Source: Winogradskyella vidalii (lineage in GTDB: Bacteria > Bacteroidota > Bacteroidia > Flavobacteriales > Flavobacteriaceae). Taken from it: 64,000 nucleotides of DNA. Below the pieces are notes generated by a model, which worked only from the letters and a program-made list of their open reading frames with translations, searched no databases and was not told where the DNA came from. The stretch covers positions 1,240,001-1,304,000 of the forward strand of contig NZ_JABFDG010000001.1 in NCBI RefSeq assembly GCF_013403955.1. The letters are read 5' to 3'. This document shows, piece by piece, positions 1 to 64,000 of the stretch (positions are counted from its first letter, which is position 1; each line of letters starts with the position of its first letter). The translations under genes and the position numbers were made by a program.

Positions 1-70
1 AATTTTTCTTTAATATCAAGGCCGATAAATTTAATTGGTCTTGTATTTCGGGTGTGATCTCTTGTGTCAT
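1..70 (-). CDS. N-terminus of an unidentified protein (runs off window)
   Basis: Only the first 23 codons are inside the window, beginning MTQEITPEIQDQLN and reading leftwards. The ATG sits 2 bp beyond the stop of the 834-residue gene on the same strand, so it is probably the next gene of that operon. Related MolR/vWA loci often carry a MoxR-type AAA+ ATPase, but nothing visible here proves that identity. Confidence 0.6.
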   Translation of the reverse strand, partial: MTQEITPEIQDQLNLSALILKKN

Positions 71-72
71 TT

Positions 73-2577
73 TTAAGCGTTTAAATCATCAACGACTTGT
101 AATAAAGCGGTTGTTAAATCTTCTGAATAGGCTCCAGATTTTGCCATAGCTTGTAATCCCATACCATATGAAGCTGCCATTTGCGTGCCTTTTACTAAGT
201 GCACAAATAAACTTCGGCATAGATTTCCGTAGGTTTCTTGTTCGGTTCCTGGCGCTAAATTGGTGTCGAGTAAAGTCATATAAAGTGCTTGCCCCATACG
301 GACTTGTATTCCAGTTTCATCGTCAAGTAACCAGGTTTTAAATTCTTCTATTTTTTCATCTATAGGCTGTATAAGTTCGGTATCGTAATTACCGTTTTCA
401 CCATAATGCTCTAGATTATGAAGCACAGCATCAACATATTTTTGGTTAATTTCGGTAACTTCCATTTCAATTGTAATGGTTTGAGAATTATCAATAGCTG
501 TGGGGGTTTCTGTGGTTGCTTCTTCTTTAAAATGAACATTATAAAAAGCTTCAATTGCAGTCATTAACTCTGTTTGATTACTGAAATCTGCGATTGAGCT
601 TTGACTATAATCAGAAAGATATTTAGAGGTGTTTACGTTGAGTTTATCTTTTTTTAACGTTCCTAAAAAATCGGTTAAATACACTTCAATTTCTGATGAA
701 ATTTTTCCGAAAGCGACATTTTTAGAAGCTTTTAGTTTACATTTTCTATGAAAAGTGATGATACGGGTAATGGCCTTATCTAAAAAATAACTAAGGTCAT
801 CTTCGCGATCATTAAAATAGGTTGCGGTTCTTATACCTTGGGTCGTTAAAAGATCGGAAACCCAAACGGCTTCTTGTCTAGAACTGTAATAAAAATCGCC
901 TAAATAATTAAACCACGCTTGAATAATATTCAGTTCTAACGGGCGCGCTTCATTGATGTAATGTCCGCCAGCAAAGGTGTTACAAATTTTGGTAACACAG
1001 GCATCAATACTTTTAAGAGCGCCAATTTCGTTTACACGAGAATAATTTCCTGGTTCCACACATAACGTAATGAGCGTTTTTGTGATTAAAGGCAAGTTTT
1101 GTTTTCTAATATCGTCCCTAACATCTCTGGTAGAATAGGCCATTTCTAATAAATACAACTGTAAAATTTCTTGTTGTTCTGCGTTGTATAAATTAAAAAG
1201 TTGTTCACGAGCATCGTAAAACGTACGCACTAAAAATTGATTTAATGGATTTTTAATACTTTCTTTAGTAAAACCATGAAGAAACCCTTTTAAGTTATCT
1301 TTAGTTTGAAAAACGTTTTTAATTAAAAATTCACCCGTCATTTGAAAATCCTTATGATCAAAACGCATCATAGGAAGTTTGCCTTGGCGTTCTTCAATCA
1401 GTAGATCTGAAAAAATGGTATTGTATGTTTCTGTTTGGTTTTTAATACCGGTTTCTGGATGGCATGTATTAAACCAAAACGGAATGCATTGCAGCGGAAG
1501 TGCTTCTGCTGTATTTTCTGTGAAAATTAGTTTGCCATAATCTTTAAAAGCTTCCGTATAAAAATTACTTCCGCCATCGGCAGTTAACCAATCTATAAAT
1601 CTTAAATAGCAAACATCTAATTGTTCTTGCGGTATATCTTTATCACGGTTATTAAACAATAAGGTATCCCCAGCATCCCAAACTTTAGGACCTAAAGCAG
1701 CAATTAACGGGTAGAAACCTTCAGCGGTTTTTAAATTAAGTAATTCTAAACTTTTAACGTCTCCAAAAATTAATCGTTCCTTTATTGCTTTATGTGCTTC
1801 AAAAATAATTTCTAAATTATCGTAATAATACGCTGCTAAGTCTGTAGTAAACCAAGGTAACATTAAATCGTAAGCCCCCGTGACATATACACGACCGACA
1901 GGTAATATACGATGAAATTGAGTGATGAATTTACGCCAATCATTATCAAAAAAATGCTGAACAAAATCGTTGTTTATTTTGAACGGAAATTTAGTTATGG
2001 TTTTATCAGAATTGACAACCGCATACGTTTCGTTTAAAATTTGATATCTAATACAAAACTGAATTAAAAAATCGGAACTCAATACATCTCGAATATCAAA
2101 AATCCGGTCGACTAAAAAGCGGACGATAGGAAGAGAGGCTTCCGATTCACTTTGTACTAGCATTTTTAAAACCTGAAAGATTTGTGTTTTTAAATCTTCA
2201 GAAACAGCATCGGTTTGTAAATAACTCAGGCTGAAATTTAAAAATTCGACGAGCTTTGTCGTGCTTTTTTCATCAGGAAAAAAACCTTTTTGTAATAGTG
2301 GATGCCAAGACCCCACAAGCTCTAAACCTTCCTGTTCACTGGCAAAAACCTTAGGGTGAAAATAGACGTGTTGTGCTGTGTTTTTAGTAAATTCAGTTGT
2401 TACACCGTTTAATTTACTACTGTTTACAGCATTTTTATAAAGATCAGTATCTGTAGTGTCCATTAATTCTAAAACTTGAAGTAGTGCTTTTACTTCAGAT
2501 GGGGTTAAAGATTCTAACTTTAATTTTGGTACTATTTTTTCTTTAAAAATCGCAGACATGTGCTGGGTGTTATTCAA
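73..2577 (-). CDS. Large hypothetical protein of the MolR/vWA island (834 aa)
   Basis: I do not recognise a family for this 834-residue protein. It has no signal peptide or membrane segment. It looks mostly alpha-helical, with leucine-rich amphipathic stretches over residues 10-150 and 420-620, a Thr/Glu-rich linker near 690-710 and a compact helical C-terminus. That pattern suits a soluble scaffold or helical-repeat protein, which is inference. It lies 38 bp downstream of the SUKH-domain gene and 2 bp before the next gene, so it belongs to the operon driven by the palindrome promoter near 3.7 kb. Its large size and its place beside vWA and PurA-like genes suggest a structural subunit of the same system. 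Confidence 0.8.
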   Translation of the reverse strand: MNNTQHMSAIFKEKIVPKLKLESLTPSEVKALLQVLELMDTTDTDLYKNAVNSSKLNGVTTEFTKNTAQHVYFHPKVFASEQEGLELVGSWHPLLQKGFFPDEKSTTKLVEFLNFSLSYLQTDAVSEDLKTQIFQVLKMLVQSESEASLPIVRFLVDRIFDIRDVLSSDFLIQFCIRYQILNETYAVVNSDKTITKFPFKINNDFVQHFFDNDWRKFITQFHRILPVGRVYVTGAYDLMLPWFTTDLAAYYYDNLEIIFEAHKAIKERLIFGDVKSLELLNLKTAEGFYPLIAALGPKVWDAGDTLLFNNRDKDIPQEQLDVCYLRFIDWLTADGGSNFYTEAFKDYGKLIFTENTAEALPLQCIPFWFNTCHPETGIKNQTETYNTIFSDLLIEERQGKLPMMRFDHKDFQMTGEFLIKNVFQTKDNLKGFLHGFTKESIKNPLNQFLVRTFYDAREQLFNLYNAEQQEILQLYLLEMAYSTRDVRDDIRKQNLPLITKTLITLCVEPGNYSRVNEIGALKSIDACVTKICNTFAGGHYINEARPLELNIIQAWFNYLGDFYYSSRQEAVWVSDLLTTQGIRTATYFNDREDDLSYFLDKAITRIITFHRKCKLKASKNVAFGKISSEIEVYLTDFLGTLKKDKLNVNTSKYLSDYSQSSIADFSNQTELMTAIEAFYNVHFKEEATTETPTAIDNSQTITIEMEVTEINQKYVDAVLHNLEHYGENGNYDTELIQPIDEKIEEFKTWLLDDETGIQVRMGQALYMTLLDTNLAPGTEQETYGNLCRSLFVHLVKGTQMAASYGMGLQAMAKSGAYSEDLTTALLQVVDDLNA

Positions 2578-2615
2578 ATTATATGGTAATCTATTTTATT
2601 CTTTAGGGAATGATT

Positions 2616-3659
2616 TTACTCGACGTAAAACCATTCGTTATCTTCAATTTCGCCTTCGTTACCCATTAAGCTTTTTAAGAATGTAACGAGGTCTTCGGCT
2701 TCTATATATGCAATTTCTTGGTCGGCACCATACCTAATAATTTGTCCGGCTGTTCCTTTTGTGTTTGGTGCAAAATCAAAAGCTAAAAAATTACCATTTT
2801 GTAAATCGAAAAATGGAATCCAATAGGGTGTCGTGTACATTAATAAGGCTTTACCCTGGTTGGTTGAGTAGGTGTCTAACAGGTCTTCTTGCGTCCATTC
2901 ATCATAAATATCTTTCCACTGTTTCCATTCTTTATAAATAGCTTCTGCGCCCATTATAGCACATTTGTCAATGCCATTATGTAGTGTTAAATAGTCTTTG
3001 ATGATCTGTGGAAATGGAAAACCAGCTTCTTTTTCAAACTGAGCATAAATCGCGTCATTATTATTCGGTGGATTTAATTTTAATCTTTTTTCTGTGATTA
3101 AAGTGATAAAAGTTTGCGCTAAGTCTTTCATATCAATTATAGTATCTAACTGAATAAAAGGGCTTAAGAAATCAGCTTTTTCTTTAGCTAATTTTTCGGC
3201 TATAAATTGATTAGGAATAAATTCATCAATAAAAGCACCTGTGTGGTCTTTAAAGGTAATATGCTTTAAGTTTGAAACGGGTTGAGCGCTATACAAATTC
3301 GTACTAAAGTTATAAACTGTAGCACTTTTGTGACTTTTATCATTAATAACGGTAAACCATGCTTCAAATAGTGGCGTATTTTCTATTTCAACCGTAAATA
3401 CACTATTGTCTTCTAAATATCCAATAGCATAAAATTTTGGACTAGATTTATAATCTGGTGTAACAAGTATGAGTTTGAATAATTTTTTTTCAGTGCGTGT
3501 TTCAATAGCTTCTAAAAGCGCATCTCTAAACGTAAAAGAATTCTTGTAATGCTTAGGGTCTTCAAGTATAGGAAGTGTATTAATCTGGATAGATTCAAAA
3601 TTGAAATCGTCCCATTTTAATAATTTGAAATCTTCTGAATAGGTGATGTAATTATTCAT
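2616..3659 (-). CDS. SMI1/KNR4 (SUKH) domain protein with extra N-terminal domain
   Basis: The 347-residue protein has a SUKH domain in its C-terminal half (about residues 195-345). Visible features are the motif FPQIIKDYLTLHNG, the Trp-rich segment around IYKEWKQW, and the closing strands PFFDLQNGNFLAFDF and GQIIRYG. SUKH folds are known as immunity proteins in toxin systems and as general protein-interaction modules. The first 190 residues are a separate unrecognised alpha/beta domain. It is the first gene of the leftward operon after the palindrome promoter at 3682-3728; the ATG lies about 23 bp from the -7 box. The domain call is confident; the partner is unknown. Confidence 0.8.
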   Translation of the reverse strand: MNNYITYSEDFKLLKWDDFNFESIQINTLPILEDPKHYKNSFTFRDALLEAIETRTEKKLFKLILVTPDYKSSPKFYAIGYLEDNSVFTVEIENTPLFEAWFTVINDKSHKSATVYNFSTNLYSAQPVSNLKHITFKDHTGAFIDEFIPNQFIAEKLAKEKADFLSPFIQLDTIIDMKDLAQTFITLITEKRLKLNPPNNNDAIYAQFEKEAGFPFPQIIKDYLTLHNGIDKCAIMGAEAIYKEWKQWKDIYDEWTQEDLLDTYSTNQGKALLMYTTPYWIPFFDLQNGNFLAFDFAPNTKGTAGQIIRYGADQEIAYIEAEDLVTFLKSLMGNEGEIEDNEWFYVE

Positions 3660-3681
3660 ATACTCTTAATTTTTGGTAATG

Positions 3682-3728
3682 CTAAAGTACTTTAGAATAC
3701 TAAAATTTTTATCCCTGAAACTAATGAT
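3682..3728 (-). promoter_or_regulatory. Palindrome promoter, site 1
   Basis: On the minus strand the 18-bp site ATCATTAGTTTCAGGGAT (3711-3728) is followed by exactly 21 bp and then TACTTTAG (3682-3689), a 7/8 match to the -7 box TAnnTTTG. It faces the SUKH gene at 3659. It is one of nine sites with the same layout. Confidence 0.75.
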
Positions 3729-3750
3729 TTTATAAAATGAAGGTATTGTT

Positions 3751-4167
3751 TTAAACCCTAATCTTACTTTTTAAAATGTCTTCTAATACAGGAAATTGTG
3801 TCGGTTTAATTTGACTAACTGGAAGTCTGAGTTTTTTTTCTTTTTCATTTGGGTTTTGATACGTGATAACCATAACCTTCCGCTCAACAGCATAAGATTT
3901 AAGGGCACTATAAGCGATCTCTTTTTTGCCTATAATTCCGGTTTGAAACACGAAGTGGTTTTCTGAAAATTTAAACACTTTAAGATTTTTGTTGAAGACA
4001 TATAGACTAAAAAACAGGATACAAAATGCTATTGGAACGACTATTTCTATTGATGGCGCTTGTAGAGTTATTAGGCTTAGTGCTAACATAAATAAAGCAA
4101 AATACAAGGGTTTGTTTTTTGCTGTAGAACTTAATTCAATTTCAGATATAGTGTCTGTTTTATTCAT
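3751..4167 (-). CDS. Small membrane protein with PH-like cytoplasmic domain
   Basis: This 138-residue protein has two adjacent membrane helices (about residues 20-37 and 41-58) and then a roughly 75-residue soluble domain. The alternating strands of that domain (VFKFSENHFVFQTG, KKEIAYSALKSYAV) resemble the bacterial PH-like domain of YdbT/YdbS-type membrane proteins. No catalytic residues are evident. It lies 47 bp downstream of the PurA-like gene on the same strand, so it is probably the last gene of the operon starting at 6565. The role is unknown; membrane anchoring of the neighbouring complex would be speculation. Confidence 0.7.
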   Translation of the reverse strand: MNKTDTISEIELSSTAKNKPLYFALFMLALSLITLQAPSIEIVVPIAFCILFFSLYVFNKNLKVFKFSENHFVFQTGIIGKKEIAYSALKSYAVERKVMVITYQNPNEKEKKLRLPVSQIKPTQFPVLEDILKSKIRV

Positions 4168-4214
4168 ACTTTATCATATATCTTCTTAGATATTTCTATT
4201 ATGGTTTTGTAAAA

Positions 4215-5348
4215 TCAATTTAGAAGTTTTGCTATACATTCTCGTTTAGGGCCGTAACTTCCATGAACAGATTTGAATGTTGTATCTAATTTTTGAAGTA
4301 AATTCTCGTAAGAAAAACGAGGTAATTGGTCGAGACAAGTCAATATCAAGTGTTTTTTGATGTTTAAATTTCGATGATGAATAGCATCGCAACTTAGTGC
4401 ATAATTTAATAATTCTGGATCTAAAGCTTGTATTCTAAACTCCCCTTGAAACTCGTTGGTTATATTCGCTTCATTTTCATTATTTTGAAGGGTTACCGTT
4501 TCTGTTTGAGACATTGGACCGTTGCCATGACGGGTTTGGTAACAGCGTGTCACGTAATAAATATCTATTTCTGCATCAATCCCTAAATGTGTTTTGATAA
4601 GCTGAATGGCATTTTTAGAAGTGGTGTAACTCCACGTGGTATGCGGATGAAAACCGTGTTGCGTATCGAGTAAAATTCCCTGGCTGCCTTCAAAAATAAA
4701 ATGTTTAAAAGTTGAAGCTAATTCTGAAAGTGACGCGATATTATAATTTTTTTGAATCCCTAAACAACTCTCTATATAATAAGCTTCGTTATAGTCTTTG
4801 AGTTCGTTTTTGTAATAGTCTTGTACCGATTTTGGTTGACTTTCTAACTTCTTATCGTAATAGTTTTTTATACTTTGTAAACGCTGTTTTAAAACCCATG
4901 GAAAGTGTAAGTCGTTAACATATAGATAAACTTCGGCTTTGTTTCTCGCGATGGTTGTTCCAAAACCCAAACCACAAGAGCCGTGATGTTGTTGTTTTTC
5001 AATCGCTCTATTAAAAGCAATATCGTAAAATGTGGTCACCATCGTTAACGGATGGAAATATAATTTGGGCTGATAGTTTTTTAAAAATTCCCCTTCGCCT
5101 AAAATAGCAGGAGGGAAGATGGTGGTGTGTTCAGAATAATAGGTTGGTACGCTTAATAAAGTCCCTGATCCAAAATTGCTAAACGTGTGTGTAAGTGCCT
5201 CTGTACTTACAGTATGCCCAATTTGATGACCACCCGAAAACCTAACGACAAGGCTTTCTTCAGGATGTTGAGATGCCAGAAAATCGGTTGTTAACCCTTT
5301 TCCAGCATCACCAAATCCTAAATCTATAACAAGACTACATTTTGGCAT
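4215..5348 (-). CDS. Adenylosuccinate-synthetase-like GTP-dependent enzyme (PurA/PurZ-like)
   Basis: The protein is homologous to PurA, which joins IMP and aspartate using GTP. Visible motifs are the GDAGKG loop with the catalytic-type Asp14, the SGGHQIGHT motif with His41, GSCGLGFG in place of the IMP/dimer loop GxTGxGIGP, EGSQGILLD followed by HG, TRHGNGP and a TCLDQL remnant of the guanine-binding TKLD motif. At 377 residues it is about 50 shorter than housekeeping PurA, mainly in the C-terminal third, and many consensus positions differ. It is therefore unlikely to be the cell's purine-pathway enzyme. It abuts the vWA gene (TAA then ATG, no gap), implying a coupled function. The substrate could be IMP, a deoxynucleotide or something else. 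Confidence 0.8.
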   Translation of the reverse strand: MPKCSLVIDLGFGDAGKGLTTDFLASQHPEESLVVRFSGGHQIGHTVSTEALTHTFSNFGSGTLLSVPTYYSEHTTIFPPAILGEGEFLKNYQPKLYFHPLTMVTTFYDIAFNRAIEKQQHHGSCGLGFGTTIARNKAEVYLYVNDLHFPWVLKQRLQSIKNYYDKKLESQPKSVQDYYKNELKDYNEAYYIESCLGIQKNYNIASLSELASTFKHFIFEGSQGILLDTQHGFHPHTTWSYTTSKNAIQLIKTHLGIDAEIDIYYVTRCYQTRHGNGPMSQTETVTLQNNENEANITNEFQGEFRIQALDPELLNYALSCDAIHHRNLNIKKHLILTCLDQLPRFSYENLLQKLDTTFKSVHGSYGPKRECIAKLLN

Positions 5349-6212
5349 TTATAGCATGTTTTCTACTTCTGTACTATCAGAAGCGGTGTTGGTATCTGCT
5401 GAAGCATTATAAGGCTTATGGTTTTCAATCACCACATTGGCAATACGTTTTGCAACGGTTTTAAAGTCTGGGACCTCTATGAAATTATCACCTAAAAGTG
5501 CTTTCCAATTGCCTTTACGACTTTCTTGTTTTGCCCATTCGTTATGCTCTAAATGCATATGAAATACATTATATTTTTCTTGAGCTTCTGCAATAATAGC
5601 TTCCGTAGTTATGGTTTCTGCTTCATCCACAGATGTATATCTTTTAATAATTTCAGCAGGAATCGTAGGGAAAACTGGCTCGTCACCAATTGTAAATAAA
5701 AAGCCTTTTTGTTGTCTTTTTTCCCAACAATCAATCGACGTATGACGCGCAGCAAACAAATGTGCTAAGTTATACCCTTCTTGATTGTTTCCGCCGCCAC
5801 CGCCTTCTAAATACACACGCGTTAACCAGCGGTCTAACAATTCTGCAGACGATTCAAATTGTCCTACTTGTAAAGGCGCATGATCATATATAAAATCGCC
5901 AATCCCTAAAAATAAGACTTGCGGATCTTCAATTCCGGCTTCTATTAACGAGCCAATAAGGTCTGGTAAGGCTTCTTTTACAATATGTTCTGGTACAAAT
6001 CCCATACTTCCGGTAACATCTAATGCTACAATTATAGATACCGTTTCAGGATGTTCTTCAGAATCTCTAGATTCTCTAACTATGGCTTTTGTAGGATCCA
6101 TTTCTGGATCTATTTGTGTGGATGTAAAAATCTCTTCTCTAGATTTATTACTGTATCCTTTCATTTTTCTTAATTTTGTGTAAGCATCATTACTAAATCG
6201 TCCTCCTCCCAT
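5349..6212 (-). CDS. von Willebrand factor A (MIDAS) domain protein
   Basis: This cytosolic 287-residue protein has a vWA domain from about residue 55. The MIDAS metal site is visible as DVTGS (Asp65-Ser69), with a Gly-rich loop LEGGGGGNNQEG and a later GDEP segment. The N-terminus (MGGGRFSNDAY) and the Arg/Lys-rich lead-in are typical of stand-alone bacterial vWA proteins. Such proteins commonly act with MoxR AAA+ ATPases in metal insertion, assembly or conflict systems. It sits 2 bp after the coiled-coil gene and directly abuts the PurA-like gene, so these three are probably stoichiometric partners. No ATPase is visible between them. Confidence 0.85.
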   Translation of the reverse strand: MGGGRFSNDAYTKLRKMKGYSNKSREEIFTSTQIDPEMDPTKAIVRESRDSEEHPETVSIIVALDVTGSMGFVPEHIVKEALPDLIGSLIEAGIEDPQVLFLGIGDFIYDHAPLQVGQFESSAELLDRWLTRVYLEGGGGGNNQEGYNLAHLFAARHTSIDCWEKRQQKGFLFTIGDEPVFPTIPAEIIKRYTSVDEAETITTEAIIAEAQEKYNVFHMHLEHNEWAKQESRKGNWKALLGDNFIEVPDFKTVAKRIANVVIENHKPYNASADTNTASDSTEVENML

Positions 6213-6214
6213 AA

Positions 6215-6565
6215 TTATAGTTCGTTTATTGTTGCACCAAATAAGTGTGAGTAACGCTTTTTGGCTAATTCTAATTTAATTTCTAAGTTTCTAATCTTTA
6301 CAGACATTTCTAAATCTTTAGCCACATAATCTTTGGCATCAAAATCGGATGCTAAAACTAGACTGTTGGCGTCTGTCGGACTCATATCTAGCATATTTTC
6401 TTGCTCACGCTTTAGACGTTTTAAAGACAAGGCTAAATCTTCTGTTTCGCGCTTGTACATAAGTTGTGCGTCTTCTGCAATAGCATTGGCGCGGTCGTCT
6501 CTTATTTTTTCGTTGTTACGTTTTAAAGATTCTAAAAACGCAGCATTTTTATTTTGATCTTCCAT
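6215..6565 (-). CDS. Small coiled-coil protein
   Basis: This 116-residue protein begins MEDQNKNAAF. It is almost entirely charged helix (residues 10-65 and 80-110) with heptad-like Leu/Ile spacing, which predicts a coiled coil. An upstream TTG at 6583 is in frame but lies inside the -7 box of the promoter, so the ATG at 6565 is the credible start. It is the first gene of the leftward operon that continues with the vWA and PurA-like genes. No family is recognised; it is probably an adaptor for the vWA protein, by context only. Confidence 0.75.
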   Translation of the reverse strand: MEDQNKNAAFLESLKRNNEKIRDDRANAIAEDAQLMYKRETEDLALSLKRLKREQENMLDMSPTDANSLVLASDFDAKDYVAKDLEMSVKIRNLEIKLELAKKRYSHLFGATINEL

Positions 6566-6580
6566 AAAAAAGGTTTTCAG

Positions 6581-6627
6581 CAAAGTTATAAGGAGCTATT
6601 GTTTTTTTTATCCCTGATAACAGTGAT
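6581..6627 (-). promoter_or_regulatory. Palindrome promoter, site 2 (vWA operon)
   Basis: On the minus strand ATCACTGTTATCAGGGAT (6610-6627) lies exactly 21 bp from a perfect -7 box TAACTTTG (6581-6588). The leader before the ATG at 6565 is short, about 10 nt. It is back to back with site 3. Confidence 0.85.
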
Positions 6628-6659
6628 ATTGTTGCGTGGTTTCTTATTCTAAATAAAAA

Positions 6660-6706
6660 ATCACGGAATACAGCCATTTCAACTTTAAAAGGAGTCGTTA
6701 TCTTTG
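6660..6706 (+). promoter_or_regulatory. Palindrome promoter, site 3
   Basis: ATCACGGAATACAGCCAT (6660-6677), a 21-bp gap, then a perfect -7 box TATCTTTG (6699-6706). It drives the rightward gene whose ATG is at 6725. The palindrome centres of sites 2 and 3 are 50 bp apart. Confidence 0.85.
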
Positions 6707-6724
6707 AGATTCTTAAAAGACGTA

Positions 6725-7633
6725 ATGATGACGACAATACATTTATCTTCAACAGGTTTAAAAATTAATTCGGTGGCTATAGAATTTCCCGTTTCAATAG
6801 AAACTTTAAAAAAAGGTTTAGACGCAAACTACAGAAGTGTAAAACTAAAAAAGAACACTATTTTTACTTGGGACGATTTGGGAATTTTAGGCTACTCAAG
6901 TAATGGAGAAGATATCGATTCTCTAACGTTAGAGTTAGAACCTGATGCTTTCGATTTTTGTCCGAAATCCAAGTTTTCGGGAACGTTTTATTTTAATGAT
7001 GAAGAGATTATTACCTATTATAATACCCATAAATCGGAACGGGTAGAACTTTTTGAAGGTGACGATTGTGGTGCTTTGGTACAAAATACTATAAGTGCTT
7101 GGTTTGATGTTAATGATAACCGTATTAGTGCCATTGAAATAAGTACTTATGAAATTTATAACCGTTGGGCAGGAATTCCGGAAGATAAATACAGTATTAA
7201 ACCACTTGATGAGGAGGAAATAACCTTTGTAGATTTTGGATTTAAACTTTCTATTATAGAAGAGTTAATGTATGTAAAAGGCCTATTGCAACCGCAATTT
7301 GATATTCACGAATTTGCAAGATGGTATAAAGGTCGAGATATTAATATTGACGAAGAAGGCTATGAACCTATTGCAGAAGTAGAGCAATATTTTAAAGATT
7401 TGCCCATCCCGAAACGTTTAGCTTCAGAAATTACGGAGATTTATCAAGATGGTGGCAACGATATTTATATGAATTTATCACCCTTTTCAGGTGGTGCTGT
7501 AGCGTATTGGGATATACAATCTGCTGAAGATGCCAAGCAATTTCCTAATCTTAAAAAAGCAACTTTATGTTATGCTACAGATGGTGTTTATGATGAATTT
7601 GAACAACTAGGAATAGAGGCGGAATCGTTGTAG
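6725..7633 (+). CDS. Hypothetical two-domain protein (DUF6892-like C-terminus)
   Basis: This is a 302-residue soluble protein. The N-terminal part (about 1-150) is beta-rich (TTIHLSSTGLKINSVAIEFP, with a WDDLG motif). The C-terminal part (about 160-300, from FVDFGFKLSIIEEL to CYATDGVYDEFE) resembles a family I remember as DUF6892. Both family names are tentative. A TTG 21 bp upstream would overlap the -7 box, so the ATG at 6725 is chosen; an ATG follows directly at 6728. It is transcribed from palindrome site 3, divergent from the vWA operon. Function is unknown. Confidence 0.75.
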   Translation: MMTTIHLSSTGLKINSVAIEFPVSIETLKKGLDANYRSVKLKKNTIFTWDDLGILGYSSNGEDIDSLTLELEPDAFDFCPKSKFSGTFYFNDEEIITYYNTHKSERVELFEGDDCGALVQNTISAWFDVNDNRISAIEISTYEIYNRWAGIPEDKYSIKPLDEEEITFVDFGFKLSIIEELMYVKGLLQPQFDIHEFARWYKGRDINIDEEGYEPIAEVEQYFKDLPIPKRLASEITEIYQDGGNDIYMNLSPFSGGAVAYWDIQSAEDAKQFPNLKKATLCYATDGVYDEFEQLGIEAESL

Positions 7634-7777
7634 TAGATTCTGTAAATAGATACGAACTAGTGTATTTATATAATGGTTAGTAAGTTTATTTCTGAAAATT
7701 AGTGTTATTCTTTAACGTTTAATTCAAAATTTAAAAGTAAGCTTTTTTAACTTGCGCAAAGTTTATAAAAATTTAAT

Positions 7778-9652
7778 ATGCTTGTTACTTATTTTGGTTT
7801 TAAAAAAGATGCTCAATATCATACCTCTACCAAGTTTGTTATTGTCTTTTTATTAGCATTATTTACTTTTTCAAATTTAAATGCGCAAGACGATTACAAG
7901 TCCATAACAAGATTATTAGCAAAGTCAAAAGCTATAGAACAAAAGGATATAGATCGTTCTTTTCTTTACGCAAATCAAGCTGTTGAAATAGCAAAATCGA
8001 TAAAAAATGATACTTTATTATCAAAATCTCATTTGCAACAAAGTCGCTTGTATATGTTTAAAAAGGAATTTACGAAATCCGATTCCATACTTCAACATAT
8101 TCTATCTCAAAAATTGCCTGAATATATTAGAGGGTTAGCATTGCATAATCTAGGGACTATTCAATATTATAAACAAAATTTAAAAGAAGCGTTGACATTA
8201 TACTTAGAAGCTTCGGAAACGCTTGAAAAAACTAATAAAACAAATAAATTAGTAAGTATCTATTCTAATATTGGGGCGATTAATGCGACTCTAAAAAATT
8301 ATAAAAATGCTCAAATTTATTTTGAAAGAGCTCTAGCTTTAAGTGATTTTGATGATCATTTAAAGCTTCAGGTATTAGTTAATTTATCTAGTGTCTATTA
8401 TAACCAGAAACTTTTTAAAAAGTATACGGAAAGCATATTTGAAGCAGAAGCGTTTGCTTTAAAAACCAATTCCACTAAAATCCTTTCTACAATTTATACT
8501 AACCTATGTTTATACTACACGGCAGAAGGTGAAGATTATGATTTAGCAATAACTTATGGTCTAAAAGCGATTGATTTAAAACGAGAGTTAAATAGTGTAA
8601 ACACATTAAGTGGTGCCTACAATAATTTGGGGTCTGCTTATCTTGAAAAAAGGGAATATAGCCAAGCTATTCAATATCTTGATAGTGCTGCGATAGACGC
8701 CGAAACCATTTTAAAACCTTATATCTACAATGGTCTAAAAGAAGCCTATTTAGGCTTAAACGATTATGAAATTGCTTTGCGTTATGCTGATTTAAAAGAC
8801 AAAATAAAAGACTCTATAGCACGTAAACAACAAAAAGAAAATGTTGCAGAATTGACCGAAAAATATGAATCTGAAAAAAAAGCACAGCGTATAGATATTT
8901 TAGATTCGCAAAACAAAATACAAGCACTGACTATTAAACAACAAAACTACCTATTAATTACACTCGCTATTTTTGTTTTACTAATTAGTGTTTTAGGCTA
9001 TTTTGGGTTCAAAAACTATAAAATACAACAACAATTAGATAGCGTTTTGCTGCAGCAAAGGTTAAAGAAAACGCAATTAAATCCTCATTTTTTATTTAAT
9101 GCATTACAAAGTATTCAAAATTTCATTCATCAAAATGACAAAGAGAAATCAAGTACGTATCTCACGAGTTATTCAAAATTAATTAGGCTTGTTTTAGAAA
9201 AGTCGGATGAAGATTTCATTACTGTTGAAGATGATAAAATAGCTTTAGAATCCTATCTCAATTTACAATTGTTAAATTATAATAACACATTTACCTTTAA
9301 TATAAAAGTAGATGAATCTGTAGATGAGGATTTTGATTTGTTACCTACTCTTATAACACAACCTTTTGTAGAAAATGCAATACTACATGGTTTAAAAGAT
9401 AATAGTCGAGGTCATATTAATGTAGAATACTATAAAAAACAGTCCGTTTTATATGTTTCTATTACCGATAATGGTAAAGGATTTGAAACTAAAAAAGAAG
9501 ATTCTAAACGTTTGCACAAATCTATGAGTATGGCGATTATTAAGGAGCAATTACAAAACCTTAATAAAACATCAAAAGACTTTAAAGGCGCTATTACGAC
9601 GAACTCAACACCAAATGGAACAGAGGTGATTTTAAGTTTTTCAACACTTTAA
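7778..9652 (+). CDS. TPR sensor histidine kinase, LytS family
   Basis: This 624-residue protein begins with a hydrophobic signal or anchor (residues 19-36). Tetratricopeptide repeats follow (about 60-340) on the periplasmic side, then a coiled coil, one membrane helix (391-411) and a LytS-type kinase core. The phospho-acceptor is His437 in the motif LNPHFLFNALQ, and the ATPase N-box is FVENAILHGL with DNGKGF. The family has no separate dimerisation domain and normally phosphorylates a LytTR regulator, here encoded 18 bp downstream. No palindrome operator precedes it. The TPRs suggest sensing through a protein or peptide ligand, which is inference. Confidence 0.9.
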   Translation: MLVTYFGFKKDAQYHTSTKFVIVFLLALFTFSNLNAQDDYKSITRLLAKSKAIEQKDIDRSFLYANQAVEIAKSIKNDTLLSKSHLQQSRLYMFKKEFTKSDSILQHILSQKLPEYIRGLALHNLGTIQYYKQNLKEALTLYLEASETLEKTNKTNKLVSIYSNIGAINATLKNYKNAQIYFERALALSDFDDHLKLQVLVNLSSVYYNQKLFKKYTESIFEAEAFALKTNSTKILSTIYTNLCLYYTAEGEDYDLAITYGLKAIDLKRELNSVNTLSGAYNNLGSAYLEKREYSQAIQYLDSAAIDAETILKPYIYNGLKEAYLGLNDYEIALRYADLKDKIKDSIARKQQKENVAELTEKYESEKKAQRIDILDSQNKIQALTIKQQNYLLITLAIFVLLISVLGYFGFKNYKIQQQLDSVLLQQRLKKTQLNPHFLFNALQSIQNFIHQNDKEKSSTYLTSYSKLIRLVLEKSDEDFITVEDDKIALESYLNLQLLNYNNTFTFNIKVDESVDEDFDLLPTLITQPFVENAILHGLKDNSRGHINVEYYKKQSVLYVSITDNGKGFETKKEDSKRLHKSMSMAIIKEQLQNLNKTSKDFKGAITTNSTPNGTEVILSFSTL

Positions 9653-9658
9653 ATATAG

Positions 9659-9666
9659 TATCTTTG
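9659..9666 (+). promoter_or_regulatory. Putative -7 box directly upstream of the LytTR gene
   Basis: TATCTTTG matches TAnnTTTG perfectly and ends 4 bp before the ATG of the response regulator. If used, it would give a leaderless or near-leaderless transcript separate from the kinase. No -33 element or palindrome is obvious, so it may be chance. Confidence 0.35.
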
Positions 9667-9670
9667 TACT

Positions 9671-10423
9671 ATGATGCAGAATATATCATGTTTTATAGTA
9701 GAGGACGATCCGCAGGCATTGGCTTATGCAACTTCAATTTTAAAAAGCTATAAAAGCATAGATGTAATAGGAAGTGCTAATACTATTGAAGCAGCAGCAG
9801 ATTCAATAAAAAAGCAAAACCCCGATTTTATAGTTTTAGATGTATTCTTACTTGATGGGAATGCTTTTGAATTTCTTAAACTATTTGAGAGCATTGATTT
9901 TAAAATTATTTTTACAACCTCATTTGCAAAATTTGCTATTGATGCCTTTAAATTTAGTGCCATAGATTATTTGCTAAAACCTTATCAGGAAAAGGAGTTA
10001 ATGACGGCCATAGATAAGGTTATTAATGATATCACTAAAACAAACCACCAATCGCAACTTAATACGTTGTTACATAATGTATCGAATAATGAGCCTTCAA
10101 AAAAAATAGTATTAAAGAATACAGAGGCTATTCATGTTGTGGATATTAAAGATATTTTATATGCAAAATCAGATAATAATTATACATCCTTTGTTTTAGA
10201 AAATGATAAAAGCATACTTGTTTCTAAACCTCTTAAATCGTTTGATGAAAAATTAAAAAGTCATCACTTTTTTCGTGTGCATCAAAGTTATCTGATTAAC
10301 CTAAATTTTATTTCTTCATTTAATAAACGCAGTGAAGAAGTTGTTTTATGTAACACGTATCATATTCCTGTTTCTCAAAGCCGAAAGAAAAGTTTACTCA
10401 ATTATATTGATGAATTAGTATAA
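9671..10423 (+). CDS. LytTR-family response regulator
   Basis: This 250-residue protein has an N-terminal receiver domain with acidic pocket EDD (residues 11-13), phospho-acceptor Asp57 in FIVLD and the conserved Lys in LLKPY. A C-terminal LytTR DNA-binding domain covers about residues 140-245 (FFRVHQSYLINL, PVSQSRKK). Two ATGs are adjacent (9671 and 9674). It is paired with the TPR-LytS kinase just upstream. LytTR proteins usually bind paired 9-bp repeats. Targets are unknown, though the surrounding island is the obvious place to look. Confidence 0.9.
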   Translation: MMQNISCFIVEDDPQALAYATSILKSYKSIDVIGSANTIEAAADSIKKQNPDFIVLDVFLLDGNAFEFLKLFESIDFKIIFTTSFAKFAIDAFKFSAIDYLLKPYQEKELMTAIDKVINDITKTNHQSQLNTLLHNVSNNEPSKKIVLKNTEAIHVVDIKDILYAKSDNNYTSFVLENDKSILVSKPLKSFDEKLKSHHFFRVHQSYLINLNFISSFNKRSEEVVLCNTYHIPVSQSRKKSLLNYIDELV

Positions 10424-10544
10424 TTGAATTCTTTTTCAAACACTTCAATTTCTAAATATATACGGTCAAATTCTCATGACCTAAAATAGTTACCTTTTAT
10501 AGGGTTAAATTCGTTTTTTTAAAACAATTTAAGCTTAATCTAGG

Positions 10545-11252
10545 ATGAAAATAAATAAATTAATACCAGCATTTGCTTTAATTACACTTTGTGTTTTATT
10601 CCAATCCTGTTATGTTGTAAAAAAATCAGATGAGTTTTACGAAGTAGAAACTTCAGACTTAAATACATTATATCTTATTGATATTTCTGGAAGTATGGAA
10701 GGCATCGATGAAGGGTCTGTAGAAGATCAGGTTAGAAGAGAAGTTGGTAACACAGCTGGTAAAGAGGTCAGTAAAGCTATTGGTGGAAAAATAGGGAATA
10801 TTCTAGGGAAACAGGTTACTAAAGAGGCAACTAAATTAGGTGCTGTAAAGCGCAATTTAATACCAGCCATTAAAGGATTACCAGATGGTAAAAAGTTTCT
10901 CGTGTTTGCTTTCAATAATGATGTCACTATGCAAGCTACAGAGTTTAGGGTAGCCGATAATGTGTCTAGAACATCATCTAATGTATTTGTAAAAAACTTA
11001 GCAGCAGAAGGCGGTACAGATACACTAGAAGGTTTGCTTGAAGCTATAGCAACAAAAGACGTTCAAGAGATTGTGTTAATGAGCGACGGTTTACCAAATG
11101 GCGGGCCAAGTAATGTTTTAGAAGAAGTTAGAAAAGCAAATACCAACAACATTATTATTCATACCATTGCTTTTGGAGATGATGCTGACTTAGATTTTAT
11201 GAGAACTCTGGCTCAAGAAAATAACGGAACTTTTGTTACGTCTAAAATGTAA
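10545..11252 (+). CDS. vWA-domain lipoprotein
   Basis: This 235-residue protein has a signal peptide with lipobox LFQSC (Cys22), so it is predicted to be membrane-anchored. A vWA domain follows with a complete MIDAS: DISGS (Asp46-Ser50), GGTDT and MSDGLPNGGP. A Gly/Lys-rich insertion (about residues 65-100, with GKEVSKAIGGK and GNILGKQV) lies between the first MIDAS motif and the rest of the fold and is unusual. It is a single gene closed by a strong terminator at 11338-11369. Being extracytoplasmic, it is unlikely to be the direct partner of the cytosolic vWA protein at 5.3 kb. Confidence 0.85.
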   Translation: MKINKLIPAFALITLCVLFQSCYVVKKSDEFYEVETSDLNTLYLIDISGSMEGIDEGSVEDQVRREVGNTAGKEVSKAIGGKIGNILGKQVTKEATKLGAVKRNLIPAIKGLPDGKKFLVFAFNNDVTMQATEFRVADNVSRTSSNVFVKNLAAEGGTDTLEGLLEAIATKDVQEIVLMSDGLPNGGPSNVLEEVRKANTNNIIIHTIAFGDDADLDFMRTLAQENNGTFVTSKM

Positions 11253-11337
11253 CACTTAAAAATATTAGGGATGATTAATTTCATGATATTCATTTGTTCA
11301 CTAGTTGCTATTGCTAAGTGATACTTTGAATATTAAT

Positions 11338-11369
11338 AAAGCACGCTTTTATAAGCGTGCTTTTTTTTT
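11338..11369 (+). terminator. Rho-independent terminator after vWA lipoprotein
   Basis: A perfect 8-bp stem GCACGCTT / AAGCGTGC with a TTAT loop is followed by a run of nine T. Confidence 0.9.
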
Positions 11370-11412
11370 GTGCTACTAAAATCTTAAAAATAAATAATCA
11401 GTATTTATAGAT

Positions 11413-11459
11413 ATCACTAATTTCAGGGAGGTATTAAAGCCGCTTAAACTCTAGCTTTG
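11413..11459 (+). promoter_or_regulatory. Palindrome promoter, site 4
   Basis: ATCACTAATTTCAGGGAG (11413-11430), 21 bp, then a perfect -7 box TAGCTTTG (11452-11459). The ATG of the next gene is at 11488. TCAGTATTT lies 15 bp upstream of the palindrome start, as at site 5. Confidence 0.85.
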
Positions 11460-11487
11460 TCTTATTAAAAACTAAAACAATAAGATA

Positions 11488-12135
11488 ATGGGATTAACAA
11501 TTTTAACAGGTGTACTAGCAGATTTTAAAGCGAATGAACCTGAAGGTTACCAAGCATATAAAGTGATTTTTGAAAACATAAACACCATATTAGCAAAAAA
11601 CGGTGTAGACGCTCATAAAGAACCAGATGAAATGGAAAAAGAGCCTTTGCAGTTTGGCGGATTTCCGTATAGTTTTTTACATCATTTAAGGCGTTTTGCA
11701 GCCCACGTTTGGGACAATAAAGATAATGAAAATTGGGACTGGACACCAACACCATTTCCTACAGAAGATGAGCCTGGAGCAGATTCTATTTTAGAAGACC
11801 ATTATTCTTATATGTCTAGTCATCTTTTAACACATTCAGATTCAGAAGGTTTTTATATTCCTTTAGAATTACCAGAAGTGCTTTTTGATAATGATAAAGC
11901 ACCAGTACCAGGAGCAATGATTGGCTCATCTTACACGCTTTTACAAGAATTAAAAAGTCTTACGACACCCTTAGGTATTGGCTTAGATGAACAGAATAAC
12001 CTTACTAATGTAGATGAATTAAATAAAATTATATCTAATGAAGGTGATTTTTGGATAGAAATATTGGTTTGCGTGACCCTCATAGATGCTGCAAAATTTA
12101 GTATTGAAAATAAAACAGCAATGCTGTTTAATTAA
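11488..12135 (+). CDS. Hypothetical protein of the island (215 aa)
   Basis: This soluble acidic protein begins MGLTILTGVLADF, and I cannot place it in a named family. Conserved-looking features are the FGGFPYSFLHHLRRFAAH segment near residues 53-70, an Asp/Glu/Pro-rich WTPTPFPTEDEPGAD stretch and a PGAMIGSSYTLLQEL helix. The look is that of a small alpha/beta protein from immunity or conflict loci (inference). It starts 28 bp after the -7 box of palindrome site 4 and precedes the propeller-like gene by 9 bp, so the two are co-transcribed. Confidence 0.75.
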   Translation: MGLTILTGVLADFKANEPEGYQAYKVIFENINTILAKNGVDAHKEPDEMEKEPLQFGGFPYSFLHHLRRFAAHVWDNKDNENWDWTPTPFPTEDEPGADSILEDHYSYMSSHLLTHSDSEGFYIPLELPEVLFDNDKAPVPGAMIGSSYTLLQELKSLTTPLGIGLDEQNNLTNVDELNKIISNEGDFWIEILVCVTLIDAAKFSIENKTAMLFN

Positions 12136-12144
12136 AAAAACACA

Positions 12145-13401
12145 ATGAAAGAAACTGATAAAAATAGAGAAGACTTAAAGCAAGAGTGGAACACTAAAGG
12201 CAGTGCATATGCTTTGGCTGTGAATGAAATGGTTGCGTTTGGTGATGCTAATGGATGGGAAAATTGGAAAGGGAAGGAGCCTAAAGATGAAAGGGGCCAT
12301 TTAGCTAATGCTGTATTTCAGTTGTTAAAAGAAGCAAATAAAAACAGTACCGTTTCTCAATTTAGAGCAGATTTTCCGCCAGCGCATACGCCTTTAATTC
12401 AGCTGATGAATGGTAAGAGTCAAAGCATTATGCAGTTGAGTTTTATAGACGAGCAGAAAATTGTTTTTGTAACAGGAACCCCATATGAGCATAGACAAGC
12501 TTACATCTTGGATAATAATAAAACTTTAGAACTTGATGCTTCTATTGCAGCTGTAGGAAAATCTAAACAAAATAATGTGTTTGCAATTGCTGCAAATAAT
12601 ATTATTAGTACTACTCAAGGTTGGGAAGGTGATATTATAGCAACGTTCCGTTTAGACGAAGCAAAGGATATTGGTATTACAGAATTAATCCCTTTTAATG
12701 ACGGACTTAAAGTGCTATTGGTATCATCAGATGGAATTTACATTATATCTAACGATAATGAAAACATGATTCATCCCTTACCAGACCCAGAAGATGACGA
12801 GTGGGAACCTTATATGGATATGGAAAATGCAACGCTTTCTAATGACAATAAATACATCGTGGTTGGCGATCAATGTTATGATCATAGAGTTTTAGATAAT
12901 AATGGTAAAGAAATTACAGAAATAGGTACACAATCGGCTTATCCAGATTTTTGTATGTTTTCTAAAGATGATAAACAGTTGATCACTAATTCATGTCACT
13001 TTTATAATGGAATTACTATTGGTGTCGCAACGTCCGATTTTGAACGTATCAATATTCCAGCTTATGAAGGCGGTGAAGACTGCATCACTATTGACGATGG
13101 TATGCGGGTGTATTGTGGTGTTTCAACTTCAGAATTCTACATTTTAGGAGACGCTTTTGGTTATATAAAAGCGGTTGATGCTAAAGGAAATTGTATTTGG
13201 AAACACTTTTTAGGTTCTACAATTACAGGACTAACAATTTCTGATGATGAAAAGACCTTGTGGATTGGTGCGGCTTCAGGAATGCTTCACAAGCTGCAAT
13301 TAAATCAGGGAGTTAGAGATAATCATACCATTGGTACAGCTAATCATTTTGAAGAATTCCGTTTAATATTATGGAAAGAAGAACCGGTTAGAGTTTGGTA
13401 A
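12145..13401 (+). CDS. Beta-propeller (WD40-like) protein
   Basis: This 418-residue cytosolic protein has a helical N-terminal region of about 85 residues. Repeating strand-rich units follow, with motifs such as QKIVFVTGTPY, NNVFAIAANNIIST, KYIVVGDQCYDHR and KTLWIGAASGMLHKL. The 40-50 residue period suggests a seven-bladed propeller. There is no catalytic motif, and propellers of this type usually act as interaction platforms. It is the second and last gene of the operon from palindrome site 4, ended by the terminator at 13426-13460. Confidence 0.75.
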   Translation: MKETDKNREDLKQEWNTKGSAYALAVNEMVAFGDANGWENWKGKEPKDERGHLANAVFQLLKEANKNSTVSQFRADFPPAHTPLIQLMNGKSQSIMQLSFIDEQKIVFVTGTPYEHRQAYILDNNKTLELDASIAAVGKSKQNNVFAIAANNIISTTQGWEGDIIATFRLDEAKDIGITELIPFNDGLKVLLVSSDGIYIISNDNENMIHPLPDPEDDEWEPYMDMENATLSNDNKYIVVGDQCYDHRVLDNNGKEITEIGTQSAYPDFCMFSKDDKQLITNSCHFYNGITIGVATSDFERINIPAYEGGEDCITIDDGMRVYCGVSTSEFYILGDAFGYIKAVDAKGNCIWKHFLGSTITGLTISDDEKTLWIGAASGMLHKLQLNQGVRDNHTIGTANHFEEFRLILWKEEPVRVW

Positions 13402-13425
13402 AAAGTATACAAGTTGTATTCAGTG

Positions 13426-13460
13426 AAAAGCACGTTTTAATTAACGTGCTTTTTGTTTTT
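13426..13460 (+). terminator. Rho-independent terminator after propeller gene
   Basis: Stem AAGCACGTT / AACGTGCTT with an AT-rich loop, followed by T-rich sequence. Confidence 0.85.
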
Positions 13461-13505
13461 AGAAAGATGGTATAAAGCAATATCTAAAATTCAGTATTTG
13501 TAATT

Positions 13506-13552
13506 ATCCCTATTTTCAGGGATAAGAGGCGGTGTTATAAGATCTAGTTTTG
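13506..13552 (+). promoter_or_regulatory. Palindrome promoter, site 5
   Basis: ATCCCTATTTTCAGGGAT (13506-13523) has perfectly paired 6-bp arms. It is followed by 21 bp and then a perfect -7 box TAGTTTTG (13545-13552). The ATG at 13577 follows. Confidence 0.85.
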
Positions 13553-13576
13553 CGGTATATAATTAATACATTTCAA

Positions 13577-14737
13577 ATGAAAAATAATATACTCTATTTC
13601 GTTCTATTAACACTAATGTTGGCTTCTTGTAGTAAGAAAAGTTATACGGCATTAATTGAGAAAGATGCTTACGCAACATCTCATACTACAAAATATCATT
13701 TGCCTAAAAATGTTCTGAAATTTGAAATTATTTATACCCTAAATGAGCCTAGAGTAAAAAAAGGTAGTTTTGACGAAGCCTTACTAACAAGCTCCACAAA
13801 AGTGACTATTGAAGATCCTATTGTGATTACAAAAATTTTGGTTGCTGATCCATCCAATACCTTTGAGATAAAAGGGAAACAGTTGTCCGATCGTTTTTTT
13901 GTAAATAGAGGTGAGGATGTATCTAATCCTATTTTAGAGGATACCTTAAATGTGTCATTTGGAACGTTAGAGGCATCAAAAAAATCATCGTATTCGTCAT
14001 TTACAGATTCTAGTATAGAAGCCGAAGCTTTTAGGTCTATAGAAGAAATAAAGAATAATTTAGATAAAATAAAAACTAAAAAGGAGGCCGATATGGCCTT
14101 AAAACTGATAACACTTTTTAAAAGTCAGTTTAAGACATTAAATGAAGACTTTCAACCTTATATTAAAAAGCATAAAGTGAAATATACGATTGTAATTGAT
14201 CCTTCTGAATTATATTCTAAAGATGGCAACTGGTCTAATATAGAGGGGAATACATTCTATCACACTATTTTTCCAGAACATATTTTTAAAGGTAAAGGAA
14301 TTTTAAGTGATTTAATAACAGTTAAAGTTACCAGGCCTAATGTGCATCTCCTACAAGAGGTCTTGAGCTCAGAACCTATTGAAGGGATTGTTTATAGAAC
14401 TTCTTCAGCGTCAAATATAGAAATCTTATTAAATGATTATTCCTTGTTTAACGATGCTATGACCTTAGCACAATTGGGACAATTTAAAACAATAGCGGTT
14501 AAAGATTTAGAAAAACATAAGTCGCTAAGCCAGCCAGTTGTATTGTTTAAGGCGGAAAATCCTGAGAACCAAACCGAAACTCCTTCTATTTTTAAAGAAG
14601 AGGTAGAGCAGTTAGATTTTGATTCTAGTGACACAATTCAAGACTCTCAAGAAGCCATACTAGAGGAGCGTAAAGAGAAATTAAAAAATATCGATTTAAT
14701 TATAAAAAGCCTCGAAAAACGTATCACTGAATTCTAA
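13577..14737 (+). CDS. Lipoprotein, DUF4831-like
   Basis: This 386-residue protein starts MKNNILYF and has lipobox LASC (Cys18), so it is exported and lipid-anchored. The YHLPKNVLKFEIIY segment and the central region with IVIDPSELY recall DUF4831 proteins of Bacteroidota; the match is tentative. The C-terminus is a charged coiled coil (last 35 residues). An in-frame TTG at 13550 overlaps the -7 box and is rejected as a start. It is a monocistronic unit under palindrome site 5, which makes it the one clearly exported member of that regulon. Confidence 0.75.
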   Translation: MKNNILYFVLLTLMLASCSKKSYTALIEKDAYATSHTTKYHLPKNVLKFEIIYTLNEPRVKKGSFDEALLTSSTKVTIEDPIVITKILVADPSNTFEIKGKQLSDRFFVNRGEDVSNPILEDTLNVSFGTLEASKKSSYSSFTDSSIEAEAFRSIEEIKNNLDKIKTKKEADMALKLITLFKSQFKTLNEDFQPYIKKHKVKYTIVIDPSELYSKDGNWSNIEGNTFYHTIFPEHIFKGKGILSDLITVKVTRPNVHLLQEVLSSEPIEGIVYRTSSASNIEILLNDYSLFNDAMTLAQLGQFKTIAVKDLEKHKSLSQPVVLFKAENPENQTETPSIFKEEVEQLDFDSSDTIQDSQEAILEERKEKLKNIDLIIKSLEKRITEF

Positions 14738-14755
14738 TTTATTACAAGGTGTAAT

Positions 14756-14802
14756 TTCACTGAATACCGTTAGATAATAAATGACGTAAAGTAGCATCTT
14801 TG
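14756..14802 (+). promoter_or_regulatory. Palindrome promoter, site 6 (11-gene operon)
   Basis: TTCACTGAATACCGTTAG (14756-14773), exactly 21 bp, then CATCTTTG (14795-14802), a 7/8 match to the -7 box. This is the weakest palindrome of the nine, but its spacing is the same. Confidence 0.7.
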
Positions 14803-14849
14803 TCAGTGAATTTAATAATTGAAATCTATTAAGACCTAATATCTTTAAA

Positions 14850-15275
14850 ATGAAAATAACAAAGGATACGCTCAAAAAAGATTCACGAAGTGAAGATTGT
14901 TATAGAACAACCTTTTTATCTGATCAACATAAAATTGATATCAGTCTAAATATTGAAGACATTAGTTTAGAGGAAATGATTGCTTTAGGAAATTCCTTTT
15001 TAGAAGATTTTGAAGATAAAAAGAAAAAAGCCACAGATGAAATCGTAAGCGCTTTTTACGAAAATTACAATGAAAACTGGGCTGATGAAGACAATGGATA
15101 TCCAGAGTTAAGCCAGCCAGAATTCAGACAAAAATTAACAATAACAGCTATTCATTTTTATGCCAAAGATTTGATAGACGTGATTTATAATGAAGACGGC
15201 ATGTTTGGGAATCATTATTTAATAGCTCAATCTTACGATGGTAAAACTTTTGACGATAGTACCATGTTTGGATAA
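14850..15275 (+). CDS. Hypothetical protein (DUF2262/DUF2004/DUF6985-like)
   Basis: This is a 141-residue acidic soluble protein. The C-terminal pattern FYAKDLIDVIYNEDGMFGNH followed by SYDGKTFDDSTMFG resembles small DUF2004, DUF2262 or DUF6985 proteins often found among immunity-type genes; I cannot decide between them. It is the first gene of the 11-gene operon (14850-21978), 47 bp from the -7 box, with 11 bp to the DUF1963 gene. No catalytic residues are visible. Confidence 0.65.
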   Translation: MKITKDTLKKDSRSEDCYRTTFLSDQHKIDISLNIEDISLEEMIALGNSFLEDFEDKKKKATDEIVSAFYENYNENWADEDNGYPELSQPEFRQKLTITAIHFYAKDLIDVIYNEDGMFGNHYLIAQSYDGKTFDDSTMFG

Positions 15276-15286
15276 AAAACACACAA

Positions 15287-15994
15287 ATGACTTTAGAAGA
15301 ACTTAAAAATAAAATATCTAAACCGGTCACTAAATTTATAACAGGCGGCTTTAGACCAAAAAACACCATTGAAGAAAGTTGGATTGGTAAAGTCTTTGCT
15401 TATAATGAAGACGAAGACATTCCGTTAGATAAAAACGGAGATCAAATGTTTCCGTTGGCGCAATTTTACCTGCCTAATTTGCCTTACGTTCATCCAAGTC
15501 TTAAGGATACGAAACTCATCACCGTTTTTGTTTCTGCAGAATGGCCAGAATGCTTTGAAGACATGGGAGACCATTGGCTCATTAGAGAATACGACATTCT
15601 AGACAGCATTAAAATTAAAAATTTAGAAACCCCTTATTCGGTTGTAAAACCCTTTCCACTACAAGCAGAATTAGACGAAAATGATTTTCCCTTATGGGAT
15701 GGTGGCGGTTTATCTCTAGAAGATACAGACGAAATTTTAAAGCTAGAAAACGAAGGTATTATTGAAGATTATTTTGATATTATAGATCATATCTATGACC
15801 ATAAAATAGGTGGTTATCCTTCTTTTTGTCAATCCGGAATAGGTGACGCAGAGGGCTTTGGAAAAGGCTTTCAGTTTGTGTTTCAAATTGTATCAGATTA
15901 TAAGGCAAATTTCAACGTGATAGATGGTGGGAGCTTAATGTTCGCCAAAAATAACGACACCAACCAGTGGAGTTTGTATTACGACTTTTATTAA
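15287..15994 (+). CDS. DUF1963 (YwqG-like) protein
   Basis: This is a 235-residue cytosolic protein. The DUF1963 signature is clear in the second half: KIGGYPSFCQSG, then FQFVFQIVSDYK and the closing DGGSLMFAKNN with W and a terminal FY. DUF1963 proteins are small beta-rich modules of unknown biochemical role, frequent in bacterial immunity and stress loci. It is the second gene of the operon, between the small DUF gene and the DUF2314-ankyrin gene. Confidence 0.8.
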   Translation: MTLEELKNKISKPVTKFITGGFRPKNTIEESWIGKVFAYNEDEDIPLDKNGDQMFPLAQFYLPNLPYVHPSLKDTKLITVFVSAEWPECFEDMGDHWLIREYDILDSIKIKNLETPYSVVKPFPLQAELDENDFPLWDGGGLSLEDTDEILKLENEGIIEDYFDIIDHIYDHKIGGYPSFCQSGIGDAEGFGKGFQFVFQIVSDYKANFNVIDGGSLMFAKNNDTNQWSLYYDFY

Positions 15995-16025
15995 ATCACA
16001 ATAATTAAACTTAACATAATAAACA

Positions 16026-16781
16026 ATGAGTCAAGATAACAATATCGTTTTTGCCAAGCAAAACGAAAAAATGAAAGCAGCTTACCTAAAAGCACAAGAC
16101 ACGTTTAACTATTTTTGGAGAGAACTATATTGGGAAGCAAAACGTGTGGTTCCTGCGCATAATTTAGCGTTGGTAAAGATTCCTTTTCAACAAATGGCTG
16201 AAGGAGATGAGCAACCTACTGTAGAACATATGTGGATTAGCGAAATAGCTTTTGATGGAGAACATATTACAGGTGTTTTAATGAATTCACCTAACCTATT
16301 AACTAATGTTGCCGAAGGCGATACCGTAACTAGAAAGGTCTCTGAAATATCAGATTGGATGCTAGCTATAGACCGCAAAACGTATGGCGGTTATACCATT
16401 CAAGTCTTACGTTCTGATATGACGGAGGAAGCAAGAAAGCAACACGATGAGGCTTGGGGATTAGATTTTGGAGACCCTAACAATATTCTAGTAGCTTACC
16501 AGCAGGAAGACAATGAAGAAAACCTGATTGAACACCCAATGAGTAAAGTGATGGAGCAACCGGCTAGAGACTATTTTGAAGCTCATCTAGACGTCGTAAA
16601 GGCTGCAGATGAAAATGGAGTCACTAGACTACACACAGAAACTATTGCGGGAAATAAAATAGCCGTAGAAATTTTACTAGAATTAGGTGCCGATAAAAAT
16701 GCAAAAACCAATTCGGGAAAAACAGCTTTAGATTATGCTAGAGCTTTAAATTGGGAGCATATTATTCCTGTTTTAAAATAA
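16026..16781 (+). CDS. DUF2314 protein with C-terminal ankyrin repeats
   Basis: Of 251 residues, the first 150 form a DUF2314-type domain (ALVKIPFQQM, EHMWISEIAFDG, GVLMNSP, VSEISDWM). The last 60 are ankyrin-repeat sequence (RLHTETIAGNKIAVEILLEL, KTNSGKTALDYARA). DUF2314 is an uncharacterised small domain; ankyrin repeats bind proteins. The fusion suggests an adaptor. It is the third gene of the operon, 31 bp after the DUF1963 gene. Confidence 0.8.
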   Translation: MSQDNNIVFAKQNEKMKAAYLKAQDTFNYFWRELYWEAKRVVPAHNLALVKIPFQQMAEGDEQPTVEHMWISEIAFDGEHITGVLMNSPNLLTNVAEGDTVTRKVSEISDWMLAIDRKTYGGYTIQVLRSDMTEEARKQHDEAWGLDFGDPNNILVAYQQEDNEENLIEHPMSKVMEQPARDYFEAHLDVVKAADENGVTRLHTETIAGNKIAVEILLELGADKNAKTNSGKTALDYARALNWEHIIPVLK

Positions 16782-16802
16782 TGTAACGTATCTAGTTTTA
16801 AA

Positions 16803-17216
16803 ATGAAAACAACATTAACATACATTTTATTTGGGGTTTTGTCGATTTTAGTACTTTCTTGGGGGGTAAATCATGAAGAAGATAAAAGCAAGGATTTAGT
16901 TTTTAATAAAAAAGTTATTGATGGGGACATTATTTTTCGCTCTGTAACTACTGAAAATACAGCGTTAAACAACTTTAATGAATTTGGGATAGTCGAAAAA
17001 TATTTAGATAAAATGTATGTTTGGGATAACCAGAACACCATGAGAATAAGTTTTAAAGACTGGGTAAGGAAAGGAAATAATGGGCACGTCAAAGTTTATA
17101 GTATTAAATCTTCAGATTTTAATATCAATACGTTAAAGCTACAAAATGGAACTTATGATCATGTAATGAATTCTGATGTATTAGAATTTATAACTGAAAA
17201 TAAATTAGAGAAATAA
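16803..17216 (+). CDS. Hypothetical anchored protein (137 aa)
   Basis: A 137-residue protein with one hydrophobic N-terminal segment (residues 4-22), either signal or anchor, and no lipobox Cys. The exported part is a small beta-rich domain with no recognised family. It is the only clearly exported product of the 11-gene operon, 21 bp after the DUF2314 gene and 15 bp before the SUKH gene. Function is unknown. Confidence 0.65.
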   Translation: MKTTLTYILFGVLSILVLSWGVNHEEDKSKDLVFNKKVIDGDIIFRSVTTENTALNNFNEFGIVEKYLDKMYVWDNQNTMRISFKDWVRKGNNGHVKVYSIKSSDFNINTLKLQNGTYDHVMNSDVLEFITENKLEK

Positions 17217-17231
17217 TAATCAAATTTTAAA

Positions 17232-17837
17232 ATGGATACGATAGCAAATACATACATTTCAACACTTAAAAATGCCTATTATAATGCTAAAGGCAAGGCC
17301 ATTTGGAATCATTTTGAGAGCGTAAAACACGGGGCAGCACCAGAGCATTTAAATCAGATTAAAGCTATATTCCCAGAAGTTCCTGAAGCACTATTGCAGC
17401 TTTTAAAATTTGTAGATGGCACGTATTGGAGAACTTATGGTGATGACGATATTATTTTGTACTTTCTAGGTTCAGATATGGCTGAATATCCGTATTACTT
17501 ACTGTCATCAGAACAGATTATTGAAAATGAAAATGTAGCAGCAAGCTATTATTCAGATTATATTGAAAGGGCTTATGAAGGTGTCGATATTGATGAAAAA
17601 ATCACCAATAAGTCTGAAAATCTTAAGTGGCTTCATTTTTCAGATTGTATGAATAACGGCGGAACATCTCAATTATATATCGATTTCAGTCCTTCAGAAA
17701 AAGGAACAAAAGGACAAATAGTACGGTTTCTTCACGATCCAGATGAATTTAAAGTGATAGCAGATAGTTTTGAAGCCTATTTACAAATGCTGATGGATAA
17801 TGAAATAGGGTTTATTAATGAGGATAATTTAGAATAA
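17232..17837 (+). CDS. SMI1/KNR4 (SUKH) domain protein
   Basis: This 201-residue protein is essentially a single SUKH domain: the helix with AIFPEVPEALLQLLKFVDG, the Trp-Tyr-rich middle, LKWLHFSDCMNNGG, LYIDFSPSEKGTKGQ and GQIVRFLHDP. It has the same closing motif (KGT-GQI-RF/Y) as the SUKH protein at 2.6 kb, so the two are paralogous modules. SUKH proteins neutralise toxins or mediate interactions. No toxin gene is adjacent. It precedes the SUFU gene by 1 bp. Confidence 0.85.
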   Translation: MDTIANTYISTLKNAYYNAKGKAIWNHFESVKHGAAPEHLNQIKAIFPEVPEALLQLLKFVDGTYWRTYGDDDIILYFLGSDMAEYPYYLLSSEQIIENENVAASYYSDYIERAYEGVDIDEKITNKSENLKWLHFSDCMNNGGTSQLYIDFSPSEKGTKGQIVRFLHDPDEFKVIADSFEAYLQMLMDNEIGFINEDNLE

Positions 17838-17838
17838 A

Positions 17839-18495
17839 ATGGACAAAGCAACATATAAAAATAAATTTACAGAAGAAGATGCTGTGGGTTGGATAGCTAT
17901 AGATAACGCTTTAGAAAATATTTACGGAGACACCGAGCCAAAACATTACGGCCCTTTATGTGGCATTCATTTTAGTGTAGGCGGTACAGACCCTATAGAT
18001 GGTGCCAGTATTTACGATTCTAATTATCAGGAAGCACACAAACATTTGGTGAGTTATGGGATGTCTGAATTGTACTATGATGAAGAAAAAACAGAAGAAG
18101 AATTCAGCAAATGGGGATTTGAGTTTACTTTTAGATTAAAACCTTTTAAAGAGGATAAAGGCGAGCCAATTTGGGCGATTCAAGTTATGAATAATTTGGC
18201 GCGCTATGTTTTTAGCAGTGGTAAATGGTTTGAAGAAAATCATTTTATACCTGCAAATGGCCCAATTAGACGCAATACAGAAACTAAAATTGTAGGTTTT
18301 GTTTTTGCTGTTGACCCCGAATTAGGAAAGATTGAAACCCCGCACGGTGAAGTTGCATTTTTACAACTTGTAGGTATTACAGAAGATGAGGTAGAACGTT
18401 TAAAAGCAAACCCTACAACAACTGCAGTAGAAGAATTAATTAAGGAATTAAAAGAAACAAATCCTTTATTAATAACAGATTTAGAACGCAAATAG
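17839..18495 (+). CDS. Suppressor of fused (SUFU) domain protein
   Basis: This 218-residue protein matches the bacterial SUFU domain along its length: HLVSYGMSELYY, WGFEFTFRLK, IQVMNNLARYVFSSGKWF, then GFVFAVDPELG and VAFLQLVGITEDE. Bacterial SUFU proteins are associated with immunity roles in polymorphic toxin loci and general protein binding. It is tightly coupled to the SUKH gene (1-bp gap). No unusual features are seen. Confidence 0.88.
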   Translation: MDKATYKNKFTEEDAVGWIAIDNALENIYGDTEPKHYGPLCGIHFSVGGTDPIDGASIYDSNYQEAHKHLVSYGMSELYYDEEKTEEEFSKWGFEFTFRLKPFKEDKGEPIWAIQVMNNLARYVFSSGKWFEENHFIPANGPIRRNTETKIVGFVFAVDPELGKIETPHGEVAFLQLVGITEDEVERLKANPTTTAVEELIKELKETNPLLITDLERK

Positions 18496-18510
18496 TTTAA
18501 AGTGTTTATT

Positions 18511-18963
18511 ATGAATTTAGAAAACACCATCACACTAATTGAAAACTTTCAAGTAAATGACGAAATGGAAGATTATGAAATTAGTGAATTTTTTGATGCT
18601 ATTGGCTTCCAATTAGAAGCTATAAATCGTTTTACAGATTCACAAAAGCAGCAACTCATTCAAACGCTTTTCGATTTTTTAAAACGTCAAGATCCAGAAT
18701 TGGATGAAGTTTTTTCTTTTATTCATTTAATAGAAGCTATAGATCAACCCGATTATAAAATTTATAATGTTGAATTGCTGAAATTCAATACAGAAAACGG
18801 AACCATTACTTCGACATTTTTATTGAATAGATGTATTAATGGTTTAAAAAAAGAGGAACGTGAAAAATATGTAAATCTGTTAAAGTCTATAGCAAATAAT
18901 ACCCAGTATACCGATTTGGTAAGGGCGGAAGCTTTGGGGTATTACAAACATCAAATAGTTTAA
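18511..18963 (+). CDS. Small helical protein
   Basis: A 150-residue acidic, all-helical protein starting MNLENTITL; an upstream in-frame GTG at 18502 is less likely. The pattern of paired amphipathic helices resembles HEAT-like or immunity-type helical bundles, but no family is recognised. It lies 2 bp before the first 2OG-oxygenase gene, suggesting coupled translation with it. Confidence 0.65.
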   Translation: MNLENTITLIENFQVNDEMEDYEISEFFDAIGFQLEAINRFTDSQKQQLIQTLFDFLKRQDPELDEVFSFIHLIEAIDQPDYKIYNVELLKFNTENGTITSTFLLNRCINGLKKEEREKYVNLLKSIANNTQYTDLVRAEALGYYKHQIV

Positions 18964-18965
18964 AT

Positions 18966-20189
18966 ATGAATACAGAAAACACCCTTTCAAAAACCAAAAA
19001 CGTTTTAATTAATTTAAGTACTTCAGAGACTAAATCAGAAGCATTAGATTACTTGTTAGCCAATTTTAATGGTGTTGTTGTGAAGTGTTTTTCTGATATT
19101 GAAAACATAGAAAACGTAATCCGAATTTTTGCTCTGGGAGATATAACTTTGTTAGACGCTACATCTGAAGACGTTTTCATTATCAAAGAATTTTCTTCTC
19201 ATTACGAAAATCTTATAACTCCAAACTTAAAAGTGATTAGTGAAGGGCAAGTCCCAATAAATGTACATAATGCAGGTGTGTTTTATCGTCAGTTTTTTGA
19301 AGACGAGAATTACTTTTCTAAAATAGAGACAGAGCATCAATTTCAACATTTAACAGAATCTACAAAACAATCTGTAGCTCTAAGAAAAGGCATTTATTTA
19401 AGTAAAATTACCCAAGAAAAATTGACTAAAAACGTAGAACAACTTCATTTTAAACTATTAAGATGTTCTACCAACTTAACAGGGCCAACAGATAATTTTA
19501 GAGCCACAGATACGCATATTGTAAATAAAATTAATGAAGCGGTAAAATTTGATTTTGAAAAAGACACCGAATTAAACCACGTATTAGCTCAGATTTACGA
19601 GAATAAAAAGAAAGATAAAGACCATCCTAAAGATGTAAAAGCGAAGATAAAAGCACATTCCGACAAAACGAAAGATATGCCTAAAAAAGGTTTAATTGCC
19701 TTCTGTACCTTTTACGATCATACTAATTTAGATAAGTTAAGCCCTTCTAAAACGAATAAGTTCGATAGAATTTACGGGAAATCTAGCGGATTAAGTCGCC
19801 TGCTTTTCAAACTTAAATCGTCTGTAAATGATGACACTTTGGTTAAAGAGTTTAGTGTCACTTTATATCCCAATTCGGTATTTATTATTCCGTTATCTAC
19901 GAATCGTTTGTACACGCACGAGATAAGACCTTCGGTTTTAGACATCGATTTAATTCCTATTAGAATGGGCTATGTCATCCGTTGTTCTAATCTAGAAGCT
20001 GTTTACACAAATGGCCAAACCTATATTAAAAATGAAGACGAACGTATTCAATTAGAACCAATGGTTACTGAAAATCTAGAAGATTTAAGAACGTCTTATT
20101 ACGAAGAAAACAAGACCGTTAAACGTGTAGATTATGGTAAAGTTCACTTTAGCATGAATACTGGAGATTACAAAAAACCAATCTATTAA
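18966..20189 (+). CDS. 2OG-Fe(II) oxygenase family protein with N-terminal extension
   Basis: This 407-residue protein has a C-terminal oxygenase core. It aligns by eye with the next gene product: His231-x-Asp233 in AHSDKTKD, distal His318 in LYTHEI, and Arg339 in the GYVIRCS strand for 2-oxoglutarate. The metal and cosubstrate residues therefore look intact. The first 220 residues form an extra domain of unknown fold, and a Lys-rich stretch (KKKDKDHPKD, about 213-222) precedes the core. Enzymes of this class hydroxylate proteins, RNA or DNA bases (AlkB). The substrate is not evident. Confidence 0.75.
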   Translation: MNTENTLSKTKNVLINLSTSETKSEALDYLLANFNGVVVKCFSDIENIENVIRIFALGDITLLDATSEDVFIIKEFSSHYENLITPNLKVISEGQVPINVHNAGVFYRQFFEDENYFSKIETEHQFQHLTESTKQSVALRKGIYLSKITQEKLTKNVEQLHFKLLRCSTNLTGPTDNFRATDTHIVNKINEAVKFDFEKDTELNHVLAQIYENKKKDKDHPKDVKAKIKAHSDKTKDMPKKGLIAFCTFYDHTNLDKLSPSKTNKFDRIYGKSSGLSRLLFKLKSSVNDDTLVKEFSVTLYPNSVFIIPLSTNRLYTHEIRPSVLDIDLIPIRMGYVIRCSNLEAVYTNGQTYIKNEDERIQLEPMVTENLEDLRTSYYEENKTVKRVDYGKVHFSMNTGDYKKPIY

Positions 20190-20206
20190 TCTGAAAGCAT
20201 TATTGT

Positions 20207-20992
20207 ATGAATACGCATCCGTTTTATAAAACGACACTTCCATTAAAAACCAATTGTTTCGACTCTTTATCTAAAGAAATCAGTTTTGAAGCCTTAGGCA
20301 AAGGACGCGTTGGGAATACGATAATAAAGTGCTTAGATAAAGGCATTCCCGTAGTAAGAACAACAACGAAGTTTAGTATTCCTGCTCATTATTTTACTGA
20401 AAATCATCTTGATATTTTAAATTATATAGATAACACATTAGAAGCCGAAAATCAACCAAAAACAGCTTTTAACTGTGGACTTATTGAAATATATAACGAG
20501 AATTATACAAAAATGGGCTATCATTCTGATCAAAATTTAGACCTTGAATCCGACTCTTATATTGGGTTGTTTTCGTGTTATAAAAATCCTGAAACACTTA
20601 CAGATGCATCCACTCGTACGCTTAGAATTAAAGATAAATCTACTGCCGAAGAATTCGATATTACGCTAACGCATCATTCTTTCGTTTTATTTTCTGTGGA
20701 AATGAATGCTAAATATTCACATAAAATAATTTTAGAAAACCCAAACCGTGAAGCACTAAAATTAGCCGATAACAAATGGTTGGGTATCACTTTTAGAACC
20801 TCTAAAACTTTTATTGAATTTAAAAATAACATTCCTTGTTTTGAAGATGGTTCTGTGTTGGAACTGGCAAATGAAATGCAAGAAAAAGAATTTTATAAAC
20901 TAAGAGGACAAGAAAATAGAAGTCTAAATTTTACTTATCCAACTATAAAATATACGCTTAGCAAAGCTGATGTAGTGGAGCCTATTAGCTAA
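20207..20992 (+). CDS. 2OG-Fe(II) oxygenase, AlkB-like
   Basis: This 261-residue protein has a compact double-stranded beta-helix core. Iron ligands are His106-x-Asp108 (GYHSDQNL) and His172 (YSHKIIL), and the 2-oxoglutarate-binding Arg is Arg197 (GITFRTS). The arrangement with GLIEIYNENY before HxD is reminiscent of AlkB-type demethylases. It is 17 bp downstream of a longer paralogue-like oxygenase and 22 bp upstream of an endonuclease V gene, a context that favours a nucleic-acid substrate (inference). Confidence 0.8.
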   Translation: MNTHPFYKTTLPLKTNCFDSLSKEISFEALGKGRVGNTIIKCLDKGIPVVRTTTKFSIPAHYFTENHLDILNYIDNTLEAENQPKTAFNCGLIEIYNENYTKMGYHSDQNLDLESDSYIGLFSCYKNPETLTDASTRTLRIKDKSTAEEFDITLTHHSFVLFSVEMNAKYSHKIILENPNREALKLADNKWLGITFRTSKTFIEFKNNIPCFEDGSVLELANEMQEKEFYKLRGQENRSLNFTYPTIKYTLSKADVVEPIS

Positions 20993-21014
20993 TAACAAAA
21001 CTATAAATGAATTT

Positions 21015-21524
21015 ATGATACTCGCTTTTGACACTTATTATTACGACGGAAAAGCCAAAACCATAGCGGTAAGTTTTAGCGATTGGGAAGACGACGAACC
21101 AACAAAAATTTACACCGATATTATTGAAGGCGTAGCACCCTACGAACCAGGGGCTTTTTACAAACGCGAATTACCGTGTATTTTAAGTCTACTAAAACAA
21201 GTGAATCTAGAAGACGTTGACTTAATTATCGTTGATGGTTATGTGATTCTAGAAGAAAAACATTTAGGCTTAGGTGGCTATTTGTACCAAGCTTTAGAGC
21301 ATAAAATTCCGGTTGTTGGAATTGCTAAATCTGAGTTTGTATCTAAAACTTCTGTATTTAAGGAAGTCTGTCGTGGCGAAAGTAAAAAACCATTGTATGT
21401 AACTGCTATTGGTACAGATAGAGATGAGGTTTGTAACGCCATAGAACGTATGCACGGAAACTACAGAATGCCAACATTACTACAGATAGTAGATACTAAA
21501 ACAAAAGAAAATACGAAGAACTAA
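21015..21524 (+). CDS. Endonuclease V-like protein
   Basis: This 169-residue protein carries the endonuclease V core: Asp6 in AFDTYY, YEPGAFYKRELP (Glu52), IIVDG (Asp74), PVVGIAKS, YVTAIG and the closing MHGNYRMPTLLQIVD. Endonuclease V cleaves the second phosphodiester 3' of inosine in DNA or RNA. This version lacks the usual N-terminal 30-40 residues of the ~210-residue family, so it may be a specialised paralogue, but the three metal-binding acids are present. It sits in the same operon as two 2OG oxygenases and under the same operator as a PurA-like enzyme. Confidence 0.85.
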   Translation: MILAFDTYYYDGKAKTIAVSFSDWEDDEPTKIYTDIIEGVAPYEPGAFYKRELPCILSLLKQVNLEDVDLIIVDGYVILEEKHLGLGGYLYQALEHKIPVVGIAKSEFVSKTSVFKEVCRGESKKPLYVTAIGTDRDEVCNAIERMHGNYRMPTLLQIVDTKTKENTKN

Positions 21525-21543
21525 TACATTAAAAAGTACAACT

Positions 21544-21978
21544 ATGAATAAAGATTTAATCGTAACATCTGTAGATGAGGCAAAACTGATGTTTAGAAAA
21601 AATTATAGAGATTTTATTGCAGAAAAACCGAGAACCGTTACTATAGAAGATGAGGATTTTAAATTATTTAGTTTTGATAAGATGATTTCCTCGACAAACA
21701 TCGATGGGATGGAGGTAAGTGAAGTTAGAGCTTTAAAAGCGTATGTTAATACTTTAAAAAACATTTTAGGACCAACAGTCTACGATCAAAAAGGAAAAGA
21801 GTGGTCTATGTTAATGTTATCTGCGAGCATCACTATTGGTAAAAATTCAGAAGGTGATTTGTTATTTGTTGATAGACACGATGGTAAAACACTTTATATT
21901 TTTCGTCACGATGATGGAAGTTTATTTAAAACAAAAATGACGTTATACAAGCTCATTAAAGCTACTTCTGCAGAATAA
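21544..21978 (+). CDS. SUKH-like small protein
   Basis: This is a 144-residue protein. The C-terminal strands (GDLLFVDRHDGKTLYIFRHDDG followed in part by a helix) have the pattern that ends SUKH-type domains, but the N-terminal helices are divergent. The call is therefore tentative. It is the last gene of the 11-gene operon, 19 bp after the endonuclease V gene; no hairpin terminator is obvious immediately after it. Confidence 0.6.
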   Translation: MNKDLIVTSVDEAKLMFRKNYRDFIAEKPRTVTIEDEDFKLFSFDKMISSTNIDGMEVSEVRALKAYVNTLKNILGPTVYDQKGKEWSMLMLSASITIGKNSEGDLLFVDRHDGKTLYIFRHDDGSLFKTKMTLYKLIKATSAE

Positions 21979-22259
21979 GCCTTTAGAATAAAAATACTTT
22001 TACTCAATTTAAGAAAGTTCAATAACGCCATGTCATTGGACTTTTTGATGTATTATACTTAACAACAGTGTGATTACTAAATACTAATAGTACTTTAAAG
22101 GAGATTTTATTTTTGGTACTAAATACTCGTTGCGTCTTATCGTTTGAAGTTTTGTTCTTACAAAATATTTTGCCTATTAAGGGTTTCTTAAAAAGCCTTA
22201 AATTATTATAAAGTAACGTTAAGAGCGACGTTTTAATTGTTGGTATATAATATAACTTC

Positions 22260-22267
22260 TAAGTTTG
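22260..22267 (+). promoter_or_regulatory. -7 box for DUF4168 gene
   Basis: TAAGTTTG matches TAnnTTTG perfectly. A TTG about 20 bp upstream (near 22238) could be the -33 element. No palindrome is present, so this gene is outside the island regulon. Confidence 0.65.
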
Positions 22268-22291
22268 AGTAAATCTTATAAAACAATTACT

Positions 22292-22756
22292 ATGATTAAA
22301 TCACTGAAAAACAAAAGTTTATTTCTATTCGCCTTTATTGTGGGTTCTATGAGTCTTTTTGCTCAAGAACAAGACGTTTCTGATAAGGAATTGGGGCAAT
22401 TTGCTGATGCCTTTACAGAGGTTCAAATTCAAAATCAGAAATCCCAACAGAAAATGATAGCCGTAATTAAAGAAGAAGGTTTAGAGGTAGAGCGTTTTAA
22501 TGAAATTCAACAAGCGGTTATGGATCCAAATAAAGAATCGGATGCTACGGAAGCTGAAAAAGAAAAGCATGGAAATGCAACAAGTAAATTAGAAAAAATG
22601 CAACCTGAAATTGAAAAAGAGGTTATTGCAAGTATAGAGTCTACAGGGATTTCTATAAATGATTACGAGTCTCTTGCAGCAAAAATTCAACAAGATCAAG
22701 ATCTTCAACAACGATTACAAGCTATTATTGTAAAGCGTCAAGGCGATAAGTCTTAA
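22292..22756 (+). CDS. Exported DUF4168 protein
   Basis: The start is taken as ATG at 22292 (MIKSLKNKSLF); the in-frame TTG at 22265 lies within the -7 box. The 154-residue protein has a cleavable signal ending near SLFAQ. A Gln/Lys/Glu-rich helical domain of the DUF4168 type follows (ELGQFADAFTEVQIQNQ, with a final RLQAIIVKRQ). DUF4168 proteins are small periplasmic proteins of unknown function, often stress-related. Monocistronic, ended by the strong hairpin at 22801-22850. Confidence 0.85.
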   Translation: MIKSLKNKSLFLFAFIVGSMSLFAQEQDVSDKELGQFADAFTEVQIQNQKSQQKMIAVIKEEGLEVERFNEIQQAVMDPNKESDATEAEKEKHGNATSKLEKMQPEIEKEVIASIESTGISINDYESLAAKIQQDQDLQQRLQAIIVKRQGDKS

Positions 22757-22800
22757 GTTTATGACATATAACAAAAATTAGTTGTAATTTTTGTTATACT

Positions 22801-22850
22801 ATAAATGCCAAGTTTCTTTTTTCTGAAGAAACTTGGCATTTATATTTTTA
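22801..22850 (+). terminator. Strong hairpin terminator
   Basis: A 15-bp stem AAATGCCAAGTTTCT / AGAAACTTGGCATTT with a short loop, then T-rich sequence. It lies between convergent transcripts (DUF4168 gene and the leftward operon ending at 22950) and is AT-flanked on both sides, so it may act in both directions. Confidence 0.85.
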
Positions 22851-22949
22851 GATAAGCCAACATTAACTTCTCATAGCTTTACATGAATCCTACATAGAGA
22901 ATATCATATTTTATGACGTGCTTAATTTGCTTTTCTTTTAGTCCTTAAA

Positions 22950-23720
22950 TTATTCCGTATATCTTAAAAACAAATGTTTTTTATTTTTGATGATATCAGC
23001 TAATTTTTCAAACTCTGATTCTGTGGTGTTATACAATTTTGCCAAGTCAGATACCAATGCTTTTAATTCCTTTCCTTTCAGTTTTTCATTTTTAATAAAT
23101 CCTAAAAAGGAAGCCCCTATACCAAAAAGTTCAAAATTGTAGGTTTCAAAGAGGTGTTTTGATAGCGCGTAATTTTCAAAAGGACTAAAGTCGGCATCAA
23201 AATATCCATTCGGAAACCCTGTAAGTCCTTCGTATGGTTGTTCTACAGGAAGAATTTTCAGAATCACTTGTTGGTCTAAAAAAGCCAATGGAGATTCATT
23301 AATGTTTTCTAAATCTAAAACATCGTCATCAGAATTATCTATGCCTTTTTCACAAACGGTTTTAAAATCAATACCTTTTGTTTGTTTTAAAAAGTTTTCT
23401 CGGATAATAAAATATTCCGATGGTGTAGACAAATGCCCCAAATGCTCGTTATCTTCATCATAGCAGGCTTTGTCAAGTCCAGATAAATCATAACCGTCTG
23501 TATCCAGCAAAGCATTGTAATCACAAGCGTGCCCACTAGTATATTCGGCTTGACCTAAATCATCAAGGGTTAAAATTATGGTCTTGTCAGGATGATTTTG
23601 TTTATAGGTTTGATAAACGGCTATAAGTTCCTCGTACGATTTTATATTTTCAATTAAAAAACTATCAAATAACCTTTCTTGGTAAGGCTCTCGAGTTCTA
23701 ATTAATTTTTCTATGTTCAT
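22950..23720 (-). CDS. Hypothetical island protein (256 aa)
   Basis: This soluble, strongly acidic protein is not recognised. A conserved-looking block PNGYFDADFSPFENYALSKH followed by ELFGIGASFLGF (about residues 170-210) suggests a defined alpha/beta domain, and the middle is Asp/Asn-rich. It is the last gene of the three-gene leftward operon under palindrome site 7, 33 bp downstream of the LRR gene. Function unknown. Confidence 0.7.
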   Translation of the reverse strand: MNIEKLIRTREPYQERLFDSFLIENIKSYEELIAVYQTYKQNHPDKTIILTLDDLGQAEYTSGHACDYNALLDTDGYDLSGLDKACYDEDNEHLGHLSTPSEYFIIRENFLKQTKGIDFKTVCEKGIDNSDDDVLDLENINESPLAFLDQQVILKILPVEQPYEGLTGFPNGYFDADFSPFENYALSKHLFETYNFELFGIGASFLGFIKNEKLKGKELKALVSDLAKLYNTTESEFEKLADIIKNKKHLFLRYTE

Positions 23721-23753
23721 AGTTTTGGTTTAAATACTAAATAGCATCAAAAA

Positions 23754-26129
23754 TTACACATTTGCTTCTTTACTGAACTCTTTTTTCAACTCCGTATAAC
23801 CCGGTGTTATTAAGTTGTTGTATTTTTTTGGATTCATATTATATCCATCAAAACCAGAGATGTAATATTTTAGTTCTTTCAGTTTTAGTTTCTGGAAGTA
23901 TTCTGGCACGGCATTTTCAAACTTACAACCATCAATGTCTAAGCGTTCTAAATGGGGTAAATCGGCTATCCAAGTTGGTAAATCTACAAAGTCATTTCCG
24001 CCTAAGGATAAGGTTTTTAAAGTGGTCATATGCTGAATGAAATCTGGCAACACTTCAAACTTATGGTTGATTAAAAACTCGGTTAGTTTTAATTCTGAAA
24101 TACTTTCCGGAATACTATTTACCTCGTCACTAATGCCCCTAAAACTTAATTTTTTCAAGGCTTTAAACTGATTTAATTTAGCATAAGCTTCCATTCCAAA
24201 TTGATAACTTAAGGCAATATAAATCGATTCTAAAACAGGTGCTTCTAAAGTTTCAAGACTTTCAAAAGTGGTATAACTTAAATCTAAAGCTTTTAAATTC
24301 GGCAACGTTACTTTAGGAAACCTAGTTGAAACGTCATAATGTGCCATATTTAAGCCCTCTAAATTGGGCATATTTTTTATAATAGATTCTAGGTTGTCTC
24401 CTTTGTAAAAATCTAATTTAAAATATTTTAATTTCGGAGCAGGTTTAGACGTTAAAGGCACAAGACTAGCTTCATTATTATCTAAATGTAAATATTCTAA
24501 GTTTGTACAATAGTTAAGTACATCTTTAAAATGACCGGTATTTGTATAAGCTTTTAGTGTGGTTAATAGTTTCGGTTTTGGTAAGTATTGCGTTAAATCT
24601 TCTTGCGTATTTTCACATTCATTAATACCCGAAAAATGAAGTGATTTAGTTATTAAGTTGCTAAATAAAACCTTAGGTTCTTCAATCGCTAAATTCCCAA
24701 AATAAGCTTGTTCAGTTTCCAGTAATTTTTCAGCAGGAATATATGCTTTAATATCAAATAGGTATAATTCTTTTATTTTTGAAGGTAAATTAGCAGCATT
24801 CAATACCAATTCACGACAGCTATTAAAACTTAAATACTCTAAATGTTCCAAGTCTTTTAAACCTTCAGGAATACTTTCTATACTGGCGCCGTACATTTTT
24901 AAATAACGTAATTGCGTACATTTTTCAATATCTTGAAACAAGGTTTCCATATGAATTCCTTGATGAATATCGATAGCTTTAAGTGTTGTTAATTGTCCGA
25001 AACCGAGTGTGACTTCAGAAAAATCTGTTATATATTGAATTATTAATTTTTCTAAATAGGTAAAACGTTCAGGATGAGACAATACGTAATTTAAGGTTTT
25101 AGTATCTCTAACTAATAATTCAGTATTTGGAATAGGTGAACTTCCTGGTACAATTTGTAGACTATCATCTAAAGTGATGTATTCACAGCTCTTGGTAAAA
25201 ATTTCATTGTCTTCAATGGTTTTAATTAAAGGAACTGCTTTAAACTTAAGTACAAAAAGCTTATCTAATTGATTGAATCCGCTAGGGATTTCAATAAGAT
25301 TTGGACACTTAAATAAATTAAACTTTTCAAGGTTTACGAGTGTGGCAATACTTTTAGGAAGATTTGTTAAGTGTTCTAATCTTATAAAGTCTAATTCTTT
25401 TAAACTCGTAGGAAGTTGTAATTGAGAAGTGTCTTTTAAATTGACGACGTAGAAGCCTAATTCTTCTAATTTTGTAAGTTTTTCTAGCTGAAGCGACGCT
25501 TGGAAATCTGTTTCTATGTCGCTTAATTCTAGTTGTTTGATATTGTTTAAAGACCAAAACGACTCTGGGAATGCAGTTAATTTAGGTAATTCTAAACTGA
25601 CGTCTTCTAATTGTTTTAAATTTCCTATTGAAATTGGTAACGCTTGGTAATCGCCTTCAATGTCTAAAGCCGTTAAAGAAGTAATATCACAAATTTCCTC
25701 TGGTAATCCGTTAGTAAATACATTGGCTATTTTAAGTTTCGTTATACCGTTTAAACGCGAAATAAGATTGGGTTGCTTTTCTAGAATTTCTGCAATACTT
25801 TTTGTTCTAATAGAAAGCAAAGAAAATTGAAAAGCGTTGTAGATTTTACCTATAGGAAATAATGGGTCTTTAAGTCCGTATTTAAGTAAGGTTTCTAAAA
25901 TTTCACTTGAATTTTCACCATCTGCAGGTAATTTATTACGGGTGTTATATGCACTAAGAAGTTCTGCTGTACCGTATTGCTCTATAGTTGCGGTAATTTC
26001 TGCAACAATAATTTCATCTCTAGACATTTTACCAATAGCAAAAAGCTCATAGAGATAAGCTTTTGGGTAATTGGGATGCGTTTTTAATTGCTTGTAATAT
26101 CGATTAAGGTTGGATAAGTCTAAGATCAT
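23754..26129 (-). CDS. Leucine-rich-repeat protein, LRR-A (791 aa)
   Basis: Some 25 or more irregular LRRs of 20-24 residues (for example LTALDIEGDYQALPISIGNL, LKTLSLGGNDFVDLPTWI) run from about residue 130 to 750. The first ~75 residues are a conserved helical segment (YPKAYLYELFAIGKMS, then RNKLP) also found in the two LRR proteins at 33.4 and 36.0 kb. It has no signal peptide, so it is predicted cytosolic and able to recognise proteins inside the cell. It is the second gene of the operon under palindrome site 7. Confidence 0.88.
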   Translation of the reverse strand: MILDLSNLNRYYKQLKTHPNYPKAYLYELFAIGKMSRDEIIVAEITATIEQYGTAELLSAYNTRNKLPADGENSSEILETLLKYGLKDPLFPIGKIYNAFQFSLLSIRTKSIAEILEKQPNLISRLNGITKLKIANVFTNGLPEEICDITSLTALDIEGDYQALPISIGNLKQLEDVSLELPKLTAFPESFWSLNNIKQLELSDIETDFQASLQLEKLTKLEELGFYVVNLKDTSQLQLPTSLKELDFIRLEHLTNLPKSIATLVNLEKFNLFKCPNLIEIPSGFNQLDKLFVLKFKAVPLIKTIEDNEIFTKSCEYITLDDSLQIVPGSSPIPNTELLVRDTKTLNYVLSHPERFTYLEKLIIQYITDFSEVTLGFGQLTTLKAIDIHQGIHMETLFQDIEKCTQLRYLKMYGASIESIPEGLKDLEHLEYLSFNSCRELVLNAANLPSKIKELYLFDIKAYIPAEKLLETEQAYFGNLAIEEPKVLFSNLITKSLHFSGINECENTQEDLTQYLPKPKLLTTLKAYTNTGHFKDVLNYCTNLEYLHLDNNEASLVPLTSKPAPKLKYFKLDFYKGDNLESIIKNMPNLEGLNMAHYDVSTRFPKVTLPNLKALDLSYTTFESLETLEAPVLESIYIALSYQFGMEAYAKLNQFKALKKLSFRGISDEVNSIPESISELKLTEFLINHKFEVLPDFIQHMTTLKTLSLGGNDFVDLPTWIADLPHLERLDIDGCKFENAVPEYFQKLKLKELKYYISGFDGYNMNPKKYNNLITPGYTELKKEFSKEANV

Positions 26130-26198
26130 TGTATAGGTTTGTAAAGTAAAACGTTGATTTTTTTTGTAAACAATATTTCAAAGGAATACGATGAGATA

Positions 26199-26579
26199 TT
26201 AAGCCGACATACGGTTAATTGCTTCCATTCGTTTTAAAATGATAGGTACAAACAACGCGAATTTGGCATTAAACTCTTCTTGTGTTTTAGCCGTGTTTAA
26301 GTTTTCACCCATAGTTACCCAAGTAGCAAATAAAGCGTCTTCCTTACTAGATTCATCAGTATCCATATTTAAGGCTTTAATTAATTGGAAGTTCTCATCG
26401 GTATTATAGAATCCGGTTTTACTCACAATTTCAAAAACAAGTTCAAAGATGTTTCTTGTATCTAAAAGTTCATTAATTTTAATTTCTGTTTCCTTGGAAG
26501 CGCTAACAGATTCAAAAACATCAACCATTAAATTTTGTACTCTTCCGTTAATACTAAAGTCTAGATTTTTCAAAATCAT
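26199..26579 (-). CDS. Small helical protein (126 aa)
   Basis: An all-helical 126-residue acidic protein beginning MILKNLDFSINGRVQNLM, with no family recognised. The start is the ATG 20 bp from the -7 box of palindrome site 7, making a short leader. It is the first gene of the operon that continues, after 69 bp, with LRR-A and the 256-residue protein; its role may be as a partner of LRR-A (context only). Confidence 0.7.
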   Translation of the reverse strand: MILKNLDFSINGRVQNLMVDVFESVSASKETEIKINELLDTRNIFELVFEIVSKTGFYNTDENFQLIKALNMDTDESSKEDALFATWVTMGENLNTAKTQEEFNAKFALFVPIILKRMEAINRMSA

Positions 26580-26598
26580 ATTATTTTATTATTCCATA

Positions 26599-26645
26599 CA
26601 AATTTATGCTAGTCGATTACGTTTTTTATCACGGTATTCAGCGAT
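26599..26645 (-). promoter_or_regulatory. Palindrome promoter, site 7 (LRR-A operon)
   Basis: On the minus strand ATCGCTGAATACCGTGAT (26628-26645), 21 bp, then a perfect -7 box TAAATTTG (26599-26606). Confidence 0.85.
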
Positions 26646-26675
26646 TTTAAGTTTTAGCTATATACCATTTGAGCA

Positions 26676-26709
26676 TAAAAAAAGGTGTTACAGTATTGTA
26701 AACACCTTA
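26676..26709 (-). terminator. Terminator after GNAT gene
   Basis: Read on the minus strand, stem AAGGTGTTTAC / GTAACACCTT is followed by seven T. It separates the acetyltransferase unit from the site 7 promoter. Confidence 0.85.
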
Positions 26710-26731
26710 TTGTTTTATAAGTTAAGGAACG

Positions 26732-27250
26732 TTATTTGTACTCTAAATACATAATGTGATTAGGATTAGAATGGGTTTCTGAAATTTGAAAATCATAAGC
26801 GCCTGCAATTTTAAAGCCCATTCTTTTATAAAAATCAACAGCCTTATTGTTTTCCGTCCAAACGACTAACCAAATTCCATTTTGCTGATGTTGTTGGGAT
26901 AAAGCGATATTAAAATCGAGTAATTTTAGACCTAATTGTTTGCCGTGAAAGGCTTTTAAAAGATAGATACGGTCTAGTTTGGTAATGTTTTTATCGCCTA
27001 TATTTATATTAGGACATTCCAATTCTATTTTTGAAAACCCAGCAAGGATTTCGTTATGATAGATAAGGTGGTATGCGACTTGGTTATTTTCAAATTCTTT
27101 GCGTATGGCTTCGGTATTATAGGTCTTTAAAATGAAGTTATTTATATCGCTTTTAGAAGCGCTGTGGCCGTGAGATTCGGAAAAGGTCTGTTGTGCTAGT
27201 TCTGCAATTAATTCGGAATGCTCTACATTTGCTTTTATAATTCCAACCAT
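26732..27250 (-). CDS. GNAT-family N-acetyltransferase
   Basis: This 172-residue protein has the GNAT fold: motif A around LDRIYLLKAFHGKQLGLKLL (acetyl-CoA loop of the Q/R-x-x-G-x-G/A class, here degenerate as GKQLG) and motif B with WTENNKAVDFYKRMGFKI. The acceptor substrate is not predictable. It is 88 bp after the small MolR-associated genes and may be the last gene of that operon, as a terminator follows at 26676-26709. Confidence 0.85.
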   Translation of the reverse strand: MVGIIKANVEHSELIAELAQQTFSESHGHSASKSDINNFILKTYNTEAIRKEFENNQVAYHLIYHNEILAGFSKIELECPNINIGDKNITKLDRIYLLKAFHGKQLGLKLLDFNIALSQQHQQNGIWLVVWTENNKAVDFYKRMGFKIAGAYDFQISETHSNPNHIMYLEYK

Positions 27251-27338
27251 TTTAATGCCTTTATCTTCTATTTCGGATTTGTTTTTTTGCGAAATTATGG
27301 TTTTTCTAACTATAGAAACTGTAAATTTTAGTTAAGAA

Positions 27339-27647
27339 TTAATGTTTTAATTGAATGATTTTAGTATTCAAAAATTGAAATGTCCCTCGTCCTGAAACCT
27401 GCTTAGAATATAGGCTATGCTCTTCTCCATATGAAACACCAGAATTTACATCAAACCTAAAGTCTGCATTTTTAAAACTGAACGTTTTGTCGCTGCTGTT
27501 TACAGAAATAGTGGTTGGATTTAAGCTAACGTCCCAATAGCTAGAAGCTTCATTGCCACATTCTAAATGGGCTAATAAATGTCCCCAACTTTTATTATGG
27601 TTAGCGATATGTTCTGCTAATTGAGTTTGAATGTTTTTGAGTTCCAT
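27339..27647 (-). CDS. Hypothetical protein in MolR operon (102 aa)
   Basis: The start is placed at the ATG MELKNIQTQL (27647), 8 bp after the stop of the preceding gene; the longer TTG start would overlap that gene. An N-terminal helix is followed by a beta-rich domain (YWDVSLNPTTISVN, KTFSFKNADFRFDV, GRGTFQFLN). It is not recognised as a named family. Its small size and position suggest an accessory or immunity-like protein. Confidence 0.65.
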   Translation of the reverse strand: MELKNIQTQLAEHIANHNKSWGHLLAHLECGNEASSYWDVSLNPTTISVNSSDKTFSFKNADFRFDVNSGVSYGEEHSLYSKQVSGRGTFQFLNTKIIQLKH

Positions 27648-27655
27648 ATTAAAAA

Positions 27656-28069
27656 CTACCAATAGGTTCCTACTAGAAACGTCATTCTTATAAATGCAAT
27701 GACACTTTCTGATGTTAATTCTAAAGGTGTCTTTAAATCCGTGATTTCATCGTCGTCTACAAACACCACGAATAATCCGTCTTTAAAGGCTAACAATACA
27801 TTGTCTATGGCGTGTTGATGATTAGCAAGTGTTGTATTAGTAATCTCTCCAAAATCGACTTTACCACTTTGGGCTTGTTCTTGGATTTCGGCAGGACTTA
27901 AAAATCCAACGACGTTTACTTCGGTGCGTTTTTTATTATAGGCATCGACTTGATGTTTAACACAGCCAATTAATAAATCTTTTAGATTTTTAGGGTTTTC
28001 ATTTAGAGTAAAAGGGATTTCTTTTACTTTTTTCTTCCCGAGTCGTTTTAGTTGTAACGTGAGTTCCAT
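27656..28069 (-). CDS. Small conserved protein of MolR loci (137 aa)
   Basis: A 137-residue soluble protein. It begins MELTLQLKRLGKKKVKEIPF, has the segment SGKVDFGEI in the middle, and ends with AFKDGLFVVFVDDDEI and FIRMTFLVGTYW. From memory, proteins with this look accompany DUF4132/MolR genes, but I have no firm family name. It is the gene after MolR on the same strand; the 116-bp gap holds a hairpin repeat. Confidence 0.7.
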   Translation of the reverse strand: MELTLQLKRLGKKKVKEIPFTLNENPKNLKDLLIGCVKHQVDAYNKKRTEVNVVGFLSPAEIQEQAQSGKVDFGEITNTTLANHQHAIDNVLLAFKDGLFVVFVDDDEITDLKTPLELTSESVIAFIRMTFLVGTYW

Positions 28070-28085
28070 GATTTACGTATGTTTT

Positions 28086-28178
28086 GCGTTAGGGATTGCC
28101 GTGGAAAGCCCACAGTGTGTTAGCACGAGGACTTGCAACAGAAAGCCCGACCTCGCCTAAGCGAGGTAACGCCCTAAT
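28086..28178. repeat. Flavobacterial-type intergenic hairpin repeat
   Basis: The element between the MolR gene and the next gene starts GCGTTAGGGATT and ends with the imperfect inverted copy CGCCCTAATG. Inside are two copies of GAAAGCCC (near 28104 and 28141) and a perfect 7-bp hairpin ACCTCGC-CTAA-GCGAGGT (28150-28167). It is GC-richer than its surroundings. Similar dispersed elements follow genes in Flavobacteriaceae (from memory). Confidence 0.55.
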
Positions 28179-28185
28179 GATTGTA

Positions 28186-31100
28186 TTAACTATTAATTTG
28201 TGCCAAAATGGTTGGATCTTGGATTTTATGGTCTTCTGAAAGCAATTTCATTTTTGAAATAATTTCTGCCGATTTTGGGTCTTCGTCAACAAAAGGCAAG
28301 AACATGCGTCCACGATGCTGACTGTGCACCGGAATGATGGATAACGACAGTCCGTTTTTGCTCACCTGACCACTTCCTAAATGAATGCTATATTCGCCTA
28401 AAGTTCCTTTTATAAAAATATGACGCTCTTTAACCGTAATATTTTTAAGCTTGAATAATAGAGCTGAAGCTTCGGCCAAGGCACCACGCATTTCCATGGT
28501 ACTGTGACTCGCTTCTGGGTCTACGCCACCAACGTGAGCAACACTTACCACAAGATCGACATCGCGCATAATTTCGCTAAATACTACCGACGGAATTTCG
28601 GTTAGCGGAATTCTCTCGTAGCTATCTATGGAATGGAAACACACATCTTCTAACGTTGGCGCTTCTGCCTCTGATGGTGAATACCAATCTGCCATGGCGT
28701 ACATCGTAGCTATAAAACCGTGTTTATGATATACTTTTTGCAAACCTTCTTCCATACTCACCGTCCAACCGCGACCACGTAATAAGGCTACGGTTTTTTT
28801 AGGTTGAATTTGGTGGCCTTGGTAACGTTCTGAGCGGTTACTATGCTCACGCTCATCGTCGGTTATGAGGTATAATTCTCTAAATACTTGTTTAAAGGGT
28901 TGTACTAAGCGTTCTGCAAATAAGTGTTTTTGATAGATATCCCATTCAACATTTTTGTAAAGATGAGATGGATGCGCAATAAGCAAGACATCGTCTTCTG
29001 CTAATTGGTGTGTTTTACCTGTGGCATCTGTTAAAATACCTGCGGTGTAAAATCCGGTAATTTCTTTTTCTGGAACGTACATGACTAATTTGCTCAACAT
29101 CACTTTTACAATAGGATGCTGCATCATATTATGAATTTCTTGTGCCGTAAATTTATCTTCGTTTACCATCGCATTTTCCAACGATAAACGTGTTCTGCTG
29201 TATTGTCTAGACAGATATGTTTTGTTATCTTTTAAAGCAATAACTTGCTTGTCTTTACGTAATTTAGCCGGAATATTTTTTAATGATTTTCCTGCTTTGG
29301 TGATTTTAAATTCTGTTTTACCAAGGTCATTAATTACTAATTCTATCACCGTTTCTTCTATAGAGATTACGGCATTTTTCATAATAGTTTGCGTGGCTTT
29401 GGCTTCCATGGCCCAACTGAAACGTACGCGGTCTTGGTAACCTGCAGTTCTAGATAAATTATCTAGACTAATTTCTACGGCAGTAGCTTCACTTTCCTGA
29501 CGTTGTGCCCCAAATTGCTTGCTTTCTTTAAGGAAGTCTTGCAATAAGTTGTAACGTTTTAATAAATCTTTTTCTGGTACGGTTTTACTTAACGGAATTA
29601 AACCTAAAGCACGCACGTAATCTTTATCGCGTTTGTCTTTAATTTTTTTCAGCGTCTCGGTGATTTTTACTTCGCCAAGCATCACACTAGAATAGAGTTT
29701 TACTTGTCGGTGTCCGTTTCCATCAGTAATATATTTGGCGGCATCGTGTAGTAGTTTCCAATTGCTTTTTCCAATAGTTTTATAAACTTTATTAAACCAA
29801 TCGACATCGATGGCGCCAAGAGCAAAATCACTTTTTGGAATGTTAGAATAACGCGAAATAATCGTTTCTTTTTCGCTATTCATATAATCTGAAGCGTGTG
29901 CTTGAAACCACCAAACAGCATCTTCTAATTTTTCTAACCCTAAATATTCACCCACAACACCTGTCCATTGTGTGGCATAACAGGCCAATTCTATTAATCG
30001 TTTTTTAGTCACTTTAGAGCCGTCTGCACGTGCGGCAAAATCGGCATAACTTTCATTGTCTTTAAAAAGAGATTTTTTTAGAAGGCCGCTAAAAATTGTT
30101 TTTTTACTATCGCCGTAATAGCTGTAACCACGTTCAAAATTATCTTTTCCTAAACGTTCTAAAATTCTAAAGACATAATCTACACCTTCTACGCGGTGAA
30201 TACCATTCATGTAGCCTGTTGCCGTGGTTTCTAAATCACCGCGCTCTAATTCTGTTTCTAATAAATTGGTTTTTAAAGGTAAAAATACGTGCTTAGGCAC
30301 ACAGTCTTTTTCTATCCATTTATAATTCATTCTGTAATTAAAACCACCATCCATGATGACCATCAATTCACGAGAATGTAAGGCTTGAAAGCGTATGTCA
30401 TCATCATTAATTAAGCCTTTTTTGTAAAGTCTTAATGTAACAGCGATACTAGGGAATGGTACAATACCAGGTCTACTGAATTGTTTTGTAATTACCTTTA
30501 CATCCTCAGTCGTATTAGGATAAGCAATATCTTGTGCTACTAAATACATATAAGTTCCCCAATATTTTTGAAGTTGTGCTTCTGTAAGAAACTCCAAATT
30601 ACTCATACTTAAACTTGGTACAAGAGGTAAAATAACATTTGTCCAGTTAAACGTTTTTTTATTGTAACGATAATTAGAGGTTTGATACTGTACTGACTTA
30701 AGCTTGTCAGGGAAATTAGCAATCATATCTTCCATAACATCTAGCTTAAAATTAGCAATCGTTTTTTCTTCTGCGTAGACTTTAAATAGACGAATTAAAA
30801 TTTTAGTATAGGCATCAGATTTTGAATTGTAACGATCTTTTTTATCTAATTTTAAACCATTTAAATCTGGATAGTACTGTCTAGCAAAAGACTCAAAATC
30901 TTTATAATCTCCAAACGGGTTATTGTGATTTTTAATGTAACGAATTGCAGCATACATTTCAAAATCATTTAGTTGACTTTGTTCGTACCATGCAATCCAA
31001 GCTTTAGCTAATGGAATGTTATGCAACAGCTCTTCTGGTGTTGCATCATCACCTAAGCGTTTTATATCTCGAATGCCTTTTTCAATATAAGTAGTTGCTA

Positions 31101-33186
31101 TTTCTCCTTTATAAAGTTCTGTTTGATATTCGTAATTATTATTTTTAGTAACACTATCTATTAACGCATTAACAGCTTTTACAATTTTATTAGTATCAAT
31201 AAATTCTTTGAATTTAAACCCTAAAGATCCAGATGTTGTGATTCCTAATTTATCAAAGAAATTGGTTTTTTTCTCAAAACGTGATTGTGGAATATATAGA
31301 GGCGTTAAATTATCGTAATCGATAGCTCCAAAACCATTACTGTAATTAAATTCTTCTGAAGTATCCGAAAATTTATCTAAATACACCTGTTCGTTTTTAG
31401 TGATTTTAGGACGCTCGTTATACATGTGAATTTGCTCTTCTACATAATTAGATTGTCTGTTGGCATCATGCAAAAGGGTTAACACTTCTAATCCTGCTAA
31501 ACGCTGGTCGATGCTTTTTGAAGACACTAAATTGGTTGTACGCGTTCTTAAGCTGTCTACCGGTAATTGGAGTAGTAACTGAATTAAAGCCGTTCGTAAA
31601 CCTTTATGTTTTCGTCTTAATAAATCTTCAACAATGTCTAAATCGGCATCATAAAGATGCATTTTACTGAACAAATTTAACCCCGTAGACATGAGCAGTT
31701 CATTACGGTTGTAAATGGCTTTTCTTGCTAAGGCGCGTTTCCAAGAATATTGGTCGAAATTTAAACGTTCTTTCTCCTTTAATTTTTGTTCGTAATTGTA
31801 AAAAGAATAGCTGTAATGTTTTGAGAATACTTTTCGAATATAGTCTTCTCTAAATTCGGTTGGTATAATCTCTAAATCATTAGAAATTAATTCTAATTGC
31901 GCTTCTGTGGCACCATTAATTAAAAAACGATAGAAATACAGTGGATTTGGTGTAAAACTCCACCATGAGAATATTTTACTTTCAAAGGTTTTACCTTTTG
32001 CTTCGGCTGTTTTTGCAACAGTAAATAGTTTTAAAAAGGTTTCATTATCTAAAGTTTGGGTTGGTAAGTTTACCGCTACCCAATGGTCTAGAGCATAATC
32101 TTTACCTACTTCATTTTTGAAAAAATCCACCAAAAGATCATTTGTTTTGTCGGTTTGACTAATGAAATATAAGGCAAGAACCTTTTTGTGTCTATCTTCC
32201 GATTCAAAAACAATATCGAGGGCTTTTCTGTTTGCGGTATCTACATCTAAAATACCAATGGACCACAAACCAACTAACACTTCTAAATTATCTTTACTCT
32301 TTAAGTAGGTGTCTACTTCTTTTACATTTAAAATTAGAGATTGCGCCAATTGTAATACGCGGTTAATAACCGATTTTTTAGGCGTGTCCCAATTTAATCC
32401 AAACCACGTGCTCACTGCCCTGTTAACACTGCTAAAACGAGCTAAGTCGTTTTCTAAAACAACAGAAATCATATATTTTAGGGCGCCAAGACCAGATTCA
32501 TCTAAAGCTTCTAAAATGGTTTGTCTTAAACCTTCTTGACGTTGGGCGGCGAGTAGTAATTTACCCACCATTTCCCAATGTTTTTCGTCTTCAGAAAGTA
32601 GCAGGGCTTTTATAATATCTGCGCTTATACCACCAATTTCATCTTCATTTTGAATAATATCGTCTAACAATTCATCAAACATACCATTTCCATTATGAAG
32701 TAAAATGGCTAAAAAGAGGCTGTTTCCGTGAGGAAAATAGGTGCTGTATTGAAAATGTTCATGTAGTGTTAATCCACCAAATCCCATTCTGCTAGAGTTT
32801 AGGAATGCTCTAAAAGTCACTATTTTTTTGTGTATAACATCTTCGCCATCTCGCGATCTAAAGGCTTGCCTATTATAAGAATCTTGATAGGGTAAGGTGT
32901 TTATAAAATCCCACATTGCTGCTAGATATGGCGCTTGAATAATACCGAATAACTGCATTCCTAAACGCATCCCTTCTGGTGTGGTCCAAGGATTTATATT
33001 AAAAGGATCTTCGAAGGCGGCAATAAAATCATACTGATTATAGTAGACGCGTTTATCTTTTTCTATACCAGCCAACACTTTTGCTAAAACACGATAAGGC
33101 TCAGAATACGCACGAAATTCAAACCGGTCTACCGCTGGTTTTTTGTATTGCTCAAGGTGTTTTCTAGCATCTTCTATAGGGATCAT
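28186..33186 (-). CDS. MolR-like DUF4132 protein (1666 aa)
   Basis: This is a giant cytosolic protein. The first ~600 residues are helical repeats of HEAT/ARM look (many VLALYFISQ-type amphipathic helices). The C-terminal ~350 residues match DUF4132, the domain of E. coli MolR/YehI: VYHKHGFIATMYAMADWY, VVSVAHVGGVDPEASHST, and the closing FLPFVDEDPKSAEIISKM and IQDPTILAQI. No N-terminal WGR domain is visible. In E. coli, molR-type genes neighbour a MoxR ATPase and a vWA protein (yeh locus). Here the vWA gene is 22 kb away but shares the same operator. It is transcribed from palindrome site 8 with a ~65-nt leader. Confidence 0.88.
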   Translation of the reverse strand: MIPIEDARKHLEQYKKPAVDRFEFRAYSEPYRVLAKVLAGIEKDKRVYYNQYDFIAAFEDPFNINPWTTPEGMRLGMQLFGIIQAPYLAAMWDFINTLPYQDSYNRQAFRSRDGEDVIHKKIVTFRAFLNSSRMGFGGLTLHEHFQYSTYFPHGNSLFLAILLHNGNGMFDELLDDIIQNEDEIGGISADIIKALLLSEDEKHWEMVGKLLLAAQRQEGLRQTILEALDESGLGALKYMISVVLENDLARFSSVNRAVSTWFGLNWDTPKKSVINRVLQLAQSLILNVKEVDTYLKSKDNLEVLVGLWSIGILDVDTANRKALDIVFESEDRHKKVLALYFISQTDKTNDLLVDFFKNEVGKDYALDHWVAVNLPTQTLDNETFLKLFTVAKTAEAKGKTFESKIFSWWSFTPNPLYFYRFLINGATEAQLELISNDLEIIPTEFREDYIRKVFSKHYSYSFYNYEQKLKEKERLNFDQYSWKRALARKAIYNRNELLMSTGLNLFSKMHLYDADLDIVEDLLRRKHKGLRTALIQLLLQLPVDSLRTRTTNLVSSKSIDQRLAGLEVLTLLHDANRQSNYVEEQIHMYNERPKITKNEQVYLDKFSDTSEEFNYSNGFGAIDYDNLTPLYIPQSRFEKKTNFFDKLGITTSGSLGFKFKEFIDTNKIVKAVNALIDSVTKNNNYEYQTELYKGEIATTYIEKGIRDIKRLGDDATPEELLHNIPLAKAWIAWYEQSQLNDFEMYAAIRYIKNHNNPFGDYKDFESFARQYYPDLNGLKLDKKDRYNSKSDAYTKILIRLFKVYAEEKTIANFKLDVMEDMIANFPDKLKSVQYQTSNYRYNKKTFNWTNVILPLVPSLSMSNLEFLTEAQLQKYWGTYMYLVAQDIAYPNTTEDVKVITKQFSRPGIVPFPSIAVTLRLYKKGLINDDDIRFQALHSRELMVIMDGGFNYRMNYKWIEKDCVPKHVFLPLKTNLLETELERGDLETTATGYMNGIHRVEGVDYVFRILERLGKDNFERGYSYYGDSKKTIFSGLLKKSLFKDNESYADFAARADGSKVTKKRLIELACYATQWTGVVGEYLGLEKLEDAVWWFQAHASDYMNSEKETIISRYSNIPKSDFALGAIDVDWFNKVYKTIGKSNWKLLHDAAKYITDGNGHRQVKLYSSVMLGEVKITETLKKIKDKRDKDYVRALGLIPLSKTVPEKDLLKRYNLLQDFLKESKQFGAQRQESEATAVEISLDNLSRTAGYQDRVRFSWAMEAKATQTIMKNAVISIEETVIELVINDLGKTEFKITKAGKSLKNIPAKLRKDKQVIALKDNKTYLSRQYSRTRLSLENAMVNEDKFTAQEIHNMMQHPIVKVMLSKLVMYVPEKEITGFYTAGILTDATGKTHQLAEDDVLLIAHPSHLYKNVEWDIYQKHLFAERLVQPFKQVFRELYLITDDEREHSNRSERYQGHQIQPKKTVALLRGRGWTVSMEEGLQKVYHKHGFIATMYAMADWYSPSEAEAPTLEDVCFHSIDSYERIPLTEIPSVVFSEIMRDVDLVVSVAHVGGVDPEASHSTMEMRGALAEASALLFKLKNITVKERHIFIKGTLGEYSIHLGSGQVSKNGLSLSIIPVHSQHRGRMFLPFVDEDPKSAEIISKMKLLSEDHKIQDPTILAQINS

Positions 33187-33258
33187 ATCTCTTAAATATT
33201 TTTAACTATGGTCATTAACAATGATTTGTCTTTTTCTATACAAACCGAATTACTGATG

Positions 33259-33305
33259 GCAAGGTAAAAGAAATCTGTTTGTTTAAACTCACGGTATTTA
33301 GTGAT
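33259..33305 (-). promoter_or_regulatory. Palindrome promoter, site 8 (MolR)
   Basis: On the minus strand ATCACTAAATACCGTGAG (33288-33305), 21 bp, then TACCTTGC (33259-33266). The TA is at the expected place but the TTTG half of the -7 box is weak. It faces the MolR gene and is back to back with site 9 (centres 49 bp apart). Confidence 0.7.
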
Positions 33306-33336
33306 TTTTATAAAGGGCGTTTTTTACGTTTTAAAT

Positions 33337-33383
33337 ATCACAGAATACAGTGACAAAACACAGCTGCTTTTAAAATAGGTTTG
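33337..33383 (+). promoter_or_regulatory. Palindrome promoter, site 9 (LRR-B/LRR-C)
   Basis: ATCACAGAATACAGTGAC (33337-33354), 21 bp, then a perfect -7 box TAGGTTTG (33376-33383). The ATG of LRR-B is at 33406. Confidence 0.85.
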
Positions 33384-33405
33384 TAACATAAAATTAAACG
33401 GCCTT

Positions 33406-35919
33406 ATGATACTTGCTAAACACGAACTTGGTTTCAACTTTTATGAAGATGAAGCATCTTTTGAAAAAATTAAAGGGTGTAAAAATTATCCTGAAGATTT
33501 TTATTACGAGATTTTTGTACTTGCTAAATCTACTAAAAACAAGCAGATTAGAACCGAATGTGCCAATATCATAAAAAAACAGGCACCAGAAACTTTACAA
33601 CTCGCCTTTAAGAGTCGAAAAAAAATAACGACAATACAAGATTCTCAATCTTTTAACAAAAAACTGATTGCTATATTAGAATACGGTGTACTTTCAGAAG
33701 ACTTAGACCTTTTTAAACTATACACACTTGTTTGTAAGCGTTTAACGCTTTCGCTTGAATATAGAAGTAAAGAGGTTATTGAACTTTTCATAGAAACACC
33801 ACGTCTTTTAAGTCAGTTTAATGGTATTAAAGAATTAACAATTAGCACCTCTAGACAGAAAGAAGGTTTTAGTAGCGTTGTAAACAACATAACGCAACTT
33901 ACTTCATTAGATAAACTTGAACTTGACATTGATTATAAATACATACCAGAAGAACTAGAACGATTAGTTAACTTAAAAGAGTTTATACTAGCAGCACCTA
34001 ATTTGGTATGGGTTCCCGTAGGAATAACAAAACTAAAAACACTTAAAAAGTTGGAGTTTAGAGGAAGTTTTCCTTTTGGTAATGACGAGCCTAATCCTAA
34101 CATAGTTAACTTTACTTGGCTTAAAGAATTGACAAGTTTAAAGCATTTAAAAATAGGTTCTTTTGCGGTACAAGATCTCTCTGATGTTGAGCTTCCGGCA
34201 AGTTTAAAAAAATTAGAGCTTTTTAGGTTAGAAAATCTAACCGCTTTACCAGAAACACTTGGTCACTTACCAAAACTAAAAACATTAAGGCTAAGTGGTA
34301 TGAGGGAGCTAGAACACTTTTCTGCATCTGTTAGTGAATTTAAAACCTTAGAGGTTTTAGAAGTTATTCATTTATCTAAATTAAAAAAAGTTCCTGCATC
34401 CTTTATTTTTGGACCAAATATTAAACGTTTACTAGGTTTGTATACAGAGTTTATGCCTTATGGAGTAACCCCTGTAACTAAGCTAAAAAGAATCGTTTTT
34501 ACCAATCCAGAGCTTCTTAGTTTTGTATTAGGTAATGCCTTGTCTTTTCCTAATTTAAAAGAGATAGAAATTACTTGTGATGCACCACAAAGAAGAAGTG
34601 CGCATACGCTTTCTGCATTTAAAAAACTTAAAAACCTTAAGTATAAGTTAGCACATCATTTAGAATGGGTTTTAGAGGGTATTCACGAATGTAAAAAGCT
34701 AGAAGACGTTTTTATTTATGGTATATATAATGGAGCTGATGCTGAAATAACGAACGCTGATGTTGCTAATTTTCCTCAGTCATTTTCTAGAATAGAACAT
34801 TTGCAAACCTTAAAAGTGCACAGTGCAAAAGCACTTGTTTTAAATACAGATTATTTACCTATAAAGACAGATAGTCTTATCATTACAGATATAAAAGTCA
34901 TTGAGCCGGGTATTGAAAATTTTGAGGTAAATCATATAAAAGTAACAGATACACCTATTACCGCATTGCAAAAGTTTTATTCAGTAATACGTGCTAAAAA
35001 AATTGAGTTAGACGATGTAAATAGTGTTAAAAATGAGACTTTAGATTTTGATACTTTTAAAGCCCCTGAAAGCTTTAAAGATTTTATATTTAATAGTAAT
35101 GTAAAAGGTTTAGATAAGGCATTAAAAGCACTTTGTAATTTACAATCACTAACCATTGATTTTAATAAAGATAATGCCAAACAAAACAACGGTTTAACCG
35201 CTTATACACACCATAATTTAAAGAACTTGACTATTAAAAATTTTAATGGTGACACTAGTGTTATTAAATTATTATTAGAGCATACGCCTCATCTAGAGTT
35301 TTTAGAAATTTACGATTGTATAGGCCTTGTAAATCTTCCTAAGGTTACTTTAAATAAACTAAAAACGCTAAAATTATTTTATAGCGATGATATACAGTCT
35401 ATAGAAAACTTAACAGTGCCCAACATAGAACTTTTTAAAGTTTTATCGTGTGACAATTTTGGTTACGATGCTATGGTTACGGCATCGCATTGGAAAACGC
35501 TTAAGTTTCTTTGGTTACAGAACATTAGTAAAGATCTTGAAACCTACCCAGAGACTATTGCAGACTTAAATTTAGACACCTTTTTTATTGATGGATTTTT
35601 AACTAAAAGACAAATACCAAAATGGATAGGCAGAATGAAATCCTTACGAGTTCTAGGAATAGAACAGTTTTATTATTGTCCATTACCGGAAGAATTAGCC
35701 GAATTAACCCAATTAAAAATAATGAGTATCAGAGGCTGTGATTTTACAGAACAAGTGTCTGATAAATTTAAGAATTTGAATTTAGAAGATTTAATTTACA
35801 GGTATTCAAAATTTAATGGAAACAATATGAAATCCTCTAAATTTTACGCATTAGCTAAAAATAAAATCTTAAAAGAGGATTTTGATAACAGATATGAAAA
35901 ATATGATCTGTACTGTTAA
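33406..35919 (+). CDS. Leucine-rich-repeat protein, LRR-B (837 aa)
   Basis: A conserved helical head (residues 1-85; KNYPEDFYYEIFVLAKST, ECANIIKKQAPE, LAFKSRKKI) precedes about 28 irregular LRRs (for example LTSLKHLKIGSFAVQDLSDV, LPKLKTLRLSGMRELEHF) up to residue ~800. It is cytosolic and lacks a signal peptide. The head and tail (SKFNGNNMKSSKFY) are nearly the same as in LRR-C, and the tail resembles LRR-A. First gene of the rightward operon under palindrome site 9, divergent from MolR. It probably acts as a recognition subunit (inference). Confidence 0.88.
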   Translation: MILAKHELGFNFYEDEASFEKIKGCKNYPEDFYYEIFVLAKSTKNKQIRTECANIIKKQAPETLQLAFKSRKKITTIQDSQSFNKKLIAILEYGVLSEDLDLFKLYTLVCKRLTLSLEYRSKEVIELFIETPRLLSQFNGIKELTISTSRQKEGFSSVVNNITQLTSLDKLELDIDYKYIPEELERLVNLKEFILAAPNLVWVPVGITKLKTLKKLEFRGSFPFGNDEPNPNIVNFTWLKELTSLKHLKIGSFAVQDLSDVELPASLKKLELFRLENLTALPETLGHLPKLKTLRLSGMRELEHFSASVSEFKTLEVLEVIHLSKLKKVPASFIFGPNIKRLLGLYTEFMPYGVTPVTKLKRIVFTNPELLSFVLGNALSFPNLKEIEITCDAPQRRSAHTLSAFKKLKNLKYKLAHHLEWVLEGIHECKKLEDVFIYGIYNGADAEITNADVANFPQSFSRIEHLQTLKVHSAKALVLNTDYLPIKTDSLIITDIKVIEPGIENFEVNHIKVTDTPITALQKFYSVIRAKKIELDDVNSVKNETLDFDTFKAPESFKDFIFNSNVKGLDKALKALCNLQSLTIDFNKDNAKQNNGLTAYTHHNLKNLTIKNFNGDTSVIKLLLEHTPHLEFLEIYDCIGLVNLPKVTLNKLKTLKLFYSDDIQSIENLTVPNIELFKVLSCDNFGYDAMVTASHWKTLKFLWLQNISKDLETYPETIADLNLDTFFIDGFLTKRQIPKWIGRMKSLRVLGIEQFYYCPLPEELAELTQLKIMSIRGCDFTEQVSDKFKNLNLEDLIYRYSKFNGNNMKSSKFYALAKNKILKEDFDNRYEKYDLYC

Positions 35920-35997
35920 AGAAATTAAAGCACAACGTACTGTATCTAAAAAAACTGTTTCCAAAAGAAATTTATACTTTAAAAATTAACGATTATT

Positions 35998-38523
35998 ATG
36001 ACAAAACCAGCAGAAACACCTGTTTTCAAGTTTTATACAATGGATGAGTATTATGAAGACATTAAAAAGTGTAAAAACTTTCCAGAGGATTTTTATTATG
36101 AAATTTTTGTGATTGCAAAAGCAACCTCAGATAAAAAAAATAGAACAGAGTGTGCTAACATCATAAAAAAACAAGCCCCAGAAGCTTTGCAATTAGCTTT
36201 TAAAAGTCGAAAAAGAATAACACAAAAAGGAAAGCGTGTAGCCAGAATGATTTCTATTTTAGAATATGGATTGCTATCTAAAGACTTAGACCTTCTTAAA
36301 TTACATAACCTAATTGGTGGAGGAACAAAACTATGGTTTTTACATTCTTCGACAGATTTTTTAGATCGCTTGTTAGAACATCCACATATATTAAGACGAT
36401 TTAATGGCGTAAAAAGTTTAGAAATCCATTTAAAAGGAGAAGGCAATACCTATGATAGTATTCTTAATGAGATATCAAAATTAACGTCTTTAGAAGAAAT
36501 AGATCTAGAAGGTGATTATGAACAACTACCAGAGGATTTTGGTAATTTATCAAATTTAAAAAAACTAAAGCTTGTTGCGCCTTCTTTAAAAAAGTTTCCA
36601 AGTACAATGTCTCAGTTAACAGCCTTAAAAAAAATACGTATTGAAGGTGATTATTGGATTGGAAAAATTATTCCTAATATGAATCTAACCGATTTTAATT
36701 GGCTTACAAAACTTACTAAATTAAAAGTGTTCAAACTACGTTATGTAGGCGTGCAAGACCTATCTCAAGTCGTGTTTCCTGGATCCTTAAAACGTATAGA
36801 ATTGTTTTACTTAAATGAATTAACAGCATTACCTAAAGATGTAAGCCATTTAAAGCAACTAAAAGAGTTTGAGGTTTTATCTAAAAGCATAGATAACTTA
36901 CCAAGCGGATTTGAAGATTTACCAAAATTAGAACATTTTAAACTTAGTGCACCTAAGATAGATTCCATATCATCTACCTTATTTTTTGGCGATGCGTCTA
37001 GATGTTTTGAAGAAACGCCTAGACCTAAATTAGAAACAAAAATTACATATAGCGAAACTAATATTTCACCAATGACGGAAATTAGTCTGCGAGAATCTAT
37101 AGAAATAGATTCGGCTAAACTTCTGAACTTTGTGTTAGATAACGCGTCGTTTTTCCCTAATTTAAAGACGATAACAGTAGATTGTGAAGCACCAGAAATC
37201 CCTCATAAAACATCATTAGCTGTATTTAAGAATTTAACTACGCTTCATTACAAACTAGAACATAAACTAGATTGGCTTTTTGAAGGGATTGAGCAATGTA
37301 CAAAACTTAAAAATGTAGAATTATACAGATTTAAAGAGTGGCATACTAAAGATATAAAATTAGCTGTTAGAATTTTTCCTTCAGTATTTTCAAAAATAAC
37401 GCAGTTAGATAACCTGACGATTAAAAATGCGAGTGCTTTAGTTGTAGACACCGGTCATTTACCTAAGCATATTACTAATTTAACTATTTCTGAAATTAAA
37501 GGCATAAAAGCAGGAACAGAACCTTTTGATGTGTTTAATCTGGAAATTAAAGCCACACCAATTCTTAATTTACAGGAATTTTATGCAGTAATTAGTGCGG
37601 CTAAATTTAATCTTGGACATAGAAATAATGATGTCAATAATGTGTTAGATTTTGAAAACTTTAGACATCCAGAAAAAATTGAATCGTTTGATTTTACCAG
37701 TGATGTGAGTCAGTTAAATAGCTTACTTAAAAACTTCGAAAATTTAAAAGAGCTTACCATCACATTTAAAAAAGCCAATCCAGAACGTAACAATGCATTA
37801 ACTGCTTTTAAACACACCAATTTAAAAGTATTAAGAATTGATGATTATAACGGAACTACCGAAGCTCTAGAACGTTTATTAAGTCAGACACCAAACCTTG
37901 AGTTTTTAGGAATATTTGAAGCTAAAGGTTTTGATGCTTTTCCTGCTGTAAATTTGCCTCAGCTTAAAAAATTAAGAATGCAGAGTGTCGCGCTTAAAAC
38001 CATAGACAAGCTTAAAGTAGAAACTATAGAAGCGGTAAAACTAATACATTGTGATCATATTAACGATGAAAGTATTGAAGTGATATCGCATTGGAGTTCT
38101 CTAAAACATCTTTGGTTAGAAGGTTTAGATGAAAAGGGAAGCACATACCCAGAATCGATTTCTGACTTAAATTTAGAAACACTTTTTATTAGCGCACATA
38201 ACAGAGAGGAAAAAATACCGACTTGGATTGCCAATCTAAAAAAATTACGTGTTTTAGGAGTAAATAAATTCAAACAGGTGGTTTTACCTGTGGAATTAGC
38301 ATCATTAACACAGCTTGACGTGTTAAGTATTAGTGGATGTGAATTTTCAGAAAAAGTATCGGAAGACTTTAGAAATCTTAATCTAAAGAAATTAGTGTAT
38401 TGGACGTCTAAATTTAATGGAAGTAATATGAAGTCTGAACTCTATGAGCCCTTAGAACATAAATTAGTGTCCCAACGAAATTTTGATGAAATAGATAGTG
38501 AAGCGGCTTTTAGATACGAGTAA
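35998..38523 (+). CDS. Leucine-rich-repeat protein, LRR-C (841 aa)
   Basis: This is a tandem paralogue of LRR-B. The same head (KNFPEDFYYEIFVIAKAT, ECANIIKKQAPEALQLAFKS) and same closing SKFNGSNMKSELYEP are strongly conserved. The central LRRs (residues ~130-800) are much more diverged, as expected if the repeat surface diversifies. No signal peptide. It is 78 bp after LRR-B with no clear promoter in the gap, so it is likely co-transcribed. Confidence 0.88.
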   Translation: MTKPAETPVFKFYTMDEYYEDIKKCKNFPEDFYYEIFVIAKATSDKKNRTECANIIKKQAPEALQLAFKSRKRITQKGKRVARMISILEYGLLSKDLDLLKLHNLIGGGTKLWFLHSSTDFLDRLLEHPHILRRFNGVKSLEIHLKGEGNTYDSILNEISKLTSLEEIDLEGDYEQLPEDFGNLSNLKKLKLVAPSLKKFPSTMSQLTALKKIRIEGDYWIGKIIPNMNLTDFNWLTKLTKLKVFKLRYVGVQDLSQVVFPGSLKRIELFYLNELTALPKDVSHLKQLKEFEVLSKSIDNLPSGFEDLPKLEHFKLSAPKIDSISSTLFFGDASRCFEETPRPKLETKITYSETNISPMTEISLRESIEIDSAKLLNFVLDNASFFPNLKTITVDCEAPEIPHKTSLAVFKNLTTLHYKLEHKLDWLFEGIEQCTKLKNVELYRFKEWHTKDIKLAVRIFPSVFSKITQLDNLTIKNASALVVDTGHLPKHITNLTISEIKGIKAGTEPFDVFNLEIKATPILNLQEFYAVISAAKFNLGHRNNDVNNVLDFENFRHPEKIESFDFTSDVSQLNSLLKNFENLKELTITFKKANPERNNALTAFKHTNLKVLRIDDYNGTTEALERLLSQTPNLEFLGIFEAKGFDAFPAVNLPQLKKLRMQSVALKTIDKLKVETIEAVKLIHCDHINDESIEVISHWSSLKHLWLEGLDEKGSTYPESISDLNLETLFISAHNREEKIPTWIANLKKLRVLGVNKFKQVVLPVELASLTQLDVLSISGCEFSEKVSEDFRNLNLKKLVYWTSKFNGSNMKSELYEPLEHKLVSQRNFDEIDSEAAFRYE

Positions 38524-38689
38524 AGTAAATAAAGTAGGAGTTTTCCAGTATTAGCGCGTTAAGCGTGCTATCCGTTGCTTGTAATTTTATTTCTGTTGAA
38601 GGATAGGAGGTTTCTATTGAATATTTTTGAATCCTAAGGCTAGGAGTTGCATTTTTGTAGAGATAGTTAAAGCTCATTAATACGCAAGC

Positions 38690-39799
38690 ATGAATCTGAA
38701 ATTTTTAGATAAGCAACATTCAAAATTTTTCGAGTTGGTTTTTATAACCGCGTTTTGGCTGTTATTATTTATGGCACCTTTGTTTTTTCAGTGGATTAAT
38801 AAAGGGATGGTTAATTGGGTGGTGCTACTTAATGTTTGGAGCGATTATATTCCTTTACTTATAGTCTTTGCAATTAACCGTGGTATATTAATTCCTCAGG
38901 TTTTATTTAAAAATACACTTCCGGTATACTTGCTTACAGTTGCGGTTTTAATTTCAGTAACGGTTTTTGGTTCCATTTCTGTTAGAGACCATTTATATCC
39001 GGAAAAAACACCAACAGCCATTCAAGGTGGTACGCTTCGCTTTCCAGATGCCAACAAAGCTAAAACTAATAGAAAGCTTCAAACACAGAAAGTACCATTG
39101 TCAGCCATACCACCATATGTGAATCTTGTTTTGTTATCTATTTTATTGGTAGGTTTTGATACGGGGATGAAACTTTCGGTAAATTATGCCCAAGCGCTTC
39201 AGAAAAATGCAGAAGTAGAGAAGGAGAATATTAAAAACGAATTAGCTTTTCTTCGGAATCAAATTAGCCCGCATTTTTTAATGAATACGCTTAACAATAT
39301 TCATGCCTTAATAGATTTCGATTCTAAAGAAGCACAACGCTCTATAGCGAAGCTTTCAGTTTTAATGCGGCATTTATTGTATGAGTCGGATGCCAAACCA
39401 ACCACTTTACAGAAAGAGATTACCTTTATTAAAAGTTACATAGAACTCATGCAGTTGCGCTATTCAGACGATGTGCAAATTAAACTTGAATTGCCAGAAC
39501 AGATTCTTAATATTTCAATACCACCGCTCTTGTTTACGAATATATTAGAAAATGCTTTTAAATATGGTATTAGTTATGAAGAGGAATCGTTTGTGTATAT
39601 AAAGCTAGAGCTTCGGGATGCCGAGTTAGAATTTCAAATTAAAAATAGTGTGCCCCAACAAAATAACCATGCCGAGCAACATGGAATAGGTATAAATAAT
39701 ACCGAAAAACGCCTTAAATTATTGTACCAAACTAATTATACGTTTACCCATGGCCAAAAAGATAATATCTTTACGGCAACTATAAAAATTCCGATATGA
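38690..39799 (+). CDS. Membrane sensor histidine kinase, LytS family
   Basis: This 369-residue protein has four membrane helices (about 14-34, 43-65, 78-97, 140-156) without an obvious extracellular sensor domain. A short coiled coil follows, then the LytS kinase core: phospho-acceptor His195 in QISPHFLMNTLNNIH, N-box LFTNILENAFKYG and a degenerate G-box (GIGINNTEKRL). Its 3' end overlaps the start of the LytTR gene by 4 bp, the usual coupled pair. The island operator is absent upstream. Confidence 0.9.
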   Translation: MNLKFLDKQHSKFFELVFITAFWLLLFMAPLFFQWINKGMVNWVVLLNVWSDYIPLLIVFAINRGILIPQVLFKNTLPVYLLTVAVLISVTVFGSISVRDHLYPEKTPTAIQGGTLRFPDANKAKTNRKLQTQKVPLSAIPPYVNLVLLSILLVGFDTGMKLSVNYAQALQKNAEVEKENIKNELAFLRNQISPHFLMNTLNNIHALIDFDSKEAQRSIAKLSVLMRHLLYESDAKPTTLQKEITFIKSYIELMQLRYSDDVQIKLELPEQILNISIPPLLFTNILENAFKYGISYEEESFVYIKLELRDAELEFQIKNSVPQQNNHAEQHGIGINNTEKRLKLLYQTNYTFTHGQKDNIFTATIKIPI

Positions 39800-40512
39800 T
39801 ACGATGTATAGCTGTAGATGATGAGCCTTTGGCACTGAGACAGATGTTGTCTTATATTGAAAAAACACCATTTTTACAATTGGAAGCTCAATTTATGAGC
39901 GGAAAAAAGGTAAAAGACTATCTAGAAACCAATTCAATCGATTTAGTTTTTTTAGATATTAATATGCCTGATTTAAACGGTATGGAACTTGCTAAATCTT
40001 TGGAGAATCCACCCAAAATAATTTTTACAACAGCTTATAGTGATTATGCTATTGAAGGCTATAAAGTAAATGCCTTAGATTATTTACTAAAGCCTATAGA
40101 GTATGACGATTTTTTGTTAGCCGCGACGAAAGCCGAAACGGTTATAAAAAAAATGGCCTTGCTTAAAACTGAATTTAAAAAGACGGGCGATTATCTATTT
40201 ATTAAATCGGGGCAAAAACACATTCGTATCAATTTTAATGATATTGAATATTTAGAATCTCAAAAAGAATATGTCTGTATTCATTTAATACATAGTGAGC
40301 CGGTAAGAACCTTAATCCGACTAAAAAATATTGAAGACGTACTGCCTTCAGCTAATTTTATGCGTATTCATCGATCTTTTATTGTGAACCTCAATCATAT
40401 TGTAACGGTAGAACGCAATCAGATTATTTACAGCAAAAAACGATCTATTGTGGTGAGTGATACTTACCAAAAAGCCTTCAAGACCTTTCTTTCCAATCAT
40501 TTTTGTAACTGA
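39796..40512 (+). CDS. LytTR-family response regulator
   Basis: A 238-residue regulator with receiver domain (acidic DDE near residue 8, phospho-acceptor Asp54 in VFLDINMPD, Lys in LLKPI). The LytTR DNA-binding domain is at about 135-236 (YLESQKEYVCIHL, FMRIHRSFIVNLNHI). It is translationally coupled to the LytS kinase. The tandem DUF1566 genes directly downstream are plausible targets; autoregulation is also typical. Confidence 0.92.
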   Translation: MIRCIAVDDEPLALRQMLSYIEKTPFLQLEAQFMSGKKVKDYLETNSIDLVFLDINMPDLNGMELAKSLENPPKIIFTTAYSDYAIEGYKVNALDYLLKPIEYDDFLLAATKAETVIKKMALLKTEFKKTGDYLFIKSGQKHIRINFNDIEYLESQKEYVCIHLIHSEPVRTLIRLKNIEDVLPSANFMRIHRSFIVNLNHIVTVERNQIIYSKKRSIVVSDTYQKAFKTFLSNHFCN

Positions 40513-40611
40513 GTTTTCATTGATAAAAACCGCAGTTCTGTTGATTGTACTTTTATTTCATTCCTATTTTAAGGTCATTTGTAGTATGTAAATGATTAAA
40601 AAACGATTAAG

Positions 40612-41796
40612 ATGAATATAAATAAAAGAATAACTGTTGGCCTGGGGCTTATTAGTTTCTGTTTTCAAATGCTAACGGCCCAAAGTAATTACCCCATAGT
40701 AGATACCAATGTTTCTGATTTTTATAGTGATGTTAATATCATTTCAGAACCGAAAATATCCGATGCTTTTTACGGACAAGATGCTACCTATGATGGAAAC
40801 CAAACTTCGTATACGGATAATAACGATGGTACTATAACAGATCAGGTTACTGGCTTAGTTTGGGAACAAGATATGGGCGATAAAATGACTTATGAAGCTG
40901 CTTTTATTAAAGCCGAACAGTCTACACTTGGCGGTTATACAGATTGGCGCGTGCCAACCATAAAAGAGTTGTATTCCTTAATTCAATTTACAGGTCAAGT
41001 GAAAGGACAGCATACCATTAGTAGGTTTATCGATACAGATTATTTTAATCAACCGCTTGGAGATACTTCAAAAGGCGAACGCGAAATAGATGCACAAACC
41101 TGGTCGGCAACAGAATATGTAGGACGTACCATGCGAAATGACAAAACTGTTTTTGGGGTGAATTTTATAGATGGTCGTATAAAAGGCTATCCCGTGGTTA
41201 AAAAGAAAACGGGTAACAATAATACCATGTATTTCCGTTTAGTTAGAGGTAATACAGACTATGGTAAAAATAATTTTATAGATAATGGCGACGGTACAGT
41301 CAGCGATTATGCAACGGGATTAATGTGGCAAAAAACAGATGACGGCGAAGGACACGATTGGGAAGACGCTTTGGCCTATGCCGAAGATTTAGAATTAGCA
41401 AATCATAAGGATTGGAGGTTGCCAAATGCTAAAGAATTACAGAGTATTGTAGATTATTCTAGATCGCCGCAAACTACAAGTTCTCCAGCTATAGACCCCT
41501 TGTTCTCGACTTCAGAAATCAAAGATCCTAATGGGAAATCTGGACAATATCCATTTTTTTGGACGAGCACCACACATTTAGACGGAAAGAATCCCTACGG
41601 TAGTGCCGTGTATATTGCTTTTGGAGAAGGTTTGGGGAAGATGCATAACACGTTAATGGATGTGCATGGTGCAGGATGCCAAAGAAGTGATCCTAAAAGT
41701 GGAAATTACAATCGTTATCCTGAATTTTTCGGTCCGCAAGGCGATGTGCGTTACGTATATAACTATGTGCGCGCTGTAAGAGATATAACTGAATAA
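40612..41796 (+). CDS. Secreted DUF1566 protein (two Lcl-type domains)
   Basis: This 394-residue protein has a signal peptide ending near LTAQ and two DUF1566/Lcl C-type domains. The first is at about 70-215 (DQVTGLVWEQDMG, YTDWRVPTIKELYSL) and the second at about 225-390 (YATGLMWQKTDD, HKDWRLPNAKELQSI). This domain family is found in bacterial surface and adhesion proteins and has a C-type-lectin-like look. It lies 99 bp after the LytTR gene and is a close paralogue of the next gene. It lacks a lipobox, so it is probably secreted or periplasmic. Confidence 0.88.
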   Translation: MNINKRITVGLGLISFCFQMLTAQSNYPIVDTNVSDFYSDVNIISEPKISDAFYGQDATYDGNQTSYTDNNDGTITDQVTGLVWEQDMGDKMTYEAAFIKAEQSTLGGYTDWRVPTIKELYSLIQFTGQVKGQHTISRFIDTDYFNQPLGDTSKGEREIDAQTWSATEYVGRTMRNDKTVFGVNFIDGRIKGYPVVKKKTGNNNTMYFRLVRGNTDYGKNNFIDNGDGTVSDYATGLMWQKTDDGEGHDWEDALAYAEDLELANHKDWRLPNAKELQSIVDYSRSPQTTSSPAIDPLFSTSEIKDPNGKSGQYPFFWTSTTHLDGKNPYGSAVYIAFGEGLGKMHNTLMDVHGAGCQRSDPKSGNYNRYPEFFGPQGDVRYVYNYVRAVRDITE

Positions 41797-41895
41797 CTTT
41801 TGGTTGATGATATTGGACCTTCTGTTGATATCTATTGGAGAGGCCATCATCCGATAATAAATTTGAAAAAATATGAATTTAAACGCAAAATAAAT

Positions 41896-43119
41896 ATGAA
41901 TTTTAAGAATAGAAGCTTAGCTGTTTTCATGCTAGCATTAACAATGTTTTCTTGTAGTAGTGAAGATAATAATGGGGAAGAAAATCAAATTTCTGTAATA
42001 CCTACAGATCATACCTATGCGATTGTAGATACGGGGGTGTCAGATTTTTATAGTGATACCAATATTATTGCAGAACCCGCCGTGGGCGAATCTTTTTATG
42101 GTCAAGATGCCAGCTACAATGGTAACCAACCTTCATACACAGATAATGATGATGGTACGGTAACCGATAACGTTACAGGTCTCATGTGGCAACAAGATAT
42201 GGGCGTTAAAATGTCTTATGCTGACGCCGAACTGACCGTAGCATCTTTAAATTTAGGAGGCTACAATGATTGGCGAATACCAACTATTAAAGAATTGTAT
42301 TCCTTAGCAAATTTTACCGGACGTTGTTTTGGAGATGAAGCGGTAGATATGTTTATCAACACTGATTATTTTGAGCAACCAATTGGAGATGAATCTATAG
42401 GGGAACGTGAAATTGATGGGCAAACATGGTCTAAAACGCATTATGTCGGTCAGATTATGAATGGGGAAGAAGCTATTTTTGGTTATAATTTTGTTGACGG
42501 TAGATTAAAGGGCTATCCTAAATACAAAGCAGCTACAGGCGCTCCAAATACCATGTATTTCCGTATGGTGAGAGGGAATACAGCATATGGTGAGAACAAT
42601 TTTATAGCGAATGGTGACGGTACTATAACGGATCTTGCAACTGGGTTAATGTGGCAACAAGCAGATAATGGCGCTACTTATGATTGGGGGAGCGCTTTGG
42701 AATATGCGGAAGATTTAACACTTGCTGGACATAGCGATTGGAGAATGCCTAATGCCAAAGAATTACAAAGTATTGTGGATTATATGCGCAGTCCTTCAAC
42801 CACAAATTCACCTGCGATAGACCCTTTGTTTTCATGTACAGCAATTGTAGACACCAATGGTAATTCTGGTCAGTATGGTTATTATTGGTCCAGTTCGCCT
42901 TTACAAGATGGACCAACACCATACACCGATGCGGTTTATTTTTGCTTCGGAAAAGCCCAAGGTATCATGAATGGGCAATTACTAGATGTTCATGGTGCAG
43001 GTGCGCAACGTAACGACCCTAAATCGGGGGATGCAGCAGACTTTCCTGATAGTTTTGGGCCACAAGGTGATGTGCGTTACGTCTATAATTTTATCAGATG
43101 TGTAAGAAACGCAGATTAA
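41896..43119 (+). CDS. DUF1566 lipoprotein (two Lcl-type domains)
   Basis: The start is ATG at 41896 (MNFKNRSLAVF), which gives a proper signal with lipobox MFSC; a longer in-frame start 96 bp upstream would bury the signal. The 407-residue protein has the same two DUF1566 domains as its neighbour, with many identical blocks (GREIDGQTWS-type, DWRMPNAKELQSIVDY, GPQGDVRYVYNF). It is lipid-anchored, unlike its neighbour, so the pair may form an anchored/soluble set on the envelope. Confidence 0.88.
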   Translation: MNFKNRSLAVFMLALTMFSCSSEDNNGEENQISVIPTDHTYAIVDTGVSDFYSDTNIIAEPAVGESFYGQDASYNGNQPSYTDNDDGTVTDNVTGLMWQQDMGVKMSYADAELTVASLNLGGYNDWRIPTIKELYSLANFTGRCFGDEAVDMFINTDYFEQPIGDESIGEREIDGQTWSKTHYVGQIMNGEEAIFGYNFVDGRLKGYPKYKAATGAPNTMYFRMVRGNTAYGENNFIANGDGTITDLATGLMWQQADNGATYDWGSALEYAEDLTLAGHSDWRMPNAKELQSIVDYMRSPSTTNSPAIDPLFSCTAIVDTNGNSGQYGYYWSSSPLQDGPTPYTDAVYFCFGKAQGIMNGQLLDVHGAGAQRNDPKSGDAADFPDSFGPQGDVRYVYNFIRCVRNAD

Positions 43120-43157
43120 AAATGAAGGTGGTTTTATAAGTTAAATTATGGTATAAC

Positions 43158-44192
43158 ATGAATTTTTTCAAGACTATGAATTATTTAAATAAATTAATCA
43201 TTTTAACCAGTTGCGCTTTGTTTTTTACCTGTGATTCTGATATGGATACCGTAGAAGAATTGGTAACTGCGCCTAGCGATGGCTATGTGCTGTATGCCTT
43301 TATGGGAGATACTACTATTCATCTTATAGATACGCTAGGGAACGATGTTAAAACTTGGACCTCTAGTAACAGAACCTCTGGAGCGGCTTATCTCTCAAAA
43401 ACTAATAACCTCTTACGATTAGGTGCCACGCCTGAAGCAAATACAGGAGTTTTCTCTGGAGGTGGTGCTGTAGGAGGTCTCATTGAAGAGTTGAATAGTG
43501 ATAGTGACGTGGTTTGGTCAATTCGGAAAGAAGACAGTGAGGCAACCTTTCATCATGATTTTAAAGAAATTGATGCGCAAAGCATTGTAGCATTGTCTTG
43601 GGAGCTTGTAAATTATAATGGTAATATTTATTGGAATGAAAACATTCTGTGGATTGATAAAACGAGTAATGAGGTCATTTGGTCTTGGAGTGCGATTGAT
43701 GATGGAGAACTCACACCTAACGCTACTAGCCAAAAAGACTTTCTGCATTTTAATGCCGTAGATTATAAAGACGGTGAGATTCTTGTGAGCTCTAGAAGTC
43801 AGAAAAGCCTTTATATCATCAATAAAGAAAGTAAAACGATAACGGCATCATTAACTGCCAATGGTAGTTTGTCAGGACAGCATGATGCCACCTTTTTAGA
43901 GAATGGAAATATCTTAGTCTTTAATAATAATGCAGGACCTAATGCATCAGAGGTTTTAGAGCTTTCTAGATCCGATGAAATTGCATGGAGTTACTCTAAT
44001 GATTTTTATTCCAACCATATTTCAGGGGTTTCTCGATTAGATAATGGAAATACTATTATCTGTTCAGGTGTCGAAGCCCGTTTTATAGAAGTCACAGAGT
44101 CAGGCCAAGAGGTTTGGGACTTTATACCAGAGCATACGGTGACGTTTAATTCTGAAGAAATATTCAAGATTAGGAAGTATACAAGTTATTAG
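43158..44192 (+). CDS. Arylsulfotransferase-like propeller lipoprotein
   Basis: This 344-residue protein has lipobox LFFTC and a beta-propeller of the arylsulfotransferase (ASST) type: YVLYAFMGDTTIHLID, TFHHDFKEI, HFNAVDYKDGEILVSSR, SGQHDATFLENGNILVFNN and a final GQEVWDF. His residues in HHDF and QHDA occupy positions where ASSTs carry catalytic His. Whether sulfate transfer occurs is unclear, as many such Bacteroidota proteins are only ASST-like. It follows the DUF1566 lipoprotein by 38 bp, probably in the same transcript. Starts at 43158 or 43176 are both possible. Confidence 0.75.
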   Translation: MNFFKTMNYLNKLIILTSCALFFTCDSDMDTVEELVTAPSDGYVLYAFMGDTTIHLIDTLGNDVKTWTSSNRTSGAAYLSKTNNLLRLGATPEANTGVFSGGGAVGGLIEELNSDSDVVWSIRKEDSEATFHHDFKEIDAQSIVALSWELVNYNGNIYWNENILWIDKTSNEVIWSWSAIDDGELTPNATSQKDFLHFNAVDYKDGEILVSSRSQKSLYIINKESKTITASLTANGSLSGQHDATFLENGNILVFNNNAGPNASEVLELSRSDEIAWSYSNDFYSNHISGVSRLDNGNTIICSGVEARFIEVTESGQEVWDFIPEHTVTFNSEEIFKIRKYTSY

Positions 44193-44290
44193 ATGTTGCT
44201 TATATAAATATGGTACAACGCCTTTAAAAATAAAGGGGCGCTGTTTATACAAAGTACTAATTGGTGTTAAACAGCGTGTTGTGCTTAGAG

Positions 44291-44325
44291 CAAAAAAAAG
44301 ACCTCATAAAGTTATGAAGTCTTTA
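44291..44325 (-). terminator. Terminator after tRNA-Gly copy 1
   Basis: On the minus strand AAAGACTTCATA / TATGAGGTCTTT forms a stem (one mismatch) followed by eight T. Confidence 0.8.
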
Positions 44326-44326
44326 G

Positions 44327-44399
44327 AGCGAGAGACCGGGTTCGAACCGGCGACATTCAGCTTGGAAGGCTGACGCTCTACCAACTGAGCTACTCTCGC
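44327..44399 (-). tRNA. tRNA-Gly (anticodon TCC), copy 1
   Basis: The 73-nt cloverleaf has acceptor GCGAGAG/CTCTCGC, D-arm GTAGCTCAGTTGGTAGAGC, anticodon arm TCAGC-CTTCCAA-GCTGA and T-arm CCGGTTCGAACCCGG. The 3' CCA is not encoded. It matches copy 2 throughout. Confidence 0.95.
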
Positions 44400-44547
44400 G
44401 TTTTATAATTAAATGCCTTTAATTAATGGTGTTTCTATACTGTAAAAACCGCTTGGCTATATTTTAGTTTTTAGCACCTACTTGATTAAAATTTTATTGA
44501 AAATAGATAAAGTCGGGTCGACTAAAATAAACGATTGGTAAATATAG

Positions 44548-44629
<82 letters not shown>

Positions 44630-44682
44630 AAAAACTTTAATTCAATATTTCAAAAATCATTAATTGATTAATGATTTAGGCT

Positions 44683-44716
44683 AAAAAAAGACTTCATAAA
44701 AAATTGAAGTCTTTTT
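44683..44716 (-). terminator. Terminator-like hairpin between tRNA-Gly copy 2 and tRNA-Tyr
   Basis: On the minus strand AAAGACTTCA / TGAAGTCTTT forms a 10-bp stem with T-run. It nearly repeats the hairpin after copy 1, so the whole tRNA-Gly plus hairpin unit looks duplicated. Confidence 0.75.
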
Positions 44717-44717
44717 G

Positions 44718-44790
44718 AGCGAGAGACCGGGTTCGAACCGGCGACATTCAGCTTGGAAGGCTGACGCTCTACCAACTGAGCTACTCTCGC
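44718..44790 (-). tRNA. tRNA-Gly (anticodon TCC), copy 2
   Basis: The same 73-nt gene as copy 1 (acceptor GCGAGAG, anticodon loop CTTCCAA). Confidence 0.95.
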
Positions 44791-44973
44791 AGTGGTTATA
44801 AGCGGGGTCAAAGATATAACTATTTCATAAAATAACCTTAACTTTTTAAAGCGTATTTTAAAGAATTTTCAAGAATGAATTAATGTAAATTAAAACGTTT
44901 ATTTACACTTAATTAGAAGTCATTTTTTTAACCGTAAGCGCTGCTACATTTTTTTTTGACACAAAAAAAGAAT

Positions 44974-45012
44974 AAAAAAAAAGCCCATAGGTTTCAAGCA
45001 AGGGCTTTTTTT
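44974..45012 (-). terminator. Terminator of the lar operon
   Basis: On the minus strand AAAGCCCTTGC...ATGGGCTTT followed by at least seven T; it lies 40 bp after the stop of the small membrane protein. Confidence 0.85.
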
Positions 45013-45051
45013 AGTCTTTATAAATAATCGTTAGTTGTAAAAAGTAAAAAA

Positions 45052-45243
45052 TTAGTTTTCGCTTTTTTTAGATTCTGATTTGCTGTTAAATTTCCATATA
45101 AGAAATGCTACTAATGCTACTGCAGGAACAAGTAACCAAGCCCATTCGCCCATAAATGTATCATGTGTATGATCGGCGCCAGGGTGTGCTAATAAAATTT
45201 GTGAACTTATCACGAAAAGTAAAATTGAAAATGATTTTTTCAT
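45052..45243 (-). CDS. Small His-containing membrane protein in lar operon
   Basis: A 63-residue protein. Signal peptide (ending near LLAHPG), a short extracytoplasmic segment HPGADHTHDTF with three His and two Asp, one membrane helix (about 33-50) and a charged tail KSESKKSEN. It starts 4 bp after the LarC stop, so it is surely co-transcribed. The His/Asp cluster next to nickel-cofactor genes suggests metal handling at the membrane (inference); no family is recognised. Confidence 0.75.
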   Translation of the reverse strand: MKKSFSILLFVISSQILLAHPGADHTHDTFMGEWAWLLVPAVALVAFLIWKFNSKSESKKSEN

Positions 45244-45246
45244 AGT

Positions 45247-46530
45247 TTAAGAATTTTTAAGATTAGTATTATTGAGTTTGCTTATAACCTGATATGATGA
45301 TTGATCGTTTTCTCTTGCCAGTCGTTGTATATCATCAAATTCGGGTTTAATTTTTATCGTATTTGTTGGTGTTATAGTCTCTTTAACTTCAATTTCTCCT
45401 AATGCCGTCTGTTTTTTCTTCTGTAGTCTTGGAAGTTCAATACGATTAATAGGGTAGTATCTTACGCCTATAGTGCTCGTACTGTCAAAGAGGTAGTTAG
45501 AGACGTTTTTTAATTCTGATGTAGGAAGAATAACGGCTAATAGAAATGCGAACCTTCCCTTTTTCATTAATTGCTGTGTGATACTAAAATCTACAGCACC
45601 GGAAGTTAATAACCCATCTTGAAAGTCTGTTCCTAAATATTCAGGAGACATGTCGTCAATAGAAGCTTCTAATTGAAGATAAGTGTCTTTCTCTGCTTCA
45701 TTTTCAATTAAAGAAATTCGCACCACGTTAGCATTATGAAAATCTTTTTTACCAGGTCCGTAAGCTGTTTTTATTGGCGTGTAGGCTTTACTTTTAAAAT
45801 CGGGATTAAGATATCTTAAGATAGCTGCACCTGTTGGTGTTATTTTTTCGCCTTCTTCATTACCTGGATAAATAGGCATGCCTTGAAGTAATTCTGCCGT
45901 CGCAGGTGCCGGAACAGGTAACATGCCATGTTGGGTTTTTACGATACCAAAGCCTGTGCAAATTGGTGTACAGTACACTTTTGATAGGTTTAGTTTGTCA
46001 ATAAGTACTGCATTTCCGACAATATCTATAATAGAATCAACACCACTGATTTCGTGAAAATGAATGGTTTCTAATGGCATATTATGAATTTTTGACTCTG
46101 CCTTTCCAATCATAAGAAATATCTCATGAGCTATTCTTTTTGCATTATCGCTGATATGCGCATGGTCTATAATTTTTTGAATATCACTCAAATGACGGTG
46201 GGCAGCATGATGGTGATGATGCTCGTGTGAATGGTCATCATGGCTATGCGAATGACTATGATTGTGGTCATGAGAGTGATCATGCGAATGTGAATGGTCG
46301 TGGTCGTGATGCGATTCTGAGTTCGCTTCAAGATTTAAATCTACCACCTCTACATATTTACAGGTGATGCCATTTTTATCGGCTTCCTGAATTTCAATTT
46401 TACCATCTGGTAAATGTAGCTTTTTAGGTAAATCTAAGAGTTGCTCGTAATCATCGAGTAATTCACTAAACGCACTTAGGAACATATTTCCTGAAAGTCC
46501 TGAAAAAGCTTCTATATATATGGTATTCAT
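45247..46530 (-). CDS. larC: Nickel-pincer cofactor synthesis protein LarC
   Basis: LarC inserts nickel into pyridinium-3,5-bisthiocarboxylate mononucleotide (CTP-dependent cyclometallase). This 427-residue protein begins MNTIYIEAFSGLSGNMFL, the typical LarC N-terminus. It has a long His/Asp-rich metal-binding stretch (about residues 74-113), then the ETIHFHEISGVDSIIDIVG and HGMLPVPAPATAELL motifs. In Lactiplantibacillus plantarum larC is split and needs a ribosomal frameshift; here it is one continuous frame. It overlaps larB by 4 bp. Confidence 0.93.
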   Translation of the reverse strand: MNTIYIEAFSGLSGNMFLSAFSELLDDYEQLLDLPKKLHLPDGKIEIQEADKNGITCKYVEVVDLNLEANSESHHDHDHSHSHDHSHDHNHSHSHSHDDHSHEHHHHHAAHRHLSDIQKIIDHAHISDNAKRIAHEIFLMIGKAESKIHNMPLETIHFHEISGVDSIIDIVGNAVLIDKLNLSKVYCTPICTGFGIVKTQHGMLPVPAPATAELLQGMPIYPGNEEGEKITPTGAAILRYLNPDFKSKAYTPIKTAYGPGKKDFHNANVVRISLIENEAEKDTYLQLEASIDDMSPEYLGTDFQDGLLTSGAVDFSITQQLMKKGRFAFLLAVILPTSELKNVSNYLFDSTSTIGVRYYPINRIELPRLQKKKQTALGEIEVKETITPTNTIKIKPEFDDIQRLARENDQSSYQVISKLNNTNLKNS

Positions 46531-47189
46531 TTTTTTTCTAATAATTTAAGCATTCTAAACGCACTCATGGCTGCGCCATAACCATTATCAATATTTACGA
46601 CTGTAATGCCATTGGCACAACTTGTTAGCATGGCGTGTAAAGCAGTTACGCCATCTTTAGCAGTGCCATAACCTACGGATGTGGGTACGGCAATAATAGG
46701 TTGGGGTAGAAGACCACCAATAACGGTAGGTAAAGCACCTTCAAATCCGGCGACAACAATTAAAATATTAAAGGTTTTTATAAATTCTAATTGGTTTAAT
46801 AAGCGATGTAATCCGGCAACACCAACATCGTGAATGACATGAGATTTTACGCCCATATATTCTAAGGTATAGTGCGCTTCGTTGGCCACACCAATATCAG
46901 AACTTCCGGCAGAAATGATGCCTATATTGGCAGATGTATCTTCCGAATTTTTAACGCGAGAAAGCATAAAAACTTCAGATTCCTTATCGTAGAATGCTGT
47001 TGTAAATATGCCTAACAAAATTTCCGCTTTATCTGCTTGAAGTTTGGTGATTAAAACATTGCTTTTCTTTTCGGTATATTCATTTAATATTTCGGTAAGT
47101 AAGGCAACGCTTTTTGAGGCCCCAAAAATGACTTCATCAAATCCTAAGCGGCGTTTTCTGTCTTCATCAATAATAAATGATTTATCCAT
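46527..47189 (-). CDS. larB: Nickel-pincer cofactor synthesis protein LarB
   Basis: LarB carboxylates and hydrolyses nicotinic acid adenine dinucleotide to give the bis-carboxylate precursor. The 220-residue protein has the AIR-carboxylase-like core: IISAGSSDIGVANEAHYTLE, DVGVAGLHRLL, GFEGALPTVIGGL, VPTSVGYG. It is about 30 residues shorter at the N-terminus than many LarBs but keeps the DEDRKRRLGFDEVIFG lead-in. It overlaps larE by 8 bp and larC by 4 bp. Confidence 0.93.
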   Translation of the reverse strand: MDKSFIIDEDRKRRLGFDEVIFGASKSVALLTEILNEYTEKKSNVLITKLQADKAEILLGIFTTAFYDKESEVFMLSRVKNSEDTSANIGIISAGSSDIGVANEAHYTLEYMGVKSHVIHDVGVAGLHRLLNQLEFIKTFNILIVVAGFEGALPTVIGGLLPQPIIAVPTSVGYGTAKDGVTALHAMLTSCANGITVVNIDNGYGAAMSAFRMLKLLEKK

Positions 47190-47979
47190 TTAATACACGG
47201 TTTAATTTTCCAGAAACAAAACCTTCTTCATCTATAGTTACTTTAGAGAAGCCTAGTGCTTTAATTTCATTGTTAATATCATTGAATTTGCTTTGTAAAG
47301 CGTCGAGTTCTGTTATTGGAACTTCGATAGAGGCTTCTTCACCTTTATAGCGTACCCTTACATTGGTAAAACCATAACGATTTAAAACATATTCTGCATG
47401 TTCAATTTGTTTTAAGCGCTCGTTGTTGACGGCAGTTCCGTATGGAATTCTTGAACTTAAGCAAGGGCTTGGTGGCTTAAATGCCGTTTCTAAGCCTAAA
47501 GCATCTGCCATAGCAATCACTTCTTCTTTATTAATTTCAAGTTCAGCCAAAGGCGAACGAATCTGGTGATTTTTAGCGGCATCTAAGCCTGGTCTGTAAT
47601 CGCCCAAATCGTCGAGATTGGTGCCATTCAGAATCGTATAATCTGGATATTCTTCCTTTATAATGTCTACCATTGCTTCATACAAATGCGTTTTACAAAA
47701 GAAACACCGATTTGCCGGATTAGCCGTGTAATTGGGGTCACTTAACTCGTCGGTTTTAATCACATGTAAATTAATGTCGTGTGCTTTACAAAAATCTGTT
47801 GCTATTTTAAAATCCTTAGCTTTTAAACTTTCAGAGTTAGAAATTAATCCAATAGCAGCATCGCCAAGTACTAATTTTGAAACATATAACACCAAAGAGG
47901 AATCTACACCACCAGAAAAAGCGGTAACGGTTCCTTTATGGTCTTTAAACCATTGTTTTAGCAATGCTAATTTTGACAT
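47182..47979 (-). CDS. larE: Pyridinium-bisthiocarboxylate sulfur transferase LarE
   Basis: LarE is a PP-loop ATPase that adds sulfur to the LarB product. Visible are the PP-loop SGGVDSS (22-28) and GTNLDDLGDYRPG. Three Cys are at C92 and C95 (RCFFCK) and C173 (PCLSSR). LarE forms with this three-Cys pattern have been reported to bind a [4Fe-4S] cluster and work catalytically instead of sacrificing a cysteine; that assignment is inferred. It is the second gene after the aldo/keto reductase (28-bp gap). Confidence 0.93.
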   Translation of the reverse strand: MSKLALLKQWFKDHKGTVTAFSGGVDSSLVLYVSKLVLGDAAIGLISNSESLKAKDFKIATDFCKAHDINLHVIKTDELSDPNYTANPANRCFFCKTHLYEAMVDIIKEEYPDYTILNGTNLDDLGDYRPGLDAAKNHQIRSPLAELEINKEEVIAMADALGLETAFKPPSPCLSSRIPYGTAVNNERLKQIEHAEYVLNRYGFTNVRVRYKGEEASIEVPITELDALQSKFNDINNEIKALGFSKVTIDEEGFVSGKLNRVLNG

Positions 47980-48006
47980 GTATTAAATTTTAATTGAGGC
48001 GTTAAA

Positions 48007-49467
48007 TTAGGCTTTATGACCTGCTTTATCTACAGTATACACCTTAAGATTTCCAGGTGTTTTAGTTTCAAAAGCAAAAGGTTCATCCTTAAGAGTTTGA
48101 GGTTTGTGATCTACCTTACCAATCATTCTATTTTCTAACATTATTTCGTAATGCGAAATAGGGTTTTCAGCAGCATAAGCAGTTTGCCATGTGACTTTAG
48201 TGATGCCATTTATGGTTTCTTGCTTAAGATCTCTAGGTCCTGTTAAATCTATTTTATCAAGCTGAAAGAAATTGGTGCGTTCGCCTGCTGCCTTTGCTGT
48301 TTTAGCTTCAATCTCAAGTCTTTTTTCTTCAGACATAGCATCTGGTTTCACTTGAGAGGCGTAATAATTTTGAGTTAACTGACATTTAAGCGGGTCTTCG
48401 TCTATATGACCAATTCCTATAATTAAAGTATCTACACCAGGTGTGGTTAATACGTATTCTATAAGTTCATGACTAGGTAATTCGGCAGAACCTACTTTAC
48501 GGTAAATTTGATTAGGTTCTCTAGAGAATCCAGGGACTTCTTTATACATGGTTCCTGCTCCAAAAACTTTCATCCCAATAACACCAATACCTTTAGCTTT
48601 AGCTAATGGAATCACATTGTGTTTCATGTTGAAATACAAATGGTCATTAGAGTTAATAGATACTAATAAAGCATCTAATAATCCATATTTGTCACGTTGC
48701 ATAAAATCAATCATAGCTTCAGGATTATTATGTCCTGAAAAGCCAATATGGTTTATTAATTTTTCGTTTTTAGGATTTGTTCCTGTAAAATTGGTCCCAT
48801 CTCTAAAATCTTTTAACACCACTAAGGCGCCAAAATTTTCATCGGGTTTAATAGGGGTTTCAATACCTTTATATAATATGTCGTTCTCTTCAATAGCTTG
48901 TAAAGCATGAACCATAACGATATCTACATATGAACCCTCTGGATAATAGCCTTTTCCATCACCAAAAAGTTGCGTCATAGTCCTTCTAATGTCATCTGCA
49001 GCAGTTTGCACATCTTCACCATTAGATTTGTTTCTCACATTCTCCTTTTCTTCCCAGCCTGGTCTTCCCCATCGCATCAATGTTTTACTTGTAATGGTAA
49101 TGGATTCTCTTAGCTTTTTATCATAATTCGGTTGCCCTGGAATTAAATTCATTTTTTCAAATGCCGAGTGATAGTGTAATTGGCTTAAATCATAAACATT
49201 GGAGGTGTCAAAATAATTGATGCCCAAGTCAAATGCTTTGGTAATAATAGAAACAGGGTCTACATCATCTGCTGTCCATTGAATAGATGCTTGACCTCCA
49301 AGTCCCAAAGTTGTTACTTTATTTTTTAAACGACCAAAAGGTCTCATCATTGGTGCAGGTGCTTTATCTGCAAAAGAGCCTAATAAAGGTAAAACGGCCA
49401 AGCCTGCAGTAGCTGTACCAGTTAGTCTAATAAAATCACGTCTTGATACTGGGTATTTCTTTTTCAT
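48007..49467 (-). CDS. Exported (Tat) aldo/keto reductase family protein
   Basis: This 486-residue protein begins with a twin-arginine signal (SRRDFIRLTG, then a hydrophobic stretch), so it should be exported folded. The TIM-barrel AKR core follows: GLGGQASI, FDTSNVYD (Asp and catalytic Tyr), ITSKTL (Lys) and DIVMVHALQ (His), with IIGIG near the cofactor site. About 90 extra C-terminal residues include a fibronectin-like strand region (ITKVTWQTAYAAENPISHYE). It is first in the operon with larEBC. Confidence 0.85.
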   Translation of the reverse strand: MKKKYPVSRRDFIRLTGTATAGLAVLPLLGSFADKAPAPMMRPFGRLKNKVTTLGLGGQASIQWTADDVDPVSIITKAFDLGINYFDTSNVYDLSQLHYHSAFEKMNLIPGQPNYDKKLRESITITSKTLMRWGRPGWEEKENVRNKSNGEDVQTAADDIRRTMTQLFGDGKGYYPEGSYVDIVMVHALQAIEENDILYKGIETPIKPDENFGALVVLKDFRDGTNFTGTNPKNEKLINHIGFSGHNNPEAMIDFMQRDKYGLLDALLVSINSNDHLYFNMKHNVIPLAKAKGIGVIGMKVFGAGTMYKEVPGFSREPNQIYRKVGSAELPSHELIEYVLTTPGVDTLIIGIGHIDEDPLKCQLTQNYYASQVKPDAMSEEKRLEIEAKTAKAAGERTNFFQLDKIDLTGPRDLKQETINGITKVTWQTAYAAENPISHYEIMLENRMIGKVDHKPQTLKDEPFAFETKTPGNLKVYTVDKAGHKA

Positions 49468-49947
49468 TGGTCTTGGATTTAGTGAAATCTAAGATAATGA
49501 TACTTTGGTTGAAGGCTATGAATTCTAAGTCAATTATATTTTTTTTAACATGAATATAAGGCCTGGGGTTAATACTATAAACAATAGGGGTAATATCGTA
49601 TTTATTTTATGAATTTTAAAAATCATGTAATATTATAGCTACAATTTCAACGTTTTTTCCTCATATAAAAAAGTTAATGTCAATAACAAAAAAAAAGACT
49701 TTTATGAGTTTGCTTCTTAGAATAATGATGATAATTTGATGTTATTCATAAAATTTATTAAAACTTGGAGTGAAAATTCGGATATCTATTAGTGTTGCTG
49801 TATATTCAGCGCCTAAAGTCAATTTCAAGAAATTTTGATTAGTTATTAATGATTTTAGAGACCTATTAATGAGGAATATTTTTACAAAACTATTCTTCAA
49901 AAAAGGCCTATAATTATTTATCACCAATTTTTATAAAAAAATAATAA
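49468..49947. other. 480-bp intergenic region, no feature identified
   Basis: Very AT-rich spacer between the divergent AKR and hydroxylase genes. A possible minus-strand -7 box TATCTTAG lies at 49489-49496. A 61-codon minus ORF at 49742-49927 lacks support. No repeat, hairpin terminator or island palindrome is seen. Confidence 0.5.
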
Positions 49948-50907
49948 ATGGATATCACAAATCCTCTGGTTTACGGAGCTCCTTGCTTTATAGGGCTTAT
50001 AGCTCTAGAGCTTTCATACAGTAAAACCTTTGATAATAAAAAATTATATAAATGGAAGGATTTAAGGTCTAGTTTATCGCTAGGTGTTGGTTCAGCAGTT
50101 CTTGGTGCACTATTAAAAACAATTTCGCTTGTCGTTATTTTTAATTTTGTTTATGAGATTTTTAATCCAATGGTAGATGGTGTGCGTACCAATATTATGG
50201 GGTGGGAGTCTTTTGGTTATGTTTGGTATATTTGGATCATATGTATGCTCTTAGATGATTTTGCATATTATTGGTTTCATAGACAAAATCACATGGTTCG
50301 CTTTTTCTGGGCTGCTCATATTGTACATCATTCTTCTGAAAATTTTAATTTAGGAACTGCAGTGCGTAACGGTTGGTTTACACTTTTTTACAAACCATTT
50401 TTCTACATGTGGATTGTTGCGATAGGGTTTCCGCCAGAAATGCTAATTGTTTGCTTAGGAATTGAATCCTTATGGCAATTTCAGTTGCATACACAGTATG
50501 TAAAAAAAATGGGCTTTATAGAAAAATTTCTAAATACGCATACCATGCATCAGGTTCATCACGCACAGAATATTGAATATATGGATAAAAACCATGGTGG
50601 CATTTTGAATATATTTGACCGCGTTTTTGGCACTTGGAAAGAATTAGATGAATCTATAGATATTAAATATGGGGTTTCTACACCTCCAAATTCGTATAAT
50701 ATTTTTGTTATTCTTACTCACGAATACAAGAATATTTGGGATGATATGAAAAAAACTAAAAACTGGTATCACAAGTTTATGTACATTTTTGGCCCTCCAG
50801 GTTGGAGTCATGACGGCAGTACACTTACCATTAAGCAACTGCGACGTGAGATTGCTAATGGTAATATAAAATTGGAAGATTTAAAGGCCGCTAAATCCCA
50901 AGCTTAA
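49948..50907 (+). CDS. Sterol desaturase / fatty acid hydroxylase family membrane protein
   Basis: This 319-residue integral membrane di-iron enzyme has the three-histidine-box signature of the family: HRQNH, HIVHH and HTMHQVHH (with a preceding LHTQ). Four to five membrane helices are predicted (about 8-24, 45-70, 90-115, 145-165). Such enzymes hydroxylate or desaturate sterols, carotenoids or fatty acyl chains; substrate unknown. It converges on the SLC13 gene with almost no gap. Confidence 0.88.
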   Translation: MDITNPLVYGAPCFIGLIALELSYSKTFDNKKLYKWKDLRSSLSLGVGSAVLGALLKTISLVVIFNFVYEIFNPMVDGVRTNIMGWESFGYVWYIWIICMLLDDFAYYWFHRQNHMVRFFWAAHIVHHSSENFNLGTAVRNGWFTLFYKPFFYMWIVAIGFPPEMLIVCLGIESLWQFQLHTQYVKKMGFIEKFLNTHTMHQVHHAQNIEYMDKNHGGILNIFDRVFGTWKELDESIDIKYGVSTPPNSYNIFVILTHEYKNIWDDMKKTKNWYHKFMYIFGPPGWSHDGSTLTIKQLRREIANGNIKLEDLKAAKSQA

Positions 50908-50908
50908 A

Positions 50909-52714
50909 TTAAAGTCCTGTTGATAAAACTAAGGTGCCCACAAGCCAAAGGGTTAAGGAAAGTACGCCACCTATTATCAAAAAATGTTTAAATTTATAAG
51001 CGCCAGTACCATAAATTAGGGTATTGGTTTGGTACCCAACGGGTGTAAAAAAACTAAAGTTAGAGCCAAACATCACCGCTAACAAAAATGGCTTTATATC
51101 TAAGTCTAAACCACTAGCAACGGCTATAGCAATGGGAGCCATGATTATAGCGGTTGCATTATTAGAAATTACACCAGATAACAGTATGGTAATTCCAAAA
51201 AGCAGTCCTAAAACAACTGTGGGAGTCTGATTGTTCATTAGGATTAATAACTGCTTAGATAGCCATAAATCGGCTCCACTATTGGTCATGGCAATACCTA
51301 AGGGAATCATGCCAGCTAGTAAAAAAATAATTTGCCAGTTAACTTTTTGATAGACGCTTTCTAACTGAATGATATTGGTTAATAACATGGCAGAAACCCC
51401 AACAAGAGACGCTGTTAAAATACTTAAATAACTCGTCGCTGCTAAACCAATTACGCTTAATAAAATTACAAGCGCCATTATTCGTTTAGATTTTGGCACA
51501 TGGGGTTTAAACTCGTGTTCGTTTAGGATAGCAATGTTTTTAATTTGATATAGGTCTGAAATTTTGTGTTCTTGCATTTCTAATAATACACGATCACCAG
51601 GTTTCAAATTGATATCCTTAATGTTTTTTCGCCGTAAGCGCTCTTCTGTATTTCTTATATTTCTTCGTTTTTTTATAGCAATAGGGTAAGCGCCCTGAAA
51701 TGATGAGCTACGTAAATTTCTAAGTGTTTTTCCAATGAGGTTAGACCCAGGAAGAATAAGCGTTTCAACATAGGTCATATCGTACTCTGTACTTGGCTCT
51801 CTATTTGCTTCAATTTCTTTTTTTTGGCGTTCTTCATTGACCACAAAGCCATTTGTTTTCATAAAGGATTGAAAATTTTCTAGATTACTCATCAGTACTA
51901 AATTATCATTAGCCATGAGTTTTATGTATTTTCCAGGGGCATTAATGATTTGGTGATTTCTAATGAGTTTTAATATTTTGGCTTCATCATTTTTAAAAAA
52001 ATCTACAGCTCCAAGCTGTTTATTGATTAAAGGTGATTCTTTGGTGACTTTGACCGTAAAAACATAGGAGTCAATGTTGTAATCTTTAGATAAATTATGA
52101 GTCTTTTTTTTCGGTAAAAAACGAGTCGCAATGGTCATTATCACTAAGCCTACCGCAAAGAAAATGATGCCGTACCATGAAAATTCAAAAAAACTAAAGG
52201 CTTCTACACCTTGTTCTTTGGCAATGGCATTTACAATTAAATTAGTTGAGGTTCCCATTAAGGTGCAGCTGCCACCTAATATGCCAGCAAATGAAATGGG
52301 CATTAATAATCGAGATGAGGAGAATCCGTATTTTTCAGATAATTGATTGACTATTTTGATAAAAATAATCACTACTGCGGTCGTACTTATAAAAGCAGAG
52401 ATGCTTGCAGAAATAATCATAAATGCAGGTGTCATTAAAATTAGGGGTAAAATCCGTAGTTTTTTTATACCATCTGAAAGCAATTGAATGACGCCATTCT
52501 CTTCAAGTCCAACGGCTAAAATCATTAAAGCTAAGACCGTTATTGTCGCTGGGTTTGCAAATCCGCTAACCGCTTCTTCTGGAGTTGTTAGTTGCAATAA
52601 TACCAAAGCAACGATGATAAAAAATGAAATCTTATCTACAGGAAATAACTCAGTAATAAAGAGTAATATGCTGACACCAATAATGATGAAAACGAGTATA
52701 ATAGGGAGTTCCAT
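50909..52714 (-). CDS. SLC13-family transporter with RCK_C domains
   Basis: This 601-residue membrane protein starts MELPIILVFIIIG and has the DASS/SLC13 (Na+-coupled anion) fold in two halves (residues 1-200 and 400-600). The halves contain GILGGSCTLMGTSTNLIVN and the second re-entrant motif FTPVGYQTNTLIYG. Between them (about 210-380) are two TrkA-C/RCK_C regulatory domains. The family moves sulfate, dicarboxylates or phosphate; substrate not decided. Monocistronic, facing left from the 310-bp spacer. Confidence 0.88.
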   Translation of the reverse strand: MELPIILVFIIIGVSILLFITELFPVDKISFFIIVALVLLQLTTPEEAVSGFANPATITVLALMILAVGLEENGVIQLLSDGIKKLRILPLILMTPAFMIISASISAFISTTAVVIIFIKIVNQLSEKYGFSSSRLLMPISFAGILGGSCTLMGTSTNLIVNAIAKEQGVEAFSFFEFSWYGIIFFAVGLVIMTIATRFLPKKKTHNLSKDYNIDSYVFTVKVTKESPLINKQLGAVDFFKNDEAKILKLIRNHQIINAPGKYIKLMANDNLVLMSNLENFQSFMKTNGFVVNEERQKKEIEANREPSTEYDMTYVETLILPGSNLIGKTLRNLRSSSFQGAYPIAIKKRRNIRNTEERLRRKNIKDINLKPGDRVLLEMQEHKISDLYQIKNIAILNEHEFKPHVPKSKRIMALVILLSVIGLAATSYLSILTASLVGVSAMLLTNIIQLESVYQKVNWQIIFLLAGMIPLGIAMTNSGADLWLSKQLLILMNNQTPTVVLGLLFGITILLSGVISNNATAIIMAPIAIAVASGLDLDIKPFLLAVMFGSNFSFFTPVGYQTNTLIYGTGAYKFKHFLIIGGVLSLTLWLVGTLVLSTGL

Positions 52715-53024
52715 AATTGATATTGTGTATAGCGTTTAACTGAGATAAAAAACTCTAATTGATTACCTTTTGCTTTTTTGTGCCTATTTAGTATTATAAA
52801 TTAGTCTTGGTAGGAATTTTAAAGATAGTTGCCTGATTAATTACATAGGTAGCTGTATCTGTAATAGTTTTAACTCATTTGCTTAGTGTTAAATATAATG
52901 GCCGATTCCAATCTTGGTTTTCTTGTTTAAGTTACATTCCATTGTATTAGGGTTAAGCTTTACCTGTTTTGAATCATAAATTTGTAGGCCTATTTTCAAC
53001 TGTTTTAGATTTAAAAATTATTAT
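52715..53024. other. 310-bp spacer with one promoter
   Basis: Separates the divergent SLC13 and phospholipase genes. TAAATTTG at 52977-52984 is a perfect -7 box for the phospholipase gene (ATG 41 bp further). Nothing else is recognised. Confidence 0.55.
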
Positions 53025-53882
53025 ATGAACCAATCTTTGCTCGTCAACCCCTTATTCAAATTATTTAGCTTTATAATAATCATGTTTATGTTTCTTGATG
53101 GAAATTCGCAAGATTACACCAAACAAGAATTAAGTGATTCTATTGCCAATTCTCCTTATTTTTCAATCCATAAGGATAATTATTTTATTACAGGTGTACC
53201 AACTAACACTGCTATTAATAAAAATACGGCCAATGCCAAGTATCAAATTAGTTTTAAGCAAATTCTCACTAGAAGTCGATTGCCTTGGGATACATATTTG
53301 TTTATGACGTATACCCAAAAGTCATTTTGGAATATTTACAAGGAATCATTTCCTTTTAGTGATATCAATTTTAATCCTTCAATAGCCATAGGAAAAGCTT
53401 TTTTTGATAAAGAGGAACGATTAAAAGGTGTTGCAACACTTTCTTTTGAACACGAATCTAATGGTAGGGACAGTATTTTTTCTCGTAGTTGGAATCGATT
53501 GAGTTTAGAATATGCCACTAATGTTTCTAAAAACACCATCGGAAGATTTAAAGTGTGGATGCCATTTGCGTATAAAGAAGGTAACCCAGATTTATTAGAA
53601 TATACGGGCGTAGGGCAAATTAACCTTTCACATATTTTTAAGCCAGATAAATTTTTTGTCGACTTTAGAATTAGAAAAGGCTTGAATCTAGATTTTAAAG
53701 GCTCTGTAAGAACACGTGTTTATTTTAATCCGTTTGACAATAATATCTCTAATCAATATTTAATGCTAGAGTGGTTTGTTGGCCAGGCAGAAGGCTTACT
53801 CAATTACGAACAGTCACAAAGCATGATCAGGCTTGGCTACGTAATAAGAACCAATGAATTTAAGTGGTTAAGAGGGAAATAA
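53025..53882 (+). CDS. pldA: Outer-membrane phospholipase A (OMPLA family)
   Basis: This 285-residue protein has a signal peptide (ending near DGNSQD) and a beta-barrel of the PldA family. The catalytic residues are visible: His143 and Ser145 in FEHESNG and Asn158 in SRSWNRL. It hydrolyses acyl esters of phospholipids that reach the outer leaflet and is activated by dimerisation and Ca2+. Length fits the family. It converges with the YdjM-like gene after 6 bp. Confidence 0.9.
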   Translation: MNQSLLVNPLFKLFSFIIIMFMFLDGNSQDYTKQELSDSIANSPYFSIHKDNYFITGVPTNTAINKNTANAKYQISFKQILTRSRLPWDTYLFMTYTQKSFWNIYKESFPFSDINFNPSIAIGKAFFDKEERLKGVATLSFEHESNGRDSIFSRSWNRLSLEYATNVSKNTIGRFKVWMPFAYKEGNPDLLEYTGVGQINLSHIFKPDKFFVDFRIRKGLNLDFKGSVRTRVYFNPFDNNISNQYLMLEWFVGQAEGLLNYEQSQSMIRLGYVIRTNEFKWLRGK

Positions 53883-53888
53883 TTATAA

Positions 53889-54887
53889 TTAATTGCCTTT
53901 TAATCGTTTCCAAAGTTCCCCCATTAGTTTTTTACCATCACGTTGTGTTTTTTCTTGTTCAATAAACTGAACTTGACCAGAATTATCCACATCAATTAAG
54001 TACTTAAACACAAAATCTTGTGAATCGGGTTCTAAATTCATCAAGCCAAAACGCAAGTCGTTATAATATAATTTCCCGTCTATTTTAGTAATCGTAAACC
54101 AGCCTTCAGAAATAGCAATCATACGTTTTACTTTTTCATTCTTTGCGAGGTCACCTAACAAATTATGGTTTTTGGGATAGGTTTCAAATGTTATTGGTTG
54201 CGTGTCTAAGAAAGAATAGGTTCCTAATAAGTAATTGTCTTCAGTATCTACATTGGCATTCCACAAAATCGTATTAAGTGGAGAAGGTCTTGTGTCTAAT
54301 TGCCGGTAAACTATATCTTGTGTTAGTAAGGCATCTTCAAAACGAGTTGTCGCTACATCTTTTAGAATAAAGGTTAATGCTAAATAGGCGGTACTCACAG
54401 TAAGTCCTATTCCATTGTAAAGGCGTCTTTTTTTAGATGTCCGTTTCTGAAACATGGTTAAAATTAAAAACACTAGAAAAGGTAAGGTGTAAAATGGATC
54501 GATTACAAAAATGGTCTTAAAAGCTAATCTTAAATCTAATGGCCAAAAGAGTTGTGTTCCCCAAGTTGTGTGTGCATCTAAAATAGGATGCGTAATTAAT
54601 GCCCAAAAGAAGAGCCATGCCCAACCTTTAAAATCTTTATAGGATTCATATCGCGATACAATCCAACCAAAAATTGGAGCAAAAAGCACAGAAAAGATAA
54701 TAGAGTGTGTAAACCCACGATGAATTGCTAAAGCCGAAACAGTATCTGTAAAATAAGATGCAAAAATATCTAAATCAGGAATGGTACCTGCAATAGCACC
54801 ATATAATATAGCTTTGTTGCCTACTTTTTTTCCTAAAACAGCTTCGCCAACGGCTGCGCCTAAAACGATTTGTGTAAGTGAATCCAT
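53889..54887 (-). CDS. YdjM-type membrane-bound metal-dependent hydrolase
   Basis: This 332-residue protein has the typical opening MDSLTQIVLGAAVGEA, then TIPDLDIF, HRGFTHS and HPILDAHTTWGTQLFWP. These provide the His/Asp metal ligands of the LexA-regulated YdjM/DUF457 family. Several membrane helices cover residues 1-190; a soluble C-terminal part follows. Biochemical substrate is unknown. It is a single gene, divergent from the NO-signalling operon. Confidence 0.85.
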   Translation of the reverse strand: MDSLTQIVLGAAVGEAVLGKKVGNKAILYGAIAGTIPDLDIFASYFTDTVSALAIHRGFTHSIIFSVLFAPIFGWIVSRYESYKDFKGWAWLFFWALITHPILDAHTTWGTQLFWPLDLRLAFKTIFVIDPFYTLPFLVFLILTMFQKRTSKKRRLYNGIGLTVSTAYLALTFILKDVATTRFEDALLTQDIVYRQLDTRPSPLNTILWNANVDTEDNYLLGTYSFLDTQPITFETYPKNHNLLGDLAKNEKVKRMIAISEGWFTITKIDGKLYYNDLRFGLMNLEPDSQDFVFKYLIDVDNSGQVQFIEQEKTQRDGKKLMGELWKRLKGN

Positions 54888-55076
54888 ATTAAAAACAAAA
54901 GTAAGTGTTCTCTATTATAAAATCTTATTTTTAATTAATTCAGTGGAATAAATGTAGAATTAATTTTTAAAAATTAATGTTGCTTTTTAAGCTTTTTACT
55001 AAAGAATAGCCTAACTAAAGCTGAATGATTTTTTGTGTATTAACAAAGGATTGAGTCGTGGCTTTTTTCGTACTTT

Positions 55077-55167
55077 ACCGTTCGTCGATACTTTTTTTCC
55101 ATCCGACGACAGTATAACCCAGTCAAACGAATATAATCTATATACATATAAAATTAGATTAAGTTAG
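55077..55167 (+). promoter_or_regulatory. Putative LytTR-controlled promoter 1 (NO operon)
   Basis: ACCGTTCGTCGATAC (55077-55091) fits the 9-bp LytTR consensus at ACCGTTCGT. AACGAA lies at +49 (55126) and the -7 box TAAGTTAG (7/8 match) at +83 (55160-55167). The operon ATG is at 55192. The rest of the 304-bp spacer from 54888 shows nothing else. Confidence 0.7.
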
Positions 55168-55191
55168 CTCTTTAATAATAAAACTGTGTAA

Positions 55192-55602
55192 ATGAAAACC
55201 CTCAATATTTTACTTATAGAAGACGATATGATTGAAGTGATGAAGCTTAATAGGGCTTCAAAATCAATTCAATTAAATCATAATGTCATTGAAGCTAATA
55301 ACGGCGAAGAAGCTCTTAAGTTATTGGAAAACAAAGATAATTTACCAGATATTATTTTACTAGATTTAAACATGCCTAAAATTAACGGTATAGAATTTTT
55401 AAAAATTTTAAAAGCCGATAATCGACTAAAGTATATTCCTACTATTATTTTAACGACCTCAAATAATCAGCGCGATTTATTAGAGTGTTATAAAATAGGA
55501 ATTGCTGGTTATGTATTAAAACCTTTAAAATATGAAGATTATGTTTCTAAAATCGAAAAATTATTATCATATTGGAGTATTAATGAATTAATAACAGCGT
55601 AA
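55192..55602 (+). CDS. Single-domain response regulator
   Basis: This 136-residue receiver domain has no output domain (Rcp1-like): acidic EDD (residues 10-12), phospho-acceptor Asp58 in IILLDLNMPK, Thr in LTTSNN and Lys in LKPLKY. It can act as a phosphate sink or relay intermediate for the kinases and HPt encoded downstream, or act by binding a target. First gene of the operon; its TAA overlaps the ATG of the H-NOX gene by one base. Confidence 0.92.
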   Translation: MKTLNILLIEDDMIEVMKLNRASKSIQLNHNVIEANNGEEALKLLENKDNLPDIILLDLNMPKINGIEFLKILKADNRLKYIPTIILTTSNNQRDLLECYKIGIAGYVLKPLKYEDYVSKIEKLLSYWSINELITA

Positions 55603-56141
55603 TGAAAGGAATTGTTTTTACAGAATTCTTAGATTTAGTAGAAGAAAAGTTTGGTTTAGAGATGGTTGATAAAATTATTTCTAGTTCTAAACTCGAGTCC
55701 GATGGGGTTTATACTTCCGTTGGGACTTACAGTTTTTCAGAAATGCTACAATTATTACAGCACCTTAGTAATAATACGGGGATTTCTATAGACAATTTGC
55801 TTTTAGTATATGCGGAGCACTTTTTTAGTGTTATAGAAAAAAGTTATCCAGGGCTGTTAGAAACCTACAACGACCCAATAGAGATGTTATCTTCTATAGA
55901 AAATCATATTCATATTGAAGTTCAAAAGATTTACCCAGATGCAGAACTACCTACTTTTGAAGTGATTGAGAAAACCGATAATTCGCTTATTATGGACTAT
56001 AATTCCAGTAGAGCGATGCATCATTTTGGATTAGGTTTAATGAATAAAACCTTTGAACATTTTAACTCAACCGCAACCATTCAATTAGAAAAAATAAAAG
56101 AAGATGGCACTAAAGTAAGATTTATTATTAATAAAGATTGA
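55602..56141 (+). CDS. H-NOX haem nitric-oxide sensor
   Basis: This 179-residue stand-alone H-NOX protein starts MKGIVFTEFLDLVEEKFG. The haem-ligand region is HIHIEVQKIYPDAELP (proximal His104), and the haem-propionate-binding YxSxR is Tyr133-Arg137 (YNSSR). In bacteria these proteins bind NO and modulate a partner histidine kinase, here encoded next with a one-base stop/start overlap. No distal-pocket Tyr needed for O2 binding is obvious, which suits NO selectivity (inference). Confidence 0.93.
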   Translation: MKGIVFTEFLDLVEEKFGLEMVDKIISSSKLESDGVYTSVGTYSFSEMLQLLQHLSNNTGISIDNLLLVYAEHFFSVIEKSYPGLLETYNDPIEMLSSIENHIHIEVQKIYPDAELPTFEVIEKTDNSLIMDYNSSRAMHHFGLGLMNKTFEHFNSTATIQLEKIKEDGTKVRFIINKD

Positions 56142-58483
56142 TGAGCCAAGACCAAATCGCTATCCTACAACGCGCACTAGAAAGAGAAAAAAAAGCTAGA
56201 AAAGCCGCAGAAAAAATTCTTGAAGAAAAATCAAGAGAACTCTACTTTACCTCACAAAAATTAGAGAACTTATTAGATGAAAAATCATCCCAATTAGAAG
56301 GCGTTTTCGAGAATATCGTTGACGCTTTTGTTTTAATGGATATTAAGGGTAATATTTTAAAATTTAACGATGCAGCGACCAAACTGTTTGGTTATGATAT
56401 TTCTAAAGAATCTATAAATGTATCTAATCTTGTACATCAAGATGATTTTAAATATGCGGTTTTGTCTTTTGAAGAACTTATAACTAAAGGTTTTTTTAAA
56501 AATTACGAGGCTAGAGTTTATACCAAATCTAAAGAGATTAAATGGGTACATATCAATGCTAGTATTGTTTTTGATAGAAAAAATAAACCAATAGCAGCCC
56601 AAGGTATTGTAAGAGATATTACCCAAGAAAAAGCTTTAAAACAACAGTTAGAAGATCAAAAAAACCAATTGAGTATTATTATAAATAATTCGCCAATTGG
56701 TATATCGCTTTCTAAATCTAATTATAGAGGGTTATTACAAATTAATCGAGCATTAGTCAATATGTTAGGTTACAGTGCTGAAGAGTTAAAAACTATGAAA
56801 GTACAAGATATAACTCATCCCGATGACGAAGAAGCTTCTAAACTATTAAGGGATCAATTATATAGTGGTGAGATTGATCAATTTAATATAGAAAAAAGAT
56901 ACATCAAAAAAGATGGTAACATTTTTTGGGCAAAAACCAATGTTACTGCCGTACGCGACAAATATGGGGAAATAGAATACCAAGTCGCAACACTAGAAGA
57001 TATCTCTAAAGAGCGCGAGTCAAAAGAAAAACTAATAGAATCTGAAAATAGATTAGCAACCTTAGTTTTAAACTTAGATAGTGGTATTCTTTTAGAAGAT
57101 GAAAACCGTAAGGTAGTGCTAACCAACCATAAATTTTGTGAGCTTTTAAATATAGATATTGCTGTTGATGATTTATATGGTATGGACTGTTCTGAAGCCG
57201 CAGAGCAAAATAAAGTTTTATTTAAGGACCCCAATGCTTTTGTTAAGCGGATGAATGAAATTGATAGCGCAAAACAAATGGTTATTGGAGATGAATTAGA
57301 AATGCTAGATGGAAAGATTTTAGAACGTAATTATCTACCTATAACTATTGGAGAAAAATCTAAAGGTTTTCTTTGGACGTTTACAGATGTTACTTTAAAG
57401 CGTAGATATAGTAAAAGTCTTGAGGCTCAAAAACAAAAATATTATAACATTATTGCTAATATGAACCTAGGGTTGGTTGAGGTGAGTAGTGATAATAAAA
57501 TTTTAATGGTCAATCAGAGCTTTACGGAAATGTCTGGTTATAATGAAGTAGAATTATTAGGAAAACATACCAATGCTATTTTTAATACAGAAGAAGCCAA
57601 AGCAGTTATAGCAATAGAGAATGCAAAACGAAAAAAAGGACAATCTAATTCTTACGAAGTTAAGGTAGAAACAAAAAATGGAGAGATACGATATTGGCTT
57701 ATAAGTGGTGCTCCAAATTACGATTTAAATGGAGATATTGTAGGTTCTATTGGGGTACATTTAGATATTACAGAGCTAAAAAAATTAGAACTTCAAAAAG
57801 AAAAATTATTACTTAAACTTGAAAAAAGTAATGATGAATTACAGGAGTATGCCCACATTGTGTCTCACGATTTAAAATCGCCCTTAAGAAGTATTGATGC
57901 ATTAGTAAGTTGGTTAAAAGAGGATAACAAGGGGAAATTAGATGAGATGAGTCTTAGGAACTTTGATCTAATAGAAACCACTTTAGAAAAGATGGAGCAA
58001 CTTATATCAGATGTGCTTGCCTACTCAAGCATAGGAAGCGATTCAGATACAAAAGCAGATGTAAACCTAAATACTAAATTAGATAATATTATCTCAATGC
58101 TTTATATACCCGAGCATATAGATATTAAAATTTTACATCCTTTACCTATTGTTAATGGTGATGCTACTAAACTGCAACAATTATTTCAAAATTTAATCAG
58201 TAATGCCATCAAATTTATTGATAAAGATAAGGGGGTAATAATTATTGATTTTGAAGATCTAAAGAGCCATTATAAATTTTCAATAAAAGATAATGGTATT
58301 GGTATAGACAAACAGTTTCACAATAAAATATTTAAAATTTTTCACGCTTTAAATAAAAGTAAAGATTCAACAGGTATCGGATTATCGATAGTAAAGAAAA
58401 TTATCGATTTACATGAAGGTCAGATTTGGCTAGAGAGCGAGCCAAATGTAGGAACTACATTTTACTTTACTTTAAAAAAATAA
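56141..58483 (+). CDS. Multi-PAS sensor histidine kinase (H-NOX partner)
   Basis: The start is ATG at 56141, overlapping the H-NOX stop (TGATG). The 780-residue soluble protein has an N-terminal coiled coil (about 10-55; EREKKARKAAEKILEEKS), four PAS domains (about 55-165, 175-290, 300-415, 430-548), HisKA with phospho-acceptor His576 (IVSHDLKSPLRS), and HATPase with NLISNAIKF, DNGIGID and GIGLSIVKKI. No receiver is fused. Coiled-coil N-termini of this kind are found on H-NOX- and NosP-associated kinases. Output probably goes through the HPt and receivers in the operon. Confidence 0.92.
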   Translation: MSQDQIAILQRALEREKKARKAAEKILEEKSRELYFTSQKLENLLDEKSSQLEGVFENIVDAFVLMDIKGNILKFNDAATKLFGYDISKESINVSNLVHQDDFKYAVLSFEELITKGFFKNYEARVYTKSKEIKWVHINASIVFDRKNKPIAAQGIVRDITQEKALKQQLEDQKNQLSIIINNSPIGISLSKSNYRGLLQINRALVNMLGYSAEELKTMKVQDITHPDDEEASKLLRDQLYSGEIDQFNIEKRYIKKDGNIFWAKTNVTAVRDKYGEIEYQVATLEDISKERESKEKLIESENRLATLVLNLDSGILLEDENRKVVLTNHKFCELLNIDIAVDDLYGMDCSEAAEQNKVLFKDPNAFVKRMNEIDSAKQMVIGDELEMLDGKILERNYLPITIGEKSKGFLWTFTDVTLKRRYSKSLEAQKQKYYNIIANMNLGLVEVSSDNKILMVNQSFTEMSGYNEVELLGKHTNAIFNTEEAKAVIAIENAKRKKGQSNSYEVKVETKNGEIRYWLISGAPNYDLNGDIVGSIGVHLDITELKKLELQKEKLLLKLEKSNDELQEYAHIVSHDLKSPLRSIDALVSWLKEDNKGKLDEMSLRNFDLIETTLEKMEQLISDVLAYSSIGSDSDTKADVNLNTKLDNIISMLYIPEHIDIKILHPLPIVNGDATKLQQLFQNLISNAIKFIDKDKGVIIIDFEDLKSHYKFSIKDNGIGIDKQFHNKIFKIFHALNKSKDSTGIGLSIVKKIIDLHEGQIWLESEPNVGTTFYFTLKK

Positions 58484-58485
58484 AA

Positions 58486-59619
58486 ATGAAAACAGTACAA
58501 TTAATAAAATACAACGACAAAGACTGGGTGTATGTTGGTGACAATCAAAAATTAAAAGCGCCTTTAGTTTTGGTTTTTGGTAATCGTTATATGTTAGAAG
58601 ATTCATCCATTTATACAGAAATTAAAGCATTATTTCCAGATGGTCATATAGTATTTGGTTCGGCTTGTGCTGAAATTTCTTCAAGTACAGTAAACGAGGA
58701 TAGTATTACCATTACGGCAATGGAATTTGAACGGAGTACATTTGATATTAAAACAAGTAATGTTCTTGATACAGATTTAGATAGCTTTAAAACAGGAAAA
58801 GAATTAATTGAGAAATTTTCAGCCGAAGGATTAAGATATGTTTTGGTAGTTTCTGAAGGAAGTTTTATTAACGGAAGCCAGTTAACTAGAGGTATGAGTA
58901 TGTCTGGTATGGATAACCTGCTAATTACAGGTGGTCTTTGTGGAGATGATACCCGTTTTGAAAAAACCATAGCTTCTTATAATGAAAATCCTAAAGCCGG
59001 CGAAATTGTTGCAATTGGTTTTTATGGCGAATCCTTAGAAATTTCATTTTCAATTTATGGCGGATGGACGCCTTTTGGGCCAGAACGAACCGTAACAAAA
59101 TCTAAAGATAATATTCTTTACGAACTAGATAATAAACCCGCTTTAGATTTATATAAAACCTACTTAGGAGATAAAGCAAAAGATTTGCCAGGAGCCGCAT
59201 TATTGTATCCTTTAAATGTTAAGTCCGTAGATGAAGAGCAATCCATAGTACGTTCGATTTTAAATATCAATGAAGAAGAAAATGCCGTTGTTTTAGCAGG
59301 TGATATTCAAATAGGTTCTAAGGTACAATTAATGATGACTAATGTAGATAACATTGCAAATGCATCCGAACGTGCCGCTAAACAAGCGTTAGAATTTAGA
59401 GTTAATACACCTGAAATTGCTTTTTTAGTGAGCTGTATAGGTAGAAAATTAGTATTAGACCAACGTGTAGAAGAAGAAATAGATGAGGTAATTGAGGTTT
59501 TGGGGACAGAAACTACGGTTAGTGGGTTTTATTCTTATGGTGAAATAGCACCATTTCATGGAGAAACAGCATGCCAATTGCATAACCAAACGATGACGAT
59601 AACATTAATTAGTGAATAA
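58486..59619 (+). CDS. FIST-domain sensor (NosP-like)
   Basis: This 377-residue protein starts MKTVQLIKYNDKDW; a longer frame start would overlap the kinase gene. FIST_N occupies about 25-215 (ALFPDGHIVFGSACAEIS, LITGGLCGDDTRFEKT) and FIST_C about 215-375 (GEIAPFHGETACQLHNQTM). NosP proteins, which bind NO through haem, are FIST proteins encoded beside a kinase, as here. Haem binding cannot be proven from sequence, and FIST proteins may instead sense small ligands. It overlaps the next kinase gene by one base. Confidence 0.88.
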   Translation: MKTVQLIKYNDKDWVYVGDNQKLKAPLVLVFGNRYMLEDSSIYTEIKALFPDGHIVFGSACAEISSSTVNEDSITITAMEFERSTFDIKTSNVLDTDLDSFKTGKELIEKFSAEGLRYVLVVSEGSFINGSQLTRGMSMSGMDNLLITGGLCGDDTRFEKTIASYNENPKAGEIVAIGFYGESLEISFSIYGGWTPFGPERTVTKSKDNILYELDNKPALDLYKTYLGDKAKDLPGAALLYPLNVKSVDEEQSIVRSILNINEEENAVVLAGDIQIGSKVQLMMTNVDNIANASERAAKQALEFRVNTPEIAFLVSCIGRKLVLDQRVEEEIDEVIEVLGTETTVSGFYSYGEIAPFHGETACQLHNQTMTITLISE

Positions 59620-60671
59620 TGAATTCGTTATTAAAGCGGCAAATACGAAAATATTTAAGTGAAGACTTAAAGGCAAACGAAGATTTAGCTGAATTTTTAA
59701 AAGCGGTTAATCAATCTTATAATAATTTTGATGAACAGTCCTCTATGATTCAAAGAGCAATGTCTATTAGTTCTGAAGAATTGTACACTGCTAACAAAAA
59801 ACTACAAAACGAAGCTAAAGAACAACAAGAACTAATAGATAAGTTAAAAGAGGTGATTAATACACTTAAATTCTATAAGTTAAAAGAGGATGAAAAGGAA
59901 GATGCAGTTAAATTAACGAGTTCAGAATTGGTAGACTTTATCGATGATCAAACCAAAGAGATTATTGAAATGAACAAGCAAAAAGAATCCCTTTTAAATG
60001 AATTGGCTTATCAAAATCAAGAGTTGAGTGATTATGCCCATATGGTTTCGCACGACTTAAAATCTCCGTTACGTAGTATAGATACTTTAACAACATGGCT
60101 TAACGAAGATTATAAAGATGCTTTTGATGCTAGTGGAGAAAAAAGCTTACAACTTATTAGATCTAATGTTCAAAAAATGGACACGCTAATAAATGGGATT
60201 TTAGAATATTCAACGATAGGTAAAGATCATATAGAAACGTATGATGTAAATCTTAATAAATTGCTGATTAGTATTTTAAGTATCATTGAAGTACCAAAGC
60301 ATATTAAGGTTAAAAAAACTATTTTACCAATGGTTAAAGGTGATAAATACCGATTACAACAGGTGTTTAAAAATCTTATAACGAATGCTATAGCTTACAA
60401 TGATAAAGAAAAGGGGATAATTAAAATAGGAGCTACAGATCGCGGTGATTTTTGGGAATTTTCAGTGGAAGATAACGGTATTGGTATTGAAGAGGTGTAT
60501 TTTGATAAAATATTTAAAACCTTTGAAAAACTAGAAAACAGAACTGAATCTACAGGAATAGGATTATCTATAGCTAAAAAAATTGTAAATTTATATGGTG
60601 GTGAAATATGGTTGAAATCAAAAATTAATGAAGGCACTACTTTTTATTTTACTTTAAAAAAAACGATATAA
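59619..60671 (+). CDS. Soluble histidine kinase (FIST partner)
   Basis: This 350-residue kinase has no PAS or membrane helices. The first ~125 residues are helical (EFLKAVNQSYNNFDEQSSM, SISSEELYTANKKLQNEA), the N-terminal signature seen in kinases paired with FIST/NosP proteins. HisKA carries His145 (MVSHDLKSPLRS) and HATPase has NLITNAIAYN, DNGIGIEE and GIGLSIAKKI. Its catalytic half is strongly similar to the multi-PAS kinase upstream, so the two may share phospho-targets or form heterodimers. One-base overlaps on both sides. Confidence 0.92.
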   Translation: MNSLLKRQIRKYLSEDLKANEDLAEFLKAVNQSYNNFDEQSSMIQRAMSISSEELYTANKKLQNEAKEQQELIDKLKEVINTLKFYKLKEDEKEDAVKLTSSELVDFIDDQTKEIIEMNKQKESLLNELAYQNQELSDYAHMVSHDLKSPLRSIDTLTTWLNEDYKDAFDASGEKSLQLIRSNVQKMDTLINGILEYSTIGKDHIETYDVNLNKLLISILSIIEVPKHIKVKKTILPMVKGDKYRLQQVFKNLITNAIAYNDKEKGIIKIGATDRGDFWEFSVEDNGIGIEEVYFDKIFKTFEKLENRTESTGIGLSIAKKIVNLYGGEIWLKSKINEGTTFYFTLKKTI

Positions 60672-60988
60672 TGGAACAGCCTAATTTATCCTATATTAAT
60701 AGTATGTCTGGTGGAGATAAAGCTTTTGAGCAGAAATTAATAAGCATCATTAAAGGAGAGTTTCCAGAAGAAAAAAGGGTGTATTACACCAATTTAAAAG
60801 CAAAGAATTATAAACTTACCGCAGATAACGTTCATAAACTTAAACATAAAATTAGTATTTTAGGCCTTGAGAAGAGTTATGAGATTGCAGTAGCATTCGA
60901 AAATAATTTATTAGAAGGAAATACCGAGCTTCAAGACCAATTCGAATCTATTCTTAAAACCATAACACGATATTTACAAGAGTTATAA
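60671..60988 (+). CDS. Histidine phosphotransfer (HPt) protein
   Basis: A 105-residue four-helix-bundle HPt domain with phospho-acceptor His55 in NVHKLKHKISILGL (family pattern HxLKG with K-H in place of K-G). It would carry phosphate between the two kinases and the single receiver or LytTR regulator. Its ATG overlaps the kinase stop; the LytTR gene follows 10 bp later. Confidence 0.88.
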   Translation: MEQPNLSYINSMSGGDKAFEQKLISIIKGEFPEEKRVYYTNLKAKNYKLTADNVHKLKHKISILGLEKSYEIAVAFENNLLEGNTELQDQFESILKTITRYLQEL

Positions 60989-60998
60989 GTAGGAGAAT

Positions 60999-61724
60999 AT
61001 GAATTGTATTATTATAGATGACGAAGCTACAGCAAGAGCAATCATTGGACAGCTGTGTTCAAATATAGAGAGTTTAACTGTTTTAGAAGAGTTTCCTAAT
61101 GCTATGCAAGCCATAAAATATTTAAATCAAAATACCATTGATTTAATTTTTTTAGACATTCACATGCCCGATTTTACAGGTTTTGATTTTATAGAAACTA
61201 TTAAAAACCCACCCAAAATCATTTTAACAACATCGGATCCTAATTTTGCGATTCAAGCTTTTGAGTACGATTGTATTGTAGATTATTTGGTAAAACCAAT
61301 TACTCCAGAGCGTTTTCAAAAAGCTATTCAAAAGGCAGAAACAACTGTCACTAAACCTAAAGCACATACTGCAACATCTGATGCTTCAATAGAAAAAGTA
61401 GAATCTAGTTCTGGTAATGATCTTTATGTAAACATTGATAGACGATTGATAAAAATTGATATTCCTAGTGTTTATTTGGTAGAGGCTAAAGGGGATTATA
61501 TTCAGATTAAAACAGAAGATAAAAATTACACTGTGCATTCTACTTTAAAAAAAATTGAAGAGAAGTTACCAGATGATTTATTTTTAAAGATTCATCGATC
61601 CTATATTATAAATGTGGATAAAATTATTGATATAGAAGATAATAGTGTACTGATAAAAAAAGATGTGATACCAGTAAGTCGTTCTAACCGACCAGAATTA
61701 ATGAAGCGTCTTAATTTATTATAA
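60999..61724 (+). CDS. LytTR-family response regulator (output of NO relay)
   Basis: A 241-residue regulator. The receiver has DDE (7-9), Asp53 (IFLDIHMPD), a Thr-Thr pair and Lys in YLVKPI. A Thr/Ser/Ala-rich linker (about 120-138) precedes a LytTR domain (about 140-240; FLKIHRSYIINVDKI, PVSRSNRPELM). It is the only DNA-binding protein of the operon and thus the natural ligand for the shared box at 55077, 61771 and 61971, which would include autoregulation. Confidence 0.92.
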   Translation: MNCIIIDDEATARAIIGQLCSNIESLTVLEEFPNAMQAIKYLNQNTIDLIFLDIHMPDFTGFDFIETIKNPPKIILTTSDPNFAIQAFEYDCIVDYLVKPITPERFQKAIQKAETTVTKPKAHTATSDASIEKVESSSGNDLYVNIDRRLIKIDIPSVYLVEAKGDYIQIKTEDKNYTVHSTLKKIEEKLPDDLFLKIHRSYIINVDKIIDIEDNSVLIKKDVIPVSRSNRPELMKRLNLL

Positions 61725-61770
61725 GTACTAGTATCCATATAAAATAAATACTCCGATTTTTTATAAAATT

Positions 61771-61861
61771 ACCATTCGTCGTTACAATATTGTTACCCAA
61801 CAGGCTGGGTGTTTTACTGAACGAAAAAAAATATAAATGAGGCTACTAACTGCTATATTTG
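61771..61861 (+). promoter_or_regulatory. Putative LytTR-controlled promoter 2 (small RNA)
   Basis: ACCATTCGTCGTTAC (61771-61785), AACGAA at +49 (61820) and a perfect -7 box TATATTTG at +83 (61854-61861). A terminator follows only 48 bp later. Confidence 0.65.
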
Positions 61862-61867
61862 ACATTG

Positions 61868-61940
61868 AATTGTTAGATTAATAATGATTAAGTAGTTGAT
61901 TAAGTTTTAAGGCAAAAGATTTTTCTTTTGCCTTTTTTTT
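61868..61940 (+). ncRNA. Candidate small RNA (~70 nt)
   Basis: Bounded by the -7 box at 61854-61861 (predicted start near 61868) and the strong terminator hairpin at 61909-61940. No ORF longer than three codons starts in it. The body is AT-rich and single-stranded-looking before the hairpin. Exact ends are inferred. Confidence 0.4.
61909..61940 (+). terminator. Strong rho-independent terminator
   Basis: Perfect 10-bp stem AAGGCAAAAG / CTTTTGCCTT with a 6-base loop and T-run. It could end both the NO operon (stop 185 bp upstream) and the candidate small RNA. Confidence 0.92.
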
Positions 61941-61970
61941 ATACTATGAATCTAAGTAAAAAAGTTGAAA

Positions 61971-62061
61971 ACCATTCATCGACACTAATAAGTATATTAA
62001 CGTGTAACCAACCTTACCAATCGAAAATTTAAAAATACAGCCTAGAAACCCTGTAATTTTG
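61971..62061 (+). promoter_or_regulatory. Putative LytTR-controlled promoter 3 (secreted protein)
   Basis: ACCATTCATCGACAC (61971-61985), ATCGAA at +49 (62020) and a perfect -7 box TAATTTTG at +83 (62054-62061). The ATG is at 62088. Confidence 0.7.
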
Positions 62062-62087
62062 TTTCATAATTAAATACAAAACAGAAG

Positions 62088-64000
62088 ATGAAAACATTTT
62101 ACACTTTAAAAAATCAATTACTACTTATAGTTTTAACGTTTATTAGTTTTGCTATTCAAGCACAGGACGAACCTTTTAACTGTGATTATAATGCTTATTT
62201 GTTTCAATATAATGATGTGTATGCTATTGATTTAGCTTCTGGAAATTCTTATATGGTAGCAGAAGATGTTACGCCTGGTAATATTAATGGTGCTGCATAT
62301 AATCCTGCTGATGGCTACATTTGGGGCTATTTAAAAACACCAGAAAAAACCATTGTAAGAATTGGTAAAAACTTTACAACCACCTCTTATTATATTGATG
62401 AATTATCTAGTAGCAATAAATACATTGGTGATATAAGTGCAGAAGGTATTTATTATCTTAAAGGTAGCGGAACAACTTATTCTAAAATAGATTTAGATCC
62501 AGAATCTGATAATTATACGCAATATCAATCTACAGCGGTATTATCTCAAAATATTAATATTCATGATTGGGCTTTTAATGCTGTAGATGGTCAATTATAT
62601 GCTGTTGAAAAAAACACTAATATTTTATATCGAATTAATCCAGAAGACGGTGTAGTAACCACTTTAGGCATTGCGCCAATTCTATCAGGATTAAGCTATT
62701 CTTATGGCGCTGTTTATTTTGATGCAGATGGTCGTTTTTATATTTCGGCAAATGAAACAGGAACTATTTACGTTATTCAAAACGTACAAGACATTAATTC
62801 GGTAATCGATATAGATGCAAATTTATTTGCTTTTGGTCCTTCTAGTTCTAGTAATGATGGCGCACGTTGCCCAACGGCACCGGTTTTACAGGAAATTTGT
62901 GATAATGGCATCGATGATGATGGTGACGGACTTATAGATTGTGAAGATCCTTCTTGTTCTGGTTTTGGAATGTGTGATGTGATTGCTGCACCAACTTCTA
63001 GCTCAAACGATGGCGGATTAGAAAGTAATAACAGATTATCGGAACAAATAAATGCTAGAAACTTTAAACGAGCAAAAACAGGTTATAAATTTAATGTAGC
63101 GACAGCTAAGCGTGTTTCTAAAACTTTAAATTATGCTAAGAGTAATCTCAATTCAGGTTTTACATTACAAGATTTGGTGCCACTAACAAGTATCAATGAA
63201 GATGAAGCAGTAGAAGCTACACCAGCAGATTTAATAGGGATTACAAATGCGACCGAAATATATGCTTTAGATTATATAAAAAACAATAGTTCAGTAGCTT
63301 CCGTTTTAGCTTTAAAAACAGAAAACGGCGTATATGAGCATACCAAATATATTTGTGATCGTTTGCTAGGAGCAGAAATAATAGCTGTATCTACAATAGC
63401 TATAAATGAACAACAATTTATAAAGTCTATTATTAAAAATGAAGATGGGACGCATGAGTTTGTTTTAAGTTTATCTGCAAAAGTAGTTAATGACGATGCT
63501 AACTTTGCAGTAGATAGTCACTGGAATTTAGATCAGTACGAAGACAATGTCACCTATTATAACTTTCAGATTTGGTCTAATACTATTGATGATTTATATC
63601 TATTAGGACAAGAAGTCTTAAATTTATTAGAAGTACAAAAACCTATTGATAGTTATAACAATTCAACGCCTCCAACGGTATTTGTTAGAAAAGGAAGTTA
63701 TAATAACGGTGGTTTAGATTTACAAATTATTAATACCAATGCAACAGAAACTGTATATTTAGATGCAGGCTATAGAACTACGGAAACAGAAGATTTCCAA
63801 AATCTTAATTCAACAATTAATTTAGATGGCAATTACATTACTAATATAACAATTGATACTGGAAGTTTATTTGATATTGGTTTTAGAATTGGAGATGGTA
63901 TTGCAACTCCAGATGACCTATTTATGTCTGATGGTCCTTGGGGTATTGATGCGTCGCAAAGCGGAACAGAAATTTTAGATTATAGCGTTACTACTAATGA
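62088..64000 (+). CDS. Large secreted protein, 5' part (runs off window)
   Basis: About 637 codons are visible from ATG at 62088 with no stop. The signal peptide ends near FAIQAQDEP. Residues ~30-270 form a propeller-like domain (VYAIDLASGNSY, YNPADGYIWGYL, AFNAVDGQLYAVE) of the DUF6923 look. A Ca-binding-type stretch CDNGIDDDGDGLIDCEDPSC follows, then a domain with repeated strands (about 300-637). Such proteins in Flavobacteriaceae usually end in a type IX secretion or repeat region, not visible here. It is controlled by promoter 3, linking it to the NO relay. Confidence 0.85.
   Translation, partial: MKTFYTLKNQLLLIVLTFISFAIQAQDEPFNCDYNAYLFQYNDVYAIDLASGNSYMVAEDVTPGNINGAAYNPADGYIWGYLKTPEKTIVRIGKNFTTTSYYIDELSSSNKYIGDISAEGIYYLKGSGTTYSKIDLDPESDNYTQYQSTAVLSQNINIHDWAFNAVDGQLYAVEKNTNILYRINPEDGVVTTLGIAPILSGLSYSYGAVYFDADGRFYISANETGTIYVIQNVQDINSVIDIDANLFAFGPSSSSNDGARCPTAPVLQEICDNGIDDDGDGLIDCEDPSCSGFGMCDVIAAPTSSSNDGGLESNNRLSEQINARNFKRAKTGYKFNVATAKRVSKTLNYAKSNLNSGFTLQDLVPLTSINEDEAVEATPADLIGITNATEIYALDYIKNNSSVASVLALKTENGVYEHTKYICDRLLGAEIIAVSTIAINEQQFIKSIIKNEDGTHEFVLSLSAKVVNDDANFAVDSHWNLDQYEDNVTYYNFQIWSNTIDDLYLLGQEVLNLLEVQKPIDSYNNSTPPTVFVRKGSYNNGGLDLQIINTNATETVYLDAGYRTTETEDFQNLNSTINLDGNYITNITIDTGSLFDIGFRIGDGIATPDDLFMSDGPWGIDASQSGTEILDYSVTTN

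Follow-up and report, generated by a model that had tools for sequence, protein, structure and literature searches.

Our analysis indicates that a genomic island of Winogradskyella vidalii is likely to be controlled by its own two-component system, which would activate at least 11 island promoters through a palindrome centred at -42.5, with positive feedback. The conserved island spans about 47 kb, between roughly -8.4 kb and 38.5 kb in the coordinates of the window (the whole 64-kb stretch of DNA analysed; negative positions lie to its left). It carries its own pair, a TPR-containing HisKA_3 kinase (655 aa) and a NarL/FixJ-type LuxR-HTH regulator (211 aa). In the proposed mechanism, the phosphorylated regulator would bind as a dimer to the palindrome ATCACTG-AATA-CAGTGAT and recruit polymerase to the -7 box, and the promoters, including that of the kinase/regulator operon, would switch on together. 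The initial annotation had described a nine-promoter regulon; all nine sites were confirmed, but the set extends to at least 11 sites and is essentially that of one genomic island.

The nine 18-mers of the window lie at the coordinates and on the strands first given for them. A recount also agrees that T2, C3, C12, G14 and A17 are invariant (9/9) and that A1, C5 and T10 are shared by 8/9. Exactly 21 bp past the end of each site there is a -7 box, as had been claimed: six are perfect TAnnTTTG boxes, two match at 5/6 (3711 and 14756) and one at 4/6 (33288). Site 1 (ATCATTAGTTTCAGGGAT, 3711..3728, minus strand; box TACTTTAG, 3682..3689, minus, 5/6) is the predicted promoter of an operon encoding, in order, a SUKH protein, an 834-aa protein, a DUF1266 protein, a TPR protein, the TPR histidine kinase and the NarL response regulator. 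Its orthologous promoters have a TAYYTTAG box in 9/9 cases. Site 2 (ATCACTGTTATCAGGGAT, 6610..6627, minus; perfect box TAACTTTG, 6581..6588, minus) probably drives 6583-4215 (122 aa, 287 aa and a PurA-like protein of 377 aa), an operon extent suggested by gene order. The 287-aa protein has, as judged by eye, a vWA-like DVTGS motif. Site 3 (ATCACGGAATACAGCCAT, 6660..6677, plus; perfect box TATCTTTG, 6699..6706, plus) is the predicted promoter of a DUF7738-DUF6892 gene (6704-7633). Site 4 (ATCACTAATTTCAGGGAG, 11413..11430, plus; perfect box TAGCTTTG, 11452..11459, plus) probably drives 11488-13401, which encodes proteins of 215 aa and 418 aa. Neither had a match in a Pfam search; the latter was called a propeller in the initial annotation. 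Site 5 (ATCCCTATTTTCAGGGAT, 13506..13523, plus; perfect box TAGTTTTG, 13545..13552, plus) is the predicted promoter of a 395-aa gene (13550-14737).

Site 6 (TTCACTGAATACCGTTAG, 14756..14773, plus; box CATCTTTG, 14795..14802, plus, 5/6) probably drives the run 14850-21978, again to an extent suggested by gene order, with DUF2262, DUF1963, DUF2314-Ank, SUKH, SUFU, 2OG oxygenase, endonuclease V and other genes. Site 7 (ATCGCTGAATACCGTGAT, 26628..26645, minus; perfect box TAAATTTG, 26599..26606, minus) probably drives 26579-22950 (126 aa, an LRR protein of 791 aa, and 256 aa). Site 8 (ATCACTAAATACCGTGAG, 33288..33305, minus; box TACCTTGC, 33259..33266, minus) is the predicted promoter of a MolR-like DUF5724-DUF4132-DUF7737 gene (33186-28186) and probably also of the 137-aa gene behind it. 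Site 9 (ATCACAGAATACAGTGAC, 33337..33354, plus; perfect box TAGGTTTG, 33376..33383, plus) is the predicted promoter of the LRR genes 33406-38523. The listed ORF starts TTG at 6704, 13550 and 6583 are mechanical calls that fall inside boxes, so the true starts must be downstream.

The box of site 8 had been taken for a degenerate, weak TAnnTTTG. It is instead of the TAnnTTGY type and is conserved as TAYCTTGC in 14/14 islands with a site scoring at least 14 at the MolR promoter. Start-site mapping in Flavobacterium psychrophilum places the box at -12 to -5 (PMC9723704). With start positions taken from that species, the palindrome would cover -51 to -34, with its centre at -42.5. The data thus favour the earlier proposal of a class II dimeric activator near -42, given this centre and a 21-bp register in 111/131 sites of related genomes (see below); activation rather than repression is suggested by the position of the site.

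Several comparisons show how far this arrangement exceeds chance. With a symmetric matrix built on the palindrome only, the nine sites rank 1-9 in the 64-kb window, and the tenth match (577) is intragenic and has no box. When each site is left out of the matrix in turn, every one of the nine is still at rank 10 or better. From the background box rate, the probability of at least 8/9 boxes matching at 5/6 or better at the 21-bp spacing, on either strand, is about 1e-12. A 47-position model made from the nine sites places them on top in the 4.33-Mb genome (E 4e-5 to 0.006; next match 0.045). Two extra sites that had no part in the training, located some 6.6 and 8.4 kb beyond the left end of the window, both have a 5/6 box at exactly 21 bp and bring the number of sites in this genome to at least 11. 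Shorter or stricter models were less informative: an 18-mer-only model (R1), too short to be useful, gave four matches with E 1.3-8.7, all at window sites, and the nine rows obtained with the strict pattern ATCACN7AGTGAT fell at seven places, all outside the island (reversed control, 2), whose sites are too degenerate to fit this pattern.

The same register is found in other Flavobacteriaceae. A matrix scan of related genomes, as the initial annotation had proposed, yielded 131 further sites in the island stretches of 15 genomes. This count comes from a matrix trained on the nine window sites only; it leaves out those training sites and all sites scoring below 14, including one of this genome's two extra sites (13.7). 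A box of at least 5/6 stands at 21 bp in 111/131 sites, and none of the other spacings between 5 and 40 has more than 9; perfect boxes number 65 at spacing 21 and at most 2 elsewhere. In the non-redundant set, 37/46 sites have such a box at 21 bp. Island stretches shuffled within 100-bp blocks contained a mean of 4.05 sites, 0.15 with a box, and 1.26 Mb around distant regulators (of unmatched base composition) contained 10 sites, one with a box. That the pattern is a chance product of AT-rich DNA, or consists of copies of a duplicated promoter cassette, is close to negligible in probability. Orthologous promoters are not independent and raw counts overstate the number of events, which speaks for this explanation, but shuffled and other DNA yield almost no sites, and site and box are kept together in 15 genomes. 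Cassette duplication was rejected since the spacer that separates site and box carries less than 0.3 bit at most of its positions, so the promoters are not recent copies of a single cassette. The two aligned sets of 66 and 54 sequences comprise only sites whose boxes match at 4/6 or better and at 5/6 or better, respectively.

The protein acting at these sites is most likely the NarL/LuxR-type response regulator encoded, with its TPR histidine kinase, 4.8 kb left of the window. The kinase gene (TPR + HisKA_3; -4825..-2858, G000:C11:1235175-1237142, minus) and the regulator gene (-5466..-4831, G000:C11:1234534-1235169, minus) end the gene run that begins at site 3711. The window part of this putative operon (73..3659, minus) comprises the SUKH gene 2616-3659 and the 834-aa gene 73-2577; the last four genes are located entirely or for the most part beyond the window's left end, as far as -5466. 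The regulator has an N-terminal Response_reg domain (2.1e-27) and a C-terminal GerE (LuxR HTH) domain (5e-16, residues 150-204), and matches the VraR, NarL and RcsB structures over its full length. The gene directly upstream matches HisKA_3 (3.3e-8) and HATPase_c (5.2e-13). For regulators of the NarL/FixJ type, a short palindromic site is expected for the dimer. In G411, which has a different gene order, a site with a perfect box precedes the kinase gene. To our knowledge, no operator of this kind has been published. A literature search of open-access scope, outside which most subscription papers fall, found nothing describing this operator or island.

Regulator and sites are also inherited together. 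Among 68 genomes of the genus, eight show 7-12 model matches each, against 0-1 in the remaining 60; the same 8/68 carry a regulator ortholog of at least 91% identity, the best elsewhere being 44% (Fisher p 1.4e-10). In the family sample (n=397), the regulator occurs at 80-94% in six genomes of other genera, all of which have sites in the surrounding stretch by matrix scan (3 to 10 at a score of at least 14). The family-wide model search, with 15 candidates scored per genome, gave 2, 1, 1 and 0 matches in the regulator-bearing genomes G167, G323, G395 and G302; G360 gave 5. The island of G360 has seven sites, yet the kinase-regulator pair is absent from its usual place. A paralog of 40% identity in this genome has a site at the promoter of its own gene, and a different pair, kinase-regulator-like as judged by eye, adjoins the island (2357380-2359940), so that in G360 the sites may be served by another protein. 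From co-occurrence alone, the regulator cannot be told apart from the rest of the island, in which many proteins have no recognised domain.

The palindrome itself recurs at the operons of paralogous regulators. Among 44 loci with homologous regulators (33-49% identity), selected from the homolog hits and not independent since many are close relatives, it lies upstream of the regulator operon in 25, beating at least 199/200 shuffles in a test in which the box played no part in scoring. A box of at least 5/6 stands at 21 bp in 17 of those 25. Anywhere in the 44 loci, a site scoring at least 14 occurs in 32 and a site with a box at 21 bp in 19; boxes number 21 at spacing 21 and at most 4 at other spacings. 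The other 19/44 failed the shuffle test, partly since the operon as computed extended beyond the kinase gene. Of 80 loci from a named-genome search, 32 were scanned for operon promoters (28 regulators at 33-40%), and only the orthologs L210 and L212 have a strong site where the computed operon begins; the L280 operon start was marginal (score 6.3, perfect box, shuffle P 0.05).

An alternative is that a chromosomal paralogous TPR-kinase/NarL regulator is the main or joint regulator, the island pair being dispensable or acting on fewer promoters. We consider this unlikely. This genome has such a pair, about 41% identical (C11:1151273-1153819), with the palindrome TTCACGGAAAACCGTGAG upstream of its operon and TACTATTG at 21 bp from it, and the palindrome upstream of paralog operons in the 25/44 loci is very similar. 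G360 combines island, sites and paralog without the island pair. In addition, MolR homologs in 5/7 genomes without the island (leaving out G051, with a MolR homolog fragment) have a site scoring at least 12 no more than 600 bp upstream of the gene or operon, four of these five with a box of at least 5/6 at 21 bp. Against a paralog, the next best homolog in G014, G323 and G395, all three with island and sites, reaches no more than 37, 27 and 33%, respectively; genus genomes such as G108, G109, G112, G118 and G155-G157 have 40-44% paralogs but no site cluster; and the island regulator, at 90-95%, is among the most conserved island proteins.

Further candidates belong to the island or its surroundings. 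The LytTR response regulator 9671-10423, with its TPR-LytS kinase (7778-9652), is the sole response regulator in the portion of the window that contains the sites, and its position is downstream of site 6660. It is nonetheless a very improbable binder: of the seven other genus genomes with a site cluster, just G102 and G121 have an ortholog of at least 70%, so that it is present in 3/8 and not wherever sites are, and in G036, where kinase, regulator and vWA gene are present at 66-70%, the 40 kb scanned contain no site with a 21-bp box. Distribution and G036 together led us to reject it as the general regulator. The second LytTR pair (38690-40512) was also rejected; it lies right of the conserved island, and the stretches from seven other genomes contain no homolog of its kinase and, for its regulator, a match to the other LytTR alone (28%). 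There is also a small chance that the sites are bound by some island protein not recognised as DNA-binding, possibly a repressor that overlaps the promoter. For several conserved island proteins neither Pfam nor NCBIfam gave a match, and a site at -51 to -34 could also block polymerase, but the palindrome is found again in front of paralogous NarL operons where the island is absent, and the fixed register to the -7 box suits polymerase contact.

Since the sites most likely belong to the sensor-regulator pair, one switch would control the whole island. The island's genes are of a type known from inter-bacterial conflict. For 10 island proteins, NCBIfam gave no match and PADLOC a single candidate-family hit, on the SUKH gene 2616-3659. 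We tentatively suggest, as a possibility short of an even chance, that a horizontally mobile island with its own two-component switch shares its DNA-site language with the host's resident paralogous system, so that either could command the same promoters; that the MolR-like DUF5724/DUF4132 gene, through its TAnnTTGY box, adds a second sigma-factor condition; and that the program is a signal-inducible conflict or polyimmunity response. The work provides a well-supported predicted operator and promoter register for a clade of Flavobacteriaceae NarL-type response regulators, and a candidate regulator for MolR/DUF4132-type genes, on whose regulation in Bacteroidota a literature search with these domain names found no paper. 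The pattern is strong enough for promoter annotation from sequence, and the timing of expression of such islands becomes directly testable.

Similar to NarL, VraR and RcsB, the regulator combines receiver and GerE domains over its full length and has a HisKA_3 partner kinase next door. It differs from them in its candidate operator sequence, the 21-bp register to a Bacteroidota -7 box, the TPR-rich sensor and predicted targets that lie essentially within one island. In class II activation, for example by CRP at -41.5, the dimer site is likewise just upstream of the core promoter at a fixed spacing to the -10/-7 box; here, the centre is predicted at -42.5, relative to the TAnnTTTG box of the Bacteroidota primary sigma factor. 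Most island promoters fit the TAnnTTTG classes SM1-3 of F. psychrophilum and the MolR promoter fits SM5 (TAnnTTGY), although the string "palindrom" is absent from the main text of that study (PMC9723704), which is not known to describe a comparable upstream operator. Polyimmunity loci have been described in PMC3482391, the text of which does not name DUF1963. Like these loci, the island has co-directional SUKH, SUFU and DUF2314 (Imm34)-ankyrin genes, with LRR genes near; these putative immunity genes share the run 14850-21978 with other genes interspersed. Unlike the polyimmunity loci of that description, they are part of a much larger unit, an island that also contains MolR-like, PurA-like and further genes and has its own two-component system.

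Our analysis has shown that all nine 18-bp palindromes reported in the initial annotation are present (starts at 3711, 6610, 6660, 11413, 13506, 14756, 26628, 33288 and 33337), and that T2, C3, C12, G14 and A17, read in the direction of transcription, are invariant in all nine. The fixed 21-bp gap between the end of the site and the promoter -7 box (TAnnTTTG, scored on its six fixed letters) also holds throughout, with six perfect boxes, two at 5/6 and one at 4/6. When the window was scanned with a symmetric, palindrome-only matrix that excluded the box, the nine sites took ranks 1-9, and each site omitted from a leave-one-out matrix still ranked 10 or better. The tenth-ranked palindrome-like match (577-594) lies within an 834-aa gene and has no box. 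When the nine sites were made into a 47-position model, they were again its best matches across the 4.33-Mb genome (E 4e-5 to 0.006, against 0.045 for the next match). The palindromes of the divergent promoter pairs 6610-6677 and 33288-33354 are 50 and 49 bp apart, respectively; this distance is near 50 bp in most relatives and 73-79 bp in a few.

Left of the window are two extra sites (contig C11, 1233423 and 1231629), and in both a 5/6 box follows after exactly 21 bp. A second model drew on 54 non-redundant sites from 15 genomes, with W. vidalii contributing ten. With it, ten of the eleven island sites occupied the genome's top ten places (E 7e-6 to 0.018), which suggests that the predicted regulon is essentially one island, plus a few weak candidates elsewhere in the genome. 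One match outside the island, C33:316276 (E 0.027), outranks the eleventh island site (E 0.068).

The island is a gene block from about -8.4 kb (left of the window) to 38.5 kb that is common to the eight site-bearing genomes of the genus; model matches number 7-12 in these eight of 68 genomes and 0 or 1 in the remaining 60. Most block genes occur in all eight and some are variable, such as the SUFU gene at 17839-18495, present among the other seven only in G105 and G162. Genes at 38690-44192, which adjoin the block on the right, were without an ortholog in the stretches retrieved from those seven genomes. A matrix from the window's nine sites was then run over island stretches of 15 genomes: the eight from the genus, six from other genera, and G360. 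This yielded 131 further sites at a score of at least 14; simple ORF calling places 125 of them between genes, and 111 have a box of at least 5/6 at 21 bp. Perfect boxes numbered 65 at spacing 21 versus at most 2 at any other spacing. Shuffled DNA had been proposed for comparison in the initial annotation; island stretches shuffled in 100-bp blocks contained on average 4.05 sites, 0.15 with a box. In 1.26 Mb around distant regulators, whose composition was not matched to the island stretches, 10 sites were found, 1 with a box. With related copies removed, 37 of 46 sites kept the box at 21 bp, and other spacings reached at most 4. Since most spacer positions between site and box carry little information, the spacing is, on this comparative evidence, a maintained register and not a copied cassette.

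Start sites mapped in F. psychrophilum place the box at -12 to -5, as described in PMC9723704, and the palindrome would therefore span -51 to -34. The resulting predicted centre of -42.5 supports the earlier proposal of a class II dimeric activator. Absence of a -33 element alone is not telling, because none was identifiable in F. johnsoniae (cited in PMC7366714). The MolR promoter (site 33288, minus strand) has the box TAYCTTGC at 33259-33266, as TACCTTGC or TATCTTGC, in 14/14 islands. This fits the TAnnTTGY (SM5) class, which PMC9723704 describes as thought to belong to an alternative sigma factor, rather than a degenerate TAnnTTTG. Promoter-specific variants are also kept at the SUKH operon (TAYYTTAG, 9/9) and at the -8344 gene (CAnnTTTG, 9/9). 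It is possible that sigma requirements differ among promoters of one regulon.

Which protein recognizes the site? Just left of the window, all eight genus islands encode a TPR/HisKA_3 kinase of 655 aa together with a Response_reg-GerE regulator of 211 aa; the regulator matches VraR, NarL and RcsB structures along its length. The eight site-bearing genomes, and no others among the 68, have regulator orthologs with at least 91% identity, and the best match elsewhere is 44%. Among 397 family genomes, six additional ones have the regulator at 80-94%, with 3 to 10 sites in the stretches around it. Relatives that carry a species name include Flavobacterium frigidarium (94%), Leeuwenhoekiella aestuarii (89%) and Mesonia hippocampi (82%). 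A genome-wide model search of the 397 with strict filters found any match in 27, five or more in G000 (W. vidalii), G014, G411 and G360, and just 0-2 each in four of the six additional regulator-bearing genomes (G302, G323, G167 and G395). We predict with good confidence that this NarL-type protein is the regulator of the sites. A LytTR regulator inside the island was considered as the binder and rejected; an ortholog of at least 70% was present in only 2/7 of the other site-cluster genus genomes, and it occurs in G036 without boxed sites in 40 kb. It belongs to a block of TPR-LytS kinase, LytTR regulator and vWA gene (7778-11252) found in only 3/8 genus islands; the trio is also in G036, with no match to any further island gene in 40 kb. 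A second LytTR regulator lies in the window, right of the island.

The minus-strand run from site 3711 comprises the SUKH gene, the 834-aa gene, a DUF1266 gene, a TPR gene, the kinase and the regulator, with no more than about 40 bp between neighbouring genes. In G411, where gene order is different, a site with TACATTTG precedes the kinase gene. If the regulator activates, it would act on its own operon's promoter, giving positive feedback.

Paralogous regulators (33-49% identical) were analyzed at 44 loci, many from close relatives and thus not 44 independent events, by scanning upstream of the computed operon with the window matrix. The best palindrome beat at least 199 of 200 shuffles at 25 loci, 17 of which have a box of at least 5/6 at 21 bp, even though scoring ignored the box. 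At several of the 19 failing loci the computed operon extended beyond the kinase gene. When any position in the 44 loci was allowed, a site of at least 14 was present in 32 and one with a box at 21 bp in 19; box counts peak at that spacing (21 versus at most 4 elsewhere). These paralogs appear to tie the regulator family to the palindrome. A second palindrome (ATCCCTGAAAACAGGGTA or similar), with no box at 21 bp, often lies directly behind the regulator gene in paralogous operons, among them L335 (G000:C11, position 1154043). Regulators of distant organisms mostly lack the site; among 32 loci, a strong site stood at the computed operon start in orthologs L210 and L212, a marginal one in L280 (33%), and none in orthologs L209, whose computed start overran the true promoter, and L211.

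G360 is a counter-case: it has the island and seven sites, but the kinase-regulator pair is absent from its usual place, where the flanking genes are about 150 bp apart. The promoter of a 40% paralog in this genome carries both a palindrome and a perfect box, and a different kinase-regulator-like pair, judged by eye, adjoins the island (2357380-2359940). Conversely, besides the island regulator, no homolog exceeds 37% in G014, 27% in G323 or 33% in G395. The simplest reading would be that regulators of this NarL clade have a common operator and that every island genome has at least one clade member. In genomes without this island, 5/7 full-length MolR-like homologs have a site (score at least 12) no more than 600 bp upstream of the gene or operon, four with a box of at least 5/6 at 21 bp; none was found within that distance in G050 and G194. 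In 7/7 genomes, these MolR-like genes (L431-L448) are accompanied by a homolog of the 137-aa gene 27656-28069.

With regard to gene content, co-directional SUKH, SUFU, DUF2314-ankyrin, DUF1963, 2OG-oxygenase and endonuclease V-like genes occupy 14850-21978. The gene at 4215-5348 encodes a divergent adenylosuccinate-synthetase-like protein (79-85% identity in seven other genus islands), and its neighbour a protein bearing a vWA-like motif. Near the island's left end, a small gene (L069:17405-17797) matches TssD, the Hcp of type VI secretion (8e-8). No Pfam match was obtained for 5349-6212 (vWA) and 12145-13401 (propeller), which are labelled by eye or from the initial annotation. MolR-like, PurA-like and Hcp/TssD-like genes stand alongside immunity-type genes, and from family names we infer that the island may be a signal-induced conflict program. 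The predicted regulon and operator are new, and the kind of regulator is already known. The island's SUKH, SUFU, DUF2314 (Imm34)-ankyrin and LRR genes are similar to genes in the polyimmunity loci described in PMC3482391, where the first three are known members.
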